Positions 1 to 64,000 of a DNA stretch of 64,000 nt are shown one piece after another. A program made the position numbers and the translations under genes. The stretch lies in the IMG/VR virus record IMGVR_UViG_3300032267_001142, positions 62,001-126,000 of that record; one strand, written 5' to 3'. The notes beneath the pieces are model-generated. The model did not search any database and was not told the origin of the DNA. It saw only the letters and a program-made list of their open reading frames with translations. How positions within the stretch are numbered: the first letter of the stretch is position 1; every line of letters begins with the position of its first letter. Origin of the DNA: a virus.

Positions 1-2
1 CT

Positions 3-293
3 TTCAATCCGTGCTTAGACGGCTCAGGAAATTACGTCGTTACTGACTTAGGTTACTCGACGAGACAAAGAGCCTCATTTTCCATCGCCTCCGTCGCCGC
101 GACTGGCTCTTCTACAGAGGCGGCTTTAGCCTCGATGAAGGGGCAAATGGTGGAATTGTTCAATATCTTTTTGGGAGGCGTCCGGCCAAATTTAGAGTCC
201 CAATCACAGACTGTATCAGATGAGGCGTTTGGTCTCGCACCGTCGCTTTCTTGCTCTTATACATCCGAAGGGCCTATTTTCACTATCCCATAA
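3..293 (+). CDS. C-terminal part of a phage protein (partial at window edge)
   Basis: An open frame runs from the window edge to a TAA at 291-293, giving at least 96 residues with no start in the window. The visible peptide is Gly/Ser/Ala-rich with no motif I recognise. It sits directly upstream of the co-oriented structural genes, with 41 bases before the next start. By position it is probably another virion or tail protein; that is inference only. Confidence 0.6.
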   Translation, partial: FNPCLDGSGNYVVTDLGYSTRQRASFSIASVAATGSSTEAALASMKGQMVELFNIFLGGVRPNLESQSQTVSDEAFGLAPSLSCSYTSEGPIFTIP

Positions 294-334
294 GGGTCAT
301 TTGCGTGTAAACCTTTATTGGTAAAAGGTATTAC

Positions 335-1996
335 ATGGCTCTATCAGGTCTTAGCTATTTCTTCAGGGAGGCTGGGTTATCCAGCGCGTCTATCCCGGCT
401 TACTACGATTTTCGTGTTTCTGGAGCTTTTGCCCGCTCGGTAGCTCCCTCTGATGGTCTCAATTCAGGAATCTTGTCTGGGCTTTCTCCCTCTTTTTGGG
501 CGAGGGCTCATTCTGGGCTGTTTATTGGCGGTTTTGTGCAGCCTTCTCAACGGAATCGGATGGTTTCCGATTACTGGACGCATCTTTTCATCTATCAGAG
601 AAACAACGCTGGACACGCTGTATTATTTGATAGTTACTCTGGTGGTTCTGGCTATACAATAGGAATGACGGCGACGAATAACGTATATTTTTCGTCCGAT
701 AGCGAGCGTGGGCCGCAAACTTTGGTGAGTAAGATATCTTCTCCAGATAAGTCTGCTTTCGCCGTAGTTAAGGCGGATGGAGCTATCGCTTTCTATCATT
801 TGCGTCCTGATGTGATGAGCGTATATAGCGATGCCGCAAGATGTTATCCATTCTTGGAGAACGCGTCGTATTGCAGGCTAGGTTCTAATTATGGACTTAC
901 TCCCGACATTGCTCGCGGATATTTGGATGAATACGCCTATCTGAATCTTGCTGCTGACGCGAATCTTGTGAAATCGCTGTTTTCGGGAATGTTTTCTCAG
1001 TATACTGTGTCGGCAGCGCCAGTAAGCTATACGGGCTACATTGGCATAACCGGATATCGTCAAGCCCTCACCGGAATTACCGGCGTGACTGGATATCAAT
1101 ATTCAACCACACCGACCGGATACGATACTTTCGGCGACCCAATGTTTAGTCCTTCAGGAATCGCTATGACCGGATATATTATGTCTGGATTGGCTCAGAT
1201 ACCCATGACTGGATGGATTAACGTGCCGATGACGGGTGCGGCATCAGGTTCGTTTGTTGTTGATACTGGTTTTATCCTTAAAACCTTCGGATACAACAAG
1301 ATATCTTTTATCCACCAAATCAGTCCGGACGACGCTATTAGCGCTGTAGGCTACCAAAAAACAATTGGTGACACATATAACAAGACTGCTGAATTTGATT
1401 CCATAAAGGGCAAGTTTGAAATGGATGCGCCATATCGCTCAGGCGACATCATGATGTTTAGAAATGGTGTTTTGCAAAAAATTGATGCCATCTCTGGGGT
1501 TGTCGGCCTTTATTCCACGACCCCTGTGACGGTAGGAGATTGTGGCGTCACAGGGCATGATATTCTATTCGCTACTCCAGCGACCTATAATGAAACCGTC
1601 GTGTATGACTTGGCTTATGCCGACATCAGAGCTTTCGGAACCGGCCACTACAATAGCGGCGAGCTAATGCCGGTAACACCCACTGCAATTGATAGGGTTT
1701 TCGTGAACGGCTTACTCCAGTATAGCGGCCTAGACTATTCTATTTCTGGCGCTAGCGGGTATTGGAATAGGGACGTCGATGGTGAGATTCTATTTTCGAC
1801 GCTTTACGGGCAAACCGTAGACTTAACCGGCAATCCACCATTGCGTAATTTCGTGATTGGAAGCTCACAGGTTTTCAGAAATGGGGCTAGACAGACTTTG
1901 GGTTCTAACTATGTCGAATCTAGCACATTTTCTCTTCTCGGCTTTAGTGGGATATTTGAGACTGTGACAGACGAAGTATATAATACAGAAGTTTAA
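335..1996 (+). CDS. Putative tail/virion structural protein with TGY repeats
   Basis: 553 residues, Gly/Ser/Tyr-rich, with no hydrophobic membrane segment. From about residue 230 to 310 it has a cluster of short repeats built on TGY, ITGY and MTGY, typical of beta-rich, low-complexity phage fibre or tail proteins. The C-terminal half has repeated short units around FRNG/FVNG followed by an aromatic turn (about residues 375, 456 and 515), which looks like a small repeated beta module. The ATG is preceded by AAAGG at a suitable distance for a ribosome binding site. It is followed after one base by the next gene. Function is inferred from composition and the neighbouring large structural genes. 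Confidence 0.6.
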   Translation: MALSGLSYFFREAGLSSASIPAYYDFRVSGAFARSVAPSDGLNSGILSGLSPSFWARAHSGLFIGGFVQPSQRNRMVSDYWTHLFIYQRNNAGHAVLFDSYSGGSGYTIGMTATNNVYFSSDSERGPQTLVSKISSPDKSAFAVVKADGAIAFYHLRPDVMSVYSDAARCYPFLENASYCRLGSNYGLTPDIARGYLDEYAYLNLAADANLVKSLFSGMFSQYTVSAAPVSYTGYIGITGYRQALTGITGVTGYQYSTTPTGYDTFGDPMFSPSGIAMTGYIMSGLAQIPMTGWINVPMTGAASGSFVVDTGFILKTFGYNKISFIHQISPDDAISAVGYQKTIGDTYNKTAEFDSIKGKFEMDAPYRSGDIMMFRNGVLQKIDAISGVVGLYSTTPVTVGDCGVTGHDILFATPATYNETVVYDLAYADIRAFGTGHYNSGELMPVTPTAIDRVFVNGLLQYSGLDYSISGASGYWNRDVDGEILFSTLYGQTVDLTGNPPLRNFVIGSSQVFRNGARQTLGSNYVESSTFSLLGFSGIFETVTDEVYNTEV

Positions 1997-1997
1997 T

Positions 1998-4739
1998 ATG
2001 GCAATCTCAAGTATACCACAGGTTAAAATCAACGGCTCTTCCAAGGCTTATGGAGGTTACATCTTTAATGTCAATTACGTTGTTGGCCTTAACAAAGTTC
2101 CTTCAGAAATAACAATATCTTTTATTAGCGAATCCGGCTCATATCAACGCCCTACCCTTTCGAGCACGGTTCCCGTAAAAATCTCTATAGGCAATCTCGT
2201 CGACGATACGTTTTACCCAATCTCTCTATCTGACAAGCGCAGCGGCGGCTCCAAAACCCTAGACGTTACATTCCGCGATTCTAGTCTAATTCTTGACAAA
2301 TTGTTTATCGGATTGCACAAGCAACACGGTATCAATAAGAGGGCTGTCAGCAGAAAGAGCGCGACTAGCCTAGATAACTATGTGTCGAGCATATACCCAG
2401 ACCCGATTCTTCATGTTTCGGAAAAAGGCTCGAATCTTATCATCGTTGGCGAAGAGGTTCACCCGTGCGACATGAACGACGATTTAGTTTTCGATGCTGC
2501 GGATTTGGAGCTGCTCGCTTACGACGCTAGTGACCCCTGCCAGCTCAAATGCAATCATCATTACGCGGATTACAACTCTATACACGCAGAATGCGTCACA
2601 AAAACCCGCACCTCAATTCTAGAAGTCAATTATAATCTAGAAGAGCTTCTCGCGGCAATCTCTCAGTATGTCTCGGTCGCTCAGGAGCCTTCGGATGTTC
2701 ACACAAAATATCGAGCAAAATATACGGGGACGTTAAGGTCTGTATTGACTAGCTGGTGTTCCGACTTGGGATTATCTTTCTTCTGGGAAAAGGGACAGCT
2801 ACATTTTGTAGATGTAAGTAAGAGAGTTAAAATAACGATTCCTGAGCTTCCTTGCTTTAAGGAATTCGAGTTCAATTCTACACTCGAAGGCACAATCTGC
2901 CGAGGCACCATAACTAATTATTCAAAACAAGGCGAAATCATTTCCACCAATTGTAATTCGCCACAACCCGTTGCTCTTTCTTGTCTTACGCTACGTGACT
3001 TGTATCGTGATGTCTGGGTTCCTTCTGACCCGTTTGGCGACACTGGGACACCTCACCAGAAAAACAAAAGCTCTAGCGCGGCGGTAGGCACTTCTTCGTA
3101 TAAGTATAAAGACACTAAATATCCGCTAGGGGTTCCTGTCGAAAAACTGGAAGAGGCAGTTATTTGTTCTTTCTATGACCAGCGATTGAGATGGTTGTAT
3201 ATCCTAAGAAATTACTATGGACTGAACCAAGTCTCCGATTGGAGAGCCTCGATTAACGGGACGGCTGATAGGTTCGGGCAGATGAAAATTCTTGGCGTGT
3301 GCGACTCTTCTGACACTACGGCTTACTCCGCGCTGACTGCCGACGGAACTGCTTTTGATGTTAAACGTGGCGAACTAAAATCTTTCCAAGATAACCAAGG
3401 ATTCTTCGTCATCGCGGAGCTGAACCAAGACCTGTTAGAAGAGCAGTACGCGTTTGAGGCTGGCCTTGGCGCGTCTTTTATAGGTCAACACTGGGTTCGC
3501 AGCTATATCGGCCCAAATTCAGGCACCGCTCCAGAAATTAAACCCAACGGTCAATATTTGGGCGGAGCGACGGCGGAGCTTAAACAAGCAGGCTTCACTT
3601 CATTTCGGCACTCAAACAACTCTAAAGTAGCTAATCTCGCGAGACAACTTCAGGAACAACCCGAGTTGCTAGACAACAAAAGCCCGCTGAAGAATCGAAA
3701 TTTTATTCACAAAAACACGCGTTCTGTAATTTACTACGACAGAGGCTCCAACGCGAGATGGATGCCAAGAAGGGACGACAAACAAAACGAATTTCAAAAA
3801 GTCCTAGATAATATGGCCTCTCAGATGCCTGCGGTCATCAACGTTCAGGAGGCGGCAATTACTAATGTTCTGGCGTCTTTGCAAATATCGAACGCAAAAA
3901 ACGCTAAAGATTTGCAACAAAAAATCAAGGACAAAAAGGTTGTCATTTTGGCAATGTATCCAGGATACTTCACCATGACTGCATCGAAAGTCACAAATCC
4001 AGAAGAGGAGAGCCCGATGCACGTTCCTATCGGAGAGTCTTCGGTTTCTCAGCTCGGGCTGATGTCGAAGACTTCGTATAAGTATCTAGTCTGGGGAATG
4101 CCCGTTATTATGCCCGCCGCGTCTTCATGTAGGTTTAATAAGGACTACGATGACCCGTTGCTGACGACCTCAACAAACTTCCAGTTAAAAGTCAGGACTC
4201 AGGTCGATATGTCGAAGCCTTCTCTGATTACGGCTCCTCATTATCTGGTAGCTGTAAATCAAACCTATACGCCTTATTTTGAACTACCGAAGATACAGGC
4301 GGTGTTTTCCTCTTCTCCTGCGGTTGGGGACGCGCTTGCTGTCGAATACGCCGTTTATCCTCAAGGCTCCAAAAAAGAAATGGCTTTGCTTGCAAATATG
4401 AAAGACGAGTGCGTGCCTGATACGTCCTCTTTGCAGGCTTATCATGACGATTTCAACGCCAAACTCGTTGAAAGTGTCACGGAACCCTTTGACAGTTATA
4501 CGTTTTCGATTGACGGAGTTACCCTAGACAGCGCAGTGACGCCATCTATTTCCAATGGTTTAGAAAGAGTCAACATATCTGTATCCGAAAGAGGTGTTTC
4601 GTCTTCGTTCACTTTTGGAAATTCTTTGTTTACACCGATTCGTTTGGATACGAAACGCCAAGAAGTAGAATACGCGCTGGCGGCTTCTAGGAGGTCCGAA
4701 TTGTTCGGAAAATACGCAATGCCATCTCAGTCAGTATAA
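1998..4739 (+). CDS. Putative baseplate hub / tail protein with dockerin-like calcium loop
   Basis: 913 residues. The N-terminal 110 residues and the segment around 235-275 (LRSVLTSWCSDLGLSFFW, then LHFVD) resemble the way tail hub proteins of the gp27/gpD/Mu gp44 type begin and present a small secondary domain. Between them lies an acidic, Cys-rich insert with DMNDDLVFDAADLELL at 158-173, whose Asp/Asn spacing (158, 160, 162, 166, 169) matches one calcium loop of a dockerin or EF-hand, flanked by Cys at 157, 181, 185 and 199. The hub assignment is inference from layout and weak resemblance; the calcium loop is directly visible. It is coupled to the next gene: the final A of TAA at 4739 is the A of the following ATG. 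Confidence 0.5.
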   Translation: MAISSIPQVKINGSSKAYGGYIFNVNYVVGLNKVPSEITISFISESGSYQRPTLSSTVPVKISIGNLVDDTFYPISLSDKRSGGSKTLDVTFRDSSLILDKLFIGLHKQHGINKRAVSRKSATSLDNYVSSIYPDPILHVSEKGSNLIIVGEEVHPCDMNDDLVFDAADLELLAYDASDPCQLKCNHHYADYNSIHAECVTKTRTSILEVNYNLEELLAAISQYVSVAQEPSDVHTKYRAKYTGTLRSVLTSWCSDLGLSFFWEKGQLHFVDVSKRVKITIPELPCFKEFEFNSTLEGTICRGTITNYSKQGEIISTNCNSPQPVALSCLTLRDLYRDVWVPSDPFGDTGTPHQKNKSSSAAVGTSSYKYKDTKYPLGVPVEKLEEAVICSFYDQRLRWLYILRNYYGLNQVSDWRASINGTADRFGQMKILGVCDSSDTTAYSALTADGTAFDVKRGELKSFQDNQGFFVIAELNQDLLEEQYAFEAGLGASFIGQHWVRSYIGPNSGTAPEIKPNGQYLGGATAELKQAGFTSFRHSNNSKVANLARQLQEQPELLDNKSPLKNRNFIHKNTRSVIYYDRGSNARWMPRRDDKQNEFQKVLDNMASQMPAVINVQEAAITNVLASLQISNAKNAKDLQQKIKDKKVVILAMYPGYFTMTASKVTNPEEESPMHVPIGESSVSQLGLMSKTSYKYLVWGMPVIMPAASSCRFNKDYDDPLLTTSTNFQLKVRTQVDMSKPSLITAPHYLVAVNQTYTPYFELPKIQAVFSSSPAVGDALAVEYAVYPQGSKKEMALLANMKDECVPDTSSLQAYHDDFNAKLVESVTEPFDSYTFSIDGVTLDSAVTPSISNGLERVNISVSERGVSSSFTFGNSLFTPIRLDTKRQEVEYALAASRRSELFGKYAMPSQSV

Positions 4740-7700
4740 TGAATACATCGTCAAAAATCAGCTCCAATTTCTATACTCAAACGGGAGTAGTAAGTTATCT
4801 ATTCGATATAGCACTCGATTCTACCCGCTCGGGCGCTTCTGTAGGCTTACGCTCCAGCTCTACTTCTTTCTATTTTACCTTTCGTAGTGGAAAGATTTTT
4901 GACTGGAGTAGACGAGTTATTGGTGGCTATTCTGCCGACGTTCCTGTAGAGATTTCTGGACAGGTGGGGCGCGGTCTCGCGGACTGCTTTATTAACGGTG
5001 TTCCAGCGGTTTTGGGCGGAGCTGCACCGACTGGAAATTGGACGGGTTGGTTTTTGGACCCTACCGGCGTTTCGGTAGATATCTTGAGTTCGGTACGCGG
5101 AAATCGTCCCGCTTACTCGGTGACTACTTCTGGAGAGTTTTTGGGACCGAACACCCCTGTATACGGGGCTATCACTAATAATTCCTCATTGCCGTTTTTG
5201 TTAGTGGGAACGGAGTTGATGTCTAATAGCTCTGACTTTAGGCTTACGTCTGGCGATAGCGGCAAAACGATTCAACCTTCAGAGAGCGGCGTTTTCGCGT
5301 TGAAGTCTGATGTTTCCGGAGCGTTCGGAGTTCTGCCTTTAAGGATTTCTACTGATTTCGGTCTAATTGATTTGAACTTTTCGGTTTACGGAAATTATCA
5401 AAACCTAGGGAACTCAAGCGTAACTATCTCGCCAGAATCGAATCTGAACGCCTTATTAGGCATCTACACTCCAGTCTCCTCTTTCGTAGATAACTATCCA
5501 AATAGTGCGGACTTTTCTGTAGAACTCGCGTATGTAAGCGGCACAACGGGAAACATTTTTGGAAGTCAGAGAAGAACACAAATAAAAACCGCCGCTCTTT
5601 CTGGTAAAATTTCTGGCTCTGGATTTTTGGAATCCGGAGCAGTTTCTACAATCGTCTATTTTGATACGGGTCTCTCGGGCAACGTTTCAGGTAACGGAAC
5701 TGGTGTTTATAGAAGTGCTTGGGTAACTTCAGTTTCAAGCGTTGGTCAAACCTTTAGTGTCCGTTCTACGGGACTCGGCGACGGGTCTCTATACGGCGAT
5801 TTCTCTGCTAGCGGAAAAGTCTTTTCTGCCGCGTCTGGAAATGTCGGACTGTTTGGCGATTACTCTTCTCCTAGAACGTTCTTTAATGTTTCTGGGTCTG
5901 GAACTTATCCGTTTTATTACCAAGGGGTAATACCGGTTTCTTCTGGACAATCGTTTTTAACTTACTCTGGTATTTTCCCTCTGTCGTCTATTATTCCTCA
6001 AGCTTACATAAGCTCAGGTCTACTGACAAAAGGTAAACTATTCTCCGGTTTACTGTATCAGCAGTATCGGGTCACTGGTTTGGGCTTCGCGACAGGAGCT
6101 TTTCAAACCGGTAAGGTAGACTCAAAATTCAACTACAATTTTGAACCAGGCTTATATATCTTTTCAAAGTCCTTTAGTGGATTGGTGTCCTCGTCACCTT
6201 ATACTCCGCCCGAACTTTTTGACCCGAGCGTTTGTGGTACCCAGAAAGAGATAGTCGCTAGTGGAGAAATTTTTGGAAACTTTTCTTGGCCGTCTTCAAA
6301 GATTTCCCTTCTCGGCCCAAGCGGATACAATAGTAGCGTAAGCGGAGACTTCTTGGACTGCGTTTCTATTAATTCGCTTCCTAACATTGTCGCTTCAGGT
6401 ATCCCATCCTCAATATTCGCTCCTGACGGTTCGGTCGTCTCTCATGATAGAGTTGTTTACTTTTCGCCGTCGGGAGGCTTTTCTGTCAATGAAAATAGCA
6501 GTTTCGTAGGCACCAAAAGAACTTCTATCTCAAGAATGGGTTCGACTCCCAGCGGCTACGGATTCTTTTCCGGAATAGTCGAGGACTGCGGACATGAGGG
6601 TGTGTGGAGGGAGTCCGTCTCTTATGAGTCTCAATTGCTATCGGGAAAACTAAGGCACGCCAAATATGGCGAAATGAGCTGCGTGGGGTTCCTCACCGAG
6701 AGCGGTGTCACTAAAAATAGTTTCGCGAAAGTTGTTATTGACTCGGAAAAGCCGATGTTGTTTTTGGCAGAGAACTATCCGAGCCTGCTGTCTCGATATG
6801 AGAATCTTGGGCAAACTGGGCAGACCTCTTTGTCAATGTATCCGGTGATAGAGCTTTATAAAAACTATTCTGGGGCTATCGCCGCGACAGGTTCAGTCGG
6901 GTGGACTGGCCGATTAATCTCAGGAGCGCGACTGTTTATAAACGGCTACGTTGCGAAATACGAACCCGTTCTGGGCTCTACAGGAAGTGGCGTTTTCTAT
7001 GATATTTATTCGCTAAAGTCGCTGCTTAACGACGACTTGAGGTATAAAGTTAAGGCGGAGGTAGATTATCCAGATTATAAATCGCTCTTTTTGTCTGCGA
7101 GAGTTTGGGGCGTCTCGGGAAATTCGGTAACTCTTTCTGGCAACTCTGGGTTCATATTCTCAGACAGCCATCTAACGGGCGGTATCGCCGAAGGCGCACA
7201 AGTCCGTTATTTGCCAATTTCTGAAAATTCATGCTGGAATCAGGGATTAGGAATGACGCAGTCCCTTTTAGAAAAGGCCAAAAAACCTCTGTCGTCATGC
7301 TATGCAGCAATCGGAACTGTATTGACAAAGGGAGAGTATATTCTCAAAACGTCTTATACCTCACCATTTGCAAGTGGCAATGCCAATTCTCGCGGCTTCG
7401 TTAGTTTTGCTACGGGCGAGTTTAGAACCTGCGAGTCTTGGAAATATCTTCCTGTTGAAATTAAAAGAGCTGGCGGCTCTTTGGGGCGCATTTACTGTGA
7501 AATCTCTACTTACGAAAGACCACAGGATATTGCAGAGGGCGCAGGAAAAGACTACACGGGAGACAAGTTTTATACACAACTGTCGGAAGGTCAGTCTGGG
7601 GCTTTTGTTTATGTCCCTGTTGTGGATGAGGGCGACAAGGAAGTGACAGAATCTCTCGGTCTCTCTTTGCTCGCTTATTATGAGAACGCTCCAGAAGTTT

Positions 7701-9454
7701 CGGCTATAAGCGGTCAGTCTAACGCGATAGGATACATCTTCGACGATGATTTTTCGCTAAGTGGAGTGTGCACCGGTTCCCCGTCTTTTCCGCAACCTAG
7801 TGGAGTATATAATCCTGAAGTTACAGGACATCCTACAAGAGCCAAGCTTTGCGGCGACAGTCAATTCTTTATCTGGAATGATATCATGTCGGGATATCAC
7901 GAGAGCCCCTTCAACTTCTCGGACAATTGCACTACGGGCAAACTATTATGGTTTGCCGCGCAGAACGCTAACGATGAGTGGTTTAAGATAGAATACACCC
8001 AGAAAAGATTCCCTTATATCTCTAATGGGTTCTCAATAGACAAAATTATCATCACGAAAGGTTCACAAGAACCGGAAGTAATTGAGCCTCTATCTGGCGG
8101 CGAGAGACTAAGATATACGTCTAGCTTAGGCGGATTTCTCAACACGGAAATAAAAAGCTCTAACTTCAAGGACTGCTCGTATTGCGTATTAAACCCTTCG
8201 TTTGATTATCTCTATATGTTCAATGAGATAACCGATGAGTGGTATAACGCTAAGCGTATTGGTGGAGCTTTCTATTTCTTGATGAAGGCCGCGTCTAATC
8301 AGGCGTCTACATACAATAATAACTCATCTGCGAACTATGATGGTATTTCCGAAATCCTTTACGGAGCGGGTCTCGGTAGTCGATACCGTTTTATGTCCTA
8401 TCCAGACTTGGAATCTGTCACGGAAGCGCCAGCGCAAAATGATATCAACAGCATCATTTATAAATGGCGTCAGTTCTCTACTGCTAAGGGCTCTACAGAC
8501 GTTTCTTGGGATTACATTCTGACCAGATGTGGTAATTCAGTCGTCGGTCTTGGCGATGGAAATGGAGGAGTCGCGGATTCCGGAGATAATGAAGCTTCGT
8601 TGGGAGACACGGAAGACAACGGAACTTTACTTTTCGGACCCTACTCTCCGTCTCCAAGCCCGCTACCTGACTTTCCTGTGGCCTACATGGGTTCTTCAAA
8701 TAATGGAGGCACAGGTGGGGAAAGCAAACCGCCCGGTAAAAAGCCGAAAGAGGTTACTCCGTCCGAAAGCACGAACGTCGAAATAGAGATTTCTGATATT
8801 CAGTTCGCTGAAAGCTGTTTCCCTGATGATTCGATACAGACCGCAACGGTTTACGTTAATGTCAAAGTCTTAAGTGCTCCTGAAAACGCAACCATACAAA
8901 TCTCCGTAAAGGGGTCGTATGGCCGCTCGCAGAGTTTGTCGCTAACCTCCGGTAATGACGGCGCTGTAAGTTTCGACCCTTCCGTGACGCCAGGAAAAGG
9001 AACGCTGACTTATTATGCGACTGCAAAGCTCAATGGAGAAATAGTCCATGAGGTCAGTAAGACTTCCGACCAAGTTCCGGGCGTTTGCGATAAGTGTTTT
9101 GGCGGCGTTACCGAAGAAAGCTCCCCTGTCACTATCGGCACAGCGAAGCTTTGCAGCCCAGACAACGGAGTCGTGCCGGTAGGAGAGGGCTCTTCTTACG
9201 GATATGATTATGACGGCGGAGGAGGATGCGAGTCGTGCGGTAAACTCAAGGCGTCTCTAGATTTGCGACCAATCCAAAAGCACGATTTTGGAAAGGGCAA
9301 GAATCGAACTCTCTCAGTTTATGATAACAAAGCTGGCCTCGTCCTAGGACCATTCACGATATCGAGCACAGGAAAAGTCCAAGGTATGCCAGATAGTTAC
9401 GAAGTAACCGATTGCAAAGTCCATTTGATAACAGTCAAAGTGGCTTGCGTGTAA
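4739..9454 (+). CDS. Giant tail/fibre protein with Calx-beta-like domain
   Basis: 1571 residues, the longest protein in the window, rich in Gly, Ser, Thr and Tyr with frequent SG and TG pairs. Residues about 905-1005 read as a Calx-beta domain: a GRIYCEIS-type strand, then KDYTGDKF, EGQSGAFVYVPVVDEG and a terminal YIFDDDF, the hallmark acidic end. Residues about 1280-1345 are a low-complexity Gly/Pro/Ser linker, followed by an Ig-like beta domain and a Cys-rich C-terminus (CDKC, CESCG). Calx-beta and Ig-like modules are common in adhesion proteins, so a host-contact or tail-fibre role is likely. It starts on the last base of the previous stop (TAATG), so translational coupling is probable. 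Confidence 0.65.
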   Translation: MNTSSKISSNFYTQTGVVSYLFDIALDSTRSGASVGLRSSSTSFYFTFRSGKIFDWSRRVIGGYSADVPVEISGQVGRGLADCFINGVPAVLGGAAPTGNWTGWFLDPTGVSVDILSSVRGNRPAYSVTTSGEFLGPNTPVYGAITNNSSLPFLLVGTELMSNSSDFRLTSGDSGKTIQPSESGVFALKSDVSGAFGVLPLRISTDFGLIDLNFSVYGNYQNLGNSSVTISPESNLNALLGIYTPVSSFVDNYPNSADFSVELAYVSGTTGNIFGSQRRTQIKTAALSGKISGSGFLESGAVSTIVYFDTGLSGNVSGNGTGVYRSAWVTSVSSVGQTFSVRSTGLGDGSLYGDFSASGKVFSAASGNVGLFGDYSSPRTFFNVSGSGTYPFYYQGVIPVSSGQSFLTYSGIFPLSSIIPQAYISSGLLTKGKLFSGLLYQQYRVTGLGFATGAFQTGKVDSKFNYNFEPGLYIFSKSFSGLVSSSPYTPPELFDPSVCGTQKEIVASGEIFGNFSWPSSKISLLGPSGYNSSVSGDFLDCVSINSLPNIVASGIPSSIFAPDGSVVSHDRVVYFSPSGGFSVNENSSFVGTKRTSISRMGSTPSGYGFFSGIVEDCGHEGVWRESVSYESQLLSGKLRHAKYGEMSCVGFLTESGVTKNSFAKVVIDSEKPMLFLAENYPSLLSRYENLGQTGQTSLSMYPVIELYKNYSGAIAATGSVGWTGRLISGARLFINGYVAKYEPVLGSTGSGVFYDIYSLKSLLNDDLRYKVKAEVDYPDYKSLFLSARVWGVSGNSVTLSGNSGFIFSDSHLTGGIAEGAQVRYLPISENSCWNQGLGMTQSLLEKAKKPLSSCYAAIGTVLTKGEYILKTSYTSPFASGNANSRGFVSFATGEFRTCESWKYLPVEIKRAGGSLGRIYCEISTYERPQDIAEGAGKDYTGDKFYTQLSEGQSGAFVYVPVVDEGDKEVTESLGLSLLAYYENAPEVSAISGQSNAIGYIFDDDFSLSGVCTGSPSFPQPSGVYNPEVTGHPTRAKLCGDSQFFIWNDIMSGYHESPFNFSDNCTTGKLLWFAAQNANDEWFKIEYTQKRFPYISNGFSIDKIIITKGSQEPEVIEPLSGGERLRYTSSLGGFLNTEIKSSNFKDCSYCVLNPSFDYLYMFNEITDEWYNAKRIGGAFYFLMKAASNQASTYNNNSSANYDGISEILYGAGLGSRYRFMSYPDLESVTEAPAQNDINSIIYKWRQFSTAKGSTDVSWDYILTRCGNSVVGLGDGNGGVADSGDNEASLGDTEDNGTLLFGPYSPSPSPLPDFPVAYMGSSNNGGTGGESKPPGKKPKEVTPSESTNVEIEISDIQFAESCFPDDSIQTATVYVNVKVLSAPENATIQISVKGSYGRSQSLSLTSGNDGAVSFDPSVTPGKGTLTYYATAKLNGEIVHEVSKTSDQVPGVCDKCFGGVTEESSPVTIGTAKLCSPDNGVVPVGEGSSYGYDYDGGGGCESCGKLKASLDLRPIQKHDFGKGKNRTLSVYDNKAGLVLGPFTISSTGKVQGMPDSYEVTDCKVHLITVKVACV

Positions 9455-9461
9455 ATAGAAT

Positions 9462-12400
9462 ATGTCACTTCCAACCAGAGGCAGAGCTAAAATCTCAATA
9501 TTCGACTTCTCTGAAGCCGCTGCTTCTCTCGCGCCCATACCAGAGGTTTTGTTCAGCGGAATCATGGATGAAGTGTCGGTATCTTGCGTAGGCAAGACCG
9601 CTTACGAGGCTTCCCCATCTGCTGTTTCGTCTTGGTATGTGAACAGCGCTGGCACCGGCTTCGTGCCTAGCTTGACTTTGTCTAGCGAAACTATCCTCGA
9701 TGAGAACAGGATAACCAAACTCAGCCCAGACTATAGTGGATTACTGAGCGGTCGGCATAATGCACCACCAAGCGATGATACGAGTAGCTCTGTATACGAA
9801 TCATTACTCGCTGGTAAAAACTACAAAGTAGAGGTCGGTCTTCCTGCCAATACCGATATTAACGCCCCTCGTTACGTTTCGGTGTCTCATCTATTCGGAC
9901 CAAAATATGAAGAGGTACAAGGTCTCGCGGCCACCTCTCAGTCTTGGTTGCGTTACAACGCTCAGACCGGCAATTTATCAAATATTTTCGCTTTTTCTCT
10001 CGAAATGGTCAGAGATATCAGCGGATATGGAGCTTCTATGGGGGTTTCAGGCAAGGGGTTGGAACTTGTTGATTGGTCTCCGGAGATTCTGAACGGTTAC
10101 TGCTCGAAGATTAAAACCGCACTTTCTGGATGCCAAATAAATGATGCGGAGTTTTCGGACTTGTCAAGATGCTTAACGGGTGAAGTTTCACAAGAGCTTT
10201 TGGAATCGACTATTTCAGGAATACTTAGGCAGTCTCTTTCTCGGAGGGGTGTGGTTCCGAGTTCGTCTTTACCTAATTCTGTGGGTGGCGACGGACAGGT
10301 AGATTTGGCGTCCCAGCTTTACCGTTATGCCGGTCATGTCAGTTACAATCAACCAATCGCGGGCGATTCGATTTGCATTCGCACGTTCACGGACTCAAGA
10401 ACCAATGAGTATAAATCCATTTACAACTCGGAGCCTCCTTATACCGGATACTATAAATGCTTTACTTATGGAGTCGACTTCTCCTCGATAAACAGCTTAG
10501 TAACTGCAATAAACAACGCTTTATACTACACCCCTCATCAGACTTGGCAGCAGTCCCAGTGTGAAACGTTAGCTAGTGGTCGGTTTGAATCTGGTCCGGT
10601 TCTTAGGGCGACCAAGACCGATAATAACACGATACGTTTTGAGTCTCAGGTTTTTGGAGATGCTGGAGCCTTTGGTTTGTCAATAACTTCTGGAGATAGG
10701 ACAGCCAACGTCAATGTCAAATCGTTTTTCCTTCCTGATAGGGTGGCGCTCGAAGGTCTTGACGCGTCCGGTAACTGGGTGTCCTTACTCGCTAGGTCAG
10801 GTATTGATTGGTTGGCCTTGGAGCCTACTTTAAGTGTCTCTGAAACTTCGATTTCTCCTATTTCTTCTGGACTTTCCGGAGCAATGAAGCCAGCCCCAGA
10901 AAAGTCACCGCAAGTTCAGGTAAGCGGCTCTGGTAATCTCCAATTGCTATACACTGTAAATATCAGCGGAAAAGACGCTTGCGGCAAAGATTTCCAAGAA
11001 GACGTTCCTATTTATAAGGCGATAGCTCCTAAATACTGCAAACAGGATACGGACCCCCTCAACGAAGAGTCTGATAAAAAAGACGCGATGCTATCCGGCA
11101 TCCTAGGCGGAGAAGTTTCGGGCGAGTATTTCGTGATGTCCAAGTTGAGAACGGGGTGGTTGGTCGATGTCACAGGAGCTTATAAAGAATATCGCTTAGC
11201 TTTATCTGAGATGTCATCTTACGTTGGTCAAGCGACCTGTCATCACGCAGGCGAAATTTACGCTACTAATCTTTCATTTTATGGAAGAGAATCCTCGGCC
11301 AGAGTATTTTCTGGCGAGTCTTGCATTTTCGGAGCGACATATCAGAATCATATAAGAGGATATGCTTCTGGTGTTATAACTGGAACGGCTTCAGGATTGG
11401 CGGAATCCGGTTTTCACGATTTCTCAAGGGATTCCGTCTATGGAACTCCTCTTAACAACACCGTAAGGTTTAATAACGCCGTCGGTAAGCCTATAGGATT
11501 GTTCACGGGTGCATGCACGGGCTCAATAACTGGAACCGGTTTTTATACAGATTATGTCAACTGTGTTCGTTTGATATCTTTGGGCTCGGGTTCGGGTATC
11601 GGCTTAAGTGGACAAGTTTCCGGAGTCATTACGGGAAGCGGACTGCTTGTTGGCGGTCCTTATTATTTCGTCAATGAGTCCTACGCTAGGACGGGAATAA
11701 AGGACACCGTTTACGCTTTCAATCCTTCAGGTTTGTTTCTAGTGAATGGACCTATCAAGGATGTTCCGTTTCCTTTTTCTCGCGGGCAGGCTTTTGGATA
11801 TCTCGATGTTACTATTGCCGCTTCCCAAATTACGGGATACAAGGATTTCTCGGGCGTAATTACAGGCTACCCATCTCAAGCCTTCTACGCGGCTCCTACG
11901 GGTTATTCTAATGCTACGGGCTCCGTCGCCGTCGTCTCGCCTGTGGCGGGCGATATCGTGCTGTTAAATGGCCTTCCTGTTGTTTATGGCACCGGCTCGG
12001 GCCAGAGCGCCCCTTCATATTTCAACTCCGCCGCGACTTTGGCCTCGATTATTAATTCGGGGGTATCTAGATTCTCTGCGTCGGCTTCTTTGTCAGGAAG
12101 CATTGTTAAACTACTCTCTGCGATATCTGGCTCTAGCGGTAATCTTATCGAGCTTTCCGTTATCGGTTCGACGGGATTAAAAACCTCATCCTCCTCACTT
12201 ATTGGAGGGGCTGAAGTTTATCCTTTCGTGACCGTCTCTTCTCCTTTTACTGGTATCTGGTCTAAGAGACTATATGCCGTTCAGTCTCATTCATTAAGTG
12301 GAAGCGGCGTATTTACGGGAGACCTGCCAGTGTTCCTTTACAAGCGCACGTTCACTGGTATTTGGAACCTCCGCTCTGGAGACATTGATTTTTCGGAAGC

Positions 12401-12587
12401 TAATAAAGTCACAAGTGGTAAATATTTCGGTGTTGTTTCTTCCGAAATGTCGCCTGTATCGCTCCCGTTAGATATACAATATGTAGGCCCATATCTACAA
12501 AACAATACCGATGTCGCTAGGCTGTTCGTCAGGGGCATCAACTTCCCATCATCATCTTCGGTGCTAATAACAGGAAAGCCTAACTAA
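9462..12587 (+). CDS. Large SG/TG-repeat structural (fibre-like) protein
   Basis: 1041 residues. The second half (about 600-1000) is dominated by Ser-Gly and Thr-Gly periodic segments (for example SGVITG, TGTASG, SGSGIG), like the preceding protein, suggesting beta-solenoid or fibre architecture. The N-terminal 550 residues are less repetitive and include a small Cys-containing module near residues 505-530. There is no transmembrane or catalytic motif. It lies 7 bases after the 1571-residue protein. Assigned as virion structural by composition and context. Confidence 0.6.
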   Translation: MSLPTRGRAKISIFDFSEAAASLAPIPEVLFSGIMDEVSVSCVGKTAYEASPSAVSSWYVNSAGTGFVPSLTLSSETILDENRITKLSPDYSGLLSGRHNAPPSDDTSSSVYESLLAGKNYKVEVGLPANTDINAPRYVSVSHLFGPKYEEVQGLAATSQSWLRYNAQTGNLSNIFAFSLEMVRDISGYGASMGVSGKGLELVDWSPEILNGYCSKIKTALSGCQINDAEFSDLSRCLTGEVSQELLESTISGILRQSLSRRGVVPSSSLPNSVGGDGQVDLASQLYRYAGHVSYNQPIAGDSICIRTFTDSRTNEYKSIYNSEPPYTGYYKCFTYGVDFSSINSLVTAINNALYYTPHQTWQQSQCETLASGRFESGPVLRATKTDNNTIRFESQVFGDAGAFGLSITSGDRTANVNVKSFFLPDRVALEGLDASGNWVSLLARSGIDWLALEPTLSVSETSISPISSGLSGAMKPAPEKSPQVQVSGSGNLQLLYTVNISGKDACGKDFQEDVPIYKAIAPKYCKQDTDPLNEESDKKDAMLSGILGGEVSGEYFVMSKLRTGWLVDVTGAYKEYRLALSEMSSYVGQATCHHAGEIYATNLSFYGRESSARVFSGESCIFGATYQNHIRGYASGVITGTASGLAESGFHDFSRDSVYGTPLNNTVRFNNAVGKPIGLFTGACTGSITGTGFYTDYVNCVRLISLGSGSGIGLSGQVSGVITGSGLLVGGPYYFVNESYARTGIKDTVYAFNPSGLFLVNGPIKDVPFPFSRGQAFGYLDVTIAASQITGYKDFSGVITGYPSQAFYAAPTGYSNATGSVAVVSPVAGDIVLLNGLPVVYGTGSGQSAPSYFNSAATLASIINSGVSRFSASASLSGSIVKLLSAISGSSGNLIELSVIGSTGLKTSSSSLIGGAEVYPFVTVSSPFTGIWSKRLYAVQSHSLSGSGVFTGDLPVFLYKRTFTGIWNLRSGDIDFSEANKVTSGKYFGVVSSEMSPVSLPLDIQYVGPYLQNNTDVARLFVRGINFPSSSSVLITGKPN

Positions 12588-13429
12588 TGAACACTTCAAT
12601 AAAACATCAACGTCTACCTTCTTACGGAGGCGGTCAGGGCTCTTCGGCCTCACCGTTCCAACTTTTAGTTTCTGGGCAGAATTGCAGAATCAGTAGCAAC
12701 TCTCCTTTACTGTCTTCGTTTTCTGCACGCGACACTTTAGATATTTTCGGGTTAGACTGTTCTTTCGATATGTCCTACGGAAAGAGAATGTATCTTGAGG
12801 TTACTCTTAATGCGGTCTTACAGCCTGTGGCGGCTAGAATCAGGAATGATGGGTTATGGATGAAATCTAAAACTAAGATTACCACTTCTTCTGGAACGGT
12901 TTTATCTAACGTCTATCCGAATGAAATTGAACTAATTGCCAAGGCAGACTCTTCCGAAAAGCTTCTGGAGCTTAACTCTGATATTACGACGGCGGAAACT
13001 ATAGCTACACAAGAATTAGCCGTCATTAGTGGGGAGTTGTCGCGTGGAAATATCACCTCCCAACAAGCCTCCGCCAGAACGTCGGCCACAAATGAGTCTC
13101 TAAACTCATATAGAGACGCGCTGCAAAACCTAAGAAACAACTTCGCTTCATTCTTCGACGGTAACTCCGTCACCAAAAAGCAGTTCAAGGCTTACAAGAT
13201 GATAGCTTACACGACAAAGAATACGTCTTCAAGTCTAGGCGGAACTTTGGTCTTTCCTACCAATGGAACTGATTTTTACCAAATCGCGCCTTGCGTATCA
13301 AGCGCCCTGATGCTAGCCTCGTCTTCTTACGTAAACGTTCCAACTAAAGTTGCGATTCCTTGGTCAAGTCCAGTTTTTGAGTGGAAGGTCGATGGCGAGG
13401 TAGAAGACGTTACTATCTCGGGTGTGTAA
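12587..13429 (+). CDS. Putative structural protein, unrecognised
   Basis: 280 residues. A mixed N-terminal part is followed by a helical, probably coiled segment at about 120-210 (rich in Ala, Glu, Ser and Asn; STAETIATQELAVISGEL-like pattern), then a beta-rich end. The TAATG junction at 12587 couples it to the previous gene. No family is recognised. Its place in the late structural run suggests a tail or virion role. Confidence 0.5.
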   Translation: MNTSIKHQRLPSYGGGQGSSASPFQLLVSGQNCRISSNSPLLSSFSARDTLDIFGLDCSFDMSYGKRMYLEVTLNAVLQPVAARIRNDGLWMKSKTKITTSSGTVLSNVYPNEIELIAKADSSEKLLELNSDITTAETIATQELAVISGELSRGNITSQQASARTSATNESLNSYRDALQNLRNNFASFFDGNSVTKKQFKAYKMIAYTTKNTSSSLGGTLVFPTNGTDFYQIAPCVSSALMLASSSYVNVPTKVAIPWSSPVFEWKVDGEVEDVTISGV

Positions 13430-13430
13430 T

Positions 13431-14267
13431 ATGTTTTCCGCGCTTCCTAACATAAGGGTTTCAGATACTCTTCCTAACCTGTATTTTTATCCGATAGGAC
13501 TGAGCTATTCTGATTTTTTGCAGATGTTTTTTGATGTCGACAGATATCAGATTTCCGCATCATCTTTATCGTCTTCCGACCCTTATCTGGCTTTCATTTC
13601 GGCGGGCGGTGCCGCAGGAAATATAATTGGAACGATTGATGGACTGAACGCTGCAACATCCGCCATCTCTGGTGCTAGAGGCTTTTTCACCGGAGAAACA
13701 AAAAGGACTTGGTTAGCTCCCCAATTTGAGACTCAGCACGATTTAGAAATTTACCAGTCTCGTCGTATCAACTCGGATATTGGCGGGCCAATTCACAGCT
13801 TCTCTGGCGGTTTCAATTTAGAGATAGACATGACCCTTTCATTGCAATTCGGCGGACGGTATTATCCTCGTATTACCGCGTTTCTTTCTGGAATAACTTC
13901 GTCCAGTTCCTCTTTCTCTGTTGGTTATCTGTCTTTGGACGGCCTTGGCCTAGTTCCGGTATATTCCGATAACCCAACATTAACTTTTTCCGGCTCTATG
14001 AGCAGGGCGTTTTCTTACTCTCGCATTAGCGCTCGCTTTAGAGACGGGCGCATCACCATCTCTGATGCAGAATTCGGGAGATTACCTCAAATCAAATCGG
14101 CTTTTTGTAGGGGGTTTTCTTTGAAGTCCGAATTGCTATCACCAAATTCTATTACAATACAAGCTCCATTTTCGGGATTATCAGAATTAGAGCTTCTCCT
14201 ACAAGAAGGTCAGGGTACCTCTTTTAATCAGTATTCTGTTCTAGCTTCTTCTGTTCCGCAGCCCTAA
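13431..14267 (+). CDS. Putative structural protein, last gene of the late block
   Basis: 278 residues from the ATG at 13431. A GTG three codons earlier is in frame but lies inside the previous gene, so the ATG directly after the preceding TAA is preferred. The protein is Ser/Gly/Phe-rich with alternating beta-like stretches and no recognised domain. Its 3' end overlaps the 3' end of the convergent minus-strand gene by 44 bases (14224-14267), the boundary between structural and replication blocks. Confidence 0.5.
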   Translation: MFSALPNIRVSDTLPNLYFYPIGLSYSDFLQMFFDVDRYQISASSLSSSDPYLAFISAGGAAGNIIGTIDGLNAATSAISGARGFFTGETKRTWLAPQFETQHDLEIYQSRRINSDIGGPIHSFSGGFNLEIDMTLSLQFGGRYYPRITAFLSGITSSSSSFSVGYLSLDGLGLVPVYSDNPTLTFSGSMSRAFSYSRISARFRDGRITISDAEFGRLPQIKSAFCRGFSLKSELLSPNSITIQAPFSGLSELELLLQEGQGTSFNQYSVLASSVPQP

Positions 14268-14970
14268 TCTTAGCTTGGAGAACGGCTTTGACCCTTTCGA
14301 TAAGAGGGATAACTTGGTCCTGCGGAATATCTTCCATCTTTGTCCAAGAGTCCGCGCCTTCAACGCCATCTTTAATCATGCGGTTGAGAAACGCGTTGAA
14401 CTTGATTTTGTTCGCGGCCAAAAAGTCTTCTAGGACTTTGTGAGCCTCGTTTCCTGATGAATCCGCCATGCTTCTAGTATTACAGCTAGGAAGCTCGTCC
14501 TTTCCTAATACTGGGATGTTTAGGAAGCCTCTGACGGCGCGCACGAAGCCTCTGTTCTCGGCAATACTAGTCAAAAAGTTTTGTCCTAGCGACTTAGTGT
14601 TATTTAGATGGGCGTCAGCGCAAGCAGAAAACGATACGGCGAGGCCATCCGTTTCGTAATTAGGTATCCACGTAATACAGGTCTCGACGGCCACGAATTC
14701 GGCGTGAGAAGAAGGCAGCAAGGAATGCTTGACGCTAGAAAAACCTCTTAAAGTTGCCAAATTTCGATAACCTTGCAAAAGCACTAGGAGAGCTTCTTCT
14801 GGAACTTTAGTGATGTCCTGCTCAAGTGTCCTTTCGGTGTTTATCACGATGTACTGCGGTTCTATCATTTTTCTCCAGTCGACTCTTCCGTCAGACTTAA
14901 ATGGATATTCGACACCTTCGATAAGACCGAAGGTGTTCCGCTTGCGGGTGATAATATTCGTTTCGCTCAT
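14224..14970 (-). CDS. Putative ssDNA-annealing recombinase-like protein (Rad52/ERF type, tentative)
   Basis: 248 residues. The segment at 135-152, with AENRGFVRAVRGFLNI, is like the A(E/T)xRA..RA(L/V) signature near the core end of Rad52/ERF/RecT-type annealing proteins. RVDWRKMI at 29-36 and a Lys/Glu-rich C-terminal tail also fit a phage annealing protein. It carries its own promoter (14977-15005), as do the two candidate ssDNA-binding proteins of this block. The assignment rests on short motifs only; it could be another conserved phage protein. Confidence 0.38.
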   Translation of the reverse strand: MSETNIITRKRNTFGLIEGVEYPFKSDGRVDWRKMIEPQYIVINTERTLEQDITKVPEEALLVLLQGYRNLATLRGFSSVKHSLLPSSHAEFVAVETCITWIPNYETDGLAVSFSACADAHLNNTKSLGQNFLTSIAENRGFVRAVRGFLNIPVLGKDELPSCNTRSMADSSGNEAHKVLEDFLAANKIKFNAFLNRMIKDGVEGADSWTKMEDIPQDQVIPLIERVKAVLQAKIRAAEQKKLEQNTD

Positions 14971-14976
14971 GTATGT

Positions 14977-15005
14977 GTTTTAATTGCTTTTGTTAGCCGC
15001 GTCAA
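14977..15005 (-). promoter_or_regulatory. Near-leaderless promoter for the gene ending at 14224
   Basis: On the minus strand: -35 TTGACG (15005-15000), 17 bp spacer, -10 TAAAAC (14982-14977), then 6 bases to the ATG at 14970. The predicted transcription start falls at or next to the start codon. Confidence 0.55.
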
Positions 15006-16197
15006 GGACATTGCCATTTCTGTAAATGTAGAAGAATTCGGAATCTTCCCAGAAATCAGCGCAGTCCAAAACCTCTCCCTCGTTGTCTCTAAGGTCGCCG
15101 CTTGGGACATTTTTACCGTCCTTCCAGTGGGCTCTACTGAGATAAAGCTTTCCAGACGATAGCAGAAATCTTCCAGTACGGAATCTCATACCCGCAACAT
15201 CTTTGTCAATAGTGGCTGGACGCTCAGAGCTTAAAGATTTGTGTATCGGCTCGAAGTCGAAATACTCTAATTTAATCGGCCCTAGCGTTTCTTCTGGCAG
15301 CTTAGAGAGGAGAATGTATTTAATTCCTAAGTCGGAGATAGCCTTAACGAAGAGAGGGTTATGATTTTCCTTAATTTCATAAACTATCGTGTCTACGTTG
15401 CCCATCACATTCCGAAGTTCGTCGACATTGACGGGCTTATCTGTGACGATATTGCATTTGCGATGTTTGAGAATCTTAAACATCACTTCTTCGCTTCCGC
15501 CTAGGTCAAATCTAAAGGTAGGAATTTGATTGCCACATACCCCTAAATCAATTAGTAAGTCGGGAATTACTTCAAAAGTGACTATTTGAAATTTCTCTCC
15601 TACGCGTATGGTTTTTGGTAAGCCTTCCAAGAATTTACGTTCGGCCTTGAGCACTCTCATTACCGCTCTCGCTACTTCTTCTGGACGTATCTCATCAATG
15701 TGTTTTTTGTGTTCCTCCGATTGAAATGACGGCCTGTGAGTATCGGGTGTGATGTAGTGTTGCTTCGTCTTGTCGCCAAACCAAGCTCCAGAAATATTAG
15801 GGTGGGTCGGCCCAAAGCACGAAACTAATGGGACGTTATGATGTCCTGCCAAATGGATGATACTCGTATCGTTCGCTAGCACTAATGACGAGTGCTTAAC
15901 AAGCCAAGAATACTGGTAAAGGGAAGTCTGTCCGCAAAAATTTAGGTGGACGTTAAGAGGGGTATCATTCGCAGAGCCAACTTGAATCAGCTTATAGCCG
16001 CAAGATTCAAGAAATGGAATTACGCAGCGCAAGACTTCATTGAGCAGTGAGTAATTTTTACTTTGCATGCCCGAGCTTGAGCATACCAAAACGTATTTAT
16101 CGAATCCGTCAGGCAAAGGGATGCTATGCTCATAGGTCTGCATCGAGCCTATCCTAAGCCCCGTCGAGCGACTATAAGTATCTAAAAGGTGAGCCAT
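14980..16197 (-). CDS. C-terminal lobe of a GT9-like glycosyltransferase plus extra domain
   Basis: 405 residues. Residues 30-170 match the C-terminal Rossmann lobe of heptosyltransferase-type GT9 enzymes, with a VLVCSSSG strand, LANDTSIIHLAG and VPLVSCFGPTHP. There is no matching N-terminal lobe in this frame; that lobe is the end of the upstream gene (16201-18126), in the same frame and separated by a single TAA and one codon. Residues 190-405 form an additional unrecognised region. No good ribosome binding site precedes the ATG at 16197, so translation by reinitiation or read-through is likely. Probably acts on sugar transfer to phage or host glycans. Confidence 0.6.
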   Translation of the reverse strand: MAHLLDTYSRSTGLRIGSMQTYEHSIPLPDGFDKYVLVCSSSGMQSKNYSLLNEVLRCVIPFLESCGYKLIQVGSANDTPLNVHLNFCGQTSLYQYSWLVKHSSLVLANDTSIIHLAGHHNVPLVSCFGPTHPNISGAWFGDKTKQHYITPDTHRPSFQSEEHKKHIDEIRPEEVARAVMRVLKAERKFLEGLPKTIRVGEKFQIVTFEVIPDLLIDLGVCGNQIPTFRFDLGGSEEVMFKILKHRKCNIVTDKPVNVDELRNVMGNVDTIVYEIKENHNPLFVKAISDLGIKYILLSKLPEETLGPIKLEYFDFEPIHKSLSSERPATIDKDVAGMRFRTGRFLLSSGKLYLSRAHWKDGKNVPSGDLRDNEGEVLDCADFWEDSEFFYIYRNGNVLDAANKSN

Positions 16198-16200
16198 AGG

Positions 16201-18126
16201 TTACGGAAGTGTCAGTTGCAAATGATTAGTAGTTTCGCCGTTGTGCAGATAGTTTATCATTCTTTGAGTAAAGAAGTGCGGCTGCAATACGACCTGAAAA
16301 GTTTTATTGCCGTTGTAGCCCTCTAACTGCATACTGTTATCATACGCGGGTTGCCATTCCAGCACTCTTTTTATTAGAGTCCCCACGAGCGGCTCAAAAA
16401 CTTCCCTAAATTTGGGCTTTGTCGCGATGTAGATATCCTTGCCCACATAGACGTTATTTTTGGCGTCTTCTAGCAAAGCGGTAATGTAAAGAGCGTCTCC
16501 TAAAGACTCTGGTATATTGATGAGCACCCTGTTTTCTGGTAGACCCTCTAGCGAATCTAACTCAGAAGAGTTTTTCTTCAATTTATCGTTCTCTTGCTCG
16601 GCGATGTGACGAAAATAATTTTCGACATTCTGGCGCGGCACGTTTTTAGCAAGTTCCGACATCCAATATTTTACGCCCTCATCGTCGTCCGCGACTTCCA
16701 TATTGAGGATTTTTGAATACAGGCTTTTAACCCAAATTCTATCGTCAGTCGAGTCCTCTATTACGGCGGAGGGGTTTTTTGGTTTTACGGAAAAGTCGAA
16801 ATCGTAATCACTTAGAGGGAAGCTGTCCAATAATTGCTCAAACTGCTGTCCGATTTTTTCTATCGAGAAGTTCTCCAAGACCCACTGTCTTGCTTTTTTG
16901 CCCATCGCCTCTCTTTTTTCTAAGGCCATGTCTGAGACCTTCTTTAGGGAACTGGATATAGAATAGACACTCGTATTCGCTTTAATAAACGAACTGACGC
17001 CCTCACGATAAGAGCTGAACTCAAGAGGTATGGACGCAGCCCCCTCCTCGCAGTTATCTTCACCGCAGGAATAGTTCGTGACTAGAGTAACTAATTCCGC
17101 CAGCTTCGCTTCTTGAATGGTTCGCTCTTGTCCGCCGCTAGTGAAAGCATGCGCGTAAACGTCCAGCAGGTTATACCATTCATTTAGTTGAGACTCAGTA
17201 ACGCCGTCTTTTATATTGACCGTGACTAAGGAGTTTTTGTGTCCTGTCTCGGGATTATCTAAGTCTTGTCCAGCGTAAGGAAGAATATACATTCGTCCTG
17301 TAGAGCGGCACTTATAAGTAGCCAATACGTCGGACTCATTGAGTCCGTTTTGTTTGATTAATGGCGGCAAATCCCACCCCTCACCCCAATGAGTGTGAAG
17401 GAGGAGTTTGGCGTTTTTCTTTGGGTTTTTTTTCTTGAAATCGGCGAATCCTTCTATGAGTTGCGGAAAGCTTTTCCTTAGCTGATTTCTGCTGCACATG
17501 CCCACGCAGAAATCGCTTGGAGATATTCCGTAACGATGGCGCAATTCTTCACGAACACTCCGATTCAGCTTGAAAAATGCTCCGCTATTAACGCTTCCTC
17601 TCAAAGTCTTTACGTGGGTTTGGCCCCTAGCGTTCATATCCTTTGTCGCGAAATCTGCCCAAGAAAAGAAATACGGAGTAGCTTTAGCTAGCTCGAAGGC
17701 CATCTCTAAAATAGGTCTTGAATCGAGAGTTGTATGCACGACGCAAGGTATTTTGTTCCACCACGGCTTGTCCTTGAAGAATGCCAGTCCCCAAATATCT
17801 TCTACACCGATAAAAACGTCAGGCTTGACGGCTTTAACCACGTCATTAGCCCTATAATCTCCATAGTTGGCGAGCTTGAATGTGCGCTCGTCAGCCTGGA
17901 GAGATTGCAGCTCTTGTGGTGTGTTGGGGAGTGCTCCGTGACACTTCCACGGCCACTTGCTGAATTCAGGATAACCTTCGGTTACTGCCCCAGCTAATAG
18001 ATGAAGCTCGTATTTTCCGGTTTTATATAGGTAGGTCAGAAGCTCCCTCATGAAGCCACCGAAGCCGGTTTTCAGACCGCAATAATTCCCCGAAATTAAG
18101 ACCCTCTTTTTTCTAAGCTCGCTCAT
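16201..18126 (-). CDS. Glycosyltransferase GT4 - DUF4214 - GT9 N-lobe fusion
   Basis: 641 residues in three parts. Residues 1-435 are a GT-B, GT4-type glycosyltransferase (VLISGNY start, LLLHTHWGEGWD, AHAFTSGGQE near the donor site). Residues 468-510 (LYSKILNMEV...YWMSELAK) resemble DUF4214, a module seen beside glycosyltransferases. Residues 533-641 (VLINIPESLGDALYITALL) are the N-terminal lobe of a GT9 enzyme that stops abruptly at TAA 16201-16203, with the matching lobe continuing in frame downstream. AGGAG precedes the ATG by five bases. Probably works with the glycan genes at 33-43 kb. Confidence 0.65.
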   Translation of the reverse strand: MSELRKKRVLISGNYCGLKTGFGGFMRELLTYLYKTGKYELHLLAGAVTEGYPEFSKWPWKCHGALPNTPQELQSLQADERTFKLANYGDYRANDVVKAVKPDVFIGVEDIWGLAFFKDKPWWNKIPCVVHTTLDSRPILEMAFELAKATPYFFSWADFATKDMNARGQTHVKTLRGSVNSGAFFKLNRSVREELRHRYGISPSDFCVGMCSRNQLRKSFPQLIEGFADFKKKNPKKNAKLLLHTHWGEGWDLPPLIKQNGLNESDVLATYKCRSTGRMYILPYAGQDLDNPETGHKNSLVTVNIKDGVTESQLNEWYNLLDVYAHAFTSGGQERTIQEAKLAELVTLVTNYSCGEDNCEEGAASIPLEFSSYREGVSSFIKANTSVYSISSSLKKVSDMALEKREAMGKKARQWVLENFSIEKIGQQFEQLLDSFPLSDYDFDFSVKPKNPSAVIEDSTDDRIWVKSLYSKILNMEVADDDEGVKYWMSELAKNVPRQNVENYFRHIAEQENDKLKKNSSELDSLEGLPENRVLINIPESLGDALYITALLEDAKNNVYVGKDIYIATKPKFREVFEPLVGTLIKRVLEWQPAYDNSMQLEGYNGNKTFQVVLQPHFFTQRMINYLHNGETTNHLQLTLP

Positions 18127-18137
18127 TAAACTCCTAG

Positions 18138-18770
18138 TTATTCAGAAGCGAAAGGGTCGTCTTCAATTTCGATTTGCTCTTCCTGCTCCGGCGCTGGCGG
18201 AGCAGATTTCTTGCTGCCGCCCGATGCTTTTTTGGCCGGAGCTGCCGCTTGCTCGTCTTCTTCCTTCTGCTTTCTATCGAAGAACTCTTGGCGTCTCTTT
18301 TTATCTTCGGCGTAAAGAGCGCTAAAGATATGGTCGAGCGAGAACTTCAGGAACTCTCGCAACACGGTGAATTCGCTCGGGGCGAGACCAATGGAAAAGG
18401 TTTGCTTGTCCGATGAGTCCTCCAAGTTGGTTCTCGTTATACGCAGCCCGAGCCCGCGTAATTTACCACGCTGGTCACCTTCGGTTTTTTCGTAGAATGG
18501 AGCGAAATGGATTTGGGAATTGTTCTTGGCGCTCTTGTGAAAGGTGCTGAACTCAATTAACTTTTCGCAAGTGAGCAGAAGCCCACCAATCTCAGTAAGA
18601 CTGAACTTCGCATTAGCTTTTTCGCCACCCTTGAAAGAGCCAGTTCGTTCGGACTCATTCCATCCAGTCTGCTTGACGAATTCGACAAAAAGACACTGCT
18701 CTTTGCTGTTGAAGGAAAAGGAGCACGCTGCCCCAGTATTACCGCGATTAGGCTTATAGAATTGTAGCAT
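18138..18770 (-). CDS. Candidate ssDNA-binding protein with acidic DPF tail
   Basis: 210 residues. The N-terminal 165 residues are a compact beta-rich domain with FKGGEKANAKFSL and FSTFHKSAKNNSQIHFAPF, resembling PC4-like or other phage ssDNA-binding folds. Residues 165-200 are a Lys/Ala/Pro-rich flexible linker and the end is EIEDDPFASE, reminiscent of the acidic partner-binding tail of SSB proteins. It lies just downstream of the polymerase gene but has its own promoter, consistent with a protein needed in large amounts. The family is not certain. Confidence 0.5.
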   Translation of the reverse strand: MLQFYKPNRGNTGAACSFSFNSKEQCLFVEFVKQTGWNESERTGSFKGGEKANAKFSLTEIGGLLLTCEKLIEFSTFHKSAKNNSQIHFAPFYEKTEGDQRGKLRGLGLRITRTNLEDSSDKQTFSIGLAPSEFTVLREFLKFSLDHIFSALYAEDKKRRQEFFDRKQKEEDEQAAAPAKKASGGSKKSAPPAPEQEEQIEIEDDPFASE

Positions 18771-18776
18771 ATTTAT

Positions 18777-18806
18777 GTATTATTACGGAATTGGGTCTGA
18801 AGTCAA
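18777..18806 (-). promoter_or_regulatory. Near-leaderless promoter for the SSB-like gene
   Basis: Minus strand: -35 TTGACT (18806-18801), 18 bp spacer, -10 TAATAC (18782-18777), 6 bases to the ATG at 18770. The elements overlap the 3' end of the polymerase gene. Confidence 0.5.
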
Positions 18807-21800
18807 GGCTCTATTATTAGATTCCATGTCTTTTTGCACGTCCTTGAATTTGCAGTAGATTTTCAAAGACTGGTCGCTTATTCTGTCTAGAAAGATTGAA
18901 TCGCCGTGCTTTTTTCCAGAACAGAAGACTATCGAGTCTTTCGCTGGGAGCGACCCGTCGTGTAGAGCTTTCGTTCCTGATATCTTGTCCCCATCTTTTG
19001 TAGCGAAGATTAACGCTGTAATTGTTCCGGTCTCATCGCTGAGCTGCCAGCGAGCGTATCTAGTCTTCTTCTCGTTTTGTGCGACACCTTCGTAAGGCTT
19101 GTCGGAAACGACGGCTACAAAGCTACAGCGCTCACCTTCACTGGCACCGTTAAGTTCCTCTACGCTATACAAGACGCTGCCATCTGGAGAGTCAAATATT
19201 TCTGACAGCTTGTGGCTGTAGCTGTATCCGAGCAGCATTCTTTCGTAAAAGAAGTTTGCCATTTCTAAGTTTTTACGGTTCATTTCCCAAATAGCTCGGA
19301 ATGGCTCGCTTTTCTTTTTTATCGTTGCCATTCGTGACGGCTTGATTACGGGTTTACCGTCCGCGCCGATACCCGAAGCTAGTGAGTTGATTACCGCCGA
19401 TAAGCTGTGTTTGAACTGCTCGCCTCTATCAATACAGGCTTTCTTTTCTCTATCCGTCAAAAGGTTCCATACTTGAGCCTCCCAGACTAACCTTGGGCGG
19501 TCATAAGAACCTCCCACGCCATCAAAGCATCCGCTTTGTATTAGCGCCGCCAAGACGTTTACGGTGAGTCCGGCGTTATTAGCGGCCTCGAAAATCTCGA
19601 ACTTGGACGAAAACTCATCTCGAAAACAATTTAGCTTTGCGATGGACTTGTCGGAAATGCCTTTAATCATTGAGAGTCCAAATCTGATATCAGGCCCCTC
19701 GATAGTGAAATCCATCTCCGACTTCAAAATATTAGGAGGCAAAAGCTTGATGCCAAAGTTGCGAAGCTCCATTTGGATTTTGGTTATTTCCTCGACTGGC
19801 TTCGGTTCATTTTTTGCTTCTTGTAAAAGAGCGCAAAAGAACTCTTTCGGATACTTGAATTTCAAGTAAGTGGTTAGCGCCGATAGGCTGGCATAGGCTA
19901 CGCTGTGGCTATTTGAAACGACTAAACCGTCCGCATAAAAATTATGGTCTTTGTGAGCTACCTCTAAATCTAGCGTCGTTTTGAAGCCTATTGATTCATA
20001 AGATTTAACTTTTGTAACTCGCCTGTCTCTACACACGATATTTAAGTTTTGAGAAATAATATCCCTTAGTGGTCTCATTATCATGTCGTCGCAAAGGAGT
20101 TTATGTTCCATTGAGCATTTTATCACCTTCCCATCTTCCATCTCTACTTCAAATAGCTCCCGTTTCGCTTCCGTTTTATCTAAGACTTTGACGTAGCGAT
20201 TCACACGCTCATCTGTATCGAAACCGAGGACTTCGTCTCCTATTTGAATATCGAACAGCATCTTGTCTCCGTTTGGAGTCTCGACAACGGTGTCAGGCGA
20301 AAGGCATTTATTAAATGAATAGCTCGCGCTTTCTTCGAGAATCTTCCACAACATACTGCCAAGCTCTTCTGGCAGACCTTGTTCTTTTATTTTTTCTGAA
20401 ATCTTCTGCTCCCATTCTTTAACTTCGTTAATCTTCTTTTTCCCAACCACGCGACGCAAAACCTCGGCCTGCTCTAGACTAAACCCGATGGCGTTGGCGA
20501 GCTGCATCATTTGCTCCTGATACAGACATACGTTTCTGGTGGCCGCTAATATCTTGGCGAAAAGATGATGCACTTTATCTGCTTTTACGTTATTTTTCGC
20601 GTATCCCTCCAAATAGCTAAGCGCACCAGGCCTAGCAATAGCAACCACGTCGGCCAATTCCGTTAAATTCTTTGGTTTAACCTCTCTACACACTTTGAGG
20701 TTAGTAGGGGCTTCTAGCTGGAAAATACCATGCGCCGTATTCAGGTTTTGTAAATTATCGTAAATTACGGGGTCGTCATGGATATTTACGTCGTCGAACT
20801 TAATCCCGACGCTCTTCATAACGCGAGAAACGACGGAGCAGCAACGCACGCCAAGCAAATCCAGCTTGAGCGTCAAATAAGCGACTTCGTCCATCGTCAA
20901 AGAGGTGGCTATATTGATGTCGGCCTCTTCCTCGGAGGACTTCGCTTTTTCTAGAGGCAGAAATTCTGCTACTTCATCGAAAGAAACTACATAACCAGAT
21001 GGGTGCGTGCCTCTGTTTCTGATGATGTCTCTTAGACGTAGAGATATATCATAAGCTTCTGGGTTTTTAACAGCCCAGTTATTAAAGTCCTTGCTGCCAG
21101 CTTTTGCCTTTTCCAAATCCTCAACGACGCCGAACTTCTTTGGAATCATGTCCGACACGGTTTTCATTTCTTCGTCGCTATAGCCGCAGACGATTTTTCC
21201 GATATCTTTGATTAAGACCTTTCCGCTTAGAGTGCTTAAGGTACTGATTTTGCATACCTTTTTCGGATACAACGAATGCAAATAAGCGACGACCTCTTTT
21301 CTGCGCTCTTGCTCGATGTCGATATCAACGTCTGGGGCCAAGCTTCCGTCAATATACGTCACTCCATCGACTATTTTCTTCTTCGCTCGTGTCTCAGAAA
21401 CGAATCTTTCAAAAAATAGACCATAGCGAATGGGGTCGTTTGCCGTAATCCCAAGAAGGTAGAAAACCAGACTACCGCCAGCCGAGCCGCGTCCATAGTC
21501 TCTGGCGATGCCGGTCCTATCACAAAAAGACGTGACCTTCCACACTAACAAGACATAATCGACAAATCCGAGCTTGTCGAAGAGCGCTAACTCTTTCTTA
21601 ACGCGCTCGGCGTATTCCGCCCACTTGCTTTTTTGTATCTTCTTTGTAAATCCGGCACGAGCTAAGCACGTCAAGAACTCCAAATTAGAACTTCCCAAAG
21701 GGGCGCTGGCAGCAGCGCGCTCTTCATCAGAAATAGAAATCGAAGGCAACCTTACATACCCGTAATTCTCAAACTTGTAATCAGTGAACTGTTCTATGAA

Positions 21801-21818
21801 GTTTTCTTCTGCTGGCAT
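18783..21818 (-). CDS. dnaE: DNA polymerase III alpha subunit, catalytic part, intein-containing, lacking PHP
   Basis: 1011 residues including a 132-residue intein; about 879 after splicing. Core polymerase motifs are clear: GRGSAGGSLV (110-119), catalytic PDVDIDI (162-168), LKLDLLG (317-323), IFQLEAP (365-371), the YQEQMMQLA and LRRVVGKKK region (433-462), SFNK joined to SHSVAYA across the intein, and a C-terminal OB-like domain near residues 860-960. It begins about where the PHP domain of a normal DnaE ends. That PHP domain is a separate gene at 23969-24727. AAGGAG lies six bases before the ATG. It overlaps the helicase gene by 25 bases, in the operon order PHP, exonuclease, helicase, polymerase. 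Confidence 0.9.
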   Translation of the reverse strand: MPAEENFIEQFTDYKFENYGYVRLPSISISDEERAAASAPLGSSNLEFLTCLARAGFTKKIQKSKWAEYAERVKKELALFDKLGFVDYVLLVWKVTSFCDRTGIARDYGRGSAGGSLVFYLLGITANDPIRYGLFFERFVSETRAKKKIVDGVTYIDGSLAPDVDIDIEQERRKEVVAYLHSLYPKKVCKISTLSTLSGKVLIKDIGKIVCGYSDEEMKTVSDMIPKKFGVVEDLEKAKAGSKDFNNWAVKNPEAYDISLRLRDIIRNRGTHPSGYVVSFDEVAEFLPLEKAKSSEEEADINIATSLTMDEVAYLTLKLDLLGVRCCSVVSRVMKSVGIKFDDVNIHDDPVIYDNLQNLNTAHGIFQLEAPTNLKVCREVKPKNLTELADVVAIARPGALSYLEGYAKNNVKADKVHHLFAKILAATRNVCLYQEQMMQLANAIGFSLEQAEVLRRVVGKKKINEVKEWEQKISEKIKEQGLPEELGSMLWKILEESASYSFNKCLSPDTVVETPNGDKMLFDIQIGDEVLGFDTDERVNRYVKVLDKTEAKRELFEVEMEDGKVIKCSMEHKLLCDDMIMRPLRDIISQNLNIVCRDRRVTKVKSYESIGFKTTLDLEVAHKDHNFYADGLVVSNSHSVAYASLSALTTYLKFKYPKEFFCALLQEAKNEPKPVEEITKIQMELRNFGIKLLPPNILKSEMDFTIEGPDIRFGLSMIKGISDKSIAKLNCFRDEFSSKFEIFEAANNAGLTVNVLAALIQSGCFDGVGGSYDRPRLVWEAQVWNLLTDREKKACIDRGEQFKHSLSAVINSLASGIGADGKPVIKPSRMATIKKKSEPFRAIWEMNRKNLEMANFFYERMLLGYSYSHKLSEIFDSPDGSVLYSVEELNGASEGERCSFVAVVSDKPYEGVAQNEKKTRYARWQLSDETGTITALIFATKDGDKISGTKALHDGSLPAKDSIVFCSGKKHGDSIFLDRISDQSLKIYCKFKDVQKDMESNNRALTSDPIP
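19911..20306 (-). other. Mini-intein in DNA polymerase III alpha (132 residues)
   Basis: In-frame protein insertion, polymerase residues 505-636. It begins with CLSPDTVVETPNG (block A), has a block-B-like CSMEHKLL, a block F-like DLEVAHKDHNFYADG, and ends VVSN before an extein Ser. No homing endonuclease domain is present. It interrupts the conserved FNK/SHSxAY motif, about four residues downstream of the site used by the cyanobacterial split DnaE intein. The last residues before Asn are Val-Val-Ser rather than the usual His, so splicing kinetics may be atypical. Confidence 0.9.
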
Positions 21819-23317
21819 AGGAATCTCCTTAGTTTATCAATTTGTGGATTTATTTCCAGCACTTTCTTCGCTCTGGTAGCGGCGACATAGATGAGGTTCA
21901 TTTCTTGCGGGTCTACATCTTTATCGTCCGCGAGTCTTTCTTTTCCTGTATCTGGGTCAGATATGACCATGTCTGAAAAGTCATCAGTGAGTTTCACTTG
22001 GTCGAATTCCAAGCCCTTACTTCGGTGAGCAGTTACGAATTTTATGTCCGCTTCGCTCGGGTCTATAGATTTCGTTATTATTTTTCTGATGATGTCGGGG
22101 ACTTCATGAGTATATTCTAGGACCACAGAGGTTCTCGCTTGCAATTCCAAATCAGGTGCATCCTTATCCCTGATTACCCTAAGAAAGGATTCAAAATTGT
22201 CAAACCTCTTTATGTAGGAGTCCTTTATTCCAGCTTTGTTTCTGGCAAAAAGGTGATAAACGTCCTCTATTCGGTCGAAGAAGTAGTGCTTATATGGACT
22301 CCAGTTATCCTGTTCCCTAGTTCCTACCCATCCGAAAGTCGCGAAGTTGCCTCGTTCTTTTAATGTCTGCGCGGCTAAACGAAATAGAGAACCATTCGTT
22401 CTAGCGATTACCGTATAAGGCTTGCTCTCCTCTACTTTTTGTAGCTTGTCTCCTTTATTCAGACCGACGACGGCGCAAGTCTCTTTTTTCATGTTCTTAA
22501 GGATAGTATTAGCAACCTCTGAGACGCTGTCTCCGAAGCGGAAGCTGCCAGTAAGCCTCATCTCTATATTCCCTTTCAGTTTGTCCAGAGCGTTTTCCGC
22601 CCATCTAAATGCATAAATTGCTTGATGAGAGTCTCCGACGGCAATCCTCGCACAGTCTTGCGACTGGAAGATGTCGATGACGACGTCGCTAGTGTCGTGC
22701 GCCTCGTCCAGTAGAATTACGTCGTAATCGAGTTTCGGCTGCGAGAGTTGAAAAAGCTTAAGATACCCGTCGTGCGTCATAGGCATTTTGAGGTTTTTTG
22801 TGTCGCACATCTTTTCCCACACCTCTTTGGCTTTCTTGATTAGGAAAGCTATAGTCTCTGGGCTCTTCTTCCATGAAAGCTCCTCCACTGAGGATTCGGA
22901 ATCGAGCACTAGGTGTTTTTCACAGATGTCTCTGTCGGAGCTTGCGGCGAACTTTCCGATTACATCTGCGATGTATTTCGCTACTGGATACGTCAATCCC
23001 GCGACTTGGTCTTTGACATCGTGCGGTCTTAGATATCCAAGCTTGTGCTTGTAGATGAAACCTTTCTTATTAAACGCGACAGAGTGAGTCGTCGCACACT
23101 TGACGTTAGAAGGGAAAGCCTTTCTGGCTTCGGCGGCGACCGAAGTGTTAAAGGCCAAATAAAGAAAAGACTTGTCAGGATATGCTTTAGTGTATTCCCT
23201 TAGCGTTGTCGTCTTGGTGCATCCGGCAAATGCGTAGATTTTCATGAAATCTCCGCGCTTAAGATTGACCGCCACTATATCTTTCTGCTCTTGAGTTAAA
23301 TTCAGTGTATTTTCCAT
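21794..23317 (-). CDS. SF1 (UvrD/FBH1-like) DNA helicase
   Basis: 507 residues from the ATG at 23317, three bases after the preceding stop; an earlier in-frame TTG would overlap the exonuclease gene and is disfavoured. SF1A motifs: Q-motif LTQEQ, motif I AFAGCTKTTTL, motif II VILLDEAHD, motif III VGDSHQAIYAFR, motif IV-like LTGSFRFG, motif V VTAHRSKGLEFD and motif VI NLIYVAATRAKK. The overall pattern is closest to FBH1-like helicases. Motif I lacks the usual Gly before the catalytic Lys (CTK instead of TGK). It sits between the exonuclease and polymerase genes, suggesting a replisome or recombination role. Confidence 0.85.
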   Translation of the reverse strand: MENTLNLTQEQKDIVAVNLKRGDFMKIYAFAGCTKTTTLREYTKAYPDKSFLYLAFNTSVAAEARKAFPSNVKCATTHSVAFNKKGFIYKHKLGYLRPHDVKDQVAGLTYPVAKYIADVIGKFAASSDRDICEKHLVLDSESSVEELSWKKSPETIAFLIKKAKEVWEKMCDTKNLKMPMTHDGYLKLFQLSQPKLDYDVILLDEAHDTSDVVIDIFQSQDCARIAVGDSHQAIYAFRWAENALDKLKGNIEMRLTGSFRFGDSVSEVANTILKNMKKETCAVVGLNKGDKLQKVEESKPYTVIARTNGSLFRLAAQTLKERGNFATFGWVGTREQDNWSPYKHYFFDRIEDVYHLFARNKAGIKDSYIKRFDNFESFLRVIRDKDAPDLELQARTSVVLEYTHEVPDIIRKIITKSIDPSEADIKFVTAHRSKGLEFDQVKLTDDFSDMVISDPDTGKERLADDKDVDPQEMNLIYVAATRAKKVLEINPQIDKLRRFLCQQKKTS

Positions 23318-23319
23318 GA

Positions 23320-23967
23320 TTATAATTCGACTTTCCAAATCAGTTTTTTCCAGATTTTTTCCAATAATTGCACATCGTAAAGGGCGTCGTGCGCCAGGCT
23401 CGGGTCATAAGGCACCTCTAGTTCGGAGCAAAGACTGAGTATAGAAGTTTTCAAACCTTTCTCAAAATAACCAGCCATTTTGTATTGAAACGCGAGAAAC
23501 TCGATTGAGTCTTTAGGAATTTTTACGCCTAGCTTCCACGCTTTAGCTATAGCATTAGAATCTATAAGACGACCCAAATAAGAGTAGTCTTCGGATAAAC
23601 CGAGTGCCCTTCTATGGATTTGGTGCAAATAGATATCGAAGTTCAAAGCGTTATGCGCGACGAGAGTGACTTTAGGGTCTGAAAGAAGAGACTCTATACG
23701 TTCGAGACCTTCTTCTGGAGTGATGCCGTATTGGTCTACTTTGGGTTGATAGAATCCTGTAATTCTTGCCGCCCCTTTGCTAACTCTAAGGTTCGGCCAC
23801 TTAACCAAAAATGAACCTTCGCTGATAGTTCGTTCCAAAGTGCAGTGCTTCCATCCCCACTGCCACGGAAGGTTCTCCGGAGCTGCTAAATTCAAATTAC
23901 AAGACTCGCAGTCGAAAAAAACATACTCGCGGGTTTTGTCGTATCTTATCAGTTCTTCGCCTATCAT
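23320..23967 (-). CDS. DEDDh 3'-5' exonuclease, probable proofreading subunit
   Basis: 215 residues from the ATG at 23967, preceded by GGAG and directly following the PHP gene stop; an upstream TTG overlapping that gene is less likely. Exo I VFFDCES (DxE), Exo II LVAHNALNFD and Exo III HDALYDVQLL give the DEDDh catalytic set of the DnaQ family. It lies between the detached PHP domain and the rest of the polymerase operon, an order that recalls PolC, where the exonuclease is inserted within PHP. It is the best candidate for the replicative proofreader; a second DnaQ-family protein lies at 31016-31588. Confidence 0.85.
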   Translation of the reverse strand: MIGEELIRYDKTREYVFFDCESCNLNLAAPENLPWQWGWKHCTLERTISEGSFLVKWPNLRVSKGAARITGFYQPKVDQYGITPEEGLERIESLLSDPKVTLVAHNALNFDIYLHQIHRRALGLSEDYSYLGRLIDSNAIAKAWKLGVKIPKDSIEFLAFQYKMAGYFEKGLKTSILSLCSELEVPYDPSLAHDALYDVQLLEKIWKKLIWKVEL

Positions 23968-23968
23968 A

Positions 23969-24727
23969 TTAGGAGTTCTCCAAAAAGTTGTCAAAACCGA
24001 ATCGCGAAGAAGAGTAGTGTTCTAGATTCGGGCATTCGAGAGTTGAGCGTTTACCGATGCATTTAAGGGCTTGATGTGCTCTGGCGTGAGCCTTAGAGTA
24101 GTAATAAACAGTATGGGCTTTTACTTGTTTAGATTGGTCTACATAACCGTTCAAATAGTGCTGAATCAAACCTTCAAATGGCAGTCCATGCCTCTCGCTA
24201 AAGAAGGTAGGAACCACAGGGAACTCTGGTGTGGCCATATGCGCGTATTCGAGAGTGTTTCTCGCGATAAACGACGAGTAGAATGGTATTCCTAGTGTTA
24301 AATTATCCGTCCACAGTCGCTTAAGTGCTGTGTTGCCTATCCTTGGGCGATAATAAAACCCATGAAGACTCGCGTGAGAGGAGATAGCGATTAAGTCCTT
24401 ATATCCTTGCGAGTTTTTAGCGAATACGATTATACCGCTTTCAGTGCGCAAAGAGTCGGGCGTTTTATCTTCTTCGTTCTGACAGAGGCAAAGTTTCAGT
24501 CCGAAAGTGAACGGAACACCGCACTCTTTCGAGGTTTTGAAGGCCGACCAGAAGCCGGAGATAGATGAGTCTGTGATGACCACTCTCGGCAATTTATGTT
24601 TGGCCGCGATAGAAAAGATACCTACCGGAGCGGGCGTGTTTAGGTCGGGTCTATCTTTCTCGCTCTGAAATCCGATAGTCAAAACCGAGTCGGTTAGGGA
24701 GTGGTCTGAGACAAAAAGAGGTATCAT
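23969..24727 (-). CDS. Stand-alone PHP domain of DNA polymerase III alpha
   Basis: 252 residues matching the N-terminal PHP domain of DnaE: an opening FVSDHSLTDSVLTIG where DnaE has its His-rich first motif, GVPFTFGLKLCL, and the characteristic GYKDLIAISS followed by GFYYRPRIG. The protein ends where the polymerase domain should begin; that domain is encoded separately at 18783-21818. The metal-binding histidines of the first PHP motif are largely absent, so phosphoesterase activity is doubtful and a structural role is more likely. First gene of the replisome operon, with its own promoter at 24736-24764. Confidence 0.75.
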   Translation of the reverse strand: MIPLFVSDHSLTDSVLTIGFQSEKDRPDLNTPAPVGIFSIAAKHKLPRVVITDSSISGFWSAFKTSKECGVPFTFGLKLCLCQNEEDKTPDSLRTESGIIVFAKNSQGYKDLIAISSHASLHGFYYRPRIGNTALKRLWTDNLTLGIPFYSSFIARNTLEYAHMATPEFPVVPTFFSERHGLPFEGLIQHYLNGYVDQSKQVKAHTVYYYSKAHARAHQALKCIGKRSTLECPNLEHYSSSRFGFDNFLENS

Positions 24728-24735
24728 CTACCCGC

Positions 24736-24764
24736 AGAATACCTAAATTTGAACACTCGGGCAA
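24736..24764 (-). promoter_or_regulatory. Near-leaderless promoter of the split-polymerase operon
   Basis: Minus strand: -35 TTGCCC (24764-24759), 17 bp spacer, -10 TATTCT (24741-24736), 8 bases to the ATG at 24727. It fills the 39-base gap between the nuclease stop and the PHP start. Confidence 0.5.
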
Positions 24765-24766
24765 GA

Positions 24767-25756
24767 CTATTTATTGAAATGCGGGCATCCCGCATACCTT
24801 CTCTTGACTACATACTGCCCCTTGCTTTCGTCTGCCGTCATTTTTTCAAGAGAGGTCGAAACAGTCTCGTCCTTATCGTTGCAAAGGCTGTAGTATTCAA
24901 AAGGAAACTTGAAAGAACATCCCCATTTGGGGCTTCCATCCGCTTTGGTCTCGTTGGGCTTCTTGCATCTTCCACAGAGCAGCGGGCCAGAAAATCCCTC
25001 AGATGGCATCGGTTTTTTCGCAGCAAGATTAGTAGTGGCGTCTCTAGGAGAGAATCTGCCTATCTTATCGCTAGTTTGCTTAAGGTATTCCTCGAATTCT
25101 TCGAGTTCGGCTTCGGAAAATCTAAGGCGTTGAATCGGCGCGTCGGGGAACTTCAAAAATAGAAACTCTACTACGGGCTGTAACGCTGGGTTAATCTTCT
25201 TCGAGGCGAGGGAATACATTTTCGCTTGGACATTGTCAGTTAAGTCTTCGCCGTCGAACTTCTTCTTGGAGGACTTGTAGTCGACAATCCTAGCTAATCC
25301 CTTTTCTGGATATAACGCGTATTTATCAATAAAACCCGCAATCCTATAGTGACCTAGAGGGTCAACAATATCGAACTTCTTTTCGCACTCTAAGCTTGCG
25401 GCGCGGCCCTTCTCACAGAAGAAGTCATTAGACAGCGCGGTGATTACCATATCGTCAATTTTGTCGATATCACTTGCGCACATACCGCTTGCAGCGTGCG
25501 TGCTCAGATAAGTCTTGACGTATCTATGAATTGCCGCGTCCTTTTTAATGCTTCGCGGATGAGCCATTATTAACTCAAACTTCTGTCTGTTTTTGGGTTT
25601 CAACAGATGCTCAAGAATCATATGGCAACAACTACCAGACAAAGCTCCCGTATTGGTTTTGTCAGGAAGCTTGAGCACATACTTCGCGTGATAAATCCAA
25701 GAGCAGCTTTCAAATGTCTTTATTCGGCTGGCCGAAAGAGGAACTAAGTCTTTCAT
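24767..25756 (-). CDS. PD-(D/E)XK exonuclease, RecB/Cas4-like, probable Fe-S cluster
   Basis: 329 residues from the ATG at 25756, one base after the upstream stop (in-frame earlier starts overlap that gene). SASRIKTFESCSWIYHAKYV at the N-terminus is typical of RecB-family PDDEXK_1 nucleases and carries the first Cys. GFIDKYAL followed by IVDYKSSKKK is the D...DxK active site, with a downstream Gln motif (QAKMYSL). The C-terminus has CGRC, WGCS, SLCN and AGCP, enough Cys to complete a 4Fe-4S site as in AddB and Cas4. Likely processes DNA ends for recombination or host DNA breakdown. Confidence 0.8.
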   Translation of the reverse strand: MKDLVPLSASRIKTFESCSWIYHAKYVLKLPDKTNTGALSGSCCHMILEHLLKPKNRQKFELIMAHPRSIKKDAAIHRYVKTYLSTHAASGMCASDIDKIDDMVITALSNDFFCEKGRAASLECEKKFDIVDPLGHYRIAGFIDKYALYPEKGLARIVDYKSSKKKFDGEDLTDNVQAKMYSLASKKINPALQPVVEFLFLKFPDAPIQRLRFSEAELEEFEEYLKQTSDKIGRFSPRDATTNLAAKKPMPSEGFSGPLLCGRCKKPNETKADGSPKWGCSFKFPFEYYSLCNDKDETVSTSLEKMTADESKGQYVVKRRYAGCPHFNK

Positions 25757-25757
25757 A

Positions 25758-27089
25758 CTAATCGAAATAGACATGACCTGTCTCTTTAAGTCCGTCGTTA
25801 TCAATGACTAGATAAGACTGGCGCGGTCTATTCTTGAGGTTATTAACGCTCGCGTGCATATCGCCTCCGATGACGGTCGAAAACATTACGAATTGAAAAT
25901 CGTTATACTCGACGTGCTCCCAGTGATGCCTGTCTCCGACGATAAACAGCCTCTCTTTGACGCCTATAAGATTTTCTGGGTTTTGCAACAGGAGGCTCTG
26001 AACGTGCGTTTGCAGCTTCGCGTCGCTTGCTGTAGGAACGTAAGCCCTTTCAATAGAGTCCGCACCGTGGTCGAGAAGGAATAGCGTAGTGCCTTCCTTG
26101 AAGGCGGCGGGACGTGATGAGTGATGAAAGAAGTTGAGGTTCTCTTGCTGAGTGAAGGCTTTTTCAAGAGCCCTGAAGAGTGCCATATCACCTTCATAGT
26201 TGTGATTTCCTCCGACCGAATGCACGTCGACGACGGGAATCTGAGAGTATATCATCGAGATGAACTGATATAGACTTTGCAACGCATAATCGAATTGCTC
26301 TTCTCTCACACAATCATAAAGAAGCTCGGTGCCCCTTCCCGTTTTGCCGTTGACGCTGTGAATCAGGTCTCCCAGCCCTAAGATAACTACCTTTTTGTAT
26401 CTATAGGTTCTTGCCGCCGCTCTTTGGAGTATCTTCTCCGCGAACTTCTTAACGCAGGCAACGGTTTTTTCAGTAGTCCAGCTTGGGCGGTTGAACATAT
26501 ACCTTTCATTGCTAGCGCTGCCGAAATGCAAATCACTAAGGCCAATAACTAACACCTCGTCACTTACCTCTTTTGTGGAGGTTTCTATGTGTAGTCTAGG
26601 CACTCTTGCTGGCTTCCAGTTTTCGACAGCCAAGCCGAAAGGGTCAAGCGTTCCATTCTGGAAGGCTTCCCAGTTTTCGGCGCTTTTTTGAGTGGCTTTC
26701 CATAATTCCTTTTCGTAGCTCTGCGCGACTGCCAGCTTCTTGCTCTCTAGGAGATTCGCTGCGCAAGCCTCTACGGGAAGTTCTGTTAACTCTTCGTTAG
26801 AGAGCGGCAGACTGTCACGCGTCAGTCCGTGAACCTTTTTATACTCCTCAAGTATCTTCACAGGTATACCGAATTTAGCTGCGACTTCCTCGGTGGTTTT
26901 TGACGGCGAAAACAGGTTGGAAATATGAGCTACGATATTACGATGAACGGAACCCTTTAGCACTAAAGGCTTAGAGAGACTCTTAAGCGTAGTGATATAA
27001 ACGTCAGTCTCTCCATTATAGACGACGTTTGGCCTTGGTTCTTGTATCGGTTCTTGCACCGGCACTGAGATTTTAGTTTTTCTTGGCAT
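25758..27089 (-). CDS. Calcineurin-like metallophosphoesterase with N-terminal HTH-like region
   Basis: 443 residues. Metal-binding motifs are SDLHFGS, LGLGDLIHS, GGNHNYEGD, a mid HGAD and GDRHHWEH, the full metallophosphoesterase set in the C-terminal two thirds. Residues about 62-95 (KTTEEVAAKFGIPVKILEEY) look like a helix-turn-helix. Phage genomes often carry such proteins among replication genes; substrate unknown (DNA end or nucleotide). Overlaps the DHFR gene by 17 bases. Confidence 0.8.
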   Translation of the reverse strand: MPRKTKISVPVQEPIQEPRPNVVYNGETDVYITTLKSLSKPLVLKGSVHRNIVAHISNLFSPSKTTEEVAAKFGIPVKILEEYKKVHGLTRDSLPLSNEELTELPVEACAANLLESKKLAVAQSYEKELWKATQKSAENWEAFQNGTLDPFGLAVENWKPARVPRLHIETSTKEVSDEVLVIGLSDLHFGSASNERYMFNRPSWTTEKTVACVKKFAEKILQRAAARTYRYKKVVILGLGDLIHSVNGKTGRGTELLYDCVREEQFDYALQSLYQFISMIYSQIPVVDVHSVGGNHNYEGDMALFRALEKAFTQQENLNFFHHSSRPAAFKEGTTLFLLDHGADSIERAYVPTASDAKLQTHVQSLLLQNPENLIGVKERLFIVGDRHHWEHVEYNDFQFVMFSTVIGGDMHASVNNLKNRPRQSYLVIDNDGLKETGHVYFD

Positions 27090-27549
27090 AATGAATAATG
27101 TCGATATTTTCGTCAGTGTAAAGTTGAGAATACGGTTTGAAAAAGTCAGAGAACTCGGGCAACTCTACATCCCCTTCGTAATCTTTTTTTACAATAGTGA
27201 GTAAAAGGTCGCTGCAATACGGAAAGCATAGCTCGTAGGTTTTCGCGCCGCCAATACAAACGCATCTCTCGCTTGCGAGAGATGGTATATCGCTTGGTCG
27301 AATTACGCGACTATATTCTAGTCCGTTTTTGTTAGGTGAAGTGGGAAGCTGGCCACGATTGCTAACGAGCGTGATTTTTCTTTTCGGAAGCTTGGGTAAG
27401 TCAATATAAGTACGCGCTCCCACAACGCAATCAACGTTGTACTGAGTGACGATTCTAAAAAACTTGAAATCTTGCGGGATTTTCGGCCAAGGAAGGGCGC
27501 TGCCCTTACCGATGTAACCGTTTGAAGATACTGCTGCAATCGCTATCAT
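27073..27549 (-). CDS. folA: Dihydrofolate reductase
   Basis: 158 residues, normal length. N-terminal IAAVSSNGYIGKGSALPW, IPQDFKFFR with the substrate-binding acidic residue, GARTYIDLP and CIGGAKTYELCF are the standard DHFR motifs. It regenerates tetrahydrofolate used by the thymidylate-synthase-family enzyme encoded at 57104-58072. Its ATG overlaps the upstream TGA (ATGA). Confidence 0.95.
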   Translation of the reverse strand: MIAIAAVSSNGYIGKGSALPWPKIPQDFKFFRIVTQYNVDCVVGARTYIDLPKLPKRKITLVSNRGQLPTSPNKNGLEYSRVIRPSDIPSLASERCVCIGGAKTYELCFPYCSDLLLTIVKKDYEGDVELPEFSDFFKPYSQLYTDENIDIIHYAKKN

Positions 27550-27827
27550 TTTAAGTATAAGAAATTAGAAGACTTGAGAGGCTCTGGCTTTTTGTTATTG
27601 ATAGCCGTTTTTTGTTCTCTACGCAAGCACCAAAGCTCGTTCGACTTATCTAGGCGCATCACTACTATCGAACCATCGAGATGCGCGGTAGTAGTCGCGG
27701 GCAAAAATCCTAAACCTTGAAGTTCTTTTAACGTAGATACGAAAACATTATCGGGCCTGCCGGAGCTGGCCGATTCGTATTCGCGGCATGCTTTATTTAT
27801 CATTTCTGAGATTTTAGAACGTTTCAT
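27546..27827 (-). CDS. Small conserved-looking protein, unknown
   Basis: 93 residues, basic, with a possible beta hairpin (HLDGSIVVMRLDKSNELWCLRRE). No family recognised. It overlaps the primase gene by 14 bases and the DHFR gene by 4, so it is a genuine operon member between primase and DHFR. Confidence 0.55.
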   Translation of the reverse strand: MKRSKISEMINKACREYESASSGRPDNVFVSTLKELQGLGFLPATTTAHLDGSIVVMRLDKSNELWCLRREQKTAINNKKPEPLKSSNFLYLK

Positions 27828-28725
27828 GTTTTGACCGGACTGCGTTATACCACGTTTTGACTTCTTCGACCGTCATTTCAAAGAAGTCTTTTTTAGGAGG
27901 AAGCTCTATGAATACTTTGCTTTCGTCATAGTATTTTAGAAGTTTGTCTTTCGCATCTTGCGCGGCGATATTGCCAATAGAATCGTTATCGACTTCATTA
28001 TTGGTCGAAATGATTATCCTCTTTGGGTTCTCTGAAAGAATCTTTTTCAATAAAGCTCCACTCAGTTCTATGCCGAAAAGACAAAACGCGTTGGTTATGC
28101 CCGCTTCATAGAGCCTTAGCACGCACCCAATACTCTCTACCAGTATGATTCCCTCGTCTGGATGAACGGAGTTGAGATGGGACGGGAAAATGAATGCTTT
28201 TTTACGACCGATGATTTTCCACTTGGGGGTGTTTTCGGGAGGAACCTTTTGGTGCCATCGACCAGCAAACCCTATTATTTTATCCTTATCAAAGATAGGA
28301 AAACAAACCCTTCGGTTTAGTTTACCGCTCGAAGCGGTGCCAGCTCTAAATAGCCGCATAGTATCCTCGGATATTCCTCTAGAAGTAAAAAAGTCCCACA
28401 TCGGCATCAAGCGCTTTAGGCAAGATTCGTCGTATACGATATCCTTTTTCAAGTCTTGAGTCGGTGTCGCTTCTTTGATTTCTACAGAATCTATACCCCC
28501 TTCATGATTCAGCAACTTCAATAGCAAGTCCAAGTCACCCCTTAATGGGTATTTTCCTGAAGCGCCGAAGTCTCTGAAGTTGCCATCTGACTTTCTGACG
28601 CACAAAGCTATGACGTTCTTGCCTCCACGGTAAAGCGCTGCCATTCTATAGTATGCTCCGTAGTCTTTAGGAGCATAGCCTTTACTGATTAGGAGTTCTA
28701 ATATATTAGTCTTCGAGGCGGTCAT
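27814..28725 (-). CDS. DnaG-type (Toprim) DNA primase
   Basis: 303 residues. The centre has a primase RNA-polymerase/Toprim region: RRVCFPIFDKDKIIGFAGR, then IILVESIGCVLRLYEAG (Glu 197) and ISTNNEVDNDSIG (Asp 246, Asp 248), the acidic Toprim triad. The N-terminus has no zinc-binding Cys cluster, so template recognition differs from bacterial DnaG. Encoded directly after the DnaB-like helicase with a 20-base overlap, a classical primase-helicase pair. Confidence 0.85.
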   Translation of the reverse strand: MTASKTNILELLISKGYAPKDYGAYYRMAALYRGGKNVIALCVRKSDGNFRDFGASGKYPLRGDLDLLLKLLNHEGGIDSVEIKEATPTQDLKKDIVYDESCLKRLMPMWDFFTSRGISEDTMRLFRAGTASSGKLNRRVCFPIFDKDKIIGFAGRWHQKVPPENTPKWKIIGRKKAFIFPSHLNSVHPDEGIILVESIGCVLRLYEAGITNAFCLFGIELSGALLKKILSENPKRIIISTNNEVDNDSIGNIAAQDAKDKLLKYYDESKVFIELPPKKDFFEMTVEEVKTWYNAVRSKHETF

Positions 28726-30235
28726 CGAGTGAATCGTCAGTTAGTGTATCGTTGTCGTGGTCTTGGGCTGGCTTTGCGGACTTGAAAGGTGCCGTAGCGC
28801 TCTGTCTTACTGTTGTAGCGAAGTCTCCCATTTCTTCGATATGAAAGCTGGTGACTTTGAAATGAAGAAAATTCTTTACTAGCGTGTTATTCGGTGTCTT
28901 TACTGGCGTTAGGGCCGCTTGCGCGTTCCTGCCAAGATGACGATGTTTAACGAACACGCCTTTTACAGTGCCGTATCTTCCATTTTCGGCAGCGATTTCT
29001 TCGTTCATCTTTGGTCGAAGCAATAGGGCGTGCGTCGCTTGCTGAGTGATTCGGTCAGATACACCAAATACGTTTTCAGTGTCATCGACGGTGGCCGCGT
29101 TTTTGTTTCCAACGATGCCTCCACGGTTCAACTGAACCGACGTCCAAAACGGATTGTTCAGTTCGTTCTTATAGAGGTTCTTCACGTCTTTGAGAAACTT
29201 GCCCATAACTTGCCATTCCTCGCCTCTGGCGTCCTCCAAATCGAACGCTTTGAGATAGTCGTAGTGAGTCAGAAATTTATTGCCTCGTCCGATTTTCGCA
29301 AGATAGAACCTCTTGATAAACCAAAGGATTTCAGTAGGAGACATCCTAGAGACGTCTTGATAATACATCTTTAGCTTTTTCACCCTTGGCCAAACAGACC
29401 TAACTAAAGCTGTGGTCTCCTTATTTTTCCTCCAATAGCCATGTTCAAGAGCGTCGTAAGAAACTTGCCCATTTGTCATCATGCTTACAGCGCGATACTG
29501 AAGTTCCTCTATAGACATTTCTCCTTGGTCTAAGTGAAGGACAGGAACGTCGTATTTGTCGGCCACATGAGTCATGTAGAACATGCCTGCGGCAGTTTTA
29601 CCGACTCCCGTTCGCGCCCCAAGAACGGTAATAGCTCCGTCGCGCAGCAACGAGCCGTATAACTCGTTTGTTTTCGGGAACGGCCCCATGAACCCGATTT
29701 CTTCTACCGGATTCTCTCCGCGTTCCTCTATCTTCTGCTCGATACTAGAGAAAATATCTACGAACTCTTCTGTCGACGACTCGAATCCTGCTATCTTTTC
29801 TGAAAAGATGGCGTCCGCTTCTTTCAGAATATCTGAGATGCCTGCGTCTTTGAGAGCTAGCATCCTTGTCTGCATCCGACCGGCCATCTCGGACAGTTCA
29901 CGTCTAACTGTCGTCTTTTTCAACTGCTTGAACCCTTCTATCGCCGCAAGTTCAGTCAGGCTTATTAAACGTAGCGACTCCAAATACTCCATCGGAGACA
30001 AATCGCTTTCGGAAAAGGTGATGTTGAGATTTTTTATCTTCTCGGCGAGAAGTATATCATTGAGTTCCGCTCCCACGGACAGAAACGATTTTATCGCGGC
30101 GTAGACTATCCGGTTCAGCTTGCTAACGAAGTCGGAATCGGTGACGACGGCCTCGACCTTGACGTAAAGGTCTGGGTATTTTAACAGTCCTGAAAGGCAG
30201 AGCCTCTCTAACTCAAAGTTGTGAATAACGGGCAT
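28706..30235 (-). CDS. Replicative DnaB-family DNA helicase
   Basis: 509 residues from the ATG at 30235. A TTG at 30280 is in frame, but a strong promoter lies between the two starts, so the ATG is preferred. The N-terminal helical DnaB-type domain (HNFELERLCLSGLL) is followed by a RecA-type ATPase: Walker A GARTGVGKTAAG at about 206-217, LHLDQGEMS (motif 1a), and FWTSVQLNRGG with the KHRHLGRN segment near the C-terminal end. The acidic tail may bind primase. Unwinds the fork with the primase downstream and the split polymerase. Confidence 0.85.
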   Translation of the reverse strand: MPVIHNFELERLCLSGLLKYPDLYVKVEAVVTDSDFVSKLNRIVYAAIKSFLSVGAELNDILLAEKIKNLNITFSESDLSPMEYLESLRLISLTELAAIEGFKQLKKTTVRRELSEMAGRMQTRMLALKDAGISDILKEADAIFSEKIAGFESSTEEFVDIFSSIEQKIEERGENPVEEIGFMGPFPKTNELYGSLLRDGAITVLGARTGVGKTAAGMFYMTHVADKYDVPVLHLDQGEMSIEELQYRAVSMMTNGQVSYDALEHGYWRKNKETTALVRSVWPRVKKLKMYYQDVSRMSPTEILWFIKRFYLAKIGRGNKFLTHYDYLKAFDLEDARGEEWQVMGKFLKDVKNLYKNELNNPFWTSVQLNRGGIVGNKNAATVDDTENVFGVSDRITQQATHALLLRPKMNEEIAAENGRYGTVKGVFVKHRHLGRNAQAALTPVKTPNNTLVKNFLHFKVTSFHIEEMGDFATTVRQSATAPFKSAKPAQDHDNDTLTDDSLDDRLED

Positions 30236-30244
30236 ATAGTTGGC

Positions 30245-30273
30245 ACTATATCCCGATTTCTTGACCTTGTCAA
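30245..30273 (-). promoter_or_regulatory. Near-leaderless promoter for the DnaB-like helicase
   Basis: Minus strand: consensus -35 TTGACA (30273-30268), 17 bp spacer, -10 TATAGT (30250-30245), 9 bases to the ATG at 30235. This decides the start codon of the helicase. Confidence 0.65.
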
Positions 30274-30276
30274 CGC

Positions 30277-30588
30277 TCAATCCTCTTCCGCCCCAGCTTC
30301 TTCGTCCCCACCTTCGGCTATGAAATTTGACATCGCGACTCCGTCTTTGATGCTTTCGCTGAAATCTTCCTCACGCGCTTTGAAATACTCTAACGCGTGG
30401 CGCTCCAAGCCCGATTGAATAATGACGTTGTCCGAGCAGTCCTCGATAACGACTTGCCCGTCTCCGTTTGCGTAAATCAAAATAAATCCACCTCCAGTGA
30501 ATTCATTAAGCCGCGTTAGAAAGTTTGCTGGAACTCCGGTATCTTTGGCCTTCATGGTGGTTTTTTGATGTGACTTATGGGGAATCAT
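30277..30588 (-). CDS. Small acidic protein, unknown
   Basis: 103 residues with a beta-rich centre (GGGFILIYANGDGQVVIEDC) and an acidic C-terminal tail (GGDEEAGAEED). No family recognised. It lies six bases after the nuclease gene stop and its end touches the helicase promoter. The acidic tail hints at protein interaction. Confidence 0.5.
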   Translation of the reverse strand: MIPHKSHQKTTMKAKDTGVPANFLTRLNEFTGGGFILIYANGDGQVVIEDCSDNVIIQSGLERHALEYFKAREEDFSESIKDGVAMSNFIAEGGDEEAGAEED

Positions 30589-30594
30589 AATAGA

Positions 30595-31023
30595 TTACAC
30601 CGGAGTCAGTTGGATTCCGTAGTTTTTGAAAAAGAACTCTCGCGTCAAAGGTAGGTCTGTTGGCTCGATTTCTACCAACGTAAATCCGTTTGCTACTGAC
30701 CACTCCCTTTTAGCCTCGTCTCTCACTATTTGCTCATGGAAGTTGAAGCGATTCTTGCCGTGAAAGAACGAATTATACTGACTGTGCTGTATTCCGTTGG
30801 TTTCGACAATAATCATTTTCGATAGATTCACCAAGTCGAAGCTGTATCTGGTTCCAGGAACGGGCATCTCCTCCAAGCATATGTCCATCTTCCAATACGG
30901 ATGAAGCCACACCTTCACCTGCTTTTGAAACTTGCTGCGGCAGTCCCCGCCCCAATCCACGGCGTAATTGGCCGTGTTGATGTTAACGAGCTTCTCGCTG
31001 CGATATTTCTTGAACTTAGGCAT
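30595..31023 (-). CDS. PD-(D/E)XK-superfamily endonuclease-like protein
   Basis: 142 residues. YSFDLVNLSKMIIVETNGIQHSQ gives the D...ExNGxQH variant of the restriction-endonuclease fold (as in VSR/DUF559-like nucleases), followed by DEAKREWSVANGFTLVEIEP, the usual helix and last strand. A single-domain nuclease. It could be a repair or recombination nuclease, or a homing-type nuclease. Overlaps the DnaQ-like gene by 8 bases. Confidence 0.65.
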   Translation of the reverse strand: MPKFKKYRSEKLVNINTANYAVDWGGDCRSKFQKQVKVWLHPYWKMDICLEEMPVPGTRYSFDLVNLSKMIIVETNGIQHSQYNSFFHGKNRFNFHEQIVRDEAKREWSVANGFTLVEIEPTDLPLTREFFFKNYGIQLTPV

Positions 31024-31588
31024 TTACTAGGCCCCGCTTTTGCATCTCGAAGAAGCACTCGGCGCAGGCCGAGCAATCCGCCAAGGCGTCGTGGGCGTTC
31101 TCGAACTCTTTTCCAAATAAGAAACGGTACAACTCTATGAGCTTGGGCCATTTATATCCGCCCCTCGTGCTGGGGATTTTGACTAGGTCGGTGGAGGACT
31201 TCATTGTGCAAAAATGACGACGACCATCCACGATGCTGTTCTTACCGAGTCTCGCGGTCTCAATATTCATCATGAATCTATCATAATCGCCATTGTGAGC
31301 TAACAAAAGCGGCTCAGCTTTCGTGAGCTGGTTAAACATACTTAGCGCGGAAAGAATAGGAACTCCGTATTTTTCACAGTCTAAGGTCGAGATGCCGTGG
31401 ATATCTTCAACCTTCTTCGGTATTGTCCAGCCGTCGGGCTTAATCAGCACATTCAATTGAGCTTTGATTTTCTTCTGCTCGTCATATAGTACCGCCGCTA
31501 ATTGCACAATTGACGGCTGCGACTGATGATTAAGCGGAAGGCTCGCGTTAAAGAATCCTGTCGTTTCTGTATCCCAAGATATAAACAT
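31016..31588 (-). CDS. DnaQ-family DEDDh 3'-5' exonuclease
   Basis: 190 residues, typical size. SWDTETTGFF (Exo I), LLLAHNGDYDRFMM (Exo II) and NAHDALADCSACAECF (Exo III) give the DEDDh residues. It is the second DnaQ-like protein in the window. Lying between recombinase and nuclease genes, it may serve recombination or repair rather than proofreading. Confidence 0.88.
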   Translation of the reverse strand: MFISWDTETTGFFNASLPLNHQSQPSIVQLAAVLYDEQKKIKAQLNVLIKPDGWTIPKKVEDIHGISTLDCEKYGVPILSALSMFNQLTKAEPLLLAHNGDYDRFMMNIETARLGKNSIVDGRRHFCTMKSSTDLVKIPSTRGGYKWPKLIELYRFLFGKEFENAHDALADCSACAECFFEMQKRGLVNA

Positions 31589-31591
31589 AAA

Positions 31592-32812
31592 TTAAAGCTC
31601 TGTTACTGCCACTACTTCCAGAGGGTCTTCCGAGTCTGTAACTACGGCCTCCTGTTTGAGGGCGTTCCTGAATTTCTCGAATAGAAAATCGGTAATCTTC
31701 TGGTTCTCTTCAAGGAATTCATATAGTTTGTCAGTGCCTTGGATTTTGGCTGGCATGACTAATCCAGCGGCGGCAAGCTCCTCAATCAGTTGAGTAGAGA
31801 ACTCTATCCATGACCCCTTTTTCTTCGCGTAGAAGGCAATTACCGCATCTCCTACCTCCCTTTGGACCCAAACAGACTTTCCTCCGGTCATTCCGTAACG
31901 AATTGGATATTTGACGCGAACGCTGTTTTTCTCATTGTTACTCTTGCGAACAGTAATAGGAACTAGGTGTCCTATGATTGGGTTTTTTGACTCGTTGTAT
32001 TTCGCATTCGGGTCTTTAAGAATGATATCGTCTTGGAATCGAGCATTGAACTCCCAAATATTCTCTGGATAGTGCAGAGCCCAGTTGCCTCCGCTAGAGG
32101 CAAAGTCCCTATGCTCAAGCTTAGCATAGGGGTCTATTTTCGGCTGAGCGGTTACTTGACTTGTGAACGCAAAGATATGGCCAAATTTAACCAAAGCTAG
32201 AGCTAGTTTTTGCATCATCTTCTTGCCTAAGACTTGCGGGCCAGCGACTTTATGTGAGTCTTCGTAAGCCTTACTCAAATCATCGCGCAGAATCAAGCCG
32301 TCCAAAGAATCGACGATGAACATATATTCCTGTTCGGTAGGATTGTTACGGATAAGATTCTCGACAAAATTACATACAGACTCGAAGATATTCGACTCGT
32401 ATATCAAGCAAGTGCCCTCCTGCCAGTCTTTAGGATGCGTCACGAATTTTACTCCAGAGCGAACTTGCAGTTCCTTTGAGAACTTGCCTTCGGCCTGAAC
32501 ATACAAACCCCTTCGTCCCTTTTCTAGAAGGAAGTTTCGCAGAATTTCCAAACATTCTGATGTTTTTCCTCCAGAGTTTCTTCCGACTAAGCGCAGAATT
32601 CCAGGAGTAATGCCTCCGCCAGTAAGAATGTCCAGCTTTAGAGAACCCGTGGATACACGATAATAACGACCGACTTGGAAATTATAGTGGTCTTTAGCGT
32701 TGTCCTTGTCCGACATGAACGCAAAAGCCTGTTCATCGGGGGTAACGACTTTTGAGCTTTCTGCATCTTCGCTAAATTCGTCTTTGACTGTTTTTTTATC
32801 TTTTGGAGGCAT
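31592..32812 (-). CDS. RecA/UvsX-family recombinase
   Basis: 406 residues. Walker A GRNSGGKT at 77-84, a Walker B MFIVDSLDGL near 165-174, GGNWALHYPEN (L2-like region) and an N-terminal approach STGSLKLDILTGGGITPG are RecA-family features. The flexible acidic start (SEDAESS) and end are phage-like. Forms filaments on ssDNA and drives strand exchange, probably with the candidate annealing and ssDNA-binding proteins of this block. It lies three bases from the DnaQ-like gene. Confidence 0.85.
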   Translation of the reverse strand: MPPKDKKTVKDEFSEDAESSKVVTPDEQAFAFMSDKDNAKDHYNFQVGRYYRVSTGSLKLDILTGGGITPGILRLVGRNSGGKTSECLEILRNFLLEKGRRGLYVQAEGKFSKELQVRSGVKFVTHPKDWQEGTCLIYESNIFESVCNFVENLIRNNPTEQEYMFIVDSLDGLILRDDLSKAYEDSHKVAGPQVLGKKMMQKLALALVKFGHIFAFTSQVTAQPKIDPYAKLEHRDFASSGGNWALHYPENIWEFNARFQDDIILKDPNAKYNESKNPIIGHLVPITVRKSNNEKNSVRVKYPIRYGMTGGKSVWVQREVGDAVIAFYAKKKGSWIEFSTQLIEELAAAGLVMPAKIQGTDKLYEFLEENQKITDFLFEKFRNALKQEAVVTDSEDPLEVVAVTEL

Positions 32813-32813
32813 A

Positions 32814-33176
32814 TTATTTACAAAAATCGACTATAGATTTGGGTTTGTTTATTGGTTGGGACGGAGCATAAGCCACGCCAACTTTGCTAGTTTCAAGAGC
32901 GTAAGGCTTATTTTCAGGAATGTCCAGCTTAAAGACGTCCCATCTTTTTTTGAAGAACTTTTTAGCAAATTCTGTGGTGAACATCACCATACTCTCGCCC
33001 TGAAAGGAGACCTCTAGCGAATCCCAAAACTCGGCGGATGGATACTTAGTCGCTAAGTCCATCGCGAATTTCATGTCTCTTGGCCAGATTATCTTCTTTT
33101 CTAGCACGTATTTCTTCACGATAGCTCTCGCGATTTTGCCTTCTGGCGGTGCGGATTTCTTTTTCTTTGCTGGCAT
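32814..33176 (-). CDS. Small basic protein, unknown
   Basis: 120 residues from the ATG at 33176, which overlaps the upstream TAA (TAATG). The N-terminus is Lys-rich (PAKKKKSAPPEGK), followed by helical segments containing WPRDMKFAMDLATKYPSAEFW. No family recognised. The position next to the recombinase suggests a DNA-related accessory role, unproven. Confidence 0.5.
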   Translation of the reverse strand: MPAKKKKSAPPEGKIARAIVKKYVLEKKIIWPRDMKFAMDLATKYPSAEFWDSLEVSFQGESMVMFTTEFAKKFFKKRWDVFKLDIPENKPYALETSKVGVAYAPSQPINKPKSIVDFCK

Positions 33177-33427
33177 TATCTCTTTTTGTATACTGGACAA
33201 TCTCTACAAACCGTCGGGCCTAAGAAGTTAATGTCCCTCTTTTCGCAGCGAAAACCCCTTTGTGTGTAGCTGCTACAGCATGTTTTTATTACTATGTCGA
33301 CCTCTTCTATAGTTCGGTGAACGCATGTCTCGAACATTTCCATGTAAGACGCCGCTTCGCTCTGCTTCGGGGCACTCGCGCTTGTGATTACTTTATCACC
33401 AACCCAAACTGTGTAGCTCTCTTCCAT
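33176..33427 (-). CDS. Small Cys-rich protein, unknown
   Basis: 83 residues with seven Cys, including a CC pair near residue 50 and CRDC near the end, which may bind a metal. No family recognised. It ends on the first base of the next gene and is preceded by a strong promoter inside the end of the dehydratase-like gene. Confidence 0.5.
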   Translation of the reverse strand: MEESYTVWVGDKVITSASAPKQSEAASYMEMFETCVHRTIEEVDIVIKTCCSSYTQRGFRCEKRDINFLGPTVCRDCPVYKKR

Positions 33428-33428
33428 T

Positions 33429-34388
33429 TTATGAAACTAAATCTGTAATGAGTTCATTATAGCTGTATTGTCTTTTGAACGCAAGCTCTTCGTAACACCG
33501 GCTAGGGGCTGAAACGAACGCTCGTTCAGGCTCTACGATTCCAGAAGAAGAATCAAATACTACCCTACCCATAACGTCGTTTTCGTCAATATCTAAAGCT
33601 TGAGCAAGAGACATAAGCAGTCGTCTTGGCGTTCGAGTCTCTCCACTTGAAAAAACATAGTTTCTCGCTAGCTTTTGTCTACAAACAGACCAAATCAATC
33701 CAATGAAGTCTTTAGCGTGAGACCAATCCTTCCGACTGTCTAAATTGCCAAGCTGTATCGTGTTGTTGTTCTTTTTGAAATCTTTCAGCCAGTCCGAAAC
33801 TTTACGAGAAAAGAAGTCCCTTCCCCTGACTTTGGATTCATGATTGAACATGACGCAGTGAGACGCCCAAACGCCAGACTGTCTAAAAAAATCACACGTT
33901 ACACGGCACGCGGCCTTAGAAAGTCCGTATAGCCCATGAGGCGCAATCGGTGTGTCGATTGTATGCTCCTCGTCTTTTGCCAAATACATCTCGTAACAGG
34001 AGCCGCAGGAAACAAACTTTATGTCAAGGCCGGTCTTTTGAATCGTTTCAAGGATTTTTGAAGGCAACCCCAAGTTACAGTCGAGCATTGTTGCCGCGTC
34101 CCCGTAGTTTGGGCGGCTTTTGCCAGCAAAATTTATAAAGCAAAAGGGGCGATAACGTAGCAATAACTCTGCTATCCTTGCAGAGAATTCAGAACTGTGA
34201 GGTTTCGTTAGCGTTGAAACCCCAACGACTACGACTCGTCCCTTCCGACACTCTGGAGGAACCCATCCGTTTTTCAAATCTTTTGGCCTCATCAATAATA
34301 CAACGGTGAGACCTTCTGACAGAAGCTTCTCCGTCATCAGAATCCCGTCTTGGCCAGCGCCACCAGTGATGAAGACTACATCGTTCAT
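33429..34388 (-). CDS. GDP-mannose 4,6-dehydratase-like SDR enzyme
   Basis: 319 residues. Rossmann start ITGGAGQDGILM is the GMD signature. SCGSCYEMY, YGLSKAAC (YxxxK), CVMFNHES followed by RGRDFFSRKV, and LGNLDSRKDWSHAKDF all follow GMD order. GMD makes GDP-4-keto-6-deoxymannose, a precursor of deoxy sugars. It heads a run of four glycosyltransferase genes in the same operon, so the sugar probably goes onto a phage or host glycan. Overlaps the next upstream gene by ATGA. Confidence 0.82.
   Translation of the reverse strand: MNDVVFITGGAGQDGILMTEKLLSEGLTVVLLMRPKDLKNGWVPPECRKGRVVVVGVSTLTKPHSSEFSARIAELLLRYRPFCFINFAGKSRPNYGDAATMLDCNLGLPSKILETIQKTGLDIKFVSCGSCYEMYLAKDEEHTIDTPIAPHGLYGLSKAACRVTCDFFRQSGVWASHCVMFNHESKVRGRDFFSRKVSDWLKDFKKNNNTIQLGNLDSRKDWSHAKDFIGLIWSVCRQKLARNYVFSSGETRTPRRLLMSLAQALDIDENDVMGRVVFDSSSGIVEPERAFVSAPSRCYEELAFKRQYSYNELITDLVS
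33456..33484 (-). promoter_or_regulatory. Sigma-70-type promoter inside the end of the dehydratase gene
   Basis: Minus strand: -35 TTGCGT (33484-33479), 17 bp spacer, consensus -10 TATAAT (33461-33456). The ATG at 33427 is 28 bases beyond, giving a leader of about 22 bases. It would allow the recombinase part of the operon to be expressed apart from the sugar genes. Confidence 0.5.
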
Positions 34389-35143
34389 TGCTCTTTGTGG
34401 ACGGTTGGTAATGGTATGGCGTTCAGCAGAAAATAGTTAAAATCGAATTCGAGAGATTGGGTTTCTTCGTTCCATTGAAACGAACAGCGACCGAAGTGTT
34501 TCTTCTGATATTCTACTTTGTCTTTCCCAACGCTATTAATCCAGCTTAGATGCTTTACATGGGCTATCGCTTTGGGGACTACCACAGTCGGAAGAGACTG
34601 ATACGAAACCTTTTCGCCGAATCTATTCAAATAGTTGACGTCATTATCCCAATAGAACTCGTCAATATTATGGTTGACTACCTCGGTTTTGAAGATTCTC
34701 GGAGGACAAAATCCGTCAATCCATTGCTTCTCATCAAAGACGCAGTTTTTGAAATTTATGGAAAGCCAAACCGCGAAAGGTTCGTTTTTCAAAAAGCTGA
34801 TTATACCCTTTATCTGTTCTAGCGTATAAAGCTCGTCCGCGTCGACTAGCCAGACGTAATCTACGCCGATTTCTTTGAAATAATGCAACGGTATGTTCCT
34901 CGCCTCGTGCTCTGACAGCGGCTTCGGAGAGTTTATTACTGTGGCCTTCGAGCTGGCTAGCATTTCTGAAACTTTTCTCAAAGTCGGGCCGTTATCTTTC
35001 TCGGGGAACCCCACAAACTGCGAGCTTATCACGCAGATTTCTTCGATTTCTTCAAGTTCGTCGCTTGCCTGCCGCCAAGCGGGCAAAGACCTCTCCAAGA
35101 AAGTTTCACAGTTATACGCGCAAAAAATGATACCAATTTTCAT
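34385..35143 (-). CDS. GT2-like glycosyltransferase
   Basis: 252 residues. IGIIFCAYNCETFL is the GT-A nucleotide-binding start, and DYVWLVDADELYT carries the DxD motif. The remainder, with several Trp/Phe and His, fits a family 2-like enzyme. Joined to neighbours by ATGA overlaps on both sides, within the sugar operon. Confidence 0.72.
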   Translation of the reverse strand: MKIGIIFCAYNCETFLERSLPAWRQASDELEEIEEICVISSQFVGFPEKDNGPTLRKVSEMLASSKATVINSPKPLSEHEARNIPLHYFKEIGVDYVWLVDADELYTLEQIKGIISFLKNEPFAVWLSINFKNCVFDEKQWIDGFCPPRIFKTEVVNHNIDEFYWDNDVNYLNRFGEKVSYQSLPTVVVPKAIAHVKHLSWINSVGKDKVEYQKKHFGRCSFQWNEETQSLEFDFNYFLLNAIPLPTVHKEQ

Positions 35144-35832
35144 CTGTTTGTATTATTTATGTCAAAGGCTGAGATTTCACCTGAATGTACGACGTAGTCT
35201 TTACCTACCGTAGCAACTCTATATCCCATATCATACATTCTGTCTCCAAAGCTATTTTCTGTGTCGTAGCTTCTGAAAGAATGAAAATTAGAACGAAAGA
35301 ACTCGAAATCTTGTAAAGATGGATTGAGAGAATAGCCGTGCCCGCGTCTGTGACCGATACGGTCGATGCCGCGCTCGCATATAAAATATTCCGTGCCATC
35401 GCTTAAGGTTCTCGGAGTATACATCTCCAACCGGCGCGACAGTACGGATTTTATTACGCCTTCGGATTCGTTAATAATTCTGAACGATTCGGCAAGGATA
35501 TTGCCTTTTCTGACGTATTCCCAATCGTCTTCTAGATGATAAATATATCGTGTCTTGACATTGTCCCAAATGCGATTAAGGCTAGCGGCCAACCCTTTCT
35601 CCGCGTCGTTTTTTGCTGTAAGAACCTCGATAGTCGCGAAATTTCCAAATAAAACATCAAGCTCGCGTTTCATAATCCGAACCTCTTCCTCGCTAGAGCT
35701 ATCGTCAGACAGGATGACGGAGCCAATACTCGTGACATCTAAACACGCTTGAGAGAACGCGCGCATCGTCTTAAGAAATAGCTCCAACCTCTTGCAAGAG
35801 GTTATCGTCAGGGTTACGTCGCCGCTAGTCAT
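35140..35832 (-). CDS. GT2-like glycosyltransferase
   Basis: 230 residues. VTLTITSCKRLELFLKT is a GT-A start and YIYHLEDDWEYV gives the acidic metal motif (EDDW), common in small phage and capsule glycosyltransferases. The C-terminal half has FICERGIDRIGHRRGHGYS. It overlaps the upstream gene by 8 bases (ATGACTAG). Confidence 0.7.
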   Translation of the reverse strand: MTSGDVTLTITSCKRLELFLKTMRAFSQACLDVTSIGSVILSDDSSSEEEVRIMKRELDVLFGNFATIEVLTAKNDAEKGLAASLNRIWDNVKTRYIYHLEDDWEYVRKGNILAESFRIINESEGVIKSVLSRRLEMYTPRTLSDGTEYFICERGIDRIGHRRGHGYSLNPSLQDFEFFRSNFHSFRSYDTENSFGDRMYDMGYRVATVGKDYVVHSGEISAFDINNTNR

Positions 35833-36631
35833 TGCACTCTTCCCCGCGATGTAATACGTTATGAACGAACTTGCCTATACTCATTCCGTGTATGCGCTCA
35901 AAAGTTGCGTCGCCGTTATTATGCACAAAATTTTTGACCTTTGTAGTTTTGCAAATAAAGTGGTAAACTAAACTTCGACCAACCCCAACGAATTTTCTTA
36001 TTCCTACATCATAGAGCTTCTTTGCTAAGTCGGGGTCGCTACCGAAGCCTGGCGAGAATTCTGTAGAGTATCCTCCTACTTTTATCCAGTTATCCCTACT
36101 GACGATGCAAGGGGGCCAAGTCGAACCTTTCCTATTTGGAGATTGCTCTCTCAGGGCGGTCAGGTCTTTTATTAAGTCCGATTCTCTGAAAGTCTCGATG
36201 CTTTGACCATAATCTCTTGGAGCCAGACAACAAGGGTTATCACCCCGTGGCTCTATCATTGTAGAAGAAATAAACGCCTCGTTAGTGCCGATGTCTCTTG
36301 CACTAGCAAATAAAGCTAGCTCCACGTCCCAGCTTGGCAGGGCAAACATATCATCGTTAAAATAGATTGTTTGTTTTCTAGACGAAATCGAGAACGCGGC
36401 GTTCATAGATTCACAAACCCCGACGTTATTTTTGGTGTATGTGAACTTAAGACCTTCGGATTGAGCCCATTCTAAAGTCCCGTCAGTCCCCTCGTTAATG
36501 TGTAGCACAATTTCATGAGGGAATCGGCTATAATCTCTGATGCTCCTTACGCAAGCTTGAACGTATTTCAGGTTGTTCCAAGTAGGAATCAATACACTAA
36601 ACCCGTCCTGTATATCGTGATGCAAACTCAT
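35825..36631 (-). CDS. GT2 family glycosyltransferase
   Basis: 268 residues from the ATG at 36631, two bases after the preceding stop; a longer in-frame reading would overlap that gene. FSVLIPTWNNLKYV and IYFNDDMFALP (NDD metal motif) are clear GT2 features, with GGYSTEFSPGFGSDPDL as the acceptor/catalytic region. Probably adds the GMD-derived or another sugar. Confidence 0.78.
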   Translation of the reverse strand: MSLHHDIQDGFSVLIPTWNNLKYVQACVRSIRDYSRFPHEIVLHINEGTDGTLEWAQSEGLKFTYTKNNVGVCESMNAAFSISSRKQTIYFNDDMFALPSWDVELALFASARDIGTNEAFISSTMIEPRGDNPCCLAPRDYGQSIETFRESDLIKDLTALREQSPNRKGSTWPPCIVSRDNWIKVGGYSTEFSPGFGSDPDLAKKLYDVGIRKFVGVGRSLVYHFICKTTKVKNFVHNNGDATFERIHGMSIGKFVHNVLHRGEECND

Positions 36632-36633
36632 AT

Positions 36634-37434
36634 CTAATCGCGGAGACTTAGGCGGTGGTTCACCGTCGTTTTCTTTGTCAACTCTTCCAGTTTTGTCGGC
36701 ACTGATACCTCTTCTCCACACTCAGTTTTCCAGTGGCTATTCCAAAATGACCTATTTAATTCAGCCCTTCTTTCTAGATTGACGTAGCCGGTGTGGACGA
36801 CGAAAGGCAAACGCTTCCTAGCGAGAATCTCTAGCCTCTCTTCCGTAGATAGAGACTGAATAATGTTCGGGAGCGTGTGAGCTAAATCCCCTTTGCCGTC
36901 TAGCAATTCGCAGCCGTCAGATTTGGTGATATCGTGCGTTCCGTCGGGCTTCTTCGCAAAATTTACTACCCCTCTATGATAGCCAGAGCGATGAATATAC
37001 CATTTCTGACCCACATCAGAAACATGATACTCGTCGCCATAAAGATTGACAACCGGAACGAAAGCCGCTGGGAAACCAAAAGTCAGCATTTTCTCGGCCA
37101 AAGTGTCCCAAAGTCCATTAGCTATTTGCCAATAGGGAATATACTCGTCAAGGTCTAGACCTATTTTGAATAGACTAGAGGTTCTTTGTAAGGCGGCGTC
37201 TTTTAGCATCCCATCCATTTCAGGATGCGTATAAGGAATGTTTTCGCTTACGATTTTGAGCTTGCCACCGCAATACAGACGACCACACTCCTCTACCCTT
37301 GCTAAGGTGTCGTCTTCGCTTTTATTGACGGCAATAACTACTTCATCTGCTATCCGCGCAAACCGGCGAAGAGCCTGTCCGAAATTGAAACCGCCCTTGA
37401 TGAGGTTGAAGCCTGATGTATAAATCGAGAACAT
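36634..37434 (-). CDS. GT2-like glycosyltransferase, first gene of the sugar operon
   Basis: 266 residues. FSIYTSGFNLIKGGFNF start, EVVIAVNKSEDDT and FKIGLDLDEYIPYWQ (DLDE metal motif) indicate a GT-A enzyme. It is the first gene after the ribonucleotide reductase genes and has its own promoter (37444-37472), so the sugar operon at 33.4-37.4 kb is probably one transcription unit. Confidence 0.68.
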   Translation of the reverse strand: MFSIYTSGFNLIKGGFNFGQALRRFARIADEVVIAVNKSEDDTLARVEECGRLYCGGKLKIVSENIPYTHPEMDGMLKDAALQRTSSLFKIGLDLDEYIPYWQIANGLWDTLAEKMLTFGFPAAFVPVVNLYGDEYHVSDVGQKWYIHRSGYHRGVVNFAKKPDGTHDITKSDGCELLDGKGDLAHTLPNIIQSLSTEERLEILARKRLPFVVHTGYVNLERRAELNRSFWNSHWKTECGEEVSVPTKLEELTKKTTVNHRLSLRD

Positions 37435-37443
37435 GAAATAGTC

Positions 37444-37472
37444 ATACTACCTTTCTATGACCGAGCAGTCAA
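37444..37472 (-). promoter_or_regulatory. Near-leaderless promoter of the glycosyltransferase operon
   Basis: Minus strand: -35 TTGACT (37472-37467), 17 bp spacer, -10 TAGTAT (37449-37444), 9 bases to the ATG at 37434. It lies in the only gap between the reductase and sugar genes. Confidence 0.6.
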
Positions 37473-37481
37473 GAAAAGATT

Positions 37482-39635
37482 TTAAGCTTCACATGATTTA
37501 CAGGCCAAAATGCTTCTTCCTAGCTCTTGGGCGGGAGACGTGCTTCTCTGATAATACAAAGTTTTTACTCCTAATTTCCAAGCCTCAATCAGCAACGCGT
37601 TGACTTCTTTTACTGAAGCTTTTGGATGAATCATTAGATTGATTGACTGAGACTGGTCAATATATTTTTGGCGTTGAGCGGCTTGAATGATGATTTCTTT
37701 TTGGCTAATCTCTCCGAAGGTTTTGAAGACATCCCTCTCGTTGTCAGTCAAGAAATCGAGATGCTGCACTGAGCCGTCGTGAATGAGGATGTTTTGCCAT
37801 ACTTCCTGAGTATCCTTGCTGTGCTTTTTAAGCACTTCTTTCAAATATGGGTTTTTGTATGTGAATTTGCCTTTGGCCAAGTCTTTGACGAAGTAGTTAG
37901 AGTTAAGCGGTTCGATTGATGGGGAGACCTGCCCCAGAATGAACGAGGATGACGTTGTAGGGGCTATCGCCATCGTCGTGACGTTACGCAGCCCATAACC
38001 CTTCAAAAGCGGTGGCTCGCCAAATAGAACGGCCCTAACTTTATTAGCTTCGTGGTTTCTTTCGGCCAAGAACTTGCTGATTTTCACGTTCCACATTTTT
38101 GCGTCGAATGACTCAAAAGCAATGCTTTTTGATTGAAGGAACGAGTGCCAGCCTAATGTTCCCATTCCTAGGGCGCGTTGATTGACGGCAAAGCGGTATG
38201 CAGCTTCCATGAAGCGGATGCCTTTAACTTTGTCGATGTATTCCGACATGACCGCGTCCAAAAAGAGCGCGAAGACTTCTACCGCATCCGTCTGCATCCA
38301 TTCTTCTGCATGCAATAGGTTCATTGAACCTAAATCGCAAACAAAAGACTCGTCCCTATCTGAAGCTAGGGCTATCTCAGAACAGTTATGAACTAGGATG
38401 TTGTTCGCGAAGAAATTTTCAGTCTTTTCTACTGTGATATCGTAAACGGCTTCGACGTGAGTGTATCTTTTAATTTTTAGCGTATTAATGAACCGCTCAG
38501 ATAGTCCCGAAGCATTACCGTTAGCACTTTGTCTAAGAATATCGTCTTCTTTTAAGTCCTGCGCTTCAACGTATCCTCGGTTTTGTGTGTAGATTTTATG
38601 TTCAGGCGTGCATTTTATGACGTTGCCTTGCTCGTCCTCAATTTCAATAATTTCCGTCGACTCTCCCGTTTGCGAGAAGAGCTTAACCGAAGAATAAACG
38701 TCCTTGCCGGTTTCGATGTCAAAGGATTTTACTTCTACTGGTTTATCCATGTAAAAATCCAAATCCTTCATTCGGACAGTTAGTTCTTCACCTTCTACAC
38801 GAATTTGGACTAATGTATCGCCGGTCAGACACAGGTTGGAGGCGTGAATCTTCATTCCTTTATCTTTGTAGACTTGCGGGGCGTTGTTGTTCACCGTGTC
38901 CGAGAACATGATGTAAGGATAGCCAGACTCAAATCTCTTCTTGATGATTTTCGCCCAAAGCTCGCGCTTGTCTTTGTCGCCTGAAATCATGGACTCCATC
39001 CACGCATCGGAAACCGTGACGCCGATGCTCATATGTTGGATAGCGTGACCCTCGTTGCGAATCTGTAGAAACTCGGCAATATCTGGGTGTTCGACGGGAA
39101 GATACGCCGCAAAGTTGCCACGACGAACTCCAGACTGCGATACGACTTCAGTAATTACGTCATATATCTCCATGAAATGAACGGGACCGCTAGAGCGTCC
39201 ACCACCAGAAACTTTAGCGCCGCGCTCACGCAATGCCCCGAAATATCCAGAAGTGCCGCTGCCGTGCTTCGACATCATTCCTATCTCGGAGGCTTTATAG
39301 AGAATCTCCCCCATATCATCTCCGATATAAGAGCCATTACAACTAATCGGAAGTCCTCTTTTGAGGCCGAAGTTCGCCCACACCGGAGAGGCTAAAGAGT
39401 AGTAACCTTTCTTCATGTATCCGACGAACTTCTCCGCGAAGCCTTTTAGCGCTTCGTAGTCGGTGTCGCCGCTTTCGACTTTTCCATTACGGAAGTCTTC
39501 ATAGTCTTTCAGTAGAATCGCTTGGGCAGCGTCAGCTATCTCCTGAATGCGGACTTCTGGAGACTGTCCATTTTGCAAATATCCGCGCTCAAGAAATGTG
39601 CGGGATTTTTCGTTAAGCCAATAAAAATCTTTCAT
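37482..39635 (-). CDS. nrdA: Ribonucleoside-diphosphate reductase large subunit (class I), intein-containing
   Basis: 717 residues including a 149-residue intein; about 568 when spliced. HGSGTSGYFGALR, the active site ASNL joined to CSEI (radical Cys 418), NQRALGMGTLGW and APTTSSSFILG are class I large-subunit motifs. The C-terminal ACKSC supplies the redox-active swinging Cys pair. The protein starts at the point that follows the ATP-cone in bacterial NrdA, so the overall-activity allosteric domain is missing. It lies seven bases after the small-subunit gene. Confidence 0.92.
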   Translation of the reverse strand: MKDFYWLNEKSRTFLERGYLQNGQSPEVRIQEIADAAQAILLKDYEDFRNGKVESGDTDYEALKGFAEKFVGYMKKGYYSLASPVWANFGLKRGLPISCNGSYIGDDMGEILYKASEIGMMSKHGSGTSGYFGALRERGAKVSGGGRSSGPVHFMEIYDVITEVVSQSGVRRGNFAAYLPVEHPDIAEFLQIRNEGHAIQHMSIGVTVSDAWMESMISGDKDKRELWAKIIKKRFESGYPYIMFSDTVNNNAPQVYKDKGMKIHASNLCLTGDTLVQIRVEGEELTVRMKDLDFYMDKPVEVKSFDIETGKDVYSSVKLFSQTGESTEIIEIEDEQGNVIKCTPEHKIYTQNRGYVEAQDLKEDDILRQSANGNASGLSERFINTLKIKRYTHVEAVYDITVEKTENFFANNILVHNCSEIALASDRDESFVCDLGSMNLLHAEEWMQTDAVEVFALFLDAVMSEYIDKVKGIRFMEAAYRFAVNQRALGMGTLGWHSFLQSKSIAFESFDAKMWNVKISKFLAERNHEANKVRAVLFGEPPLLKGYGLRNVTTMAIAPTTSSSFILGQVSPSIEPLNSNYFVKDLAKGKFTYKNPYLKEVLKKHSKDTQEVWQNILIHDGSVQHLDFLTDNERDVFKTFGEISQKEIIIQAAQRQKYIDQSQSINLMIHPKASVKEVNALLIEAWKLGVKTLYYQRSTSPAQELGRSILACKSCEA
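38385..38831 (-). other. Mini-intein in the reductase large subunit (149 residues)
   Basis: Residues 269-417: starts CLTGDTLVQI (block A), contains CTPEHKIYTQ (block B) and AVYDITVEKTENFFANN (block F), and ends LVHN with Cys 418 as the +1 residue (block G). No endonuclease domain. The +1 Cys is the catalytic thiyl-radical Cys of the enzyme, so the active site only exists after splicing. Confidence 0.92.
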
Positions 39636-39641
39636 ATAAGT

Positions 39642-40613
39642 TTAGAACAAATCGTCTGCCGTAAATGCTTTTGCTTTTTTAGCATAATCCACGGGGCGCT
39701 TGAAAAAGAAGTCGGTCGCGTTATTGCCGAGCACCTCTTCGTCCATCCATTCAAAATCACGAGCAAGCTCAGGGTTGATTTCGTAAATCTTGGAGTAGCC
39801 AATCTGCTGAAGCGAATCGTTGATTCGCGACTTGACATACTCTTTCAGCACGTCGGGATTCATTCGGGGTCCGACGTAATCTCCAATCATCCAATCAATT
39901 ATCTTCGATTCGGCTTTGAAAGCGTCCGCCGCCTCGGCCTTGATTCGCTCTTCCAGCTCCGCGTCGAATAGCTCAGGATACTCTTCTCGAAGCACGTTGA
40001 CCAGCTTGATACCGACCTGAGCGTGAATAAGCTCCTCGTTTTTTGTATAAAGGACTTGTTGGTTTGTATCTTTAAGAAGATTTTTGAATCTTCCGAACCA
40101 CAAAACCGTATAAAACTGGCTGAACAGAGACACATTCTCGATAAAGAGCGTGAACAAAATCAACGCATAGATGTAATTCTTCTTCGAGTTATCGTAAAAC
40201 CGGTGTGTGTATTTGCGTAGATAGTTTACGCGGCCAGATATGACGGCTTCTTTTAGATTTTCCTCGAAAATATCTTCTAGCTCAAGCTCCTTCAGAAGCC
40301 TTTCGTAAGCGTTATTATGAATGACTTCTACGTTAGCCATAACGTAGCCCAAGTCGGTGATGGACGGGTGCGGAAGATTGTCTCCAAGTTTCGCCCAAAA
40401 CTTTTTCACCGCGACCTCGATTTGCCCAATCGCAGAAAGCGTCCTAACTATCACCTGCTTTTCAAGTGGAGTAAGGGCGGTCTTAAAGTCTTGCTTGTCG
40501 CTCTGAAAATTGAACTCTTTATCGGTCCAAAAGCCGTTATGCATCGCCTCAATAAACTGCTCTGTCCAAGGGTAGAGATTCGGCTTGCGAGATACCTGTT
40601 CTTCAAATAGCAT
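39642..40613 (-). CDS. nrdB: Ribonucleotide reductase small subunit (class I)
   Basis: 323 residues. Predicted metal ligands are Glu 66, Glu 96, His 99, Glu 159, Glu 194 and His 197, and the radical Tyr is 103 (VEVIHNNAY). By alignment with E. coli NrdB the first ligand is Glu instead of Asp. It forms the diferric-tyrosyl (or related) cofactor that starts catalysis in the large subunit. Encoded between MazG and the large subunit. Confidence 0.92.
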   Translation of the reverse strand: MLFEEQVSRKPNLYPWTEQFIEAMHNGFWTDKEFNFQSDKQDFKTALTPLEKQVIVRTLSAIGQIEVAVKKFWAKLGDNLPHPSITDLGYVMANVEVIHNNAYERLLKELELEDIFEENLKEAVISGRVNYLRKYTHRFYDNSKKNYIYALILFTLFIENVSLFSQFYTVLWFGRFKNLLKDTNQQVLYTKNEELIHAQVGIKLVNVLREEYPELFDAELEERIKAEAADAFKAESKIIDWMIGDYVGPRMNPDVLKEYVKSRINDSLQQIGYSKIYEINPELARDFEWMDEEVLGNNATDFFFKRPVDYAKKAKAFTADDLF

Positions 40614-40621
40614 ATCGAGAA

Positions 40622-41200
40622 TTAGGCTGAAGCTCCCTCTTTTTGAGAGAGGATAATCGGAGCAATATTCGCTTCGCTATATGAAGGAGACTTCATAATC
40701 TTTCCGTCGAGCCTTTTCACCAAAAACTTATCCGGCCCTACTTCGGTAATGACGCAGCTCGGGCTACCGGAAAGGACGGGTAGCCGTGTTTCGACGTCTT
40801 TGCCACTCCATAGTTTCGACATATTGGAGCGATGTATTTCGTCCTGAATAGGTTCGAGGTCAATCCCTGCGGCTACCGCAGTCCCAAATTCGGCCACATA
40901 AGCCAAATCTCCCAAACCGTCCGCCAGTTGCACCAAATCTGGCTCTTTCTCTTTTTTGAAATCAAAGGTTAGGCAATTCAGGGAGCCTTCCTTTACCGTG
41001 AAGTCTGAAGAGTGGTTTTCATAGCTATCGACCAACCTGACGCTTAATCCTAACCCCTTTGTGATAGTTTCAAAAGCCTCTTCAAGAATAAGAGCAGCTC
41101 TCAGCTTGGCTGTTTTTTCGTCTAATTGAATGGGACTTTTCGGAACCTCTTGTCCGAATTTAGTCATGAATTCCGCTACCTGTGTCTGTCCTTTTGTCAT
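40622..41200 (-). CDS. MazG-like / phosphoribosyl-ATP pyrophosphohydrolase-like protein
   Basis: 192 residues. LRAALILEEAFE (ExxE helix) and DLVQLADGLGDLAYVAEF (EExxD-type second helix) give the all-alpha NTP-pyrophosphatase core, followed by a C-terminal segment with MKSPSYSEANIAPII as in the PRA-PH-like phage family. Likely trims non-canonical or excess (d)NTPs. It has its own promoter at 41210-41238 and leads the reductase genes. Confidence 0.8.
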   Translation of the reverse strand: MTKGQTQVAEFMTKFGQEVPKSPIQLDEKTAKLRAALILEEAFETITKGLGLSVRLVDSYENHSSDFTVKEGSLNCLTFDFKKEKEPDLVQLADGLGDLAYVAEFGTAVAAGIDLEPIQDEIHRSNMSKLWSGKDVETRLPVLSGSPSCVITEVGPDKFLVKRLDGKIMKSPSYSEANIAPIILSQKEGASA

Positions 41201-41209
41201 ATGCCTTCT

Positions 41210-41238
41210 ATATTACAGCCTATAGAACGGCAAGTCCA
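41210..41238 (-). promoter_or_regulatory. Near-leaderless promoter of the MazG-reductase genes
   Basis: Minus strand: -35 TGGACT (41238-41233), 17 bp spacer, -10 TAATAT (41215-41210), 9 bases to the ATG at 41200. Confidence 0.5.
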
Positions 41239-41265
41239 GAAAAATCAGGAGGCTGGTCTTTTTTT

Positions 41266-41318
41266 ATAGCGACTCGTCGCTATTTCGTGTAGGAGGCTAC
41301 GCTGACGCCTGCGTCAGC
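41266..41318. repeat. Two adjacent perfect short hairpins
   Basis: ATAGCGAC at 41266-41273 pairs with GTCGCTAT at 41276-41283, with a two-base spacer. GCTGACGC at 41301-41308 pairs with GCGTCAGC at 41311-41318, again with two bases between. The second overlaps the end of the small gene at 41297. A run of seven T on the plus strand lies just before the first hairpin, which is the wrong side for a minus-strand terminator. They may block RNA decay or mark a protein site. Confidence 0.5.
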
Positions 41319-41458
41319 AATTCAATAGCTTTCAGGTAAGACTGCGCGTTAGCGCGCTCAAGCTCGGCCTGCTCGATATTCCCTCTGGATTCATTGATTG
41401 GGGCGTTGTTGAGCATCGTTTCTAGGTTGATTTGTAGTAGTGTGATGGCTTCGTTCAT
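41297..41458 (-). CDS. Small helical protein, 53 residues, unknown
   Basis: A short open frame from ATG 41458 to TAG 41297-41299, predicted to be two amphipathic helices (ITLLQINLETMLNNA and AELERANAQSYLKAIELL). It fills an otherwise empty 270-base gap, keeps the strand and codon style of its neighbours, and starts 13 bases after the preceding stop. No family recognised. Confidence 0.5.
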   Translation of the reverse strand: MNEAITLLQINLETMLNNAPINESRGNIEQAELERANAQSYLKAIELLTQASA

Positions 41459-41471
41459 ATTCGGTTGTATG

Positions 41472-41852
41472 TTACAAGGTGGCCGAAGCTGATTCGGCTC
41501 GCTTTTTGAGTTCTAGAAAGCTCGGCTTGCCTTTTCTTTTTTCGCGGGCTTTCTTAAAATAGCTTTCTTGAACTGGGTCGACTCCATCCCTTTTCTCGGC
41601 TCTTTTCCTAGACATTTCTGCCGAGCGGTCCCAAAGGTCTCCGATACTTCCTTTGTCTTTGCCGGTTTTATCGACAAACGCGTTCGCGTTAAATGGGTCG
41701 ATGGCCGCATCTACTGAGGCTTGCGGCACGAACCATACTCTGTCCCATTCTACACCGTTTTTATCTACAAAGCGGTGCTCATCATTCATACCTAAATGAA
41801 TGTCAACAGTCTTTTTTTCGTTTTTTGGATGCGAAAAGCGATAGATTGGCAT
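41472..41852 (-). CDS. FmdB-like N-terminus without its zinc Cys; unknown function
   Basis: 126 residues. It starts MPIYRFSHPKNEKK, like the MPIYEY start of small FmdB-type zinc-ribbon proteins, but lacks the Cys pairs. The rest is charged, with GSIGDLWDRSAEMSRKRAEKR and a Lys-rich helix. Similar charged tails follow FmdB-like starts in some phage proteins as I recall; function unknown. Packed two bases from the upstream gene. Confidence 0.4.
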   Translation of the reverse strand: MPIYRFSHPKNEKKTVDIHLGMNDEHRFVDKNGVEWDRVWFVPQASVDAAIDPFNANAFVDKTGKDKGSIGDLWDRSAEMSRKRAEKRDGVDPVQESYFKKAREKRKGKPSFLELKKRAESASATL

Positions 41853-41853
41853 A

Positions 41854-42945
41854 TTAGTTGGCGATGATGCTGGTCAGAGAGTCCGCTGTCTTTTCCCAAG
41901 AAAACTCGCTCTGGAGCTTTTTACCAGCAGCGTTTTCCTTATTGTTCAGCTTTCTTGCTAGGGCTTTTTCACAAGCTTCGATGAATGCCTCTTCTTCCCA
42001 GTCAAAGATGTTGCCTTGGTTGAAAGGCGCTCCTTGCTGAAAAAACACACCGTCGTACGCAGGAATCTTCTTGCTCGGCTGTACAAGAACGGCGTTTTCG
42101 TCATTTGCCCAGTCCTTCATTGCGGTGCAATTATGAATGACACCGTGCTTTCCTAGGGCAAGACAGTGAAAAGACGGAAGAGAGAATCCCTCTGCGCCAG
42201 ACATATCAATAACGATGTCCGTTGCGTTGTAAGCCTCGTTAAGTTCTCCCAGAGTCCTTGAAAAAGGAAGAACATTCACATTGAACGGCTTAGCGCCGCC
42301 AAATAAATCGGCATAAATCATCTGATGGTTCTCTGCCGAGAAATGAGGGTTCGCAACGTGGGTATGTAGGATTACATCTCTACGGTTTTTGTATTTCTTA
42401 ATCCAAGCCTTGATTGCTTTCGCGTGACGCTTTCGATACTCGAATTTTCCAAATATAGAGAACACCGTTACCTCTTTTGGATAGTAGTCTTTTCCAGTCT
42501 CGAAAAAATGTTTATTGTCGAAGCCTAGAGGAACGTAATTGATGTTTTTCAGACCAAATTCCTCGAATTTAGACTTAGCCGAGCGCGAGGTTACTACAAC
42601 ATTATCGTATGACGATAAGATAGCCAGCTCTTGCTGTGTCGGGGAGTCCAACTCGTAAAACGTAATCAGGTTTGAGTGCTTGCTGATTCGAGCTTCGCTT
42701 CCCGCGATATGCCAGAGACGCAACTCCGGTATATCTCGGTCTATTTTTGATGCTCCTCTCGCTATTCCGTCAGATAGCTTCTGGCGAAAATCCCCAGTTA
42801 GCTTATTGTAAGCAGACAAATCGGCTTGACCGCCAATAGGGTAGACGGACAACAGATTGTCGCGCTCCATTAGGACTCTGGCGATGTTATACGCGCAGAA
42901 CCCGAAGCTTACGGTATTGAATGGGGCTGAGAAGTTGAGCTTCAT
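41854..42945 (-). CDS. GT4-type (GT-B) glycosyltransferase
   Basis: 363 residues. VVTSRSAKSKFEEFG, VPLGFDNKHF, FSIFGKFEYRKR, and the donor-site region DIVIDMSGAEGFSLPSFHCLALG are typical of glycosyltransferase family 4 enzymes. Retaining sugar transferase, target unknown. It belongs with the sugar genes at 33-37 kb and 15-18 kb although it is surrounded by replication genes. Confidence 0.8.
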   Translation of the reverse strand: MKLNFSAPFNTVSFGFCAYNIARVLMERDNLLSVYPIGGQADLSAYNKLTGDFRQKLSDGIARGASKIDRDIPELRLWHIAGSEARISKHSNLITFYELDSPTQQELAILSSYDNVVVTSRSAKSKFEEFGLKNINYVPLGFDNKHFFETGKDYYPKEVTVFSIFGKFEYRKRHAKAIKAWIKKYKNRRDVILHTHVANPHFSAENHQMIYADLFGGAKPFNVNVLPFSRTLGELNEAYNATDIVIDMSGAEGFSLPSFHCLALGKHGVIHNCTAMKDWANDENAVLVQPSKKIPAYDGVFFQQGAPFNQGNIFDWEEEAFIEACEKALARKLNNKENAAGKKLQSEFSWEKTADSLTSIIAN

Positions 42946-42950
42946 TCTTC

Positions 42951-43292
42951 TTAGAAGCCTGTGTCAAAGGGGTCTTCCTCAGAAGTGACGGGAGCTTTTG
43001 AACGCGGCTGAGCGGGTTTCTTTGCTGCCGCTTTCGGAGCCTGAGTTCTTGGTCTTTCCGAAGACTCCTGCTTAGGCTTGTAAGTATTCAGAATTCCATA
43101 ATGGGTCTTATCTTCTGTAGGCTCCCTGCGCTCAAGGATGTCTACGCGGACGTATCCCCTCTCGTCCTTATGCTCGTTGAGAAATTCAATGAATTTATCG
43201 ACGCTGATTGCGAGCTTGCCGATTTTTCCATAAGAGTTTTCCTTTTCAGTATAGAAAAGGCCATCTGCGAATACGCGGTCTGATTGTGACAT
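42951..43292 (-). CDS. Small ssDNA-binding-like protein with acidic DPF tail (tentative)
   Basis: 113 residues: a 70-residue compact domain (KIGKLAISVDKFIEFLNEH, GYVRVDILERRE), a Pro/Ala/Lys linker and an acidic end EEDPFDTGF that parallels the EDDPFASE end of the 18138-18770 protein. The architecture is that of a small DNA-binding protein with a partner-binding tail. It has its own promoter. Family not recognised. Confidence 0.4.
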   Translation of the reverse strand: MSQSDRVFADGLFYTEKENSYGKIGKLAISVDKFIEFLNEHKDERGYVRVDILERREPTEDKTHYGILNTYKPKQESSERPRTQAPKAAAKKPAQPRSKAPVTSEEDPFDTGF

Positions 43293-43298
43293 AGCTTA

Positions 43299-43326
43299 TG
43301 TTTATCTTTTTTTGTTAGGATTGCAA
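43299..43326 (-). promoter_or_regulatory. Near-leaderless promoter for the small DPF-tail protein
   Basis: Minus strand: -35 TTGCAA (43326-43321), 16 bp spacer containing an A-run, -10 TAAACA (43304-43299), 6 bases to the ATG at 43292. Confidence 0.5.
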
Positions 43327-43902
43327 GCCTTTTTTCACTTTATCTTTGAGGACTTCCAAAGCTTTGTTATGAACAATTACCGTCCCCCATATGGAAAGGC
43401 CGACGTTTTTTGCTATTTTCTCGAAGGTCATCGGCTTCTTTCCGCCAGAGAGATATCTCAGCTTGAGAACTTTATTAGCTCGCCTAGTTAAGCGGTTATC
43501 ACTTTCAGCCGAAAGCTCTTTTTTCACAATAGCTAGAGCTTCTTCGTGAGCTTCTTCGCTTCTTTCTAATGGGACGCCTCCCAAGAAATCGTCGTCAACG
43601 TGAACTAAATTATGAGTTCTAGACTCGAATTTCTTGAAGGAGGTCATTCTCGCAAATTTAGTCTGCGCAAACAACCAAGTTGAAAACTTAACCTTCCTAT
43701 CGGGCCTGAACGAATCGCAAGATTTCCAAATAATAAGATAGAAGTCTTCGTCTAGTATATCTCGCTGAAGTTCGTCAGGGAGCTTCCTTCTCTCTGAGCG
43801 GAATATGGCTAAATGCCTAGTATAAAGCTCTTTAATAGCGCTGTTATCGCCTTCAAGTCTGACCTTTTCGGCCAGTTCCTCATCAGAAACAGTGCTATTC
43901 AT
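43315..43902 (-). CDS. Sigma-70-like (ECF-type) transcription factor
   Basis: 195 residues. Region 2-like segment: AIKELYTRHLAIF, DILDEDFYLIIWKSCDSFRP, KFSTWLFAQTKFARM. Region 4-like segment: VLKLRYLSGGKKPMTFEKIAKNVGL with a helix-turn-helix. Length and layout fit a small two-domain sigma factor. It could direct RNA polymerase to phage promoters such as the TTG/TAnnnT set seen here, or to late promoters. Overlaps the dNMP kinase gene by 8 bases. Confidence 0.7.
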   Translation of the reverse strand: MNSTVSDEELAEKVRLEGDNSAIKELYTRHLAIFRSERRKLPDELQRDILDEDFYLIIWKSCDSFRPDRKVKFSTWLFAQTKFARMTSFKKFESRTHNLVHVDDDFLGGVPLERSEEAHEEALAIVKKELSAESDNRLTRRANKVLKLRYLSGGKKPMTFEKIAKNVGLSIWGTVIVHNKALEVLKDKVKKGLQS

Positions 43903-44515
43903 GTGATAGGTAGTAATCGACGATTCTGTTTACTTGCGGAGACAGCTCCGCGAGATTCATTCTTTCGTCAGTGTTTACGTTTTGAGCGACGATTCTTATA
44001 TCGGCGGCTGAGATGACTTTAGGATTGTTCAGTTCTTCGGACTGATTGGCTGGTGGAACCAAGTTCCCGTCACAATCAAATCTGGAAATATGGACAAGCA
44101 ATCCGCCTTGGCTTTTGACCCACGAAACTTCATCGTTTTCGTATTCATCGAATCTTACGTCAGTGATGACTGGAACGAATGGCTGGTCGGCTTCGTTCGC
44201 CGCCTTCTGTATTTGCTTGCTGACGAGGCTCGTCCAATACTGGCCTTGAGAAACGGCGCGTTTAATCTTACCTACAGCTACCATTAAGTCTCTAACGAGT
44301 TCTTTTTGTTCAGCCGTGCAGTTGAAGATATCAAATGAACAAAGCTCAGAAATGAATGGCGCGGTTTTCTTTTTTAGTTCGTCGGCTAGAGCGAATCTTT
44401 TCGCAACGATTCCGCGAGAGGCAAACTCTCTAATCAGGAGTCGGCAAAATGTGTCTTTGCCTGCGGTAGCTACGCCAGAAAGCGCAAGTGGTTTATAGTG
44501 TTTGGTTTTTAGCAT
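43895..44515 (-). CDS. Deoxynucleoside monophosphate kinase-like protein
   Basis: 206 residues. P-loop LSGVATAGKDTFCRLL, with FVPVITDVRFDEYEND and a lid-like region, matches phage dNMP kinases of the T4 gp1 type. Supplies dNDPs for the final kinase step. In operon with dCMP deaminase upstream. Confidence 0.78.
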   Translation of the reverse strand: MLKTKHYKPLALSGVATAGKDTFCRLLIREFASRGIVAKRFALADELKKKTAPFISELCSFDIFNCTAEQKELVRDLMVAVGKIKRAVSQGQYWTSLVSKQIQKAANEADQPFVPVITDVRFDEYENDEVSWVKSQGGLLVHISRFDCDGNLVPPANQSEELNNPKVISAADIRIVAQNVNTDERMNLAELSPQVNRIVDYYLSHE

Positions 44516-44970
44516 GTCTTTTGTAAAATGATGGACTCAAGCTCGGGTGAGTTTACCTGAATTAGTTTAATTTTGAATTCTTTGGCCAATTCCAAAGAGA
44601 GTGGATTCCTTTTGTAAATCTCATCATATACCACCAATGGTATTCTGTATTTCGCGATTTCCGTGAGGCAATCTGGGCACGGAAGCATCGTGCAGGCGAT
44701 GAGCTTGATTTCCCCTATTCTTGCGTAACCTAGAGCGTTACGCTCAGCGTGGATAACCCTTGCTAACCTCTTGTCCCTATCGGACCAGTCGACTTCTACA
44801 CCGCTTGGCGGTCCATTGTAACCTACTCCTGCCACGGAATAGTCCCAACGCAGCGCGCATGCGCCAACTTTAACGTATGGGTCTTCTGACCTGAACGTCG
44901 CGGCGACTGCTAGATTCATAGCGTGTCTTCCCCATCCAATTCTTTTTTTCTCGGCTAAAAATACTTTCAT
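44509..44970 (-). CDS. Deoxycytidylate deaminase (dCMP deaminase)
   Basis: 153 residues from the ATG at 44970, which overlaps the upstream TGA (TGATG); a TTG one codon earlier is also in frame. Zinc motifs VIHAERNAL (HAE) and MLPCPDCLTEIAKY (PCxxC) are intact, and GYNGPPSGVE is the usual substrate loop. Converts dCMP to dUMP, feeding the thymidylate-synthase-family enzyme. Confidence 0.9.
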   Translation of the reverse strand: MKVFLAEKKRIGWGRHAMNLAVAATFRSEDPYVKVGACALRWDYSVAGVGYNGPPSGVEVDWSDRDKRLARVIHAERNALGYARIGEIKLIACTMLPCPDCLTEIAKYRIPLVVYDEIYKRNPLSLELAKEFKIKLIQVNSPELESIILQKTC

Positions 44971-45209
44971 CAAGTTAGTTTTTCTTCTTTTGGCGTTTTC
45001 CGGTATAAAGTCGGAGGGCGTCCGTTCTCTACTATCGGCACAATTCCTGCGAACTCTATTGCTTTGCTTTTAATTCCTGTTTTAATTCTATACCTAGCGG
45101 CGGTCTCGCTGAATCCGTTTAATGACATCAGTTGTTCAATGGTGAACGTTTCTGCTGGCCATTTGATTCGTCGAGAGGGTCTTCCCCTTTTTGAGGCTGC
45201 GCTGGGCAT
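44970..45209 (-). CDS. Small HTH-like DNA-binding protein (candidate regulator)
   Basis: 79 residues: a basic start (KRGRPSRRIKWP), then TFTIEQLMSLNGFSETAARYRI, which reads as a helix-turn-helix. It is the first gene leftward from the divergent region with seven GTAC sites, the usual place for an autoregulator. No family recognised; no clear promoter was found in front of it. Confidence 0.5.
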   Translation of the reverse strand: MPSAASKRGRPSRRIKWPAETFTIEQLMSLNGFSETAARYRIKTGIKSKAIEFAGIVPIVENGRPPTLYRKTPKEEKLT

Positions 45210-45221
45210 TCTTATTAGAAT

Positions 45222-45482
45222 CTTCTACGAATTTCTTCACGAAGCAAGAGAAAAAGCTTGATTGTCGAAAAAATAAGCGTACTTGTACAGTACACCAGTT
45301 GTTATCTGTGTACACTAGAGCTGCCGCTCGTACAATTAGTACAAATAAGAAGCCGATAGGCTTCTAGCTGTCGCTAGACAGCTTCCGCTTCGGCGGTGAG
45401 CGACCACTTAAGCGGAGAGCGGCAGCTAGAGCGTACTCTATTTTATGAGTTTTGCCGAGGTCTGTCAAGCTATTTTTTCTGC
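45222..45482. promoter_or_regulatory. Divergent control region with seven GTAC sites
   Basis: The gap 45210-45516 separates leftward and rightward blocks. GTAC occurs at 45279, 45285, 45290, 45310, 45330, 45339 and 45433. Several sites are within palindromes: GTACT-TGTAC-AGTAC (45279-45293) and GTGTACAC (45308-45315). AGCGTACT is directly repeated at 45276-45283 and 45430-45437. This looks like a cluster of operators or an initiator-binding region. Confidence 0.6.
45315..45431. other. Multibranched inverted-repeat structure (candidate origin or structured RNA)
   Basis: AGCTGCCGCTC (45319-45329) pairs perfectly with GAGCGGCAGCT (45417-45427). Inside are AGAAGCC-GATA-GGCTTCT (45348-45365), AGCTGTC-GCTA-GACAGCT (45366-45383), and TCCGCTT (45384-45390) pairing with AAGCGGA (45410-45416). 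CCGC-TTCG-GCGG (45385-45396) is an alternative to the last stem, with a UUCG tetraloop. A short GTAC-AATTA-GTAC hairpin lies at 45330-45342. The stems stack almost end to end, which is strong evidence of selected structure. It has no protein-coding explanation. Confidence 0.75.
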
Positions 45483-45510
45483 TTGATGTTCGCGAAAAAC
45501 GGAGTAGCAT
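45483..45510 (+). promoter_or_regulatory. Near-leaderless promoter opening the rightward block
   Basis: -35 TTGATG (45483-45488), 16 bp spacer with CGAAAAAC, -10 TAGCAT (45505-45510), 6 bases to the ATG at 45517. Confidence 0.6.
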
Positions 45511-45516
45511 CCAATT

Positions 45517-46692
45517 ATGACAATTAGCTTGCCTATTAACAATGAAAATTTCAATGTCGTCGCTGGCAGAATAGCCGGAGACGAGGTATTTCTTGTGACT
45601 CCAAAGGGTATCGGCGCGAAGTTCACAAAAGACGACTTGATTTTTAGGTCTTCAGTCTGGACTAAAGACGGAAAACCCGTCTCGTTGTCATTGAAGAAAT
45701 TCTTTAACCTAGGCGAACGTCCTGATATTTATGACGCATCTGAAGATTTGCGTTTTTGCGAGATTATTGAAAAAATTGACGGTTCCTTACTGTGTGTATC
45801 GAAGTATAAAGGTGAAACGATTATTCGTACACGAGGAACATTATCCGCATTCGGCATGCCGAACGCGGCGGACATCTCAGCTTTGCAGCTTCGATATCCG
45901 AAAGCTTTTGAAATGGCCGCTTACCCAAGTGGGACTTGCGACTATTCCTTGATTTTTGAGTGGTATTCTCCGTCCAACAAAATCGTCATATCCTACGGCG
46001 ATGAACCTGAGCTATTCCTGATTGGTTGCGTTTCTCACGAAGATTACAGCCTATACACTCAATCCCAGTTAGACGCTATAGCCGCAGAGCTAGGAGTGAG
46101 GAGGCCCAAAAGATACAAGTTCGACACGCTGGCCGAAATGAAAAGGGCCATCGGAGCTTTGGACTATCAGCAAACTCAGGCGATGAGGTCCACGAAAGAC
46201 GCGGAAGCCCCTCCTGACGCGGCTCCTCTGGAAGGCTTCGCGGGAATGGAAGGCTTCTGTGTTTACTCACGAAATGGCCAGAAAATAGCCAAAGTAAAGA
46301 GCGCCACGTACTTGTGCCTGCACCGCATGAAGTCGGAACTGTCGTCGTTTGACAAGGTTTTGGATTTGTGGTTGATAAGCGATAGCAAGAACTTCAACGA
46401 TTTCTATTCTTACGTCTGCACGAATCTTGACTTTGAGATTGCCGAAATGGCCAAACCAGACATGAGCAAGGTGGCTGACGCGGCCAAGCAGGTAGATGGT
46501 ATCATCGCAGGGATGTCTCGCTTCGTCGAGACACGCCTTCGCCATCTGTCTTCTAGAAAGGAGCAGGCTCTAGCTATCCAAAGCGCCTACTCAAACACAA
46601 ACCGAGCCAGCTTCGTGTTCGCTATACTTGACGGAAAAGACTTAACAATCGACCAAAAGAGAAAGCTCTATTGGCAAGTCATTAAAAAGTAA
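45517..46692 (+). CDS. T4 Rnl1-like RNA ligase
   Basis: 391 residues. Motif I EKIDGSLLCV (nucleotidyl Lys 86), motif III-like SLIFEWYS, motif IV MEGFCVYS and motif V QKIAKVKSATYL match the T4 RnlA (Rnl1) family, including its all-helical C-terminal domain. It reseals RNA breaks such as cut tRNA anticodon loops. First gene of the rightward block with a leaderless-type promoter. Confidence 0.88.
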   Translation: MTISLPINNENFNVVAGRIAGDEVFLVTPKGIGAKFTKDDLIFRSSVWTKDGKPVSLSLKKFFNLGERPDIYDASEDLRFCEIIEKIDGSLLCVSKYKGETIIRTRGTLSAFGMPNAADISALQLRYPKAFEMAAYPSGTCDYSLIFEWYSPSNKIVISYGDEPELFLIGCVSHEDYSLYTQSQLDAIAAELGVRRPKRYKFDTLAEMKRAIGALDYQQTQAMRSTKDAEAPPDAAPLEGFAGMEGFCVYSRNGQKIAKVKSATYLCLHRMKSELSSFDKVLDLWLISDSKNFNDFYSYVCTNLDFEIAEMAKPDMSKVADAAKQVDGIIAGMSRFVETRLRHLSSRKEQALAIQSAYSNTNRASFVFAILDGKDLTIDQKRKLYWQVIKK

Positions 46693-46710
46693 TCCGGTGT
46701 AATCTTCTTG

Positions 46711-47364
46711 ATGAAGACTATTATCATCTCTGATATCCATTTGGGCAGTCCCGTCTGTCGGGCCGACAAGGTTCTGGACATTTTGAACTCCGATATGGAT
46801 GAATTAATCATTAATGGTGATTTAATAGACAGCAAGAACCTCACACGGTTTCGCTCTAAGCATTGGGAGATTTTGTCAAAGTTGAGAAAGTTGACGAAGA
46901 AGATTCCAACGCACCTTATCGGAGGGAACCATGACGGAGACTTAGGGCAGGTTTCTGATATGCTCGGTTTGGATTTCCGTCAGAGTATGGATATCAAAAC
47001 CGATAACTTTAATGCCTATGTTACTCACGGAGATAAGTTTGACCTCTGGATGAGCCTCCGAGGCGTGTCCGATTTCTTTTCTGGGCTTTACTATTACGTC
47101 CAAAGAATTGACAGTAAGAGTCGCCGGATGTCGAGGTTTATTAAACGCCTGAGCAAGAAGCTCATAAAGACAGACTCAAATATGGCAAATAAAGCGTGTC
47201 GCTACGCTAGCAAGCACGGTTACGATACCGCTATTTTGGGCCATAGTCATTTTGCAGACGATAAGATGATAGATGGCGTGCGTTACCTCAATAGTGGCTC
47301 TTTCTGTGAAGACCCGTGCCATTTTATTGAAGTTTCAGATTGCATTACTCTAAAAGAATGCTAG
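46711..47364 (+). CDS. Metallophosphoesterase, LpxH-like
   Basis: 217 residues from the ATG at 46711 (a TTG lies one codon earlier). IISDIHLGSPVCRAD, IINGDLID, GGNHDGD, VTHGDKFD, ILGHSHFAD and YLNSGSFCEDP follow the UDP-2,3-diacylglucosamine pyrophosphatase-like branch. In a phage the substrate may be a nucleotide or RNA end rather than lipid A precursor; not determined. Confidence 0.78.
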   Translation: MKTIIISDIHLGSPVCRADKVLDILNSDMDELIINGDLIDSKNLTRFRSKHWEILSKLRKLTKKIPTHLIGGNHDGDLGQVSDMLGLDFRQSMDIKTDNFNAYVTHGDKFDLWMSLRGVSDFFSGLYYYVQRIDSKSRRMSRFIKRLSKKLIKTDSNMANKACRYASKHGYDTAILGHSHFADDKMIDGVRYLNSGSFCEDPCHFIEVSDCITLKEC

Positions 47365-47367
47365 CAT
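47340..47367 (+). promoter_or_regulatory. Near-leaderless promoter for the 57-residue gene
   Basis: -35 TTGCAT (47340-47345), 16 bp spacer, -10 TAGCAT (47362-47367), 10 bases to the ATG at 47378. A perfect hairpin GCATCT/AGATGC (47364-47381) overlaps the -10 and the start codon. Confidence 0.5.
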
Positions 47368-47377
47368 CTGAATATAG

Positions 47378-47551
47378 ATGCACTACCTTTATTTAAGCCT
47401 TCTGAAAGAGTCTACTCTCACCGAGCTTGAGAGTATGAAGAGAAACTTGGAGCAAAGTGTTGCGGCTGTAGAGGAAGTTATAAAAGCTAAAAAAGAAAGC
47501 TCGGCACAAAAGCCTCCAGAGCCAAAACGAGAGCTTCTCGTTACATCGTGA
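47378..47551 (+). CDS. Small helical protein, 57 residues, unknown
   Basis: ATG at 47378 to TGA 47549-47551. The peptide is mostly one charged helix (LTELESMKRNLEQSVAAVEE) with a Pro/Lys-rich end. It has its own promoter and fills the gap between two clear genes. No family recognised. Confidence 0.55.
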   Translation: MHYLYLSLLKESTLTELESMKRNLEQSVAAVEEVIKAKKESSAQKPPEPKRELLVTS

Positions 47552-47552
47552 T

Positions 47553-48092
47553 ATGCCTACGGACTCAATAAAAAAGCTAGAAAACGTCCTTCGCCACATC
47601 AAGCTAGTGCAAGATGCGACCCAGCTCTTAGGAAAGAGACTGATAGAGTCCGGTGAGGAGGAATTCGGAAGGGCGCTAATTGCTAGAGGGCTGATGCACG
47701 ATGTATCGAAACTCAGAGGCATCGAATGGAAGTTTCTGCACTCTTCCGAGCCTGCCACTACGGACGACGACAAAAAGAATCTGTCGTTAGCCATAGAGCA
47801 GCACCACGCAAGTAACGAGCATCATATTGAATTCTGGGGCGACCCCGAGTTTATGCCGAGATTATCCGTGGCCGAAATGATTTGCGACCTATACGCAAGG
47901 GCGCAGGAATTTGGTAGCGATGTCAAGGAATACATTTTTACTGACTTTTTCCGTCATCATAAGATTGGGCCTAATACCAAGACCGCGAAAAGGATGAAGT
48001 TTTTTCTCGACGTACTTCTAAATAAGCCCTTCAAAAAGGTTAAAGTCTGCGATAAGCAAGACGACAGCCGCGAACACAAAGAATCCAAATAA
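47553..48092 (+). CDS. DUF5662-like HD-type protein
   Basis: 179 residues. ARGLMHDVSKLRGIEW and IEQHHASNEHHIEFWGDPE give the His/Asp pattern of the small phage family DUF5662, probably an HD-like metal-dependent fold. The C-terminus has FTDFFRHHKIGPNT. Activity unknown; possible nucleotide phosphohydrolase. Two bases after the preceding stop. Confidence 0.6.
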   Translation: MPTDSIKKLENVLRHIKLVQDATQLLGKRLIESGEEEFGRALIARGLMHDVSKLRGIEWKFLHSSEPATTDDDKKNLSLAIEQHHASNEHHIEFWGDPEFMPRLSVAEMICDLYARAQEFGSDVKEYIFTDFFRHHKIGPNTKTAKRMKFFLDVLLNKPFKKVKVCDKQDDSREHKESK

Positions 48093-48108
48093 GTTAGCGC
48101 ACAATATC

Positions 48109-48480
48109 ATGAAAATAATTACAAGGTTCGTTAGATGGCTAACGAGATGGGCATGGAAGAAAGAGCTTGAGGCTACAGAAAACATCGCGACGCTAGAAAA
48201 GCTAGCCATGTCAGGAAATTACGCCGAGCTTGAGTTAAAGGCGAAATCTCCGGCGCTTCATCGTCATCTTTGTCGCTCTTTAGCGGCAATCGTCGCGGAA
48301 TCTCCGAATTACACAGAAATGAAATTCGATGTTGTCTCCGACCACGAGGACGGAAAGATATGGGTCACTGTCTTAGTTCAGAAAGGCTCAGGTCTTACTC
48401 CTCACGAATTGAGACGTGAAGCCGAGGCGCGGATAGCGGAGCTGCAAAAAGAGCTGGATTCTTTTAACAAGAGCAGTTAG
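48109..48480 (+). CDS. Unknown protein, possible membrane-associated N-terminus
   Basis: 123 residues. The first 18 residues (IITRFVRWLTRWAWKK) form a short amphipathic Trp/Arg-rich helix that might touch a membrane. The body has a beta hairpin and a C-terminal helix (LRREAEARIAELQKEL). No family recognised. Confidence 0.5.
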   Translation: MKIITRFVRWLTRWAWKKELEATENIATLEKLAMSGNYAELELKAKSPALHRHLCRSLAAIVAESPNYTEMKFDVVSDHEDGKIWVTVLVQKGSGLTPHELRREAEARIAELQKELDSFNKSS

Positions 48481-48483
48481 TAT
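48455..48483 (+). promoter_or_regulatory. Near-leaderless promoter for the ABC-GNAT gene
   Basis: -35 TGGATT (48455-48460), 17 bp spacer, -10 TAGTAT (48478-48483), 6 bases to the ATG at 48490. Confidence 0.5.
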
Positions 48484-48489
48484 CGCTCA

Positions 48490-49623
48490 ATGACACCGTC
48501 ACTTTCTGATAGAGCGGACCTAATCGTATTGCGGCATCCGATAGTTCACGATAAATATACACAGGCCGCGCAGCAGATGTTTGACGTGCCTCACGCCGAG
48601 GAAAGCGTTACAGTTATTCAAAACGAGCTGACGATGCCGACTTCCGATTGGAACATCGGGCTTATTCATGGTCCGAGCGGTGCAGGAAAGTCTACTCTTC
48701 TTCGCCAATTCGGGAATCCCAAGACTTTCGCGTGGGACGCTCAGAAATCCGTGATAAGCCACTTTGACAACGTGTCTCCAGAAGAAGCAGCGGCGCTGCT
48801 TTCTTCGGTAGGATTTTCTACGGTTCCTGCTTGGCTCCGTCCGTATCATTGCTTGAGTGTCGGGGAAAGGTTCAGGTGCGATTTGGCTAGAGCCGTGGCA
48901 AGCGATGATACTATCATTTTAGTCGATGAGTTTACTTCTGTAGTCGATAGGAACGTCGCTCGCTCAGCCTGCGTGGCGCTTTCAAAACTAATACGCAAGA
49001 CCGGCAAAAAAATTATTCTGGCCTCGTGTCATTCGGATATAATTCCTTGGCTTTGCCCTGACTGGAGCTATGACCCTTCGGAGGCTGTGACCCACGAGTA
49101 TGCTCGTGGGAGCCTTCAACGCCCCGACGTTCATCTCAAAGTATTCAGAACAAAATATGAGGCGTGGCACCTATTCAGCAAATATCACTATCTGAGTGGA
49201 GACCTAAACAAGGCCGCTCGATGTTTCATGGCTACGTGGAATGACGTGCCGGTAGCTTTTTGTGCTATCCTCGCAATGCCTAATCCATACAAGAAGAATT
49301 GCTGGAGAGCCTCACGCACAGTAGTATTACCTGACTATCAAGGTTTGGGCATCGGAGTTAAGTTGTCAGACTATATGGGTTCATTAGTCAAAGCTGGCGG
49401 TGGAGTATATTATTCAAAGACTATTCATCCAGCCCTCATCGCTCACCGTTTGAAATCTGGTAAATGGAAAGAGACCTCCCATAGCCGTCAAGCTCGTAAT
49501 CCTTCCAACGAGTCAATGCAAAAAAGAAATTGGTTCGTTAGCCCTAGATTCTGCTACGCTTTTGAATATACTGGAGAGCCCGCTACAGAAGGGGCTGATA
49601 ATATCTTCTGGCAGAAATGCTGA
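48490..49623 (+). CDS. ABC ATPase - GNAT acetyltransferase fusion
   Basis: 377 residues. ABC ATPase: Walker A GPSGAGKST (61-69), signature LSVGERFRCDLARA (122-135), Walker B TIILVDE (141-147), H-loop His 181. There is no transmembrane domain, so it is a soluble ABC protein. From about 215 a GNAT-like domain begins: KYHYLSGDLNKAARCF and motif A VVLPDYQGLGIGVKL (278-292). The HY(L)S start followed by a GNAT core is reminiscent of the phage Mu Mom family of base-modifying acyltransferase-like enzymes, but this is only a resemblance. It may modify a nucleic acid, with the ABC part giving ATP-driven substrate handling. Own promoter; ends overlapping the small MazG-like gene. Confidence 0.75.
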   Translation: MTPSLSDRADLIVLRHPIVHDKYTQAAQQMFDVPHAEESVTVIQNELTMPTSDWNIGLIHGPSGAGKSTLLRQFGNPKTFAWDAQKSVISHFDNVSPEEAAALLSSVGFSTVPAWLRPYHCLSVGERFRCDLARAVASDDTIILVDEFTSVVDRNVARSACVALSKLIRKTGKKIILASCHSDIIPWLCPDWSYDPSEAVTHEYARGSLQRPDVHLKVFRTKYEAWHLFSKYHYLSGDLNKAARCFMATWNDVPVAFCAILAMPNPYKKNCWRASRTVVLPDYQGLGIGVKLSDYMGSLVKAGGGVYYSKTIHPALIAHRLKSGKWKETSHSRQARNPSNESMQKRNWFVSPRFCYAFEYTGEPATEGADNIFWQKC

Positions 49624-49877
49624 CCGCTAAGATTATGGGATATCATCGAAGAAAAATACCTAAAGGCAAACTAGGAGAAGCGTCCAAAATAACAGAAGAG
49701 TATCAAGAGATGCTCGATGGATTAGAGCAAGGAAATAAGGTGCTTGTTATCTGCGAGTTAGCTGATATGCTAGGAGCTATAGAAGCTTACGCTCTCAAGA
49801 CTTTCAATTTAACACTTGAGGATTTGCACAAAATGTCTAAAGCTACCGCAAGAGCTTTCAAAAAAGGAGACCGGTAA
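49617..49877 (+). CDS. Small MazG-like NTP pyrophosphohydrolase
   Basis: 86 residues. LGEASKITEEYQEM and KVLVICELADMLGAIEAY give the ExxE...ExxD helices of a minimal MazG-like fold. ATG 49617 overlaps the previous gene by 7 bases; an internal ATG at 49635 (MGYHRRKIPKG) matches the usual family start and is an alternative. Confidence 0.72.
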   Translation: MLTAKIMGYHRRKIPKGKLGEASKITEEYQEMLDGLEQGNKVLVICELADMLGAIEAYALKTFNLTLEDLHKMSKATARAFKKGDR

Positions 49878-50458
49878 TGATAAACTTTAAGGTAATAGAT
49901 GATTCGATTAAGCACTATGAAAAACGCGGATTTCAGAGAATAGAGAGTCCGTGGACAGTGACTCAAGAAGTGCTGGATATCACTAAGCCTGATAGTGCCG
50001 TTGACTCGTTCCGGCTATTACATAAGAACGGTAAGGGTCTTGTAGCCTCTGGAGAGCAATCGTTTCTATATCTTTACTTGAAGGGTTTCCTACCGCTTGG
50101 AAGGTTCCAGACTGTGACGCCGTGTTTTAGGTTTGAGAATTTTGACTCCCTGCATACGAAATACTTCATAAAAAACGAACTAATAGAAACGAAAGCCGTC
50201 TCCGAGGCGACTCTAAATGATATTCTCGCGAACGCTCACGCTTTCTTCTCTTCGTATTTTTCAGACGCGGAGGAGCAGCTTAAAATAATAAAGACAAATA
50301 AAGAAGGCTCGCCAACGTCTTACGACATTTGTTATAGAGGCGTCGAGTTAGGAAGCTACGGTATTCGTAGTTGCGACTTTCTGGAATGGATTTATGGGAC
50401 TGGCGTTGCCGAGCCGAGGCTATCCCAAGTAATAAGGAAATTCAAAGACAAGCGATAA
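49877..50458 (+). CDS. Minimal class II aminoacyl-tRNA synthetase-like protein
   Basis: 193 residues. ASGEQSFLYLYLKG, then TVTPCFRFENF (motif 2, FRxE at 84-87) and FIKNELIE, and finally YGTGVAEPRLSQ (motif 3, GxGxxxR at 173-181) with SYDICYRGVELGSYGIR before it, follow the order of a class II synthetase catalytic core. There is no anticodon-binding or editing domain, so it is not an ordinary synthetase. Paralogues of this type activate amino acids for other ends (for example EpmA, AsnA) or act as regulators. Coupled to both neighbours (TAATG at each side), between MazG-like and NADAR genes. Confidence 0.6.
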   Translation: MINFKVIDDSIKHYEKRGFQRIESPWTVTQEVLDITKPDSAVDSFRLLHKNGKGLVASGEQSFLYLYLKGFLPLGRFQTVTPCFRFENFDSLHTKYFIKNELIETKAVSEATLNDILANAHAFFSSYFSDAEEQLKIIKTNKEGSPTSYDICYRGVELGSYGIRSCDFLEWIYGTGVAEPRLSQVIRKFKDKR

Positions 50459-50896
50459 TGAAACAACCGATACTTGGATTCTTTGGAGACTTCCGTGTCC
50501 TATCTAACTTTTGGCCGTGCGTAATAGAATACTGCGGCTATTCTTACCAGAATACGGAGGCGGCTTTTCAGGGCAATAAAAGCAACTCACAAGAGGATAA
50601 AGAAAGGTTTTCTTCCATGACCGCCGCCGAAGCGAAGAGAGAAAGTAAGAAACTTCGGCTTCGCGATGACTGGCTCGCCGTTAGGGACCAAATAATGCTG
50701 GACCTTATTAGGATAAAGTTCTCTAGTGCGAACCCCCGACTTGGTAGATAAACTCGAAGCTACAGGGGACGCATATCTCGAAGAGACTAACACTTGGGGA
50801 GACATCTATTGGGGAGTTTGCAAAGGCGTCGGCCAGAATAAACTCGGGAAAATAATCGCGCAGGTCCGAGAAGAAAACAGAAGCTCTTTTTGTTAA
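50458..50896 (+). pseudogene. NADAR-family protein split by a +1 frameshift
   Basis: ATG at 50458 (TAATG overlap). The first 97 residues show GFFGDFRVLSNFWPCVI, YQNTEAAFQG and the middle helices of a NADAR domain but end at TAG/TAA near 50751. From 50738 the +1 frame continues as DLVDKLEATGDAYLEE, NTWGDIYWGVCKG, GQNKLGKII up to TAA 50894-50896, exactly the missing second half. The frames meet at a run of five C (50733-50737). This is a real frameshift mutation, a programmed +1 shift, or a homopolymer sequencing error. NADAR enzymes remove ADP-ribose from DNA guanine or process ADP-ribosyl compounds. Confidence 0.75.
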
Positions 50897-50932
50897 ATAT
50901 TAGAGACAGGCTTATGGTGGCAACAATTTTTA

Positions 50933-50960
50933 TTGATTCTTCTCGAAAAACGTAGATAAT
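50933..50960 (+). promoter_or_regulatory. Near-leaderless promoter for the Rnl5-like ligase
   Basis: -35 TTGATT (50933-50938), 16 bp spacer with CGAAAAAC, -10 GATAAT (50955-50960), 6 bases to the ATG at 50967. The spacer matches that of the promoter at 45483. Confidence 0.6.
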
Positions 50961-50966
50961 CGCGCT

Positions 50967-51998
50967 ATGAAAAGAAAACTGGCCTCAGTAAATGTCCTGA
51001 CGAATCTTCAAAAAATCGAGGGTGCCGACACCCTACAGAAGGGCAACATTCTGGGGTGGTCAGTAGTAACAAAAGCCGGAGCCTTCTCAGAGGGAGAAGA
51101 GGTCGTATACATCGAAGCGGATGCGGTTCTTCCAGAGGTTACGGAGTTCGAGTTTCTTCGCAAGAATAAGTTTAGGATTAAGCCGTGCAGGCTGCGCGGT
51201 CAGGTGTCTTTGGGACTCTGTATCCCTCTAAGCGAGGCGAAACAGGTCGCCGCAAATCTCGGCAACACAAACGTCAACTGGTCTGTCGGTGAAGATGTGA
51301 CAGAAGCGCTAGGAATCAAGAAGTTCGAGCCGTATGTTAGCCTATCCCTTTCTTCCGATATCAAGGGGCTATTTCCTTCATTCATTCCTCAGACCGATGA
51401 AATGAGAATCCAGTCAGTGCCAGAGCTTCTTAACAGGCACGAAAACCGTGAAGTCTATGTGTCTGAAAAATTGGAAGGAAGTTCCGCGACGTATTACTTG
51501 AATGATGGCGTCTTTGGGGTCTGTTCAAGGACGAGAGAACTTAAAGAGAGCGAATCTAACGCCTTCTGGTCCGTAGCGAAAAAGAACTCCATAGAACAGG
51601 GACTCAATACACTTGCTAAGTTCAGCAAGAATACCAAAAATATTGCTATCCAAGGCGAGCTGATTGGCCCTAAAATTCAGGGCAATCACTATGGATTAAC
51701 GGCTCCAGAATTTCGTCTTTTCAATGTTTGGGATATTGACAAACAGTGTCCGGTCGATTATGGTGACTTGTGCCTCGCCAGCTCAGTTCTTGAGCTGTAT
51801 TTGGTGCCAATCGTATATCACCGTATAAATCTGTCCGACAAAACTCTGGAAGAGTGGGTTTCTTTTGCTAACGGAAGAAGTCAGCTTGCCGATGTTCTCC
51901 GCGAAGGAATCGTCGTCAGGGCGATTTCTCCAGTCAGAGACGAAGACGTAGGCTGGATGTCCTTCAAGGCGATTTCTTCCGAATACCTTCTGCGATAA
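50967..51998 (+). CDS. Rnl5/DraRnl-type RNA ligase
   Basis: 343 residues. The N-terminal 90 residues form an OB-like module (RKLASVNVLTNLQKIEGAD, VVYIEADAVLP, RLRGQVSLGLCIPL), then the nucleotidyltransferase domain has motif I SEKLEGSS (Lys 168), IAIQGELIGP (motif III-like), GIVVRA (IV) and MSFKAISSEYLL (V). The OB-first order is that of the Deinococcus DRB0094 (Rnl5) family, which seals nicks with an RNA 3' end. Followed directly by the DNA ligase gene. Confidence 0.83.
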   Translation: MKRKLASVNVLTNLQKIEGADTLQKGNILGWSVVTKAGAFSEGEEVVYIEADAVLPEVTEFEFLRKNKFRIKPCRLRGQVSLGLCIPLSEAKQVAANLGNTNVNWSVGEDVTEALGIKKFEPYVSLSLSSDIKGLFPSFIPQTDEMRIQSVPELLNRHENREVYVSEKLEGSSATYYLNDGVFGVCSRTRELKESESNAFWSVAKKNSIEQGLNTLAKFSKNTKNIAIQGELIGPKIQGNHYGLTAPEFRLFNVWDIDKQCPVDYGDLCLASSVLELYLVPIVYHRINLSDKTLEEWVSFANGRSQLADVLREGIVVRAISPVRDEDVGWMSFKAISSEYLLR

Positions 51999-53119
51999 TG
52001 AACAACCTGCCCACATTATACTCCCGTAATCAAGACGGCTCCGTCCAGCAGTGGACTATCTTTTATGATGAAGATGGGTATTGGACGGAAAGCGGAAGAG
52101 TTGACGGCGTCATAACGCAGCACGGCAAGGTCGCGTGCGTAGGTAAAAATCTCGGGAAAAAGAACGAGACCACCGCAGCCCAACAAGCCGCGAGCGAGGC
52201 GCGTAGTAAGTTTGATAAGAAACTCAAGACCGGCCACTTCGAGGATGTGGCGCACATTGATAACTTCTACTTTGTAGAGCCCCAATTAGCAGTAGCGCTT
52301 GATAAAGTTAAGGCTGGTCTAGTTACACCGTGTTTGGTGCAGTGTAAGTATAACGGCGGCTGCGTTATTGCGACCCGTAAAGGTCTGTTTTCTCGCAAAG
52401 GCGAAGAGTATCTGTCGATACCTCACATTCAGCAGGCATTGAAGCCTATATTCGACAAATATCCAAACGCGGTCCTTCACGGCGAGGCGTTTAACGAAGG
52501 GTTACGCCAGCATCTTAATGAGATAATGAAGATTCTACGCAGAACTGTGAATGTCACCTCGGAAGTGTTACAGCGTAGCGAACAGCTCGTCCGTTTTTAT
52601 ATTTATGACGGTTATGGGTTTGAGGGAATGGAAGAGGAGACGCCATACAAGGACCGCAAGGCTGCGATTGACAACATTATCGCTGGGCATCCTAAATATT
52701 TATTTCAAGTTCCTACAGCGAAATGCTTGACGCAAAAAGAAGTTTGGGCGCTTTATCAAAGTTACATAGACGATGGGCACGAAGGGGCTATCGTCCGCTA
52801 CGAAGACAACATCTACGAACACAAACGCACACAGAAGCTTATCAAGCTCAAGCCTACGGACGATGATGAATTTTTGGTTGTAGCCTTACATGAAGGCACC
52901 GGAGACTGGGCTGGCACGGCTAGGCGCGTTGATTTCAAAATGAAGAACGGCGAAGTGTTCGGCGGCAACTTTAAGGGAAAGTTTGAGCAGGCGAAAGACG
53001 CTTGGGAGCACCCAGAGAAATATGTCGGCAAAGTCGTAACAGTGAGCTACAACGGACTCACTGGGCTGAATACTCCCAATTTCGCGCAGCTTGACCCCGA
53101 CAATTGTTTCAAATCGTAA
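51998..53119 (+). CDS. ATP-dependent DNA ligase with N-terminal WGR-like domain
   Basis: 373 residues. Residues 1-80 (LYSRNQDGSVQQWTIF, KVACVGKNLGKKN) resemble a WGR-type DNA-binding module. Motif I is CKYNGG (Lys 117) with Asn in place of the usual Asp. HGEAFNEG (III), HEGAIVRYED (IV) and KLIKLKP (V) follow, then an OB domain ending at 373. Seals nicks in replicated DNA. Its ATG overlaps the preceding TAA by one base. Confidence 0.85.
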   Translation: MNNLPTLYSRNQDGSVQQWTIFYDEDGYWTESGRVDGVITQHGKVACVGKNLGKKNETTAAQQAASEARSKFDKKLKTGHFEDVAHIDNFYFVEPQLAVALDKVKAGLVTPCLVQCKYNGGCVIATRKGLFSRKGEEYLSIPHIQQALKPIFDKYPNAVLHGEAFNEGLRQHLNEIMKILRRTVNVTSEVLQRSEQLVRFYIYDGYGFEGMEEETPYKDRKAAIDNIIAGHPKYLFQVPTAKCLTQKEVWALYQSYIDDGHEGAIVRYEDNIYEHKRTQKLIKLKPTDDDEFLVVALHEGTGDWAGTARRVDFKMKNGEVFGGNFKGKFEQAKDAWEHPEKYVGKVVTVSYNGLTGLNTPNFAQLDPDNCFKS

Positions 53120-53526
53120 TGCCGGAAGCAAAAACAACAAAAGTTGGCAAAGTTTTCATTTTTCCGTCAAGCAAGTTCTATTATTCGATAGAATTTGTAG
53201 ACAACCTGACTGAACTGGAATCGTTTTTATCTGGTCCTTGTGAAATAAAGCCCGAAGCTTTATGTATCTCTGGGCAAATAACTCCAAGGGCTACTAATTC
53301 TGTGGGCCGGATTATCTTTAGAAGAGACTTATTCAATGTGCGTCTGGTCGTTCATGAAGCGTGCCACGCTGCACATTATATCGTTCATGGGGGCTACTTT
53401 GAATTCAAAGGCGATGCCTTTGATAAAGAAGAGCTTGTCGCGACTTTCACTGAAATGATTTTCGCGAAGACCTGCCGAGTAGTTTCTCGATTTGAAGATT
53501 TGACTGATTCCAAAAAGCGAAGATAA
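53119..53526 (+). CDS. Putative zinc metallopeptidase-like protein (HExxH)
   Basis: 135 residues from the ATG at 53119 (TAATG overlap with the ligase). VVHEACHAAHYIVHGG carries HExxH, and DKEELVATFTEMIF downstream offers a third acidic ligand, as in small phage metallopeptidase-like proteins. Substrate unknown. Confidence 0.55.
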   Translation: MPEAKTTKVGKVFIFPSSKFYYSIEFVDNLTELESFLSGPCEIKPEALCISGQITPRATNSVGRIIFRRDLFNVRLVVHEACHAAHYIVHGGYFEFKGDAFDKEELVATFTEMIFAKTCRVVSRFEDLTDSKKRR

Positions 53527-53990
53527 TGGCAGAAATGAAAGCGAACGCAAACAGTTTGTATTTAATGGTCGGGGCTCCAGCTTCAGGAAAGAGCACTTTT
53601 TCCATTCTCGATGCCGAGAAGAAAAGAGCCATCCGACTCAGCAGCGACGAGCTGCGTGCCACGATTGGTAAAAACGAAGAAGACCAAACCGTTACGGGCA
53701 AAGTTTTTGACTTTATTAAGGCCGCTGTCAAATACTTTCTGCGCGGAGGGTTTTCCGTCATCGTAGACGCCACGAACATCAATAAGAAAAACAGAGCGGA
53801 CTATCTCCGCATAGCCACGGAACTTAATGTGTCAGCGGTCGCTGTATGCTTTGAGGTGCCCGTCGAAGAGCTGAAGAAACGAAATTCCGAAAGGGCGCGC
53901 CAAGTGCCCGAATGGGTTATCGACAGATTTGTCAACTCGTACGAGCGCCCCACCCTATCTGAGGGCTTTTCGCGCATAGAAATGAGATAA
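53526..53990 (+). CDS. P-loop polynucleotide/nucleoside kinase-like protein
   Basis: 154 residues. MVGAPASGKSTFS (Walker A), RLSSDELRA, SVIVDATNINKKNR and KKRNSERARQ match the 5'-kinase domain type of T4 Pnkp (AAA_33 kinases). No phosphatase domain is attached; a metallophosphoesterase gene follows three bases later and could supply that step. Likely prepares RNA or DNA ends for the ligases. Confidence 0.78.
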   Translation: MAEMKANANSLYLMVGAPASGKSTFSILDAEKKRAIRLSSDELRATIGKNEEDQTVTGKVFDFIKAAVKYFLRGGFSVIVDATNINKKNRADYLRIATELNVSAVAVCFEVPVEELKKRNSERARQVPEWVIDRFVNSYERPTLSEGFSRIEMR

Positions 53991-53992
53991 CA

Positions 53993-54649
53993 ATGTTAAA
54001 AAATATCCACTTAACCACAAAAAACGGCAGCAACGTCTGGTTCTGCTCTGATACCCACTTCGGGCATGATAAGGAATTCATTATCAAGCCAAGGGGTTTC
54101 AATTCCATTCAGGAACACGATGCCGCTATCATAAAAGCTTGGAACGAGCGCGTGAAACCCTCCGACGCTGTCGTATTCCTAGGGGACTTCAGCCTGCGTT
54201 CGAGTGTAGAGCGGACAAAAGAGCTTCTGAATCTTCTGCATGGAACGATTTACTACATTTGGGGAAATCACGAAAGCTACGCTACGAGGATTTACAAAGA
54301 GGAACTCAACAAAGAGTTCGGCCACGCGAATTTCGAGATTTATCCCTTGAAGTGGAACAATAAAGTTGTATTCTTGGGCTCTGTAGCGAATGTTGTTGTC
54401 GATGGTCAGTTCATCGTGTGCTCTCATTTCCCATTTAGAATCTGGGAACACTGTCACCACGGGTCTTGGAATCTGAGCGGTCATAGCCACAGCAACGACA
54501 AAGAAAGAAACCCTGACCACACCGAGGGCAAGTGCCTCGATTGCGGCATTGATAACTTCTCCGGCCCGATAAGCTTCGCGGAAGTTTCTGAGAAACTCAA
54601 AAACCGAACGGTGGTCGCGTTAGACCATCACAATAGAAAAACCACATAA
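53993..54649 (+). CDS. Metallophosphoesterase, phage type
   Basis: 218 residues. FCSDTHFGHDK, VFLGDFSLR, YIWGNHES, IVCSHFPF and NLSGHSHSN give all metal ligands of the calcineurin-like fold. It follows the kinase gene and may act as an end-healing phosphatase. Substrate unproven. Confidence 0.8.
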   Translation: MLKNIHLTTKNGSNVWFCSDTHFGHDKEFIIKPRGFNSIQEHDAAIIKAWNERVKPSDAVVFLGDFSLRSSVERTKELLNLLHGTIYYIWGNHESYATRIYKEELNKEFGHANFEIYPLKWNNKVVFLGSVANVVVDGQFIVCSHFPFRIWEHCHHGSWNLSGHSHSNDKERNPDHTEGKCLDCGIDNFSGPISFAEVSEKLKNRTVVALDHHNRKTT

Positions 54650-54650
54650 C

Positions 54651-55595
54651 ATGAGTACTAATAAAGACCTATCTGTCGGAGTTATCGTCGGGCGCTTTCA
54701 ATGCGTGAATTTACACGCTGGGCACCGTTTCATTTTCGATGAGGTTATACGAAAACATAGCCGCGTCATTGTCTTCCTCGCTACAGGAGTACTGAAGGCG
54801 ACCGGAAATAATACGCTCTCCTATGCGGAACGCGAAAAGATGATACGCGAAGTATATCCTGACTTGGAAATTCATGAGTTGGAGAATCATCAGTCTGACC
54901 ACGAGTGGAGTCTGAACTTGGATAGGAAAATAGCTAGAGCAATACCTTTCGGAGTAAAGGCGCTGTTGTATTGTGGCAGAGAAGGTTTTAACAAGTACTA
55001 TTCGGGGAGTATAAGCGTGAACGTATTAAAAGCTCCAGAAGAGATTCTTGATTCTGCAACCGACCAAAGAAGAGAGGCTATATTCACTCCCATTTCGGAG
55101 AGAAATGCGTCGTTCCGAGCTGGCGCAATTTCGGCGGCTAATTCGCGCCCACCTACAGCCTATCAGACAGTAGACGTGGCGATACTTGATAAGAGCGGAC
55201 AAATCTTGTTGGCCGGAAAGCCGACGGACCCGCCGCATCTGTGGAGATTTGTGGGGGGTTTTTCCGAGCCTAGCTCACCGTCGCTAGAGCACGACGCTCT
55301 GAAAGAGGCGCGTGAAGAAGCGGGGCTTGAGGTCGCAAATCCCAAATATGTAGGTAGCCTTCTAACTGGCGACTGGAGATATCGTTGGGAAAAGGACAAA
55401 ATCAAGACCGCGCTATTTACGGTAGATTACGTCTTTGGAGCTGCGGTAGCGGGCGATGACGTTAGCCGCGTGCGGTGGTTTAACATCAAGGACGTGACAC
55501 TCGACATGATTGTTGAAGGCCATAGGCCGCTATGGGAAATGCTCAAAAGACATCTCGAAGATAAGAGTTGTCGTCCTGCACAAAGCGTAGTATAA
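54651..55595 (+). CDS. nadM: Bifunctional NMN adenylyltransferase / Nudix hydrolase
   Basis: 314 residues. VIVGRFQCVNLHAGHRFIF is the adenylyltransferase start (HxGH), with SYAEREKMI (the S/TxxR-like segment) and a C-terminal Nudix domain: WRFVGGFSEPSSPSLEHDAL, then KEAREEAGLEV. Same order as NadM-Nudix proteins. Makes NAD from NMN supplied by the nicotinamide phosphoribosyltransferase encoded next. Start two bases after the previous stop. Confidence 0.88.
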   Translation: MSTNKDLSVGVIVGRFQCVNLHAGHRFIFDEVIRKHSRVIVFLATGVLKATGNNTLSYAEREKMIREVYPDLEIHELENHQSDHEWSLNLDRKIARAIPFGVKALLYCGREGFNKYYSGSISVNVLKAPEEILDSATDQRREAIFTPISERNASFRAGAISAANSRPPTAYQTVDVAILDKSGQILLAGKPTDPPHLWRFVGGFSEPSSPSLEHDALKEAREEAGLEVANPKYVGSLLTGDWRYRWEKDKIKTALFTVDYVFGAAVAGDDVSRVRWFNIKDVTLDMIVEGHRPLWEMLKRHLEDKSCRPAQSVV

Positions 55596-55596
55596 A
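55568..55596 (+). promoter_or_regulatory. Near-leaderless promoter for the NAMPT gene
   Basis: -35 TTGTCG (55568-55573), 17 bp spacer, -10 TATAAA (55591-55596), 9 bases to the ATG at 55606. The elements lie in the end of the nadM gene. Confidence 0.6.
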
Positions 55597-55605
55597 AGAC
55601 CCATC

Positions 55606-57036
55606 ATGAAGCCAAAAATGAAAGACAACACGGTATTCCTACTTGATTCTTACAAAATCGCGCATCCTAAAATGTTGCCCGAAGGAACAACTGGCGCATT
55701 TTCTTATGGCGAATCGCGTAAAGGCGCTCGTTACCCCTATACTGCGCTTTTCGGTCTTAGATATATCCTGCAAACTCATTTGGCTGGGCCGCGAGTTACT
55801 CCTGAAAAAATCGCTCAAGCGAACGAGCTTCTGACTGAGCATTTCAAATTCTGCGGTGATGTTTATGACGCCCGCATCTGGGAATACATTCTGAGAGAGT
55901 ATAACGGGCGACTTCCGTTGACAATTCGCGCCGTTCGTGAAGGAACGAAAGTGCCTACCGCTAACATGATGGTCAGTGTAGAGACTAGCGACAAAAACTG
56001 CGCGTGGCTCGTCGGTGGCGTTGAAACGGTATTGCAGCAAATGTGGTATCCTTCTACGGTTGCGACGCGTAGTCGATGCATCATCGACATCATCAAGGCT
56101 TACTTCAAGAGAACTGTTGATGACGATTTGCAGTGGCTTGCGGATTATTATTTGCACGACTTCGGGCAGAGGGCCGCGACGTGTATGGAGGCGGCTGGCC
56201 TAGGGGGAATGTCGCATCTACTCAACAGCAAGGGCACGGACACTCTTATGGGTATGGCTTATGCTATTGACGAATATGACGCAAGCCCTAAAGATTTGGC
56301 ATATTCGGTTCCTGCTAGTGAGCACCTGATTGCCACGTCGCTAGGTAAAGCTGGAGAATTTGCGGTAGCCAAGAGGCTCTTGCAGCTTTTTCCGAAGGGC
56401 ATATTGTCGCATGTTTCGGATAGCTATAACATCACTGAGGCAATCAGGATGTATAACGAAGACCCCGAGTTCCGCCGACTTATCTTGGCGAGGGATGGTA
56501 AATTCGTAGCTAGACCCGATAGTCCACGCTTTGAGCAGGACACGCCGCAAGACCAGATTCTTTGGATTACCCAACAGTGGGACAAGGGTTACGGCCACCG
56601 CGTAAACACTAAGGGCTATAAAGATTTGGACCCTCATGTCGGAACTATCTACGGAGATAGCCTTACAGAGGACAATATTGAGGACACGCTTAGTCTGCTA
56701 GAACAAAACGGTTATAGCGCGTTGGCGAGCGTTTTCGGATGTGGTGGTTATTTAATCCAGCGGATGCACCGCGATACTCAGCGTCAAGCTTTCAAGTGCA
56801 GCGCCCTCATGCACGACGGCGAGTGGCGCGATATCTGTAAAGAGCCGCTGGATAAGACGAAGGTTTCCAAGAAAGGGCGGCTCAAGCTCATCAAGAACGA
56901 ATATGGAGACTTTGAAACGGTTCCGTTTGAAGTGGACAAGCCCGACCAGATGGTTACGGTGTTCAAGAACGGCAACATGATGAACGTGGAAAACTTCGCG
57001 CAAATCAGACGCCGCATCAACGGAGAAATAGAATGA
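55606..57036 (+). CDS. nadV: Nicotinamide phosphoribosyltransferase
   Basis: 476 residues, normal length. FLLDSYKIAHPKMLPEGT, YSEGES-like SYGESRKGARY, VETVLQQMWYPSTVAT, HDFGQRA, GTDTLMGM, ASEHLIATS, SHVSDSYNI, and GDSLTEDNIE with FGCGGYLIQ match NAMPT/NadV throughout. Converts nicotinamide to NMN; with NadM it rebuilds NAD in two steps, useful when host NADases are triggered or for phage metabolism. Own promoter. Confidence 0.93.
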   Translation: MKPKMKDNTVFLLDSYKIAHPKMLPEGTTGAFSYGESRKGARYPYTALFGLRYILQTHLAGPRVTPEKIAQANELLTEHFKFCGDVYDARIWEYILREYNGRLPLTIRAVREGTKVPTANMMVSVETSDKNCAWLVGGVETVLQQMWYPSTVATRSRCIIDIIKAYFKRTVDDDLQWLADYYLHDFGQRAATCMEAAGLGGMSHLLNSKGTDTLMGMAYAIDEYDASPKDLAYSVPASEHLIATSLGKAGEFAVAKRLLQLFPKGILSHVSDSYNITEAIRMYNEDPEFRRLILARDGKFVARPDSPRFEQDTPQDQILWITQQWDKGYGHRVNTKGYKDLDPHVGTIYGDSLTEDNIEDTLSLLEQNGYSALASVFGCGGYLIQRMHRDTQRQAFKCSALMHDGEWRDICKEPLDKTKVSKKGRLKLIKNEYGDFETVPFEVDKPDQMVTVFKNGNMMNVENFAQIRRRINGEIE

Positions 57037-57212
57037 GCGCCGGAAAGGGAGACAAGCCTAGAAATCTAGGCCCGAACTTCAAGAAGAACTACGACTTGAT
57101 TAAATGGAAAAAGACCTCGCAAACAGACCACAAGAGTCGATGTGGCAAGCCTTCAACAGAATTGAAGAAGAACTCGAAAAAGAAATCACCGAGTGGGAAC
57201 GAGCCAACCTAG
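57033..57212 (+). CDS. Small conserved phage protein of the GKGDKPR type
   Basis: 59 residues; ATG 57033 overlaps the NAMPT stop (ATGA). The first 27 residues (SAGKGDKPRNLGPNF, NYDLIKW) match a short motif I recall from many small phage proteins of unknown role. From 57104 it overlaps the thymidylate-synthase-family gene in another frame for 109 bases. A perfect hairpin GCCTAGA/TCTAGGC lies at 57056-57071. Confidence 0.6.
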   Translation: MSAGKGDKPRNLGPNFKKNYDLIKWKKTSQTDHKSRCGKPSTELKKNSKKKSPSGNEPT

Positions 57213-58072
57213 TGCAAAACAACGCCGATAAAAGATATTTCGAGCTAGTCAATAAAATACTAGCCGAAGGAGAATGGAAAGGCAACAGGACGGGTGTAGA
57301 TTGTCTAGCGATTGCGGGATTCATGTTTGAACATGATATGAGCGAGGGCTTCCCTCTACTCACCAGCCGTAAGTTGCCGTTCAAAAGCACTACGGTCGAG
57401 CTAGAGTTCTTCATTAAGGGCCTCAGAAGCAAGAAGTGGCTTCAGGACCGAGGGTGTCATTATTGGGACGGGTGGTGCAATCCACAAAAAGTGGCATACG
57501 CCCATGACGAAGAGACTAAGCGCAGGATGGCAGAAGAGGACGATTTAGGTCTTATTTACGGAACGCAATGGAGAGATTTCCGTGACCCAAGCATGCCAGA
57601 CGGAAGTGGTATCGACCAACTCAAAGAAGCCGTTAATAAACTCAAAACTAATCCGCTCGACAGGAGAATGCTTGTCTCGGCTTGGAACCCGCTAGCTATA
57701 CCTCATGCGGCGCTTCCTAGCTGTCATGATGGGTTCAGAATCTCCGTCGTGAATAACAAGCTAAACTTAGCTTGGACACAGCGCTCAGTTGATGTTTGTT
57801 GCAATCAGAGCATTACAACTTACGGTCTCCTGTTGCATCTTTTAGCTAAAGAAGCGAATCTGCAAGAAGGAAAGTTGATAGGATTTTTGATGGATTGTCA
57901 TATCTACAAAAACCATTTAGACGGTATACAAAAACAACTATCTCAAAAAACTCACAACCTTCCGAGAGTTCAGACAAAGAATTTTAGTTCGATATTCGAC
58001 TGGACATATAGCGATACGTCGCTATTAGATTATCAACATAGCGAGCCGATTAGATACGAGGTTGCAATATAA
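57104..58072 (+). CDS. thyA: Thymidylate synthase-family enzyme, divergent
   Basis: 322 residues. EGEWKGNRTGV, EGFPLLTSRKLPFKS, LIYGTQWRDF, LPSCHDGF (catalytic Cys), WTQRSVDV and a C-terminal EVAI are thymidylate-synthase motifs. The base-recognition loop differs: the usual LGLPFNIAS is two residues shorter (CCNQSITT), so the dUMP-contacting Asn appears to be Ser 236. The first 45 residues are an extra charged helix; a later ATG at 57140 is possible. DHFR and dCMP deaminase in the same genome fit dTMP synthesis; hydroxymethylation of a pyrimidine is an alternative. Confidence 0.85.
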   Translation: MEKDLANRPQESMWQAFNRIEEELEKEITEWERANLVQNNADKRYFELVNKILAEGEWKGNRTGVDCLAIAGFMFEHDMSEGFPLLTSRKLPFKSTTVELEFFIKGLRSKKWLQDRGCHYWDGWCNPQKVAYAHDEETKRRMAEEDDLGLIYGTQWRDFRDPSMPDGSGIDQLKEAVNKLKTNPLDRRMLVSAWNPLAIPHAALPSCHDGFRISVVNNKLNLAWTQRSVDVCCNQSITTYGLLLHLLAKEANLQEGKLIGFLMDCHIYKNHLDGIQKQLSQKTHNLPRVQTKNFSSIFDWTYSDTSLLDYQHSEPIRYEVAI

Positions 58073-58076
58073 GCCG

Positions 58077-58105
58077 TTGCGATTCTTAAAAACATATCGT
58101 ATAAC
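58077..58105 (+). promoter_or_regulatory. Near-leaderless promoter for the gene at 58112
   Basis: -35 TTGCGA (58077-58082), 17 bp spacer, -10 TATAAC (58100-58105), 6 bases to the ATG at 58112. Confidence 0.65.
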
Positions 58106-58111
58106 ATCAAG

Positions 58112-58579
58112 ATGAACCTCTTTTTTTTAGACCCTGACTTGCAACGCTGCGCGGAAGCCCACGTTGACCGACACGTTGTCAAAATCATCACTGAGGCTAA
58201 TCAGTGTATGGCGTGCGCCTATCCCAAAGGCGTCGCACCTTACCGCCACTCTTACACTAACCACCCGATGACCGTTTGGGTCCGCACGAACCTTGCGAAT
58301 TTTAACTGGACGGTTGAATACTGCCTAGCTCTCTGTTACGAATACACTTACCGATATGGCCGCGTCCATGCCGGAGAAAGGGTCGCCAACTGGTATAAAC
58401 AAAATCCTCCCACAATTCCTAACGGAGAATTGACAGAGCCACCGCGTTGTTTTGGGGCATTCAAAGACCAAATCAATATCACTACCAGCGTCTACGACGA
58501 TTACCGCTCATATTACAAGGTCGGCAAGAGCCATCTATTCAATTGGAAAAACCGCGCAACACCGAGTTGGCTACTATGA
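58112..58579 (+). CDS. Conserved phage protein, unknown function
   Basis: 155 residues, rich in His, Cys, Tyr and Trp: MNLFFLDPDLQRCAEAH, VDRHVVKIITEANQ, YRHSYTNHPMTVW and a C-terminal YRSYYKVGKSHLF, WKNRATPSW. The pattern of invariant-looking aromatic and His residues suggests an enzyme, and similar proteins are familiar in large phages, but I cannot assign a function. Own promoter. Confidence 0.6.
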   Translation: MNLFFLDPDLQRCAEAHVDRHVVKIITEANQCMACAYPKGVAPYRHSYTNHPMTVWVRTNLANFNWTVEYCLALCYEYTYRYGRVHAGERVANWYKQNPPTIPNGELTEPPRCFGAFKDQINITTSVYDDYRSYYKVGKSHLFNWKNRATPSWLL

Positions 58580-58758
58580 GCGATAAAAACAAAGTCAGAG
58601 CATTGATTAAGAAGACTCAGCATGTCGCTGACGCGAGAGACGCCGCCTACAGGCGAGAAGCGGCTAAAGACGCGGCAGAGCAGGAATCTACAGTCGAAGG
58701 AGCAATGCTGGCATTAAGCATACTGCTAGCAGGTTATCCCAAGGGCAGACGCTCATAA
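58576..58758 (+). CDS. Small charged helical protein, unknown
   Basis: 60 residues from ATG 58576 overlapping the previous TGA (ATGA). Mostly one Ala/Lys/Glu helix (DARDAAYRREAAKDAAEQE) ending GYPKGRRS. No family recognised. Confidence 0.5.
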   Translation: MSDKNKVRALIKKTQHVADARDAAYRREAAKDAAEQESTVEGAMLALSILLAGYPKGRRS

Positions 58759-59583
58759 ATGACAAGAGTAGTTAATAAGAAATTCACCAAAGACTTCGAC
58801 GTATTCATCGGTCGTCCGTCTTTGTTTGGCAATCCTGATGTAATCGGTATTCACGGAACCCGTGAGCAGGTAATCGCCGCTTACAAAGCCGCGTTTTACG
58901 AAAGGGTCGGCTCAGATTTGAAATTCAGAGAAGAGGTCAAAGCCTTAAAAGGCAAAACCCTTGGATGCTTTTGCAAAGACCCAAATAAGGAAGTACCGTG
59001 CCACGGCGATGTCTTCGTTGAGTTCTTGGAAGAGTGTCCAAAATTTCGAGTGGCGTGCGTGGGCAGTCGGGAGATTTCAGAAGAGAAGCGGCTTTTGCTT
59101 TCACGAGTTGGAAAGCATATCGCAGCGAGGAATTGGTGGCTGTCTTCTGGGAATGCGTTGGGAAGCGATATAGCTTATGCCTCTGGCGCGAATGAGGTAG
59201 ACCCTACCCGCGTTGTGCTTTATCTTCCTTGGCTAGCTTACAACGAGGAACATATAGTAAAAGGTAACTGGAAATCGGCGGTGATAAAGCCTGAATGGCT
59301 CGAAATAGCGAAAGAACACCACGGCAAATGGGACGCTTTAGGCCAAGGTGGTAAGAAAATGATGGGAAGAAACGTGGGAATTGTCTCTCGTGCCAATGTG
59401 GTCTTGGCAGTGCTGAATCACAACAAAGTCGGCTTTGGCGGAACCGGACAGGCGTGGAGGGTAAGCGAAAGTTTAGGATTGCCGTGTTTAGACCTTTCCT
59501 TGGATTACAAATACGAGTATATTGTTTCATTCCTAGAGGAACACTATGAGTCTACACGTCAGAAAAACATCCAGTTGTCCTAA
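58759..59583 (+). CDS. DUF4326 - SLOG/DprA-like fusion protein
   Basis: 274 residues. Residues 1-95 match DUF4326: DVFIGRPSLFGNP, GTREQVIAAY, KGKTLGCFCKD and PCHGDVF. From about 97 the protein has CVGSREISEEKR and LSSGNALGSDIAYASGA, the Rossmann-like SLOG/DprA-type nucleotide-binding fold, ending with GGTGQAWRVSESLG. Such domains bind nucleotides or nucleotide-derived signals. Possible role in NAD or signal-nucleotide metabolism given the neighbours; not established. Confidence 0.68.
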   Translation: MTRVVNKKFTKDFDVFIGRPSLFGNPDVIGIHGTREQVIAAYKAAFYERVGSDLKFREEVKALKGKTLGCFCKDPNKEVPCHGDVFVEFLEECPKFRVACVGSREISEEKRLLLSRVGKHIAARNWWLSSGNALGSDIAYASGANEVDPTRVVLYLPWLAYNEEHIVKGNWKSAVIKPEWLEIAKEHHGKWDALGQGGKKMMGRNVGIVSRANVVLAVLNHNKVGFGGTGQAWRVSESLGLPCLDLSLDYKYEYIVSFLEEHYESTRQKNIQLS

Positions 59584-59767
59584 CTGCGGCGCTTCATCCG
59601 CGCCGAGCGATGCGCGGTGCGGGTATTGTGGTTCGTTTTTTATCGACTCGTATAACCGCCCAAAACAGCCACATCCAATTATGACCACGGGCTGTTACTC
59701 TAGGGCATATCCCGTTTTCACTGGAGAAATCTTTTGTTGTTCAGGTATAGCCCATCCATACGTTTAA
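59546..59767 (+). CDS. Zinc-ribbon protein
   Basis: 73 residues. SCPNCGASSAPSDARCGYCG is a clear CxxC...CxxC zinc ribbon; two more Cys follow near the end. It overlaps the previous gene by 38 bases in another frame, with AGAGGA a few bases before the ATG. Its stop overlaps the next start (TAATG). Likely nucleic-acid or protein binding. Confidence 0.6.
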   Translation: MSLHVRKTSSCPNCGASSAPSDARCGYCGSFFIDSYNRPKQPHPIMTTGCYSRAYPVFTGEIFCCSGIAHPYV

Positions 59768-60888
59768 TGAAGAGGAGGCTTGTCATATTTTGCACAGGAG
59801 GAATGGGCGACATCATCATGGCATCTCCGATGATTCGTCAGCTCACCAAAACGTATTCCGTGACGCTTGTGGCTAAGCGCTGGCATCATCCCGCGATAAT
59901 GCTGCGCGATGTTAGCACTATCTATTACGAGGAAATTAAGGGGCAAAACGTAATAAGCAAAAACCCTCAAGGTAAGACCGACTTAAACATATCCGAGTCT
60001 TTTTTCGAGGCTACCGTCCGAGGCGACTTGTGGATAGTCCCGCTGTTAGACGGTGATGTAATAGCTGGAGGGCAAATAAAGAAAAGTTCATTCCCAGTCA
60101 GTATCGTGGACGGAAAGAATATGTGCCGCAGCGATTTGCTGCTTTTGAAATATACAGATTGGGACGGAGGTAGATACGAGTTTGAATGTTCCACGACAGA
60201 AGACACGGAAGGCTACCGAATTACGCCGAGTATCGCGCTGTGCTCGTCAGCGGAAAAATTAAGGACTCTGCCGGTCGGCGCTGTTCAAAAAATACTTTCT
60301 AGGTATTCACACATAAACGCCGCAGTAATAGGAGCGGAGAAAGATTATCCTAGATTGCCTATACAAGAGATATGTGCGAGCCGAGACATAAATCTTGATT
60401 ATCGCTGCGACTCCAGAAAAGACTACGCGTCGATTCAGTGGAAATTCAAGGCTGTCGCAGATTCGGATTTGGTAATAGCGACCGATTGTGGTTGGGCGTG
60501 GATTGCGATGGCGCTCAAAATACCTGTAGTGTGGCTGGAGAGTAGGGTCTCTTACGAGCGCTTAATACCTAAGCATTATTGGGATGCCGTAAAACTCTAC
60601 AAGTCCTACAAAATAAGCTGCGATAGGATGTGTCAGGCCGGAAGGGAAGAGATGCTCGCAAGAATATATGGCGACAGCGCCAATCGCCCGAGAGAGAATT
60701 GGCAGTTCTTTAATGGTGGTCCGAAAGAATTTTCACTCAGATTGCCTGACGCACAGTCTCACTTTGATTTGGCGTGTAGGCAAAAAGAAAACGTCCCCTG
60801 CCTAGATTATAGCGAGGCTGACGTTTCACAAATACTAAGCTTAGCAGAGGAATTGGCTCCCGCGCTGAAAGGATGCAGAATACGTTGA
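59767..60888 (+). CDS. GT9-like (heptosyltransferase-type) glycosyltransferase
   Basis: 373 residues from the ATG at 59767. RRLVIFCTGGMGDIIMASPMI is the GT9 N-terminal motif, and SDLVIATDCGWAWIAMALKIPVVWL is the C-lobe donor-binding motif. Both lobes are in one chain, unlike the split GT9 near 16.2 kb. Probably adds a sugar to a cell-surface or phage glycan. Confidence 0.72.
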   Translation: MKRRLVIFCTGGMGDIIMASPMIRQLTKTYSVTLVAKRWHHPAIMLRDVSTIYYEEIKGQNVISKNPQGKTDLNISESFFEATVRGDLWIVPLLDGDVIAGGQIKKSSFPVSIVDGKNMCRSDLLLLKYTDWDGGRYEFECSTTEDTEGYRITPSIALCSSAEKLRTLPVGAVQKILSRYSHINAAVIGAEKDYPRLPIQEICASRDINLDYRCDSRKDYASIQWKFKAVADSDLVIATDCGWAWIAMALKIPVVWLESRVSYERLIPKHYWDAVKLYKSYKISCDRMCQAGREEMLARIYGDSANRPRENWQFFNGGPKEFSLRLPDAQSHFDLACRQKENVPCLDYSEADVSQILSLAEELAPALKGCRIR

Positions 60889-60912
60889 CTCTACTGGCAT
60901 AAAGAGTAACAT
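60885..60912 (+). promoter_or_regulatory. Near-leaderless promoter for the MazG-like gene at 60922
   Basis: -35 TTGACT (60885-60890), 16 bp spacer, -10 TAACAT (60907-60912), 9 bases to the ATG at 60922. Confidence 0.6.
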
Positions 60913-60921
60913 ACAGAGAAT

Positions 60922-61212
60922 ATGGATAAGACCCAACACCTATTGACAATTCTCATGGAAGAATGCGCGGAAGTCTCGCAGCGGGCTAGTAAAGCGCTCC
61001 GCTTTGGTCTAAAAGAGCAGCAGAGCGAGCTTCACCCGCCAAACGATGAGAGGCTCACTTACGAGTTTGCCGACCTATTGGCCGTGTATCGCTGTTTGGT
61101 GGATTTGGGACTACTGAAGACGCCATCACCAGAAGATTTGGAAAAGAAGAGGATGAAGCTGGAGGAGTATACAAAGTATTCTCAATCGCTAGGAATCGTT
61201 GACCCTGATTAA
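60922..61212 (+). CDS. MazG-like NTP pyrophosphohydrolase
   Basis: 96 residues. LLTILMEECAEVSQRASKALRFG and TYEFADLLAVYRCL give the ExxE and ExxD helices of the MazG-like fold. Third such protein in the window. Likely clears aberrant dNTPs. Own promoter. Confidence 0.8.
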   Translation: MDKTQHLLTILMEECAEVSQRASKALRFGLKEQQSELHPPNDERLTYEFADLLAVYRCLVDLGLLKTPSPEDLEKKRMKLEEYTKYSQSLGIVDPD

Positions 61213-61214
61213 AA

Positions 61215-61463
61215 ATGCGCCCAGCCAAAACTCATGAATTAAAAATCCTTCCGAAATACTTCGTAGCGGTAATCTCAGGCGCGAAAACGTTTGAGATTCG
61301 CGAGAAGAGGGATAGAGACTTTCAAGTAGGCGACATTCTTTGGCTAAGGCAGTATTTGCCGTACCCAGAGAACAGATTCACGGGTCTTGGCGTGTACAAG
61401 CGTGTCTCTTATATTTCCGAGTTCTTTGAAAAAGAGGGGTTCGTAGTGATGTCGATAGTATGA
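61215..61463 (+). CDS. DUF3850/ASCH-like protein
   Basis: 82 residues. THELKILPKYFVAVISGAKT, FEIREKRDRDFQVGDILWLR and a final FVVMSIV match the small DUF3850 (ASCH-like) phage family, thought to bind RNA. Follows the MazG-like gene after two bases. Confidence 0.8.
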   Translation: MRPAKTHELKILPKYFVAVISGAKTFEIREKRDRDFQVGDILWLRQYLPYPENRFTGLGVYKRVSYISEFFEKEGFVVMSIV

Positions 61464-61864
61464 ACAATATCAGATATCGAGTTTGGGACATCAAGAATAA
61501 ATCGTTCACAAACGATGATTCTATTTGCGTGTCGCCGCTAGGCAAGGTTTTCTCTATTCGTGATTATACGAGAGACGTATCGGACAGATTCATTATTCAG
61601 CGGTTTACTGGCGTCAAAGATAGCGTCGGCGTGGATATTTACGAAGGTGACATTGTTAAAACAGACCCGAAGCATATCACCGTCTCTTTGTGTGACGTTT
61701 CTGAATATACGCATGGGGAAGTCCGTTGGTTTAACTCCTCGTTCAAAGTCTGTCAAGAGTTTATAGGCGCGGCGTATCTTAACGATTATGTCACTTGTAA
61801 CTGCTGCGGCTGTGGCTTGACGATAATTGGAAACGTATTCAATACACCTTACCCTTGTGAATAA
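61460..61864 (+). CDS. YopX family protein
   Basis: 134 residues. IRYRVWDIKNKSF, IIQRFTGVKDSVGVDIYEGDIV and a C-terminal LTIIGNVFNTPY match the YopX phage family. A Cys-rich insert (CNCCGCG) is unusual. Function unknown. ATGA overlap with the previous gene. Confidence 0.82.
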   Translation: MNNIRYRVWDIKNKSFTNDDSICVSPLGKVFSIRDYTRDVSDRFIIQRFTGVKDSVGVDIYEGDIVKTDPKHITVSLCDVSEYTHGEVRWFNSSFKVCQEFIGAAYLNDYVTCNCCGCGLTIIGNVFNTPYPCE

Positions 61865-61870
61865 CAAAAG

Positions 61871-62476
61871 ATGAGCGACAAATACAAGATTAACGAAGTC
61901 TATACTCTACGAGTTTTTTCTGAGCCGGAAGAAATGGAATACCTAGGAAAGATTCAAAACTCTAAAACTAACGGCGCGGACACTTCAATTGTTTTTGAAG
62001 TGTTTCGTCGCATGTCTTTCGGAAGATTAGATTTGATGGCGCTAGCCAGTAATAAGTTCATCGCTAGGTCATACGACGGGACTATAGAGGGATTGTTGGC
62101 GGAGATTAGGAAAGGATTGACATTCTTCGGAAGTGGTCACGACTCCATCACAGTCGGCGACAAGAAACTACAAATAGGAGAGTTCAAAGCTCAGGTCGCC
62201 GGTTTATTAACCGACGAGCAGATTGAAGAGAGTGTTTTACGAGGTCGTTACGACGCAATAAATAACGGACATGGTGAAGTGAAGTGGTGCCCATCTTGCG
62301 GAAGGGTATCGCAGACTAGCTGCGCTGCCTGTGGTTGCGGTAATTGTAAGACTTGCGGACATCGTTGGACGTGCCAAACACCATTTATGCAAGTTGTAAA
62401 TCTTCTCTCTCCTTTCTCCAAGTTTTTTATTGACAAATCTGAAAATCAGTGTAATATAACAGCGCCTAGGAATTAG
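61871..62476 (+). CDS. Unknown protein with C-terminal Cys-rich zinc-binding module
   Basis: 201 residues. The N-terminal 135 residues have no recognised family. Residues about 140-170 carry WCPSCGRVSQTSCAACG and CKTCGHRWTC, several CxxC pairs that would bind one or two zinc ions. The end of the gene holds the promoter for the next gene. Confidence 0.55.
   Translation: MSDKYKINEVYTLRVFSEPEEMEYLGKIQNSKTNGADTSIVFEVFRRMSFGRLDLMALASNKFIARSYDGTIEGLLAEIRKGLTFFGSGHDSITVGDKKLQIGEFKAQVAGLLTDEQIEESVLRGRYDAINNGHGEVKWCPSCGRVSQTSCAACGCGNCKTCGHRWTCQTPFMQVVNLLSPFSKFFIDKSENQCNITAPRN
62430..62457 (+). promoter_or_regulatory. Promoter with a longer leader for the gene at 62521
   Basis: Consensus -35 TTGACA (62430-62435), 16 bp spacer, -10 TAATAT (62452-62457); TATAAC at 62455-62460 is an alternative. 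The ATG at 62521 is 63 bases further, so this transcript has a leader of about 55 bases, ending in an A-rich stretch without a ribosome binding site. Confidence 0.65.
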
Positions 62477-62520
62477 CCTCGGCAGAACAAGTCCTCATTA
62501 GTGGGGCGAAAACAAAAAAA

Positions 62521-63252
62521 ATGTCAAATAAAGCAAACGCTTTGTCCGTTCTAGTAAACGGTCGTAACTGCAAGACCTATGGAAAAGATGGAAGGGTCTT
62601 CATTGAAGGCCGCAAAGGGTCCGAATACTCTATCAGGATTACCAATGACCGTATCCGCAGGGTTTTGGCCGTCATTACGGTAGACGGAATCAACGTCATC
62701 AGCGGCAATCTCGGCGGCGATGGTGATGAGGGTTACGTGATTGAGCCGTTCTCCAAGGCTGAGATTAAAGGGTTCCGCACTTCGGAAAGCGAAGTCCACC
62801 CGTTCCTGTTCAGCGACAAGGATAAAAGCTACGCCGCGAAAACCGATACCGAAGGTTCCAGTGACCGTAATTGTGGAGTTATTGCGGTTAAGCTATTTCA
62901 GGAATATCGTCCCGAACCGACTTACATGATGCGCAAGAAATCTCTGTCGCCAGACTGGGATTTATCAACAATGAGAGGCGCGCACGATGCACAGTATAGG
63001 TCTTGTCTGACCTCCTGCGCCTCGCTTAATGAGGTAGGCTCTTTTGATTTGGGCACCAAGTTTGCCGATGAGGCAATTACCGACACCGTTACCACAGTGT
63101 CCTTTACTAAGGGGTCGCTCATTGGAATTGATGAGATTTACTACGCGTCTTTCTCCGAGCTAGAGAAGATGGGCGTCATTGATAAGTCCCCGAAGGTAGC
63201 TTTCCCTCAAGCTTTCCCTGAAAGGAAATTCTGCAAGCCTCCGAAAAAGTAA
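62521..63252 (+). CDS. Conserved phage protein, unknown function
   Basis: 243 residues. LVNGRNCKTYGKDGRVFIEG, RKGSEYSIRITNDR, LAVITVDGINVISG and GYVIEPFSKAEIKGFR form a beta-rich N-terminal domain like one seen in other phage and bacterial proteins of unknown role. The C-terminal half is less ordered and ends in Lys/Pro. It has the strongest -35 of the rightward block and may be abundant. Confidence 0.6.
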   Translation: MSNKANALSVLVNGRNCKTYGKDGRVFIEGRKGSEYSIRITNDRIRRVLAVITVDGINVISGNLGGDGDEGYVIEPFSKAEIKGFRTSESEVHPFLFSDKDKSYAAKTDTEGSSDRNCGVIAVKLFQEYRPEPTYMMRKKSLSPDWDLSTMRGAHDAQYRSCLTSCASLNEVGSFDLGTKFADEAITDTVTTVSFTKGSLIGIDEIYYASFSELEKMGVIDKSPKVAFPQAFPERKFCKPPKK

Positions 63253-63259
63253 AAAGCTC

Positions 63260-63287
63260 TTGCAAAGGCGAAAAAGAGAGCTAGTAT
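63260..63287 (+). promoter_or_regulatory. Near-leaderless promoter for the gene at 63295
   Basis: -35 TTGCAA (63260-63265), 16 bp spacer with CGAAAAA, -10 TAGTAT (63282-63287), 7 bases to the ATG at 63295. Confidence 0.6.
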
Positions 63288-63294
63288 AGGATAT

Positions 63295-63585
63295 ATGCAA
63301 ATTCCCACATCTGACGAACTCCAGCGCAATATCGTAACAGGAGCGCCTCGATATGATTCTCCTAGCCATAAGCAACAGGAGACAGCCGAGACAGCCGAGA
63401 CAGCCGAGACAGTCCTAGCCGTAGGCGCAGCTCTAGGTGGCTCGTTGTCTTACGGGTTCGATGGTCCGTGCGAGCCAGCTCTCCGTGCCGAACTAGAGGC
63501 TAAAGGATATGAAGTAGAGGATGAGTGGTATCCAGCCGATGAGCGCGGGCCTAAATCTTGTTACGTTTTTGTCAGCCCGAAGTAA
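63295..63585 (+). CDS. Small protein with Glu-Thr-Ala repeat, unknown
   Basis: 96 residues. An N-terminal polar part, then an ETAETAETAET repeat at about 29-39, then SLSYGFDGPCEPALRAEL and AKGYEVEDEW, which may form a small alpha/beta fold. No family recognised. Own promoter. Confidence 0.5.
   Translation: MQIPTSDELQRNIVTGAPRYDSPSHKQQETAETAETAETVLAVGAALGGSLSYGFDGPCEPALRAELEAKGYEVEDEWYPADERGPKSCYVFVSPK
63381..63412 (+). repeat. 9-bp tandem repeat GACAGCCGA, about 3.5 copies
   Basis: Three perfect units at 63381-63389, 63390-63398 and 63399-63407, followed by GACAG. In frame, it encodes the ETA repeat of the gene at 63295, so copy-number change would not break the frame. Confidence 0.9.
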
Positions 63586-63624
63586 TTCGGAAATCGTTCC
63601 CTCAAAAAAAAAACGAAAAAGTTC

Positions 63625-63653
63625 TGGACAATCCGAAGAAAGTAGTGTAAACA
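63625..63653 (+). promoter_or_regulatory. Candidate promoter for the 63.66-63.86 kb transcript
   Basis: -35 TGGACA (63625-63630), 17 bp spacer, -10 TAAACA (63648-63653), 9 bases before the ATG at 63663. Preceded by a run of ten A at 63605-63614. Confidence 0.4.
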
Positions 63654-63662
63654 TCATCAGTA

Positions 63663-63776
63663 ATGAAAGCAGTCACCTTTAGTATTAAACACGGTTCCGC
63701 CGATTTGGTGGGGTATAATCTCCCCACGAATCAGCGTCTACAGGCAACCTGTGCCTCAGAACCGAAAGAAACATAG
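63663..63776 (+). CDS. Possible 37-residue leader peptide
   Basis: ATG 63663 to TAG 63774-63776, with no ribosome binding site but at the same distance from a promoter as other genes. The sequence (VTFSIKHGSADLVGYNLP...) has no recognised motif and lies over a strongly folded RNA. It may be a leader peptide controlling the downstream terminator, or may not be translated at all. Confidence 0.3.
   Translation: MKAVTFSIKHGSADLVGYNLPTNQRLQATCASEPKET
63692..63764 (+). ncRNA. Three-way-junction RNA structure (candidate ncRNA or cis element)
   Basis: Closing stem CGGTTC (63692-63697)/GAACCG (63759-63764). A long hairpin is built from CGC 63698-63700/GCG 63734-63736, GATT 63702-63705/AATC 63729-63732 and GTGGGG 63708-63713/CCCCAC 63722-63727, with an 8-base loop. 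A second hairpin ACAGG 63740-63744/CCTGT 63748-63752 has a CAA loop. Nearly every base of the 73-base span is placed. It matches no riboswitch or tRNA that I recognise. Confidence 0.55.
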
Positions 63777-63778
63777 AA

Positions 63779-63852
63779 CTGCGAGCGATAAAAGAAAACA
63801 GGTCAGAAGACAACCCGCCGCTCGCAGAAAACGAAGGCGGGTTTTCAATTTT
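63779..63852 (+). terminator. Rho-independent-type terminator overlapping a second stem in pseudoknot topology
   Basis: Terminator stem AACCCGCC (63812-63819)/GGCGGGTT (63836-63843) followed by TTCAATTTT. A second stem CTGCGAGCG (63779-63787)/CGCTCGCAG (63819-63827) interleaves with it: its 3' arm lies in the terminator loop and shares base 63819. The two either compete or form a pseudoknot. Confidence 0.65.
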
Positions 63853-63976
63853 AGCAGAAAAGTTTAAGGGATAGCCAATGTCCCCGAAAAAATTGGTAAA
63901 CTCCGGTGAGGACGCGGCAGAAATTCCGGCTCTGTTTAACGACAGATGACTTAACTCGCGCATGTAAAAGACGATT
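63853..63976 (+). other. Intergenic stretch with short hairpins, otherwise empty
   Basis: After the terminator there is no credible gene until 63977. CCAAT/ATTGG (about 63875-63895) and CCGG/CCGG (about 63903-63929) can form weak hairpins. No promoter with a good -35 was found here. Confidence 0.4.
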
Positions 63977-64000
63977 ATGGAAAAAATCCATTATTCACGC
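63977..64000 (+). CDS. Possible start of the next gene (partial)
   Basis: ATG at 63977 opens a frame of eight codons to the window end. TAAAAG lies 6 bases upstream, at the spacing of the other promoters, but no -35 is visible. Too short to judge. Confidence 0.25.

Follow-up and report, generated by a model that had tools for sequence, protein, structure and literature searches.

Two promoter classes close to the start codon suggest many leaderless messages in a large phage

In the window, a stretch of 64,000 nucleotides from the 186-kb virus record IMGVR_UViG_3300032267_001142, genes on both strands are preceded by a −35/−10 pair set so near the ATG that transcription might begin on the start codon itself. 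Is this layout real, how far does it extend, and what reads it? A preliminary description had assigned it to 16 starts. Eight of these (45517, 47378, 55606, 60922, 63295, 24727, 30235 and 37434) carry the strict layout, taken as TAnnnT at a gap of 6 to 12 bases before ATG with TTG 17 to 20 bases upstream. The other eight fit less well: 48490 and 41200 have a −10 and no TTG, 50967 and 18770 combine a good −35 with GATAAT or AATAAT, and the sites of 14970, 43292 and 58112 are weak. The start at 63663, counted as a member of the TTG/TA group, in fact follows a GTGTAAA site, which belongs to a second class. Class 1 denotes the TTG/TA pattern and class 2 the GTGTAA element (Table 1).

Table 1. Predicted promoter elements of both classes and the phage sigma factor gene (positions in the window)
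Feature	Position	Strand	Description
Class 1 promoter of 45517	45483..45510	+	TTGATG-N16-TAGCAT, 6 bases to ATG
Class 1 promoter of 47378	47340..47367	+	TTGCAT-N16-TAGCAT, 10 bases to ATG
−10 of 48490	48478..48483	+	TAGTAT, 6 bases to ATG; clear −35 absent
Class 1-like promoter of 50967	50933..50960	+	TTGATT-N16-GATAAT, 6 bases to ATG
Class 1 promoter of 60922	60885..60912	+	TTGACT-N16-TAACAT, 9 bases to ATG
Class 1 promoter of 63295	63260..63287	+	TTGCAA-N16-TAGTAT, 7 bases to ATG
Class 1-like promoter of 18770	18779..18806	-	TTGACT-N16-AATAAT, 8 bases to ATG
Class 1 promoter of 24727	24736..24764	-	TTG-N20-TAnnnT, 8 bases to ATG
Class 1 promoter of 30235	30245..30273	-	TTGACA-N17-TATAGT, 9 bases to ATG
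Class 1 promoter of 37434 (operon head)	37444..37472	-	TTGACT-N17-TAGTAT, 9 bases to ATG
−10 of 41200 (ribonucleotide reductase operon head)	41210..41215	-	TAATAT, 9 bases to ATG; −35 weak
Weak class 1 site of 43292	43299..43326	-	TTGCAA-N16-TAAACA, 6 bases to ATG
Class 2 GTGTAAA	305..311	+	23 bases before ATG 335
Class 2 GTGTAAA	9449..9455	+	6 bases before ATG 9462
Class 2 GTGTAAT	46697..46703	+	7 bases before 46711
Class 2 GTGTAAT	30594..30600	-	5 bases before 30588
Class 2 GTGTAAA	63645..63651	+	11 bases before ATG 63663; start earlier put in class 1
Sigma-70-family factor	43315..43902	-	195 aa, regions 2 and 4; proposed class 2 reader

The class 1 layout is confirmed in essence and lies far above chance. 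The expectation that a motif search would find TTG and TA elements enriched at a fixed distance from ATG was borne out, more strongly outside the window than within it. A blind, unsupervised search recovered cTTGac-N16-TAnnnT, mostly 6-7 bases 5′ of ATG, with a log-likelihood of 266 against about 100 in shuffles; a clear motif emerged only from a 30-wide two-part model, not from single-block searches with a width of 8 or 10. Independently of gene calls, the 186-kb record contains 19 copies of the exact 37-base pattern TTGAC-N17-TANNNT-N6-ATG, against 0 in the reversed control. When TTGA(C/T)-N16..19-TAnnnT was counted at each gap before ATG over about 182 kb of the record, also without gene calls, there were 21 sites at a gap of 6, 5 at 7 and 7 at 9, against 0.9, 0.8 and 0.4 in dinucleotide shuffles, and of about 40 cases 30 had a TTG-to-TA spacing of 19. 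An ATG lies 6-10 bases downstream of 28 of the 42 TTGAC-N17-TANNNT sites in the record. Within the record, most perfect class 1 sites fall between 1 and 20 kb or between 126 and 186 kb, the 64-kb window being the weaker part.

The same pattern recurs in related phages. An N18 version of TTGAC/TANNNT/ATG was found in 14 of 16 relatives as well as in the window's own record, with a total of 111 matches against 0 in the reversed control over these 17 records. If G003 is left out, because its matches duplicate those of G001, the total is about 92. TAnnnT by itself is frequent in AT-rich DNA, and a layout of this kind could be suspected of arising by chance or through gene calling in TA-rich upstream sequence; the two gene-call-free counts against reversed controls, together with the dinucleotide shuffles, refute this explanation, to which we give practically no weight.

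Gene starts from our own gene caller provided 126 heads, defined by an upstream gap of at least 20 bases or a strand switch. TAnnnT at a gap of 5-10 precedes 53 of them against 15 expected (p=8e-15), and a full two-part class 1 site precedes 35 against 1.2 expected. Adding class 2 to these 35 strict sites brings the number of heads covered to 51, so that many heads have weaker or other signals. In its TTGACA-like −35, spacer of 16-18 and TAnnnT −10, class 1 has the form of a primary-sigma (sigma-70/SigA) promoter.

The distance of the −10 puts the predicted transcription start on or next to the start codon, and the bases found there fit initiation at the A of ATG: a pyrimidine immediately precedes the codon in 80% of class 1 sites with a gap of 6 and in 90% of those with a gap of 7. 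At gap-9 sites, position 7 is a purine (8/8) and position 6 mostly a pyrimidine (7/8). From these pyrimidine-purine signals, a leader of 0 nt is predicted at gaps 6 and 7 and of 2-3 nt at gaps 8 and 9; some promoters of both classes clearly have leaders of 14-43 bases. The earlier statement that heads mostly lack a ribosome binding site is correct, a strong Shine-Dalgarno (SD) core being present in 1 of 126 heads against 13 in a control stretch. The suggestion of leaderless operon heads is supported by the TAnnnT enrichment and the initiator bases, and in this phage and its relatives most first genes are expected to be translated from messages without a leader. SD-like sequences are indeed present at three internal genes (21818, 18126 and 59546) that had been said to keep an SD, but over all internal genes of this phage SD is hardly enriched (14 against 10.5 expected).

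Class 1, which had been proposed as the rule for phage operon heads, is not the rule for structural operons: it precedes only 1 of 30 structural starts against 39 of 196 elsewhere (p=0.02). Class 2, aGTGTAA(A/T) without a −35, precedes 9 of the 30 structural starts and 13 of the 196 others (p=6e-4). As in late promoters of the phiEco32/T4 type, it is a single −10-like element, with no −35, on structural genes. At most 50 bases from head starts, GTGTAA was found 18 times against 1 in reversed sequence in the window's record, and 22 times against 0 in G020. Among 96 cases in seven phages the spacing peaks at N8-ATG (32) and N9-ATG (12), again with no −35. The element lies mostly 7-8 bases before ATG in relatives, and often 14-40 bases before it in the structural region of the window's genome. 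Class 2 was also observed before some genes of the tRNA region.

The sigma-like gene at 43315-43902, which the preliminary description offered as a possible reader of the layout, is genuine and conserved. Its profile matches SigA/RpoD regions 2 and 4 (E about 4e-10), its structural model (mean pLDDT 80.5) has sigma factors as best PDB fold matches, and homologues are present in 12 of 16 relatives. As reader of class 1 it is less convincing, given that class 1 looks like an ordinary primary-sigma promoter; we think that, by association, the phage sigma is a likelier reader of GTGTAA than of the TTGAC class. G017, with a weak sigma match, has no GTGTAA, but another relative, G013, has a sigma match with GTGTAA nearly absent. 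The reverse assignment, with the phage sigma reading class 1 and a host or other factor reading class 2, is in our view unlikely. The sigma is kept in most relatives having class 1, and its region 4 could contact a −35, an element present in class 1 and absent from class 2. However, class 1 is canonically sigma-70-like, G017 has strong class 1 with only a weak partial sigma match, and class 1 dominates small-gene arrays resembling early genes, which would need transcription before any phage sigma exists. A search for a multisubunit RNA polymerase gene found none.

We favor, as a probable account, that this large lytic phage runs a programme of two promoter classes, placed so that many messages begin at the start codon or no more than a few bases from it. 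Class 1, TTGAC(N)-N16/17-TAnnnT with the −10 ending 6-7 bases before ATG, would drive the small-gene arrays near the record ends as well as replication and nucleotide operons and, because of its ordinary primary-sigma form, would most likely be read by host RNA polymerase with the host main sigma. The polymerase would initiate at a purine 7-8 bases past the −10. This purine would be the first base of ATG itself; at gap-9 promoters it would lie 3 bases upstream of ATG. Class 2 would drive many structural genes and some tRNA-region genes, most likely through host core polymerase carrying the phage sigma, and ribosomes would start on the 5′-terminal AUG. The two promoter classes and the candidate sigma are testable in vitro without the host.

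Leaderless phage transcripts as such are already known, so that the layout is unusual only in part: they and their translation have been reported for Thermus phage phiYS40 (PMC3594737), and the cluster O mycobacteriophage promoters PL1 and PR2 are SigA-like with predicted leaderless messages (PMC4351075). Cluster O has two such promoters per genome, whereas the window's phage has dozens. phiYS40, like the window's phage, is large and has many genes whose −10 lies six bases from ATG (11 of 57 heads in our positive control), but its internal genes carry strong SD sequences (59 against 5.5). The family described here further has a strict TTGAC −35, the GTGTAA class and the sigma factor, phiYS40 having been compared for the latter two by motif count only. 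With regard to class 2, phages phiEco32 and 7-11 use a phage sigma with host core to read a late promoter, as proposed here; that of phiEco32 is a single element (tAATGTAtA) of similar form, with a start 6-8 bases downstream and a missing −35 explained by lack of region 4 homology (PMC8948821). Here, by contrast, the element is aGTGTAAT, region 4 of the sigma can be recognised, and the family's class 2 spacing would often give a leaderless message. T4 genes use SD and show no leaderless signal; the late promoters of T4 (TATAAATA, gp55) are −10-only and read by a phage sigma, as proposed for class 2, with a different element.

The layout had also been taken as a hint of a Deinococcus-Thermus or Actinobacteria host, whose leaderless genes have TAnnnT about 10-12 bases before the start (PMC3160421, PMC12340547). 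A phage of such a host (for example, an actinobacterium or a member of Deinococcota) could simply copy host promoters, with nothing lineage-specific in the layout. This reading, which bears on where the layout came from and does not conflict with the two-class mechanism, is a possibility that we judge less likely than not. Apart from the shared TAnnnT signature about 10 bases before the start, it agrees with G017 (59% GC), where leaderless heads and SD-bearing internal genes occur together as expected of such hosts. These bacteria have mainly a −10 signal and SD is common elsewhere in their genomes, whereas the window's phage has a strict two-part promoter and little SD. Against the reading, SD is scarce in internal genes of the window's phage, G001 and G020, unlike in the controls from Thermus and Gordonia phages, and the layout is absent from Gordonia phage Stormageddon. 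WhiB was absent in 25 records, and the same 37-38-base layout is found across relatives of 29 to 59% GC with differing SD use. The host hint is therefore not sustained.

Two relatives with leaderless-type heads, G017 included, do use SD on internal genes, which suggests that the layout follows the phage lineage. We tentatively consider, while regarding it as rather doubtful, that leaderless initiation is a lineage trait, with host-type and phage-sigma promoters held at a fixed ATG distance and kept in SD and non-SD hosts, perhaps with a phage factor favouring 70S initiation on 5′-terminal AUGs. Since leaderless messages do without SD recognition, a phage family built on them would be independent of how the host marks start codons. 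With the same promoters in relatives with and without internal SD, the family offers a clean comparative test, and the layout provides a sequence signature by which start codons and promoters of uncultured phages can be annotated. Terminase and sigma scans of viral contigs gave no useful relatives.

In genome contigs, a search with a single DnaE protein gave no match, and a DnaE alignment search gave 12 loci, the 7 stronger ones from six aquatic bins. Five of the six bins holding these closer DnaE relatives are labelled Bacteroidota; they are the only host-like associations found and do not match the promoter type. That the host is a member of Bacteroidota and the layout a Bacteroidota promoter is improbable. 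Internal genes resemble those of Flavobacterium in being poor in SD and in having A-rich sequence around their starts, but in Flavobacterium most messages carry a leader (PMC6847099). The Bacteroidota −7 element TAnnTTTG is nearly missing from the window's phage, at 4 of 126 heads against 1 in reversed sequence, in contrast to the Bacteroides phage crAss001 control (8 of 21 against 1). The bins may hold stray viral contigs, and the class 1 pattern in their own genomes is near control level; for this reason and the missing −7 element, the bins were rejected as proof of host. Similarity of the phage tRNAs did not separate host groups, the best value being 86% in a Bacteroidota set and 85% in a Proteobacteria set.

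Across the whole record, many operon-head genes share a promoter layout, here class 1, with a TTGAC-type -35, a spacer of 16 or 17 bases and a TAnnnT -10 mostly 6-7 bases before ATG. Among 126 head starts in our own gene calls, each preceded by an upstream gap of 20 bases or more or by a change of strand, TANNNT was enriched 6, 7 and 9 bases upstream, and Shine-Dalgarno (SD) sequences were absent. A 30-wide EM search without a prior returned cTTGac-N16-TAnnnTc, with a gap of 6 between -10 and ATG in 23 of 49 matches. Independently of gene calls, TTGAC-N17-TANNNT-N6-ATG was found 19 times in the record vs 0 times reversed, and two thirds of all TTGAC-N17-TANNNT sites have an ATG 6-10 bases away. 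Upstream motif discovery set against shuffled sequence, a check named in advance, recovered TTGac/TAnnnT. A separate pattern count gave 21 occurrences at gap 6 vs 0.9 in dinucleotide shuffles. The preliminary description, which had proposed a leaderless layout at 16 starts (we read the upstream sequence of each), was right in kind, and the layout is stronger genome-wide than within the window. Its preference for gaps of 6 and 9 holds in that both are common, but gap 7 is as frequent as 9.

The record, 186,105 bases long with the window at 62001-126000, is a tailed phage with genes for terminase, portal, tape-measure protein, a DnaE-type polymerase, a DnaB-like helicase, ribonucleotide reductase and RIIA, a single array of 24 tRNAs (ARAGORN) and one tmRNA. 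Window bases 40000-60000 retrieved no similar DNA from 50,697 phage records, and DnaE identity with isolated phages was only about 25-30%. Relatives were drawn from IMG/VR via DnaE; the DNA covered was about 182 kb of the record, plus large portions of six relatives. EM on 46 relative loci gave cTTGACtt...caaaa...TAnnaT, in which each position of TTGAC reaches 97-100% and gap 6 predominates. TTGAC-N18-TANNNT-N6-ATG occurred in 15 of 17 records, the window's own included (111 matches vs 0 reversed, the matches of related record G003 repeating those of G001). The sole exception among relatives read at length was G013, whose heads showed no enrichment. In the identical pipeline phiYS40 was positive, and T4, crAss001 and Gordonia phage Stormageddon were negative. 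Leaderless phage messages have been reported for phiYS40 (PMC3594737) and predicted for cluster O mycobacteriophages (PMC4351075).

The base preceding ATG is a pyrimidine in 80% (gap 6) and 90% (gap 7) of cases, which makes the A of ATG the first purine suited to initiation. All eight gap-9 sites have a purine at position 7, and seven of them a pyrimidine at position 6. Class 1 leaders are accordingly predicted from sequence to be 0 bases long at gaps 6-7 and 2-3 bases at gaps 8-9. A few class 1 promoters are exceptions, with A/C-rich leaders of 14-43 bases without SD.

Many structural genes carry in place of class 1 a GTGTAA(A/T) element, class 2. Pooled across seven phages, it lies mostly 8-9 bases upstream of ATG, with an A plus A/T-rich stretch on its 5' side and no -35. 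In the structural region class 2 is enriched and class 1 depleted. The terminase gene and further very large genes of G001 occupy 20-60 kb; in that phage most class 2 sites fall at 29-51 kb, and most class 1 sites at 0-18 and 104-200 kb. One class 2 gene of the tRNA region encodes an HNH endonuclease. A literature search for phage late promoters of the form GTGTAAT returned nothing relevant among the titles and counts displayed. Structural genes end in 27 TAA, 3 TAG and 0 TGA codons (elsewhere 117, 49 and 36); together with an amber-anticodon tRNA, this bias is a possible late stop-codon effect.

The phage sigma factor has homologues in 12 of 16 relatives. Its structure model (pLDDT 80.5) resembles sigma factors; its overall TM-scores are low, probably owing to uncertainty in how the two domains are arranged. 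A multisubunit polymerase gene was looked for in the phage and none was found; therefore, the host core enzyme is likely used. The suggestion that the phage sigma factor reads class 1 is probably wrong, given class 2, lacking a -35, on structural genes; we infer that the host sigma reads class 1 and the phage sigma class 2. In phiEco32, a phage sigma factor acts with single-element late promoters (PMC8948821).

The layout had also been taken to hint at a Deinococcus-Thermus or Actinobacteria host, groups in which about 39% and about 19% of genes, respectively, are leaderless (PMC3160421; PMC12340547). This is unsupported: bins containing DnaE relatives are mostly Bacteroidota, yet the Bacteroidota -7 element is absent in this phage and those bins' DNA outside viral contigs lacks the layout. 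SD-like sequences before closely spaced genes are hardly raised here (14 vs 10.5 background) and modestly so in G001 and G020; G009 (84 vs 19.5) and G017 (96 vs 27.5) show a strong signal, as do T4, phiYS40 and Stormageddon. Leaderless heads occur in relatives with and without strong SD use, an argument for a layout that the phages inherit and against one dictated by how the host uses SD.

Coordinates of individual features (window positions, or sequence pieces L082-L087)
Feature	Coordinates	Observation
Sigma factor, 195 aa	43315-43902	SigA/RpoD regions 2 and 4 matched by the family profile, E about 4e-10
DnaE polymerase	18783-21818 (-)	Intein-like insertion of ~134 aa at SFN/KSHS; most relatives without
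Ribonucleotide reductase large subunit	37482-39635 (-)	Intein inside (Pfam Intein_splicing)
Divergent intergenic region, ~390 bases	45130-45516	Between leftward and rightward operons; appears to contain inverted repeats; possible control region or origin
Cytidylyltransferase-Nudix protein adjoining NAMPT	54651-57036 (+)	Possibly an NAD+ salvage pair
A/C-rich class 1 leaders, 33-43 bases	L082 8061-, L082 18508-, L087 1877+	Two share GTAAGCAACA
Amber-anticodon (CTA) tRNA	L085:8081-8154	
tmRNA, phage-encoded	L086:10109-10522	RF00023, 95 bits; unusual predicted tag ending in SPVVA
GOLLD RNA	L085:15215-15584 (record about 139.2-139.6 kb)	RF02032, 150.6 bits (gathering 150); within the tRNA array

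Follow-up and report, generated by a model that had tools for sequence, protein, structure and literature searches.

Replicase genes and their boundaries

The window analyzed here is a 64,000-nucleotide stretch (positions 62,001 to 126,000) of the IMG/VR record IMGVR_UViG_3300032267_001142, a phage record of 186 kb, and its replicase genes lie together on the minus strand. A detached PHP domain of 252 amino acids (positions 23969 to 24727; PF02811, 4.5e-11) is followed by a DEDDh exonuclease (23320 to 23967; phrog_192, "DNA polymerase exonuclease subunit," 2e-17), an SF1, UvrD-like helicase (21794 to 23317; UvrD_C, 2.2e-12), and the 1,011-residue catalytic chain of a C-family DNA polymerase (18783 to 21818), which has palm, fingers, HhH, and OB regions and no PHP domain. 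Three further minus-strand genes upstream of PHP are conserved neighbors by synteny: a PD-(D/E)XK nuclease (24767 to 25804; PDDEXK_1, 1e-18), a DnaG-type primase (27814 to 28725; phrog_47, 6.7e-15), and a DnaB-like replicative helicase (28706 to 30280; DnaB_C, 8.7e-13). At a conserved position downstream of the polymerase, also on the minus strand, the product of 18138 to 18770 matched no family in Pfam or PHROG and is probably a single-stranded DNA-binding protein, to judge from its acidic C-terminal tail.

Profile searches of the whole 186-kb record returned one PF07733 match and one PF02811 match, on different genes; thus, the PHP domain and the rest of DnaE are separate proteins, as originally predicted, and no second, complete, PHP-containing DnaE was found. 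The coordinates also bear out the placement of the exonuclease and SF1 helicase genes between the two, but the claim that all of these genes overlap holds only for the helicase and polymerase, which share 25 nucleotides. The exonuclease most likely starts at ATG 23967, which has an in-frame GGAG just before it and is a likelier start than TTG 23994, and the helicase most likely starts at ATG 23317; with these starts, both genes are set off by gaps of 1 to 2 nucleotides and do not overlap their upstream neighbors. The polymerase start, ATG 21818, is preceded by AAGGAG.

A DnaE-like polymerase chain and its intein

The polymerase begins at the PHP/polymerase boundary, and its Pfam matches comprise DNA_pol3_alpha (1.4e-52), the finger domain (2.3e-29), HHH_6 (3e-16), and a Hint/intein insert, with no match to PHP. 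Both proteins match phrog_405, PHP over positions 67 to 273 of that family and the polymerase over positions 318 to 1096. The catalytic Asp triad (D166, D168, and D317 in the numbering of relative L004, which has no intein) is invariant in 39 sequences. Matches to PDB included the alpha subunit of Taq (1e-67) and those of the E. coli and mycobacterial types; PolC was absent among matches at an E value of ≤1e-3, and by these sequence comparisons the chain is nearer DnaE than PolC. A contiguous mini-intein of 132 amino acids, at FNK/SHS, was recognized from Hint and Intein_splicing matches and from gp41-1 and DnaE intein structures; it carries no homing endonuclease, and its removal leaves a mature polymerase of 879 amino acids. 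This element lies within the polymerase (minus strand, nucleotides 19911 to 20306), in agreement with the prediction that the PHP split is not at the intein. In several relatives, the polymerase is split a second time, by a natural split intein.

A PHP fold that has lost its metal site

The AlphaFold2 model of the 252-residue protein (pLDDT of 89.9 and pTM of 0.88) matches the PHP domains of alpha subunits. Each of the 23 best PDB matches found with Foldseek was either an alpha subunit of the C family or a PHP-epsilon chimera, with E values of 1e-12 to 1e-10 and TMq values of 0.67 to 0.75 against Taq and E. coli alpha, and the fold is nearer DnaE than PolC. The loss of the PHP metal residues, noticed originally in the single sequence, extends to the family: the nine-residue motif scored (HHDHEH[C/H]DH) is absent in 42 of 42 family PHPs, and all or nearly all nine ligands are replaced, position 3 being uncertain (D in 8 of 42) and the loop of position 4 being a gap in the family alignment. 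The substitutes are mostly conserved (in E. coli numbering, K in 41 of 42 at position 83, R/K in 40 at position 69, S in 41 at position 201, and Y/F in all 42 at position 203). All nine ligands are kept in 10 of 10 other phage DnaE PHPs sampled, 4 of which are also split. The detached PHP has probably lost its catalytic capacity and is most likely not a nuclease. Alpha subunits of the E. coli type have an inactive PHP domain in which basic residues stand in for the metals, and variant PHP domains correlate with a separate exonuclease (PMC3666897), a correlation with which the loss of ligands here and the retention of DEDDh residues in the adjacent exonuclease agree.

Two exonucleases and an incidental helicase

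The DEDDh residues of the operon exonuclease (D28, E30, D120, H202, and D207) are invariant in 41 of 41 sequences, and in every one of these proteins only 17 to 18 residues follow the final Asp of the active site. E. coli epsilon binds PHP through a long C-terminal tail (PMC3666897), and this tail is absent from all 41, a point against the proposed assembly, since the phage exonuclease does not have epsilon's means of docking. A second, canonical DEDDh exonuclease is encoded at 31016 to 31588; the flanks of the family relatives, which are limited in extent, showed no such gene except in a contig identical to the window. The SF1 helicase between the exonuclease and the polymerase is a lineage-specific, incidental insertion outside the module; apart from the genome of the window, it occurs in no contig but the identical one (L002/L006).

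Conservation across a family of uncultured phages

PHP, the DEDDh exonuclease, and the polymerase occur as separate genes, in this order, at 221 of 223 distinct IMG/VR loci, within a syntenic module that includes DnaB, primase, and the PD-(D/E)XK nuclease. The PHP family was found on at least 555 contigs and the polymerase family on at least 577. Each of 10 records, the window's own and nine relatives, contains one PF07733 and one PF02811 match, separate in nine and fused only in L105. In L026, PHP and the exonuclease are absent from the stretch examined, and its 54-kb record, a fragment, has no PHP match. Both PHP and the polymerase are under purifying selection, with a dN/dS for PHP of 0.04 to 0.13 in the six pairs for which dS could be estimated, and an identical PHP is present in a distinct IMG/VR record (L002; 107,636 bp). 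The family is one of widespread, uncultured large phages, in which the split is stable and ancient and no gene is broken. No family A or B polymerase was found in the five records searched. The window's record gave no match to a sliding clamp (PF02768) or clamp loader (PF13177), which suggests that host factors are probably used, although a divergent clamp could escape such a search.

The fused relative and the origin of the split

One relative, L105, is naturally fused: PHP (residues 1 to 250) and the polymerase (residues 257 to 1112) form one chain of 1,138 amino acids with almost no extra residues, and this fusion supports the view that the two are parts of one enzyme. In both polymerase trees, the split members have L105 as their sister (supports of 82 and 93), whereas the PHP tree, which has a long stem branch (2.15), nests it among them (support of 89), so that the trees disagree on direction, i.e., loss of a fusion versus refusion. 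Capture of a Bacteroidetes Exo-PHP-Pol gene was considered as an origin but is not supported, the phage family standing apart from these proteins in trees. The PHP/polymerase junction is a recurrent breakpoint, with topologies that imply at least four separate events.

A probable replicase core of three proteins

We consider it likely that these phages possess a DnaE-kind replicase core of three separate proteins, with a metal-free PHP as the scaffold and the exonuclease in charge of proofreading. The catalytic chain, with its palm, fingers, HhH, and OB regions, would synthesize DNA; the 252-residue PHP should dock noncovalently on the polymerase at the usual site of the covalent domain, where it would serve as a scaffold for the structure; proofreading would come from the DEDDh exonuclease encoded between the two; and the three parts would assemble after their synthesis. 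Of the original description as modular and trans-assembled, the first term stands, PHP and the exonuclease being separate genes, and the second is favored over recent breakage by the conservation at 221 of 223 loci, purifying selection, and the fused L105. The AlphaFold2 model of L105 (pTM of 0.70, with a linker pLDDT under 50) folds both domains correctly; built from unpaired PHP and polymerase alignment rows, it does not set PHP in the canonical place (root mean square deviation of 15 to 17 Å over the whole chain against solved alpha subunits). Covariation across 142 paired sequences (about 80 to 90 effective) did not separate inter- from intraprotein pairs and so had no power. With less assurance, we lean toward the broader proposal that the three-protein core is obligate in the whole phage lineage, that its PHP is exchangeable, and that the split intein extends the core to four genes in some members.

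The detached PHP might instead have taken on a new function, such as ligand binding in the former metal pocket with its conserved K, R, S, and Y/F; the conservation of the substitutes themselves and the long stem of the PHP tree speak for this, but the constant operon position beside the exonuclease and polymerase, the covalent union in L105, and the known use of basic replacements for metals in inactive E. coli-type PHP (PMC3666897) make it unlikely. Marginally less probable again is a polymerase that works alone or with host factors, with proofreading left to the second exonuclease or the host and with neighbors that are cotranscribed and form no complex. The missing clamp and clamp-loader matches, which make host factors probable, and the presence of that second enzyme fit such an arrangement, but the latter was not found in the limited flanks of relatives, the identical contig excepted, whereas the operon exonuclease is present at 221 loci and keeps its DEDDh residues in all 41 aligned sequences. 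Recent breakage, tolerated or decaying, or an assembly error that left artifactual fragments of an interrupted DnaE gene is very improbable, for while a helicase separates the parts in the window's genome only and phage polymerase genes are interrupted elsewhere (e.g., in Alicyclobacillus phage KKP_3916), the identical split at 221 distinct loci, purifying selection on both proteins, the fused L105, and the identical PHP in L002 speak against it.

Comparison with known systems

The E. coli PHP domain is thought to stabilize the enzyme and to position epsilon, and the role of PHP in C-family polymerases that do not use its nuclease has been an open question. A covalent PHP can be altered by mutation only, whereas a naturally separate one permits direct omission and swap experiments; if the broader proposal is correct, PHP is a scaffold that can be taken off Pol III alpha and exchanged.

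The presence of PHP in the same polypeptide has been described as universal for C-family polymerases (PMC12926913), and the separate PHP gene at 221 of 223 phage loci departs from that layout. The family resembles E. coli-type DnaE1 with epsilon (PMC3666897) in combining a DnaE polymerase, a PHP without an intact metal center, and a separate DEDDh exonuclease; it differs in that PHP is itself separate, more ligands are lost (five of nine are replaced in E. coli), and the exonuclease has no epsilon tail. PolC likewise combines PHP, exonuclease, and polymerase, but in one chain with the exonuclease inserted inside PHP, whereas the phage exonuclease is a separate gene after PHP; given also the affinity of both halves to DnaE, the suggested echo of PolC order is not upheld. 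Bacteroidetes DnaE1 proteins with an N-terminal exonuclease (PMC3919608; L355 and L356) bring the same three modules together, but as Exo-PHP-Pol in one chain and separately from the phage family in trees. The Flavobacteriaceae metagenome-assembled genomes that encode such DnaE1s also contain contigs of the phage family.

No description of a PHP-only split was found in the open-access literature, and similar splits have gone unremarked in cultured phages of Rhodococcus, Gordonia, and Bacillus. Separate, neighboring PHP and polymerase genes occur in the Rhodococcus phages Grayson (gp102/gp103) and Trina (gp101/gp102), the Gordonia phage Terapin (gp65/gp67), and the Bacillus phage vB_BpsS-140; these phages differ from the family described here in having all nine ligands intact and no exonuclease gene between the two, and they lie elsewhere in the tree, which makes their splits separate events. 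Group 2.2 jumbo phages also build a C-family polymerase from separate proteins, but there it is the Pol III alpha catalytic module that is split, into two distant genes without PHP and with PolB beside (PMC7824862), whereas in the present family the catalytic chain is intact, PHP is detached, and no PF00136 match was found.

Results

The window spans bases 62001 to 126000 of a 186,105-bp IMG/VR virus record and contains a minus-strand replication operon, in the order DnaB-like helicase, primase, PD-(D/E)XK nuclease, PHP, DEDDh exonuclease, SF1 helicase, polymerase, and probable single-stranded-DNA-binding protein. The polymerase (18783 to 21818, minus strand) comprises Pol3 catalytic, finger, and HHH domains together with a contiguous 132-aa intein and lacks PHP, which is encoded separately as a 252-aa protein (23969 to 24727, minus strand); the two match phrog_405 in succession, at 67 to 273 and 318 to 1096, respectively. 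Because the entire record holds a single Pfam match each to PF07733 and PF02811, there is no second complete PHP-containing DnaE, the 252-residue protein retains its PHP assignment, and the separation of PHP and polymerase in the original prediction is upheld. All the genes of this segment had been held to overlap; the helicase and polymerase genes do so, whereas the likely ATG starts at 23967 and 23317 remove the other overlaps. The conserved gene 3' of the polymerase (18138 to 18770, minus strand) matches no family, and its acidic C terminus, IEIEDDPFASE, resembles an SSB tail. Elsewhere in the window lie a ribonucleotide reductase large-subunit gene (37482 to 39635, minus strand) with an apparent intein (CLTGDT...VHN) and a phage NAD salvage pair (54651 to 57036, plus strand), in which nicotinamide phosphoribosyltransferase (phrog_448, 6e-121) adjoins a cytidyltransferase/NUDIX protein, with RNA ligase and DNA ligase genes close by.

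Modeling and sequence comparison identify the 252-aa protein as a genuine polymerase PHP. Its AF2 model, built from 42 aligned sequences, scores well (pLDDT, 89.9; pTM, 0.88), and its top 23 Foldseek matches are all C-family alpha subunits or PHP-epsilon chimeras, with DnaE (E of about 1e-12) ahead of PolC (best E, 6e-9); at the sequence level, it matches Taq alpha at 1.2e-7. In three relatives, PHP carries a C-terminal extension of approximately 180 residues without a Pfam match (L036, 8012 to 9367; L069, 1751 to 3070; L081, 5298 to 6617), in two versions of unlike appearance.

The proposed loss of PHP metal residues was borne out by an alignment of 42 family PHPs with PHPs from E. coli and from other phage DnaEs, compared at the nine ligand positions defined in PMC3666897. 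All nonfamily phage PHPs in this alignment, split or fused alike, read HHDHEHCDH, whereas family members mostly have L/I, K, a variable residue, a gap, R/K, K, F, S, and Y/F, position 3 being uncertain within a gappy stretch; the fused L105 belongs to the family. The exonuclease retains D28, E30, D120, H202, and D207 in 41 of 41 sequences and ends 17 to 18 residues past the last Asp; it therefore has no tail of the kind by which true epsilon subunits are recognized (PMC3666897). The window also encodes a second, canonical DnaQ-like DEDDh exonuclease (31016 to 31588, minus strand; PF00929, 9e-15), seen in the flanks of no other family member except a contig identical to the window.

Relatives were gathered with polymerase, PHP, and exonuclease queries, the polymerase-based searches carrying no bias in favor of a split PHP. 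The PHP family occurs in at least 555 contigs and the polymerase family in at least 577; removal of duplicates and of loci with less than 3 kb upstream left 223 distinct loci, in 221 of which PHP, exonuclease, and polymerase are separate and in that order. The others are L105 and a locus from a fragment, without PHP. Nine further records of 144 to 219 kb gave one PHP and one Pol3 match each. PHP dN/dS was 0.04 to 0.13 in the six pairs with estimable dS, dS being saturated in the others. Such retention and constraint contradict the suggestion of tolerated gene breakage: the split is a conserved arrangement. The SF1 helicase, restricted to the window's genome and one identical contig, lies outside the module; elsewhere, the spacing of PHP, exonuclease, and polymerase ranges from overlaps to gaps able to hold other genes.

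L105 (IMGVR_UViG_3300005330_000014; 208,233 bp), the single fused contig found, encodes a 1138-aa chain with PHP at 1 to 250 and polymerase at 257 to 1112, the junction adding almost nothing; its exonuclease gene is separate and upstream. In two polymerase trees, L105 and the split members form sister lineages (supports, 82 and 93), which would fit a split that occurred once, after L105 diverged; the PHP tree disagrees on this placement.

In six distinct loci (L007, L100, L138, L140, L143, and L144), a second break divides the polymerase where the intein would sit (in L007, 3726 to 6701), and the halves at this FNK/SHS site apparently carry split inteins, N-intein on one and C-intein on the other. 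A gene of approximately 312 aa with a weak match to an MTES_1575-type endonuclease separates the halves in L138 and L144, with an additional weak NUMOD3 match in L138; in L140, a NUMOD4-HNH domain is fused behind the N-intein. An endonuclease-like gene between polymerase halves resembles the "fractured gene" arrangement reportedly known from metagenomes.

Discussion

Beyond the genes, folds, catalytic residues, conservation, and one fusion, which are shown, the most likely reading is that the three proteins come together as a single replicase core in which metal-free PHP would be the scaffold and the exonuclease the proofreader. The AF2 model of fused L105 did not give PHP its canonical placement, and interprotein covariation had no power. 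MAGs with related contigs are labeled Flavobacteriaceae, Flavobacteriales, and Proteobacteria, a weak pointer to the host.

PHP and polymerase also occupy separate genes in Rhodococcus phages Grayson and Trina, Gordonia phage Terapin, and Bacillus phage vB_BpsS-140; these fall apart from the family in trees, which thus imply at least four breaks at the PHP/polymerase junction. For the Rhodococcus phages, a published account names a Pol III alpha subunit and nothing further, and both vB_BpsS-140 genes (L087, 6749 to 10356) are unannotated in the deposited record. Other interruptions were noticed: in Alicyclobacillus phage KKP_3916 (L089, 5869 to 12264), a DnaE-like polymerase spans at least four consecutive ORFs, all annotated as hypothetical, perhaps through introns or inteins, and in Bacillus phage G (L186), DnaE-like gp329 apparently ends early; next come gp330, a homing endonuclease gene, and gp331, which contains part of a polymerase.

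The split differs in kind from that described by Iyer and colleagues (PMC7824862), in which a minimal Pol III alpha without PHP lies in two pieces adjoining a family B polymerase; PolA and PolB gave no match in the five records tested here. The family does share a pattern with bacteria, in which loss of PHP metals goes with a dedicated exonuclease (PMC3666897); in these phages, that exonuclease is encoded within the operon.

Follow-up and report, generated by a model that had tools for sequence, protein, structure and literature searches.

The window analysed here, a 64,000-base stretch corresponding to bases 62001–126000 of a 186,105-base IMG/VR virus record, carries a gene whose predicted product is an ATP-dependent acyltransferase, most likely one that places a mark on phage DNA. 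We hold this reading with moderate confidence on the strength of sequence comparisons. The product is a soluble ABC ATPase fused to a GNAT acyltransferase domain (ABC-GNAT), and the gene is one adapter-less member of a widespread predicted system. Because it belongs to an adapter-free subfamily, its role on DNA was inferred from its relatives, in which ABC-GNAT genes exchange places with the DNA modification gene mom and stand next to genes for ParB-like proteins.

The ABC-GNAT protein and its family

The earlier note on this DNA had described a soluble ABC ATPase joined to an acyltransferase-like domain with a KYHYLSG start, and both features were borne out (Table 1). The window protein matched Pfam ABC_tran (1e-8; 36.3 bits, curated cut-off 25), and a profile search of the GNAT part against GNAT families, which the note had proposed, gave Acetyltransf_1 above its cut-off (4.7e-6; 27.3 bits, curated cut-off 20.7; residues 228–295). 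Walker A, the signature, the Walker B glutamate, the D-loop and the H-loop are all present, and the protein is thus a member of the ABC ATPase superfamily; the CoA motif, the Pfam match and structural matches likewise make it a member of the GNAT superfamily. Neither a membrane segment (the highest 19-residue Kyte-Doolittle mean was 1.48) nor, by Pfam, a permease domain was found in the window protein, which sets it apart from ABC transporters. An alignment of 25 diverse members showed little or no variation in R276, in the ABC motifs and in the CoA motif. F229, H233 and Y234 did not vary in that alignment, and RxVVLPDxQGxG and the QGLGIG of the acyl-CoA motif (residues 284–289 of the window protein) were near-invariant. 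The AlphaFold2 model had a mean pLDDT of 89.8 and a pTM of 0.84. Structure searches matched the ABC part across residues 8–210 (Z 13–14.5), and the GNAT part, modelled separately (pLDDT 88.0), matched GNATs at Z 12–14.

Table 1. Positions of the window gene, its domains and motifs, and of related loci with a frame change
Feature	Position	Strand	Remarks
ABC-GNAT fusion gene	48490..49623	+	ATG start, 377 aa; phrog_11143 family, adapter-free subfamily
Soluble ABC ATPase domain	48514..49104	+	residues about 9–205; Pfam ABC_tran; structure matches
Walker A GPSGAGKST	48670..48696	+	residues 61–69; alignment
ABC signature LSVGE	48853..48867	+	residues 122–126; alignment
Walker B and D-loop IILVDEFTSVVDR	48913..48951	+	residues 142–154; alignment
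H-loop His181, part of conserved CHxDI motif	49030..49032	+	alignment
GNAT acyltransferase domain	49105..49578	+	residues about 206–363; Pfam Acetyltransf_1; separate structure model
KYHYLSG motif	49180..49200	+	residues 231–237; H233 and Y234 invariant
Acyl-CoA motif RTVVLPDYQGLGIG	49315..49356	+	residues 276–289; alignment
Loci with GNAT in the -1 frame	L218:3872-4935, L225:2429-3483, L226:2366-3426, L227:2447-3843, L230:3932-5373		Firmicute phages

By sequence match (2e-114 over 355 residues, 12–366), the protein is assigned to phrog_11143, a large, uncharacterised phage family. Relatives were found in at least 596 IMG/VR stretches and in 353 GTDB stretches, the best of the latter being mostly planctomycete, and 81 phage records matched the window protein. 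Among the best full-length phage matches were those of Nonlabens P12024S (43%), Tenacibaculum pT24 (44%, over 94% of the length) and Aeromonas PX29 (40%). In its record, the pT24 gene (L082:8004-9176) is interrupted by an in-frame TGA. In a 125-member tree, 71 rows bearing the adapter described below were almost wholly separate from a 49-row adapter-free clade that includes the window protein (98% SH-aLRT, quick tree).

Mom, partner genes and reading frames in the relatives

Ten phages of Porphyromonas gingivalis share their last tail gene, and the adjoining slot at the right end varies: it holds Mom in four (012a–015a), ABC-GNAT in five, and is empty in 010a. The slot protein of phage015a matched Pfam Mom at 5.9e-56; Pfam was run on 015a, and 012a, 013a and 014a were assigned through the same 870-nt gene, annotated as an acetyltransferase. 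On inspection, 007a, 008a and 011a had a mini-gene before ABC-GNAT and a formyltransferase gene after it, and ABC-GNAT in 006a and 009a is known from tblastn matches. When 011a was compared with 015a, the left flank was 90–92% identical and the last 92 bases 83%. The flanking tail gene of 013a, a Mom phage, was 91–92% identical to that of the phages with the ABC-GNAT cassette and 84% identical to that of the other Mom phages. Since this gene is closer to that of the cassette phages, the slot content was swapped at least twice, independently of the backbone. Such an exchange is direct comparative evidence that Mom and ABC-GNAT fill one niche. However, the right end of Mu-like phages is an accessory-gene site, and the exchange need therefore not mean equal function.

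Two further phages were considered as second cases of slot exchange and rejected. Pseudomonas phage Komp_PAO1_1 had no close relatives with the slot. Enterococcus phage 9184 was only suggestive: it lacks Mom where relatives such as PMBT2 have one just after the DNA polymerase gene, but most of its relatives were also without a Mom match (127 Enterococcus records had a 9184-type polymerase and 23 a PMBT2-type Mom). Aeromonas PX29 carries both Mom and ABC-GNAT, and Mom-family genes adjoin or lie near ABC-GNAT in three IMG/VR viral contigs (L070:1347-2372, L071:9023-9946 and L077:7115-7585, the last match being just under the Pfam cut-off), so that the two can also coexist.

The earlier note had likened the GNAT core to Mu Mom, and membership in the Mom family was dropped. 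Of 25 GNAT domains scanned, 24 matched Acetyltransf_1, and not one matched Pfam Mom (PF25680) at an E value of 10 or below. An hhalign comparison of the ABC-GNAT GNAT profile with seven diverse Mom proteins gave a probability of 0.15% (E 0.39), and the canonical acyl-CoA motif is kept. In the fold search with the GNAT model, RimI, Naa50 and other ordinary GNATs ranked closest, at 8–18% identity and thus at the level of the fold; the Mom crystal structure 8bv8 was absent among the best 50 matches listed, and its family may lie further down. Nevertheless, HY was invariant in the seven Mom proteins and occupies the same fold position as H233-Y234 of the window protein, after helix 1 and before strand 2, which we regard as a shared feature and not as proof of kinship.

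Among 122 dereplicated loci, a single gene family was found at position -1 of ABC-GNAT in 46, which belong to the sister subfamily; it was always on the same strand, and 20 of the 46 showed a 22-base overlap with the start of ABC. The encoded protein resembles ParB (hhalign 99.9%, E 1e-31 against proteins with ParB_N, with ParB_N matches too) and ends in a conserved C-terminal segment of about 40 residues, the adapter tail. This segment also stands alone, as a 42-aa protein in the P. gingivalis phages, where it is annotated as an Acr candidate, and as a 49-aa protein in Komp_PAO1_1; no copy turned up in the Mom loci examined. In Microbacterium phage Pickles13, a ParB-like gene precedes Mom. 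The ABC-GNATs of P. gingivalis phages, Komp_PAO1_1 and a Gordonia phage group in a single clade (100%), and in all of them the next gene encodes a Formyl_trans_N protein (6e-12, 3e-17 and 7e-10). A search with this clade returned 80 loci, or 55 after dereplication at 80% identity. The adapter lay directly upstream in 51 of these and the formyltransferase downstream in 41, or in 40 of the 46 where more than 500 bases were available. Gene 3 of the Gordonia phage (L219:1823-2473), annotated as a tRNA-methyltransferase, is a Formyl_trans_N protein. Pseudoalteromonas phage SL25 carries unannotated genes for a ParB-like adapter and ABC-GNAT before the terminase (L220:3381-5100). Annotated neighbours of the viral ABC-GNAT relatives were mostly replication and packaging genes, terminase included.

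In phages of Firmicutes (Streptococcus Javan141, Lactococcus P335, Oenococcus, Thomasclavelia and Enterococcus 9184), GNAT lies in the -1 frame relative to ABC. Conserved GNAT sequence starts ahead of any start codon in Javan141 and P335, and the junction in 9184 holds an A_AAA_AAG heptamer. Judging from these sequences, programmed -1 frameshifting is likely in the Firmicute-phage ABC-GNATs. The ABC and GNAT parts of 9184 (L230:1857-5373) are embedded in the DNA polymerase gene at its 3′ end, with GNAT followed in one frame by the final 80 polymerase residues.

Genome context and the likely substrate

A comparison with 50,697 phage records gave no near DNA match to bases 40001–64000 of the window. 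Among the phage's genes are those for RIIA/RIIB-like proteins, for RNA and DNA ligases, for ribonucleotide reductase and thymidylate synthase, for a nicotinamide phosphoribosyltransferase and for a DNA methyltransferase (N6_N4_Mtase, 8e-41, record position 155465–156157). Genes for Mom, ParB, the adapter tail or the formyltransferase were not found in the 186-kb record, and the cassette model therefore cannot be claimed for the window itself. The tree rows of the window's clade showed no adapter, and no conserved neighbour stood out. Two genes upstream of the fusion gene, positions 47553–48092 encode a DUF5662 protein (1e-20) that had no PHROG match. The ORF at 50371–50751 gave a weak NADAR match (2e-6, below the cut-off), and a DNA ligase family match in the genome (phrog_114) perhaps corresponds to the ORF at 51998–53119.

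The nucleic-acid-modifying, anti-restriction role suggested in the earlier note gained ground in part, through evidence from relatives: the exchange with Mom in P. gingivalis phages, the ParB-like partner in the sister subfamily and the Mom genes near ABC-GNAT in three loci. These observations, together with the presence of both genes in PX29, support a mark on DNA. Further support comes from the replication and terminase neighbours, the N6/N4 methylase of the phage, the Mom-like position of HY and a published prediction. Against a DNA mark in the window itself stands the fact that the slot exchange and the ParB evidence come from the sister subfamily.

The genes close to the window gene would suit action on RNA too. 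They include those for a histidyl-tRNA-synthetase-like protein (phrog_4806) and an RNA ligase (phrog_968, 5e-61), at 49877–50458 and 50967–53119, and it is conceivable that the GNAT domain, powered by the ABC ATPase, acylates tRNA or rRNA and so shields RNA from host anticodon nucleases. ATPase-GNAT enzymes that modify RNA cytidine do exist, namely TmcA/NAT10. We nevertheless judge this rather unlikely, since the exchange with Mom, the ParB-like partners and the nearby Mom genes favour DNA, the genes annotated around viral relatives serve mostly replication and packaging, and Pfam detected no TmcA-specific domain in the window protein. Less probable still is an ATP-regulated acetyltransferase that targets lysines or N-termini of a host protein, for instance of RNA polymerase, of a restriction enzyme or of some other defence protein. 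The structure comparison argues for it, because RimI, Naa50 and other protein N-acetyltransferases are among the closest solved folds (Z 12–14), and PMC7824862 discusses phage GNATs that act on RNA polymerase. That ranking, however, is one of folds, and protein modification leaves the ParB-like partners, the formyltransferase and the Mom exchange unexplained. It is very improbable that the slot merely collects unrelated accessory genes and that ABC-GNAT does something else, for example small-molecule modification: phage right ends do gather such genes and one P. gingivalis slot is empty, but a nucleic-acid role fits better with active-site residues that are invariant across a large family, with the conserved order of three genes and with ParB partners that recur.

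Proposed mechanism and comparison with known systems

Soluble ABC ATPases such as Rad50, MutS and UvrA clamp DNA. If the window enzyme marks DNA, two chains may pair through their ABC domains as an ATP sandwich and clamp the DNA in the same manner, and ATP binding and hydrolysis would position a base for the GNAT domain. This domain would move an acyl group from CoA to an exocyclic amine, with His233-Tyr234 in the substrate pocket, and the DNA so marked would withstand restriction by the host, which is the job of Mom. In the sister subfamily, the ParB-like adapter with its small conserved tail may recruit the enzyme, and in one clade the formyltransferase may add or substitute a formyl group; the window enzyme would act without either. 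More speculatively, the family as a whole could represent an ATP-driven DNA hypermodification unrelated by descent to Mom yet swapped at the same locus. In this tentative scheme, GNAT would acylate a base in DNA to which a ParB-like or stand-alone adapter has brought it. One clade would go on to formylate the product with a folate-type formyltransferase, giving a new class of acylated and formylated bases, and the Firmicute -1 frameshift would set the ratio of ABC alone to ABC-GNAT.

To our knowledge, DNA-marking GNAT enzymes are known essentially from Mom alone. An abundant ATP-motor family with its own adapter, a formyltransferase in one branch and the ability to replace Mom would mean a second, ATP-driven base acylation that evades restriction. 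Near-identical backbones with Mom, the cassette or neither offer a ready experiment. The analysis also corrects annotations of cassette parts as iron-siderophore transporter, Acr candidate, tRNA-methyltransferase and DNA polymerase. Our literature search found no experiments (biochemistry, mass spectrometry) on the ABC-GNAT family and no papers on COG2401, and the LE3/LE4 phage paper contained nothing on restriction or DNA modification.

The closest precedent is a prediction. Passages of Iyer et al. 2021 (PMC7824862) credit Iyer et al. 2013 with the prediction that a GNAT paired with an ABC ATPase acyl-modifies a DNA nucleobase, and they name phage pT24 for this system; the DNA-modification idea of the earlier note is therefore a rediscovery. 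The pT24 system has the same domain pair and the same predicted role. In contrast to our account, these passages of PMC7824862 are silent on an exchange with Mom, on an adapter tail and on a formyltransferase operon. These three features and the conserved -1 frame are new relative to the literature searched, which covers those passages of the 2021 paper.

TmcA/NAT10 resemble the window protein in fusing an ATPase module to a GNAT, and their GNAT modifies a nucleic-acid base, as is predicted here, but their ATPase is of the helicase type and their substrate RNA, whereas the window ATPase is of the ABC type. In the SSU5-like phage Cyrano, ParB-like genes are lined up with genes for an ABC ATPase and for a weakly GNAT-like protein, one gene being annotated 'MK0520, ABC-type ATPase fused to a predicted acetyltransferase'; unlike in the window, these genes are separate, resemblance to the window protein is confined to the ABC part (about 28%) and the GNAT assignment is weak (E 0.037). 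Mu Mom (PF25680, PDB 8bv8), which modifies adenine in DNA, has no detectable sequence kinship with ABC-GNAT and possesses neither an ABC domain nor the QxxGxG CoA motif, which is intact in the window protein. It is nevertheless a GNAT superfamily member by published assignment, has HY at the same place and occupies the same genomic slot as relatives of the window gene, and these relatives probably work like Mom and do the same job.

Follow-up and report, generated by a model that had tools for sequence, protein, structure and literature searches.

Genomic setting of the element

The window, i.e. the whole stretch of 64,000 nucleotides analysed here, corresponds to positions 62001-126000 of a 186,105-base IMG/VR virus contig. 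The gene content is that of a large phage (DnaE-type polymerase, ribonucleotide reductase, RNA ligases, terminase, portal, and NAD salvage genes), and the host of this large virus belongs to the bacteria. The element of interest sits between a 96-aa ORF and an HNH endonuclease gene. Approximately 1 kb past the terminator, beyond the window edge, starts a tRNA array with about 20 members. The upstream operon contains a 243-aa, a 96-aa, and perhaps a 37-aa gene. The features are as follows:

63295-63585: 96-aa ORF, the 5' neighbour of the element
63663-63776, + strand: putative leader ORF of 37 codons, proposed from sequence, MKAVTFSIKHGSADLVGYNLPTNQRLQATCASEPKET; stop TAG at 63774-63776
63669-63673, + strand: possible segment 1 (GCAGT), which could pair weakly with ACTGC at 63778-63782
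63692-63764, + strand: three-way junction inside the leader ORF, from folding against shuffles
63779-63787, + strand: 5' arm of stem S1 (segment 2), beginning 2 nt past the leader stop codon
63812-63819, + strand: terminator 5' arm, AACCCGCC
63819-63827, + strand: S1 3' arm, CGCTCGCAG, in the terminator loop
63836-63843, + strand: terminator 3' arm, GGCGGGTT
63844-63852, + strand: T-rich tract, TTCAATTTT, directly 3' of the terminator stem
63977-64000, + strand: HNH endonuclease gene (283 aa), starting at 63977 and continuing past the window edge

Several other observations concern the same genome. The 243-aa protein (window 62521-63252) has homologs only in RHph_I1_18, Atu_ph07, and Phosso among 50,697 phage records, and this restriction to three large rhizobial phages hints at shared ancestry or host range. 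An intein-like insertion in the DnaE-type polymerase, one of two (window 18783-21818 and 37482-39635, both on the - strand), is missing from the homolog in contig G001, with Hint and intein-splicing matches below the Pfam cut-off; the large subunit of ribonucleotide reductase also has an intein-like insertion, with an Intein_splicing match above the cut-off. A GNAT acetyltransferase domain is fused to an ABC-type ATPase at 48490-49623 (phrog_11143, a phage family of unknown function that occurs in very different phages). The interior of the tRNA array contains small endonuclease-like ORFs (L002:5281-5847 on the - strand, 7095-7622 and 8121-8537 on the + strand) that show HNH-type motifs by eye and have no Pfam match. 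The array further includes a tRNA with anticodon CUA (L002:10081-10154, outside the window), a possible amber suppressor. TAG serves as stop codon in nine of 63 window genes and also ends the proposed leader, giving the array a possible feedback on the leader that precedes it.

Junction and interleaved stems

The stems are real structure at the coordinates listed above. The three-way junction proposed in the preliminary description is present, with P1 formed by 63692-63697/63759-63764, two enclosed arms, and a minimum free energy of -32.2 kcal/mol; none of 200 dinucleotide shuffles was as stable (z -4.26). Windows at 63681 and 63691 rank among the most stable 0.2% of 18,548 + strand windows (15th non-overlapping peak), and stability is less marked over the full 228 nt (z -2.45). 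The third most stable fold on the phage + strand is located elsewhere, at window 45341-45430, in a gap between divergent operons.

Downstream of the junction, the interleaved arms and the T-rich tract proved exact as first described: S1 is an exact stem of 9 bp and the terminator stem an exact 8 bp, with a single common base at 63819. Since the overlap is only one base, a true pseudoknot may form; the geometry in the window permits one of the H-type, and the folding was computed with programs that do not model pseudoknots. Two interleaved pairs of perfect 9- and 8-bp stems occur in the genome (both strands) compared to 0.19 per randomised genome. At least one such pair was found in 16 of 100 randomised genomes, and thus the interleaved geometry alone is only moderately unlikely.

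Rfam covariance models, those of riboswitches, T-boxes, tmRNA, and ribozymes included, yielded no match to the element at gathering score or at E up to 5, in line with the initial impression that it resembles no known RNA family. Other identities were rejected. Rfam and ARAGORN were negative for a tRNA or tmRNA identity (ARAGORN found neither in the window), Rfam matched no group I or group II intron enclosing the HNH gene, and a type III toxin-antitoxin RNA (ToxI-like) is out, as 63560-64000 has no direct repeats and the next gene encodes an HNH endonuclease.

Leader ORF and expression signals

The 37-residue frame had initially been set against the structure as a competing explanation. It is probably a leader peptide, because a short ORF, a stem, and a terminator also precede the array of a distant relative. 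The 37 codons of the window leader cover 19 of the 20 amino acids (no Trp) without a run of any one of them, and the G001 leader likewise contains 19 (no His). The P values for the number of distinct amino acids, a statistic picked post hoc with the peptides already seen, were 0.013 (window) and 0.028 (G001) against same-length windows of the gene products of the window phage. Amino acid and codon diversity taken jointly gave P 0.006 and 0.0016, each against its own phage, and 0.011 and 0.007 among ATG ORFs of similar length per phage. The leaders of Atu_ph07 (18 amino acids in 42 codons, P 0.12) and Phosso (19 in 54 codons, P 0.18) were not significant. A short ORF with high amino acid diversity is not by itself diagnostic, as such ORFs also occur ≤2.5 kb upstream of the array in several cultured array phages.

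Codon usage of the 37-residue frame is like that of non-coding frames and not gene-like. No Shine-Dalgarno sequence precedes the leader ORF; gene starts in window 45500-63600 mostly have none, and such sequences appear to be unused in this phage. A -10-like TATAGG lies a few bases before the start of the 96-aa ORF, whose mRNA may therefore be leaderless. The promoter first placed just upstream of the element did not hold up in a consensus scan, and by eye TGGACA...TAAACA (63625-63653) agrees at eight of 12 positions. Between the terminator and the first tRNA, the sole + strand promoter-like match in the window phage lies inside the HNH gene, and G001 has none.

Relatives with a similar layout

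Only one contig shares the element, and it is 99.98% identical and represents the same virus. It was also the sole relative to emerge when IMG/VR was scanned with the stem sequence and with four genes (243-aa, HNH, 201-aa, and NAMPT). A terminase scan for relatives, searches of cultured phages with the RNA, the 37-aa frame, and the 96-aa frame, and a search for a paralog of the RNA elsewhere in the window phage found nothing. Searching with a polymerase segment returned 58 loci; neither the RNA nor the 243-aa gene was found in the polymerase-locus records checked, the best match at the DNA level being 23 nt long. A last viral scan and one genome scan (ordinary bacterial DnaE matches) added no further array phage.

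The polymerase segment led to G001, a contig of 149,934 bases and the nearest distinct relative (polymerase 50% identical, 34 tRNA matches), of which 39 kb were compared and matched just one of 16 genes of the window's region. Directly before its tRNA array, G001 has the same layout as the window, with no similarity in sequence. The order in G001 is a promoter-like site just 5' of the ORF (11 of 12 consensus positions), a 40-codon ORF, a 12-bp stem beginning within the ORF stop codon, and a terminator (ACCCTTAGAAGC/GCTTTTAAGGGT, then T's) whose 5' arm shares seven bases with the 3' arm of the stem. TAAGGGT occurs in segments 2 and 4, both capable, like their counterparts in classical attenuators, of pairing with segment 3, and 2:3 and 3:4 pairing are mutually exclusive. 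A junction like that of the window was not seen in G001.

Agrobacterium phage Atu_ph07 and Sinorhizobium phage Phosso, two cultured rhizobial jumbo phages examined because they carry homologs of the 243-aa gene, have a related layout before their arrays. The last small annotated gene before the array (42 codons in Atu_ph07, 54 in Phosso) runs into a stem (-28.9 and -33.4 kcal/mol) that overlaps a terminator (-16.9 and -20.0, respectively). Here the stop codon is on the loop side of the stem, 26-28 nt past the 5' arm, and not adjoining it. In G001, Atu_ph07, and Phosso both stems compete for the same bases, unlike the one-base overlap in the window. Pairing of segments 1:2 is clear in G001 and Phosso and weak in the window and Atu_ph07. 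The first tRNA of the array is tRNA-Gly(GCC) in the window phage, G001, and Phosso. Promoter-like sequences 3' of the terminator in Phosso imply that its array need not depend on read-through.

Enrichment before tRNA arrays

A layout scanner with strict limits, run blind over 3.3 Mb strand-bases, returned the window locus and its duplicate, G001, and two poor matches. Strict S1/terminator pairs without the ORF condition numbered six in 1.19 Mb strand-bases of background. Such pairs were present ≤1.3 kb upstream of four of 29 phage tRNA arrays versus 0.19 expected (P 5e-5), and of three of 28 versus about 0.19 without the window itself (P about 0.001). The four arrays are those of the window phage, G001, Atu_ph07, and Phosso; with G001 being kin to the window phage and Atu_ph07 to Phosso, they represent two groups and not four independent cases. 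No such stems were located upstream of the arrays of T4, T5, KVP40, G, XacN1, CcrColossus, GAP32, 65, RaK2, nt-1, P59, and pT24, or of a dozen IMG/VR or rhizobial arrays. Phage tRNA arrays therefore do not generally have the layout, and most of those tested lack it.

A proposed ribosome-mediated attenuator and its alternatives

An intrinsic terminator (63812-63852) stands between the leader and the HNH gene with the tRNA array. We give about an even chance to the element being a ribosome-mediated (leader-peptide) transcription attenuator in front of these genes, and the evidence argues more for this manner of working than for membership of any class. RNA polymerase would transcribe the 37-codon leader ORF, then S1, then the terminator. 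An unhindered ribosome would reach the leader stop and cover the 5' arm of S1, so that S1 would not fold, the terminator would form, and transcription would end near 63852 (OFF). A ribosome stalled in the leader would instead allow S1 to fold once its 3' arm is transcribed, hindering the terminator, and polymerase would continue into the HNH gene and the tRNAs (ON). Given that nearly every amino acid is present in the leader, the signal might be a general shortage of charged tRNA, e.g. after the action of host tRNA-cutting defences, upon which the phage tRNAs would be switched on. An amino-acid-specific attenuator of the trp/his type is excluded by the leader composition, which has no repeated control codons.

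The analysis establishes the stems and where they lie, the array next to them, the layout shared by the relative, and the enrichment before tRNA arrays; leader translation, termination, antitermination, and the signal are inferred. The leader stop ends at 63776 and S1 starts at 63779, so a ribosome at the stop would be expected to mask S1. In the folding model, for both the window phage and G001, nascent S1 was near certain with the ribosome well upstream and zero with the ribosome at the stop, where the terminator reached 0.95-0.99, an occlusion result that partly follows from the geometry selected by the scanner. At equilibrium, the complete RNA often prefers the terminator even with S1 free, so S1 would have to act kinetically. 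The chief doubt is the one-base overlap: S1 need not block the terminator, and a pseudoknot may weaken antitermination. The codon usage of the ORF, the missing Shine-Dalgarno sequence, the weak promoter, and the many arrays without the layout also speak against an attenuator.

The single shared base, together with a G+C-rich hairpin and T-rich tract that suffice for termination, would fit a plain intrinsic terminator closing off the upstream operon and insulating the tRNA genes beyond, with S1 and the junction being incidental or stabilising the 3' end. Interleaved stems of this size arise about 0.2 times per randomised genome. Against it stand the recurrence before the G001 array, the higher than expected number of such stems upstream of tRNA arrays, and a junction far more stable than its shuffles, and we consider this reading somewhat unlikely. 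The compact, stable junction, the non-coding codon usage of the frame, and the position next to a tRNA array, as in T4, could also suggest a stand-alone small RNA, structured and roughly 200 nt long, that is transcribed from its own promoter and ends in a pseudoknotted terminator, akin to T4 RNAs C and D. This idea from the preliminary description is kept as an improbable rival: the promoter it needs is weak and was not found by the consensus scan, Rfam has no match, and G001 retains the ORF-stem-terminator layout with no similar junction seen.

The preliminary description had also offered a riboswitch or attenuator acting on the following genes. The attenuator is favoured, in its translation-controlled type, while a ligand-binding riboswitch, in which the junction would be the aptamer and the interleaved stems the expression platform, is very improbable. 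A three-way junction does adjoin alternative stems and a terminator, but Rfam gave no match even at E up to 5, no similar junction was seen in G001, and riboswitches do not usually act on a homing endonuclease or on tRNAs.

The element bears on when phages express their tRNA arrays and on the purpose of these arrays, be it codon supply or the replacement of tRNAs destroyed by host defences. It is possible, though doubtful, that a general sensor of translation exists in some large phages with tRNA arrays: interrupted translation of a leader peptide with nearly every amino acid would antiterminate their own tRNA set, which would thus be made once host tRNAs are cut or become scarce. A literature search found no description of such array control, which is weak evidence of absence. 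If true, a ribosome-read attenuator spanning nearly all amino acids would couple the expression of the array directly to a lack of tRNA.

Comparison with known systems

T4 RNAs C and D resemble the element in being structured, 100-200 nt long, and next to a phage tRNA cluster. Those RNAs, however, are at the other end of the cluster, 3' of the tRNAs, and are annotated as stable RNAs with no leader ORF or attenuator. T-box leaders read tRNA charging by direct tRNA binding and a choice between terminator and antiterminator. The element would likewise read tRNA charging through such a choice; unlike a T-box, it has no T-box match in Rfam, and its proposed sensor is a translating ribosome. The trp, his, and ilv leaders of E. 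coli are ribosome-mediated attenuators of amino-acid operons. The element differs from them in having nearly all amino acids and no run of control codons, in preceding a phage HNH endonuclease gene and tRNAs, and in that segments 2:3 and 3:4 of the window overlap by one base. What it has in common with these leaders is a short putative leader ORF, a stop adjoining segment 2, a candidate antiterminator stem opposed to a terminator, and, as proposed here, downstream genes that would relieve the very shortage being sensed.
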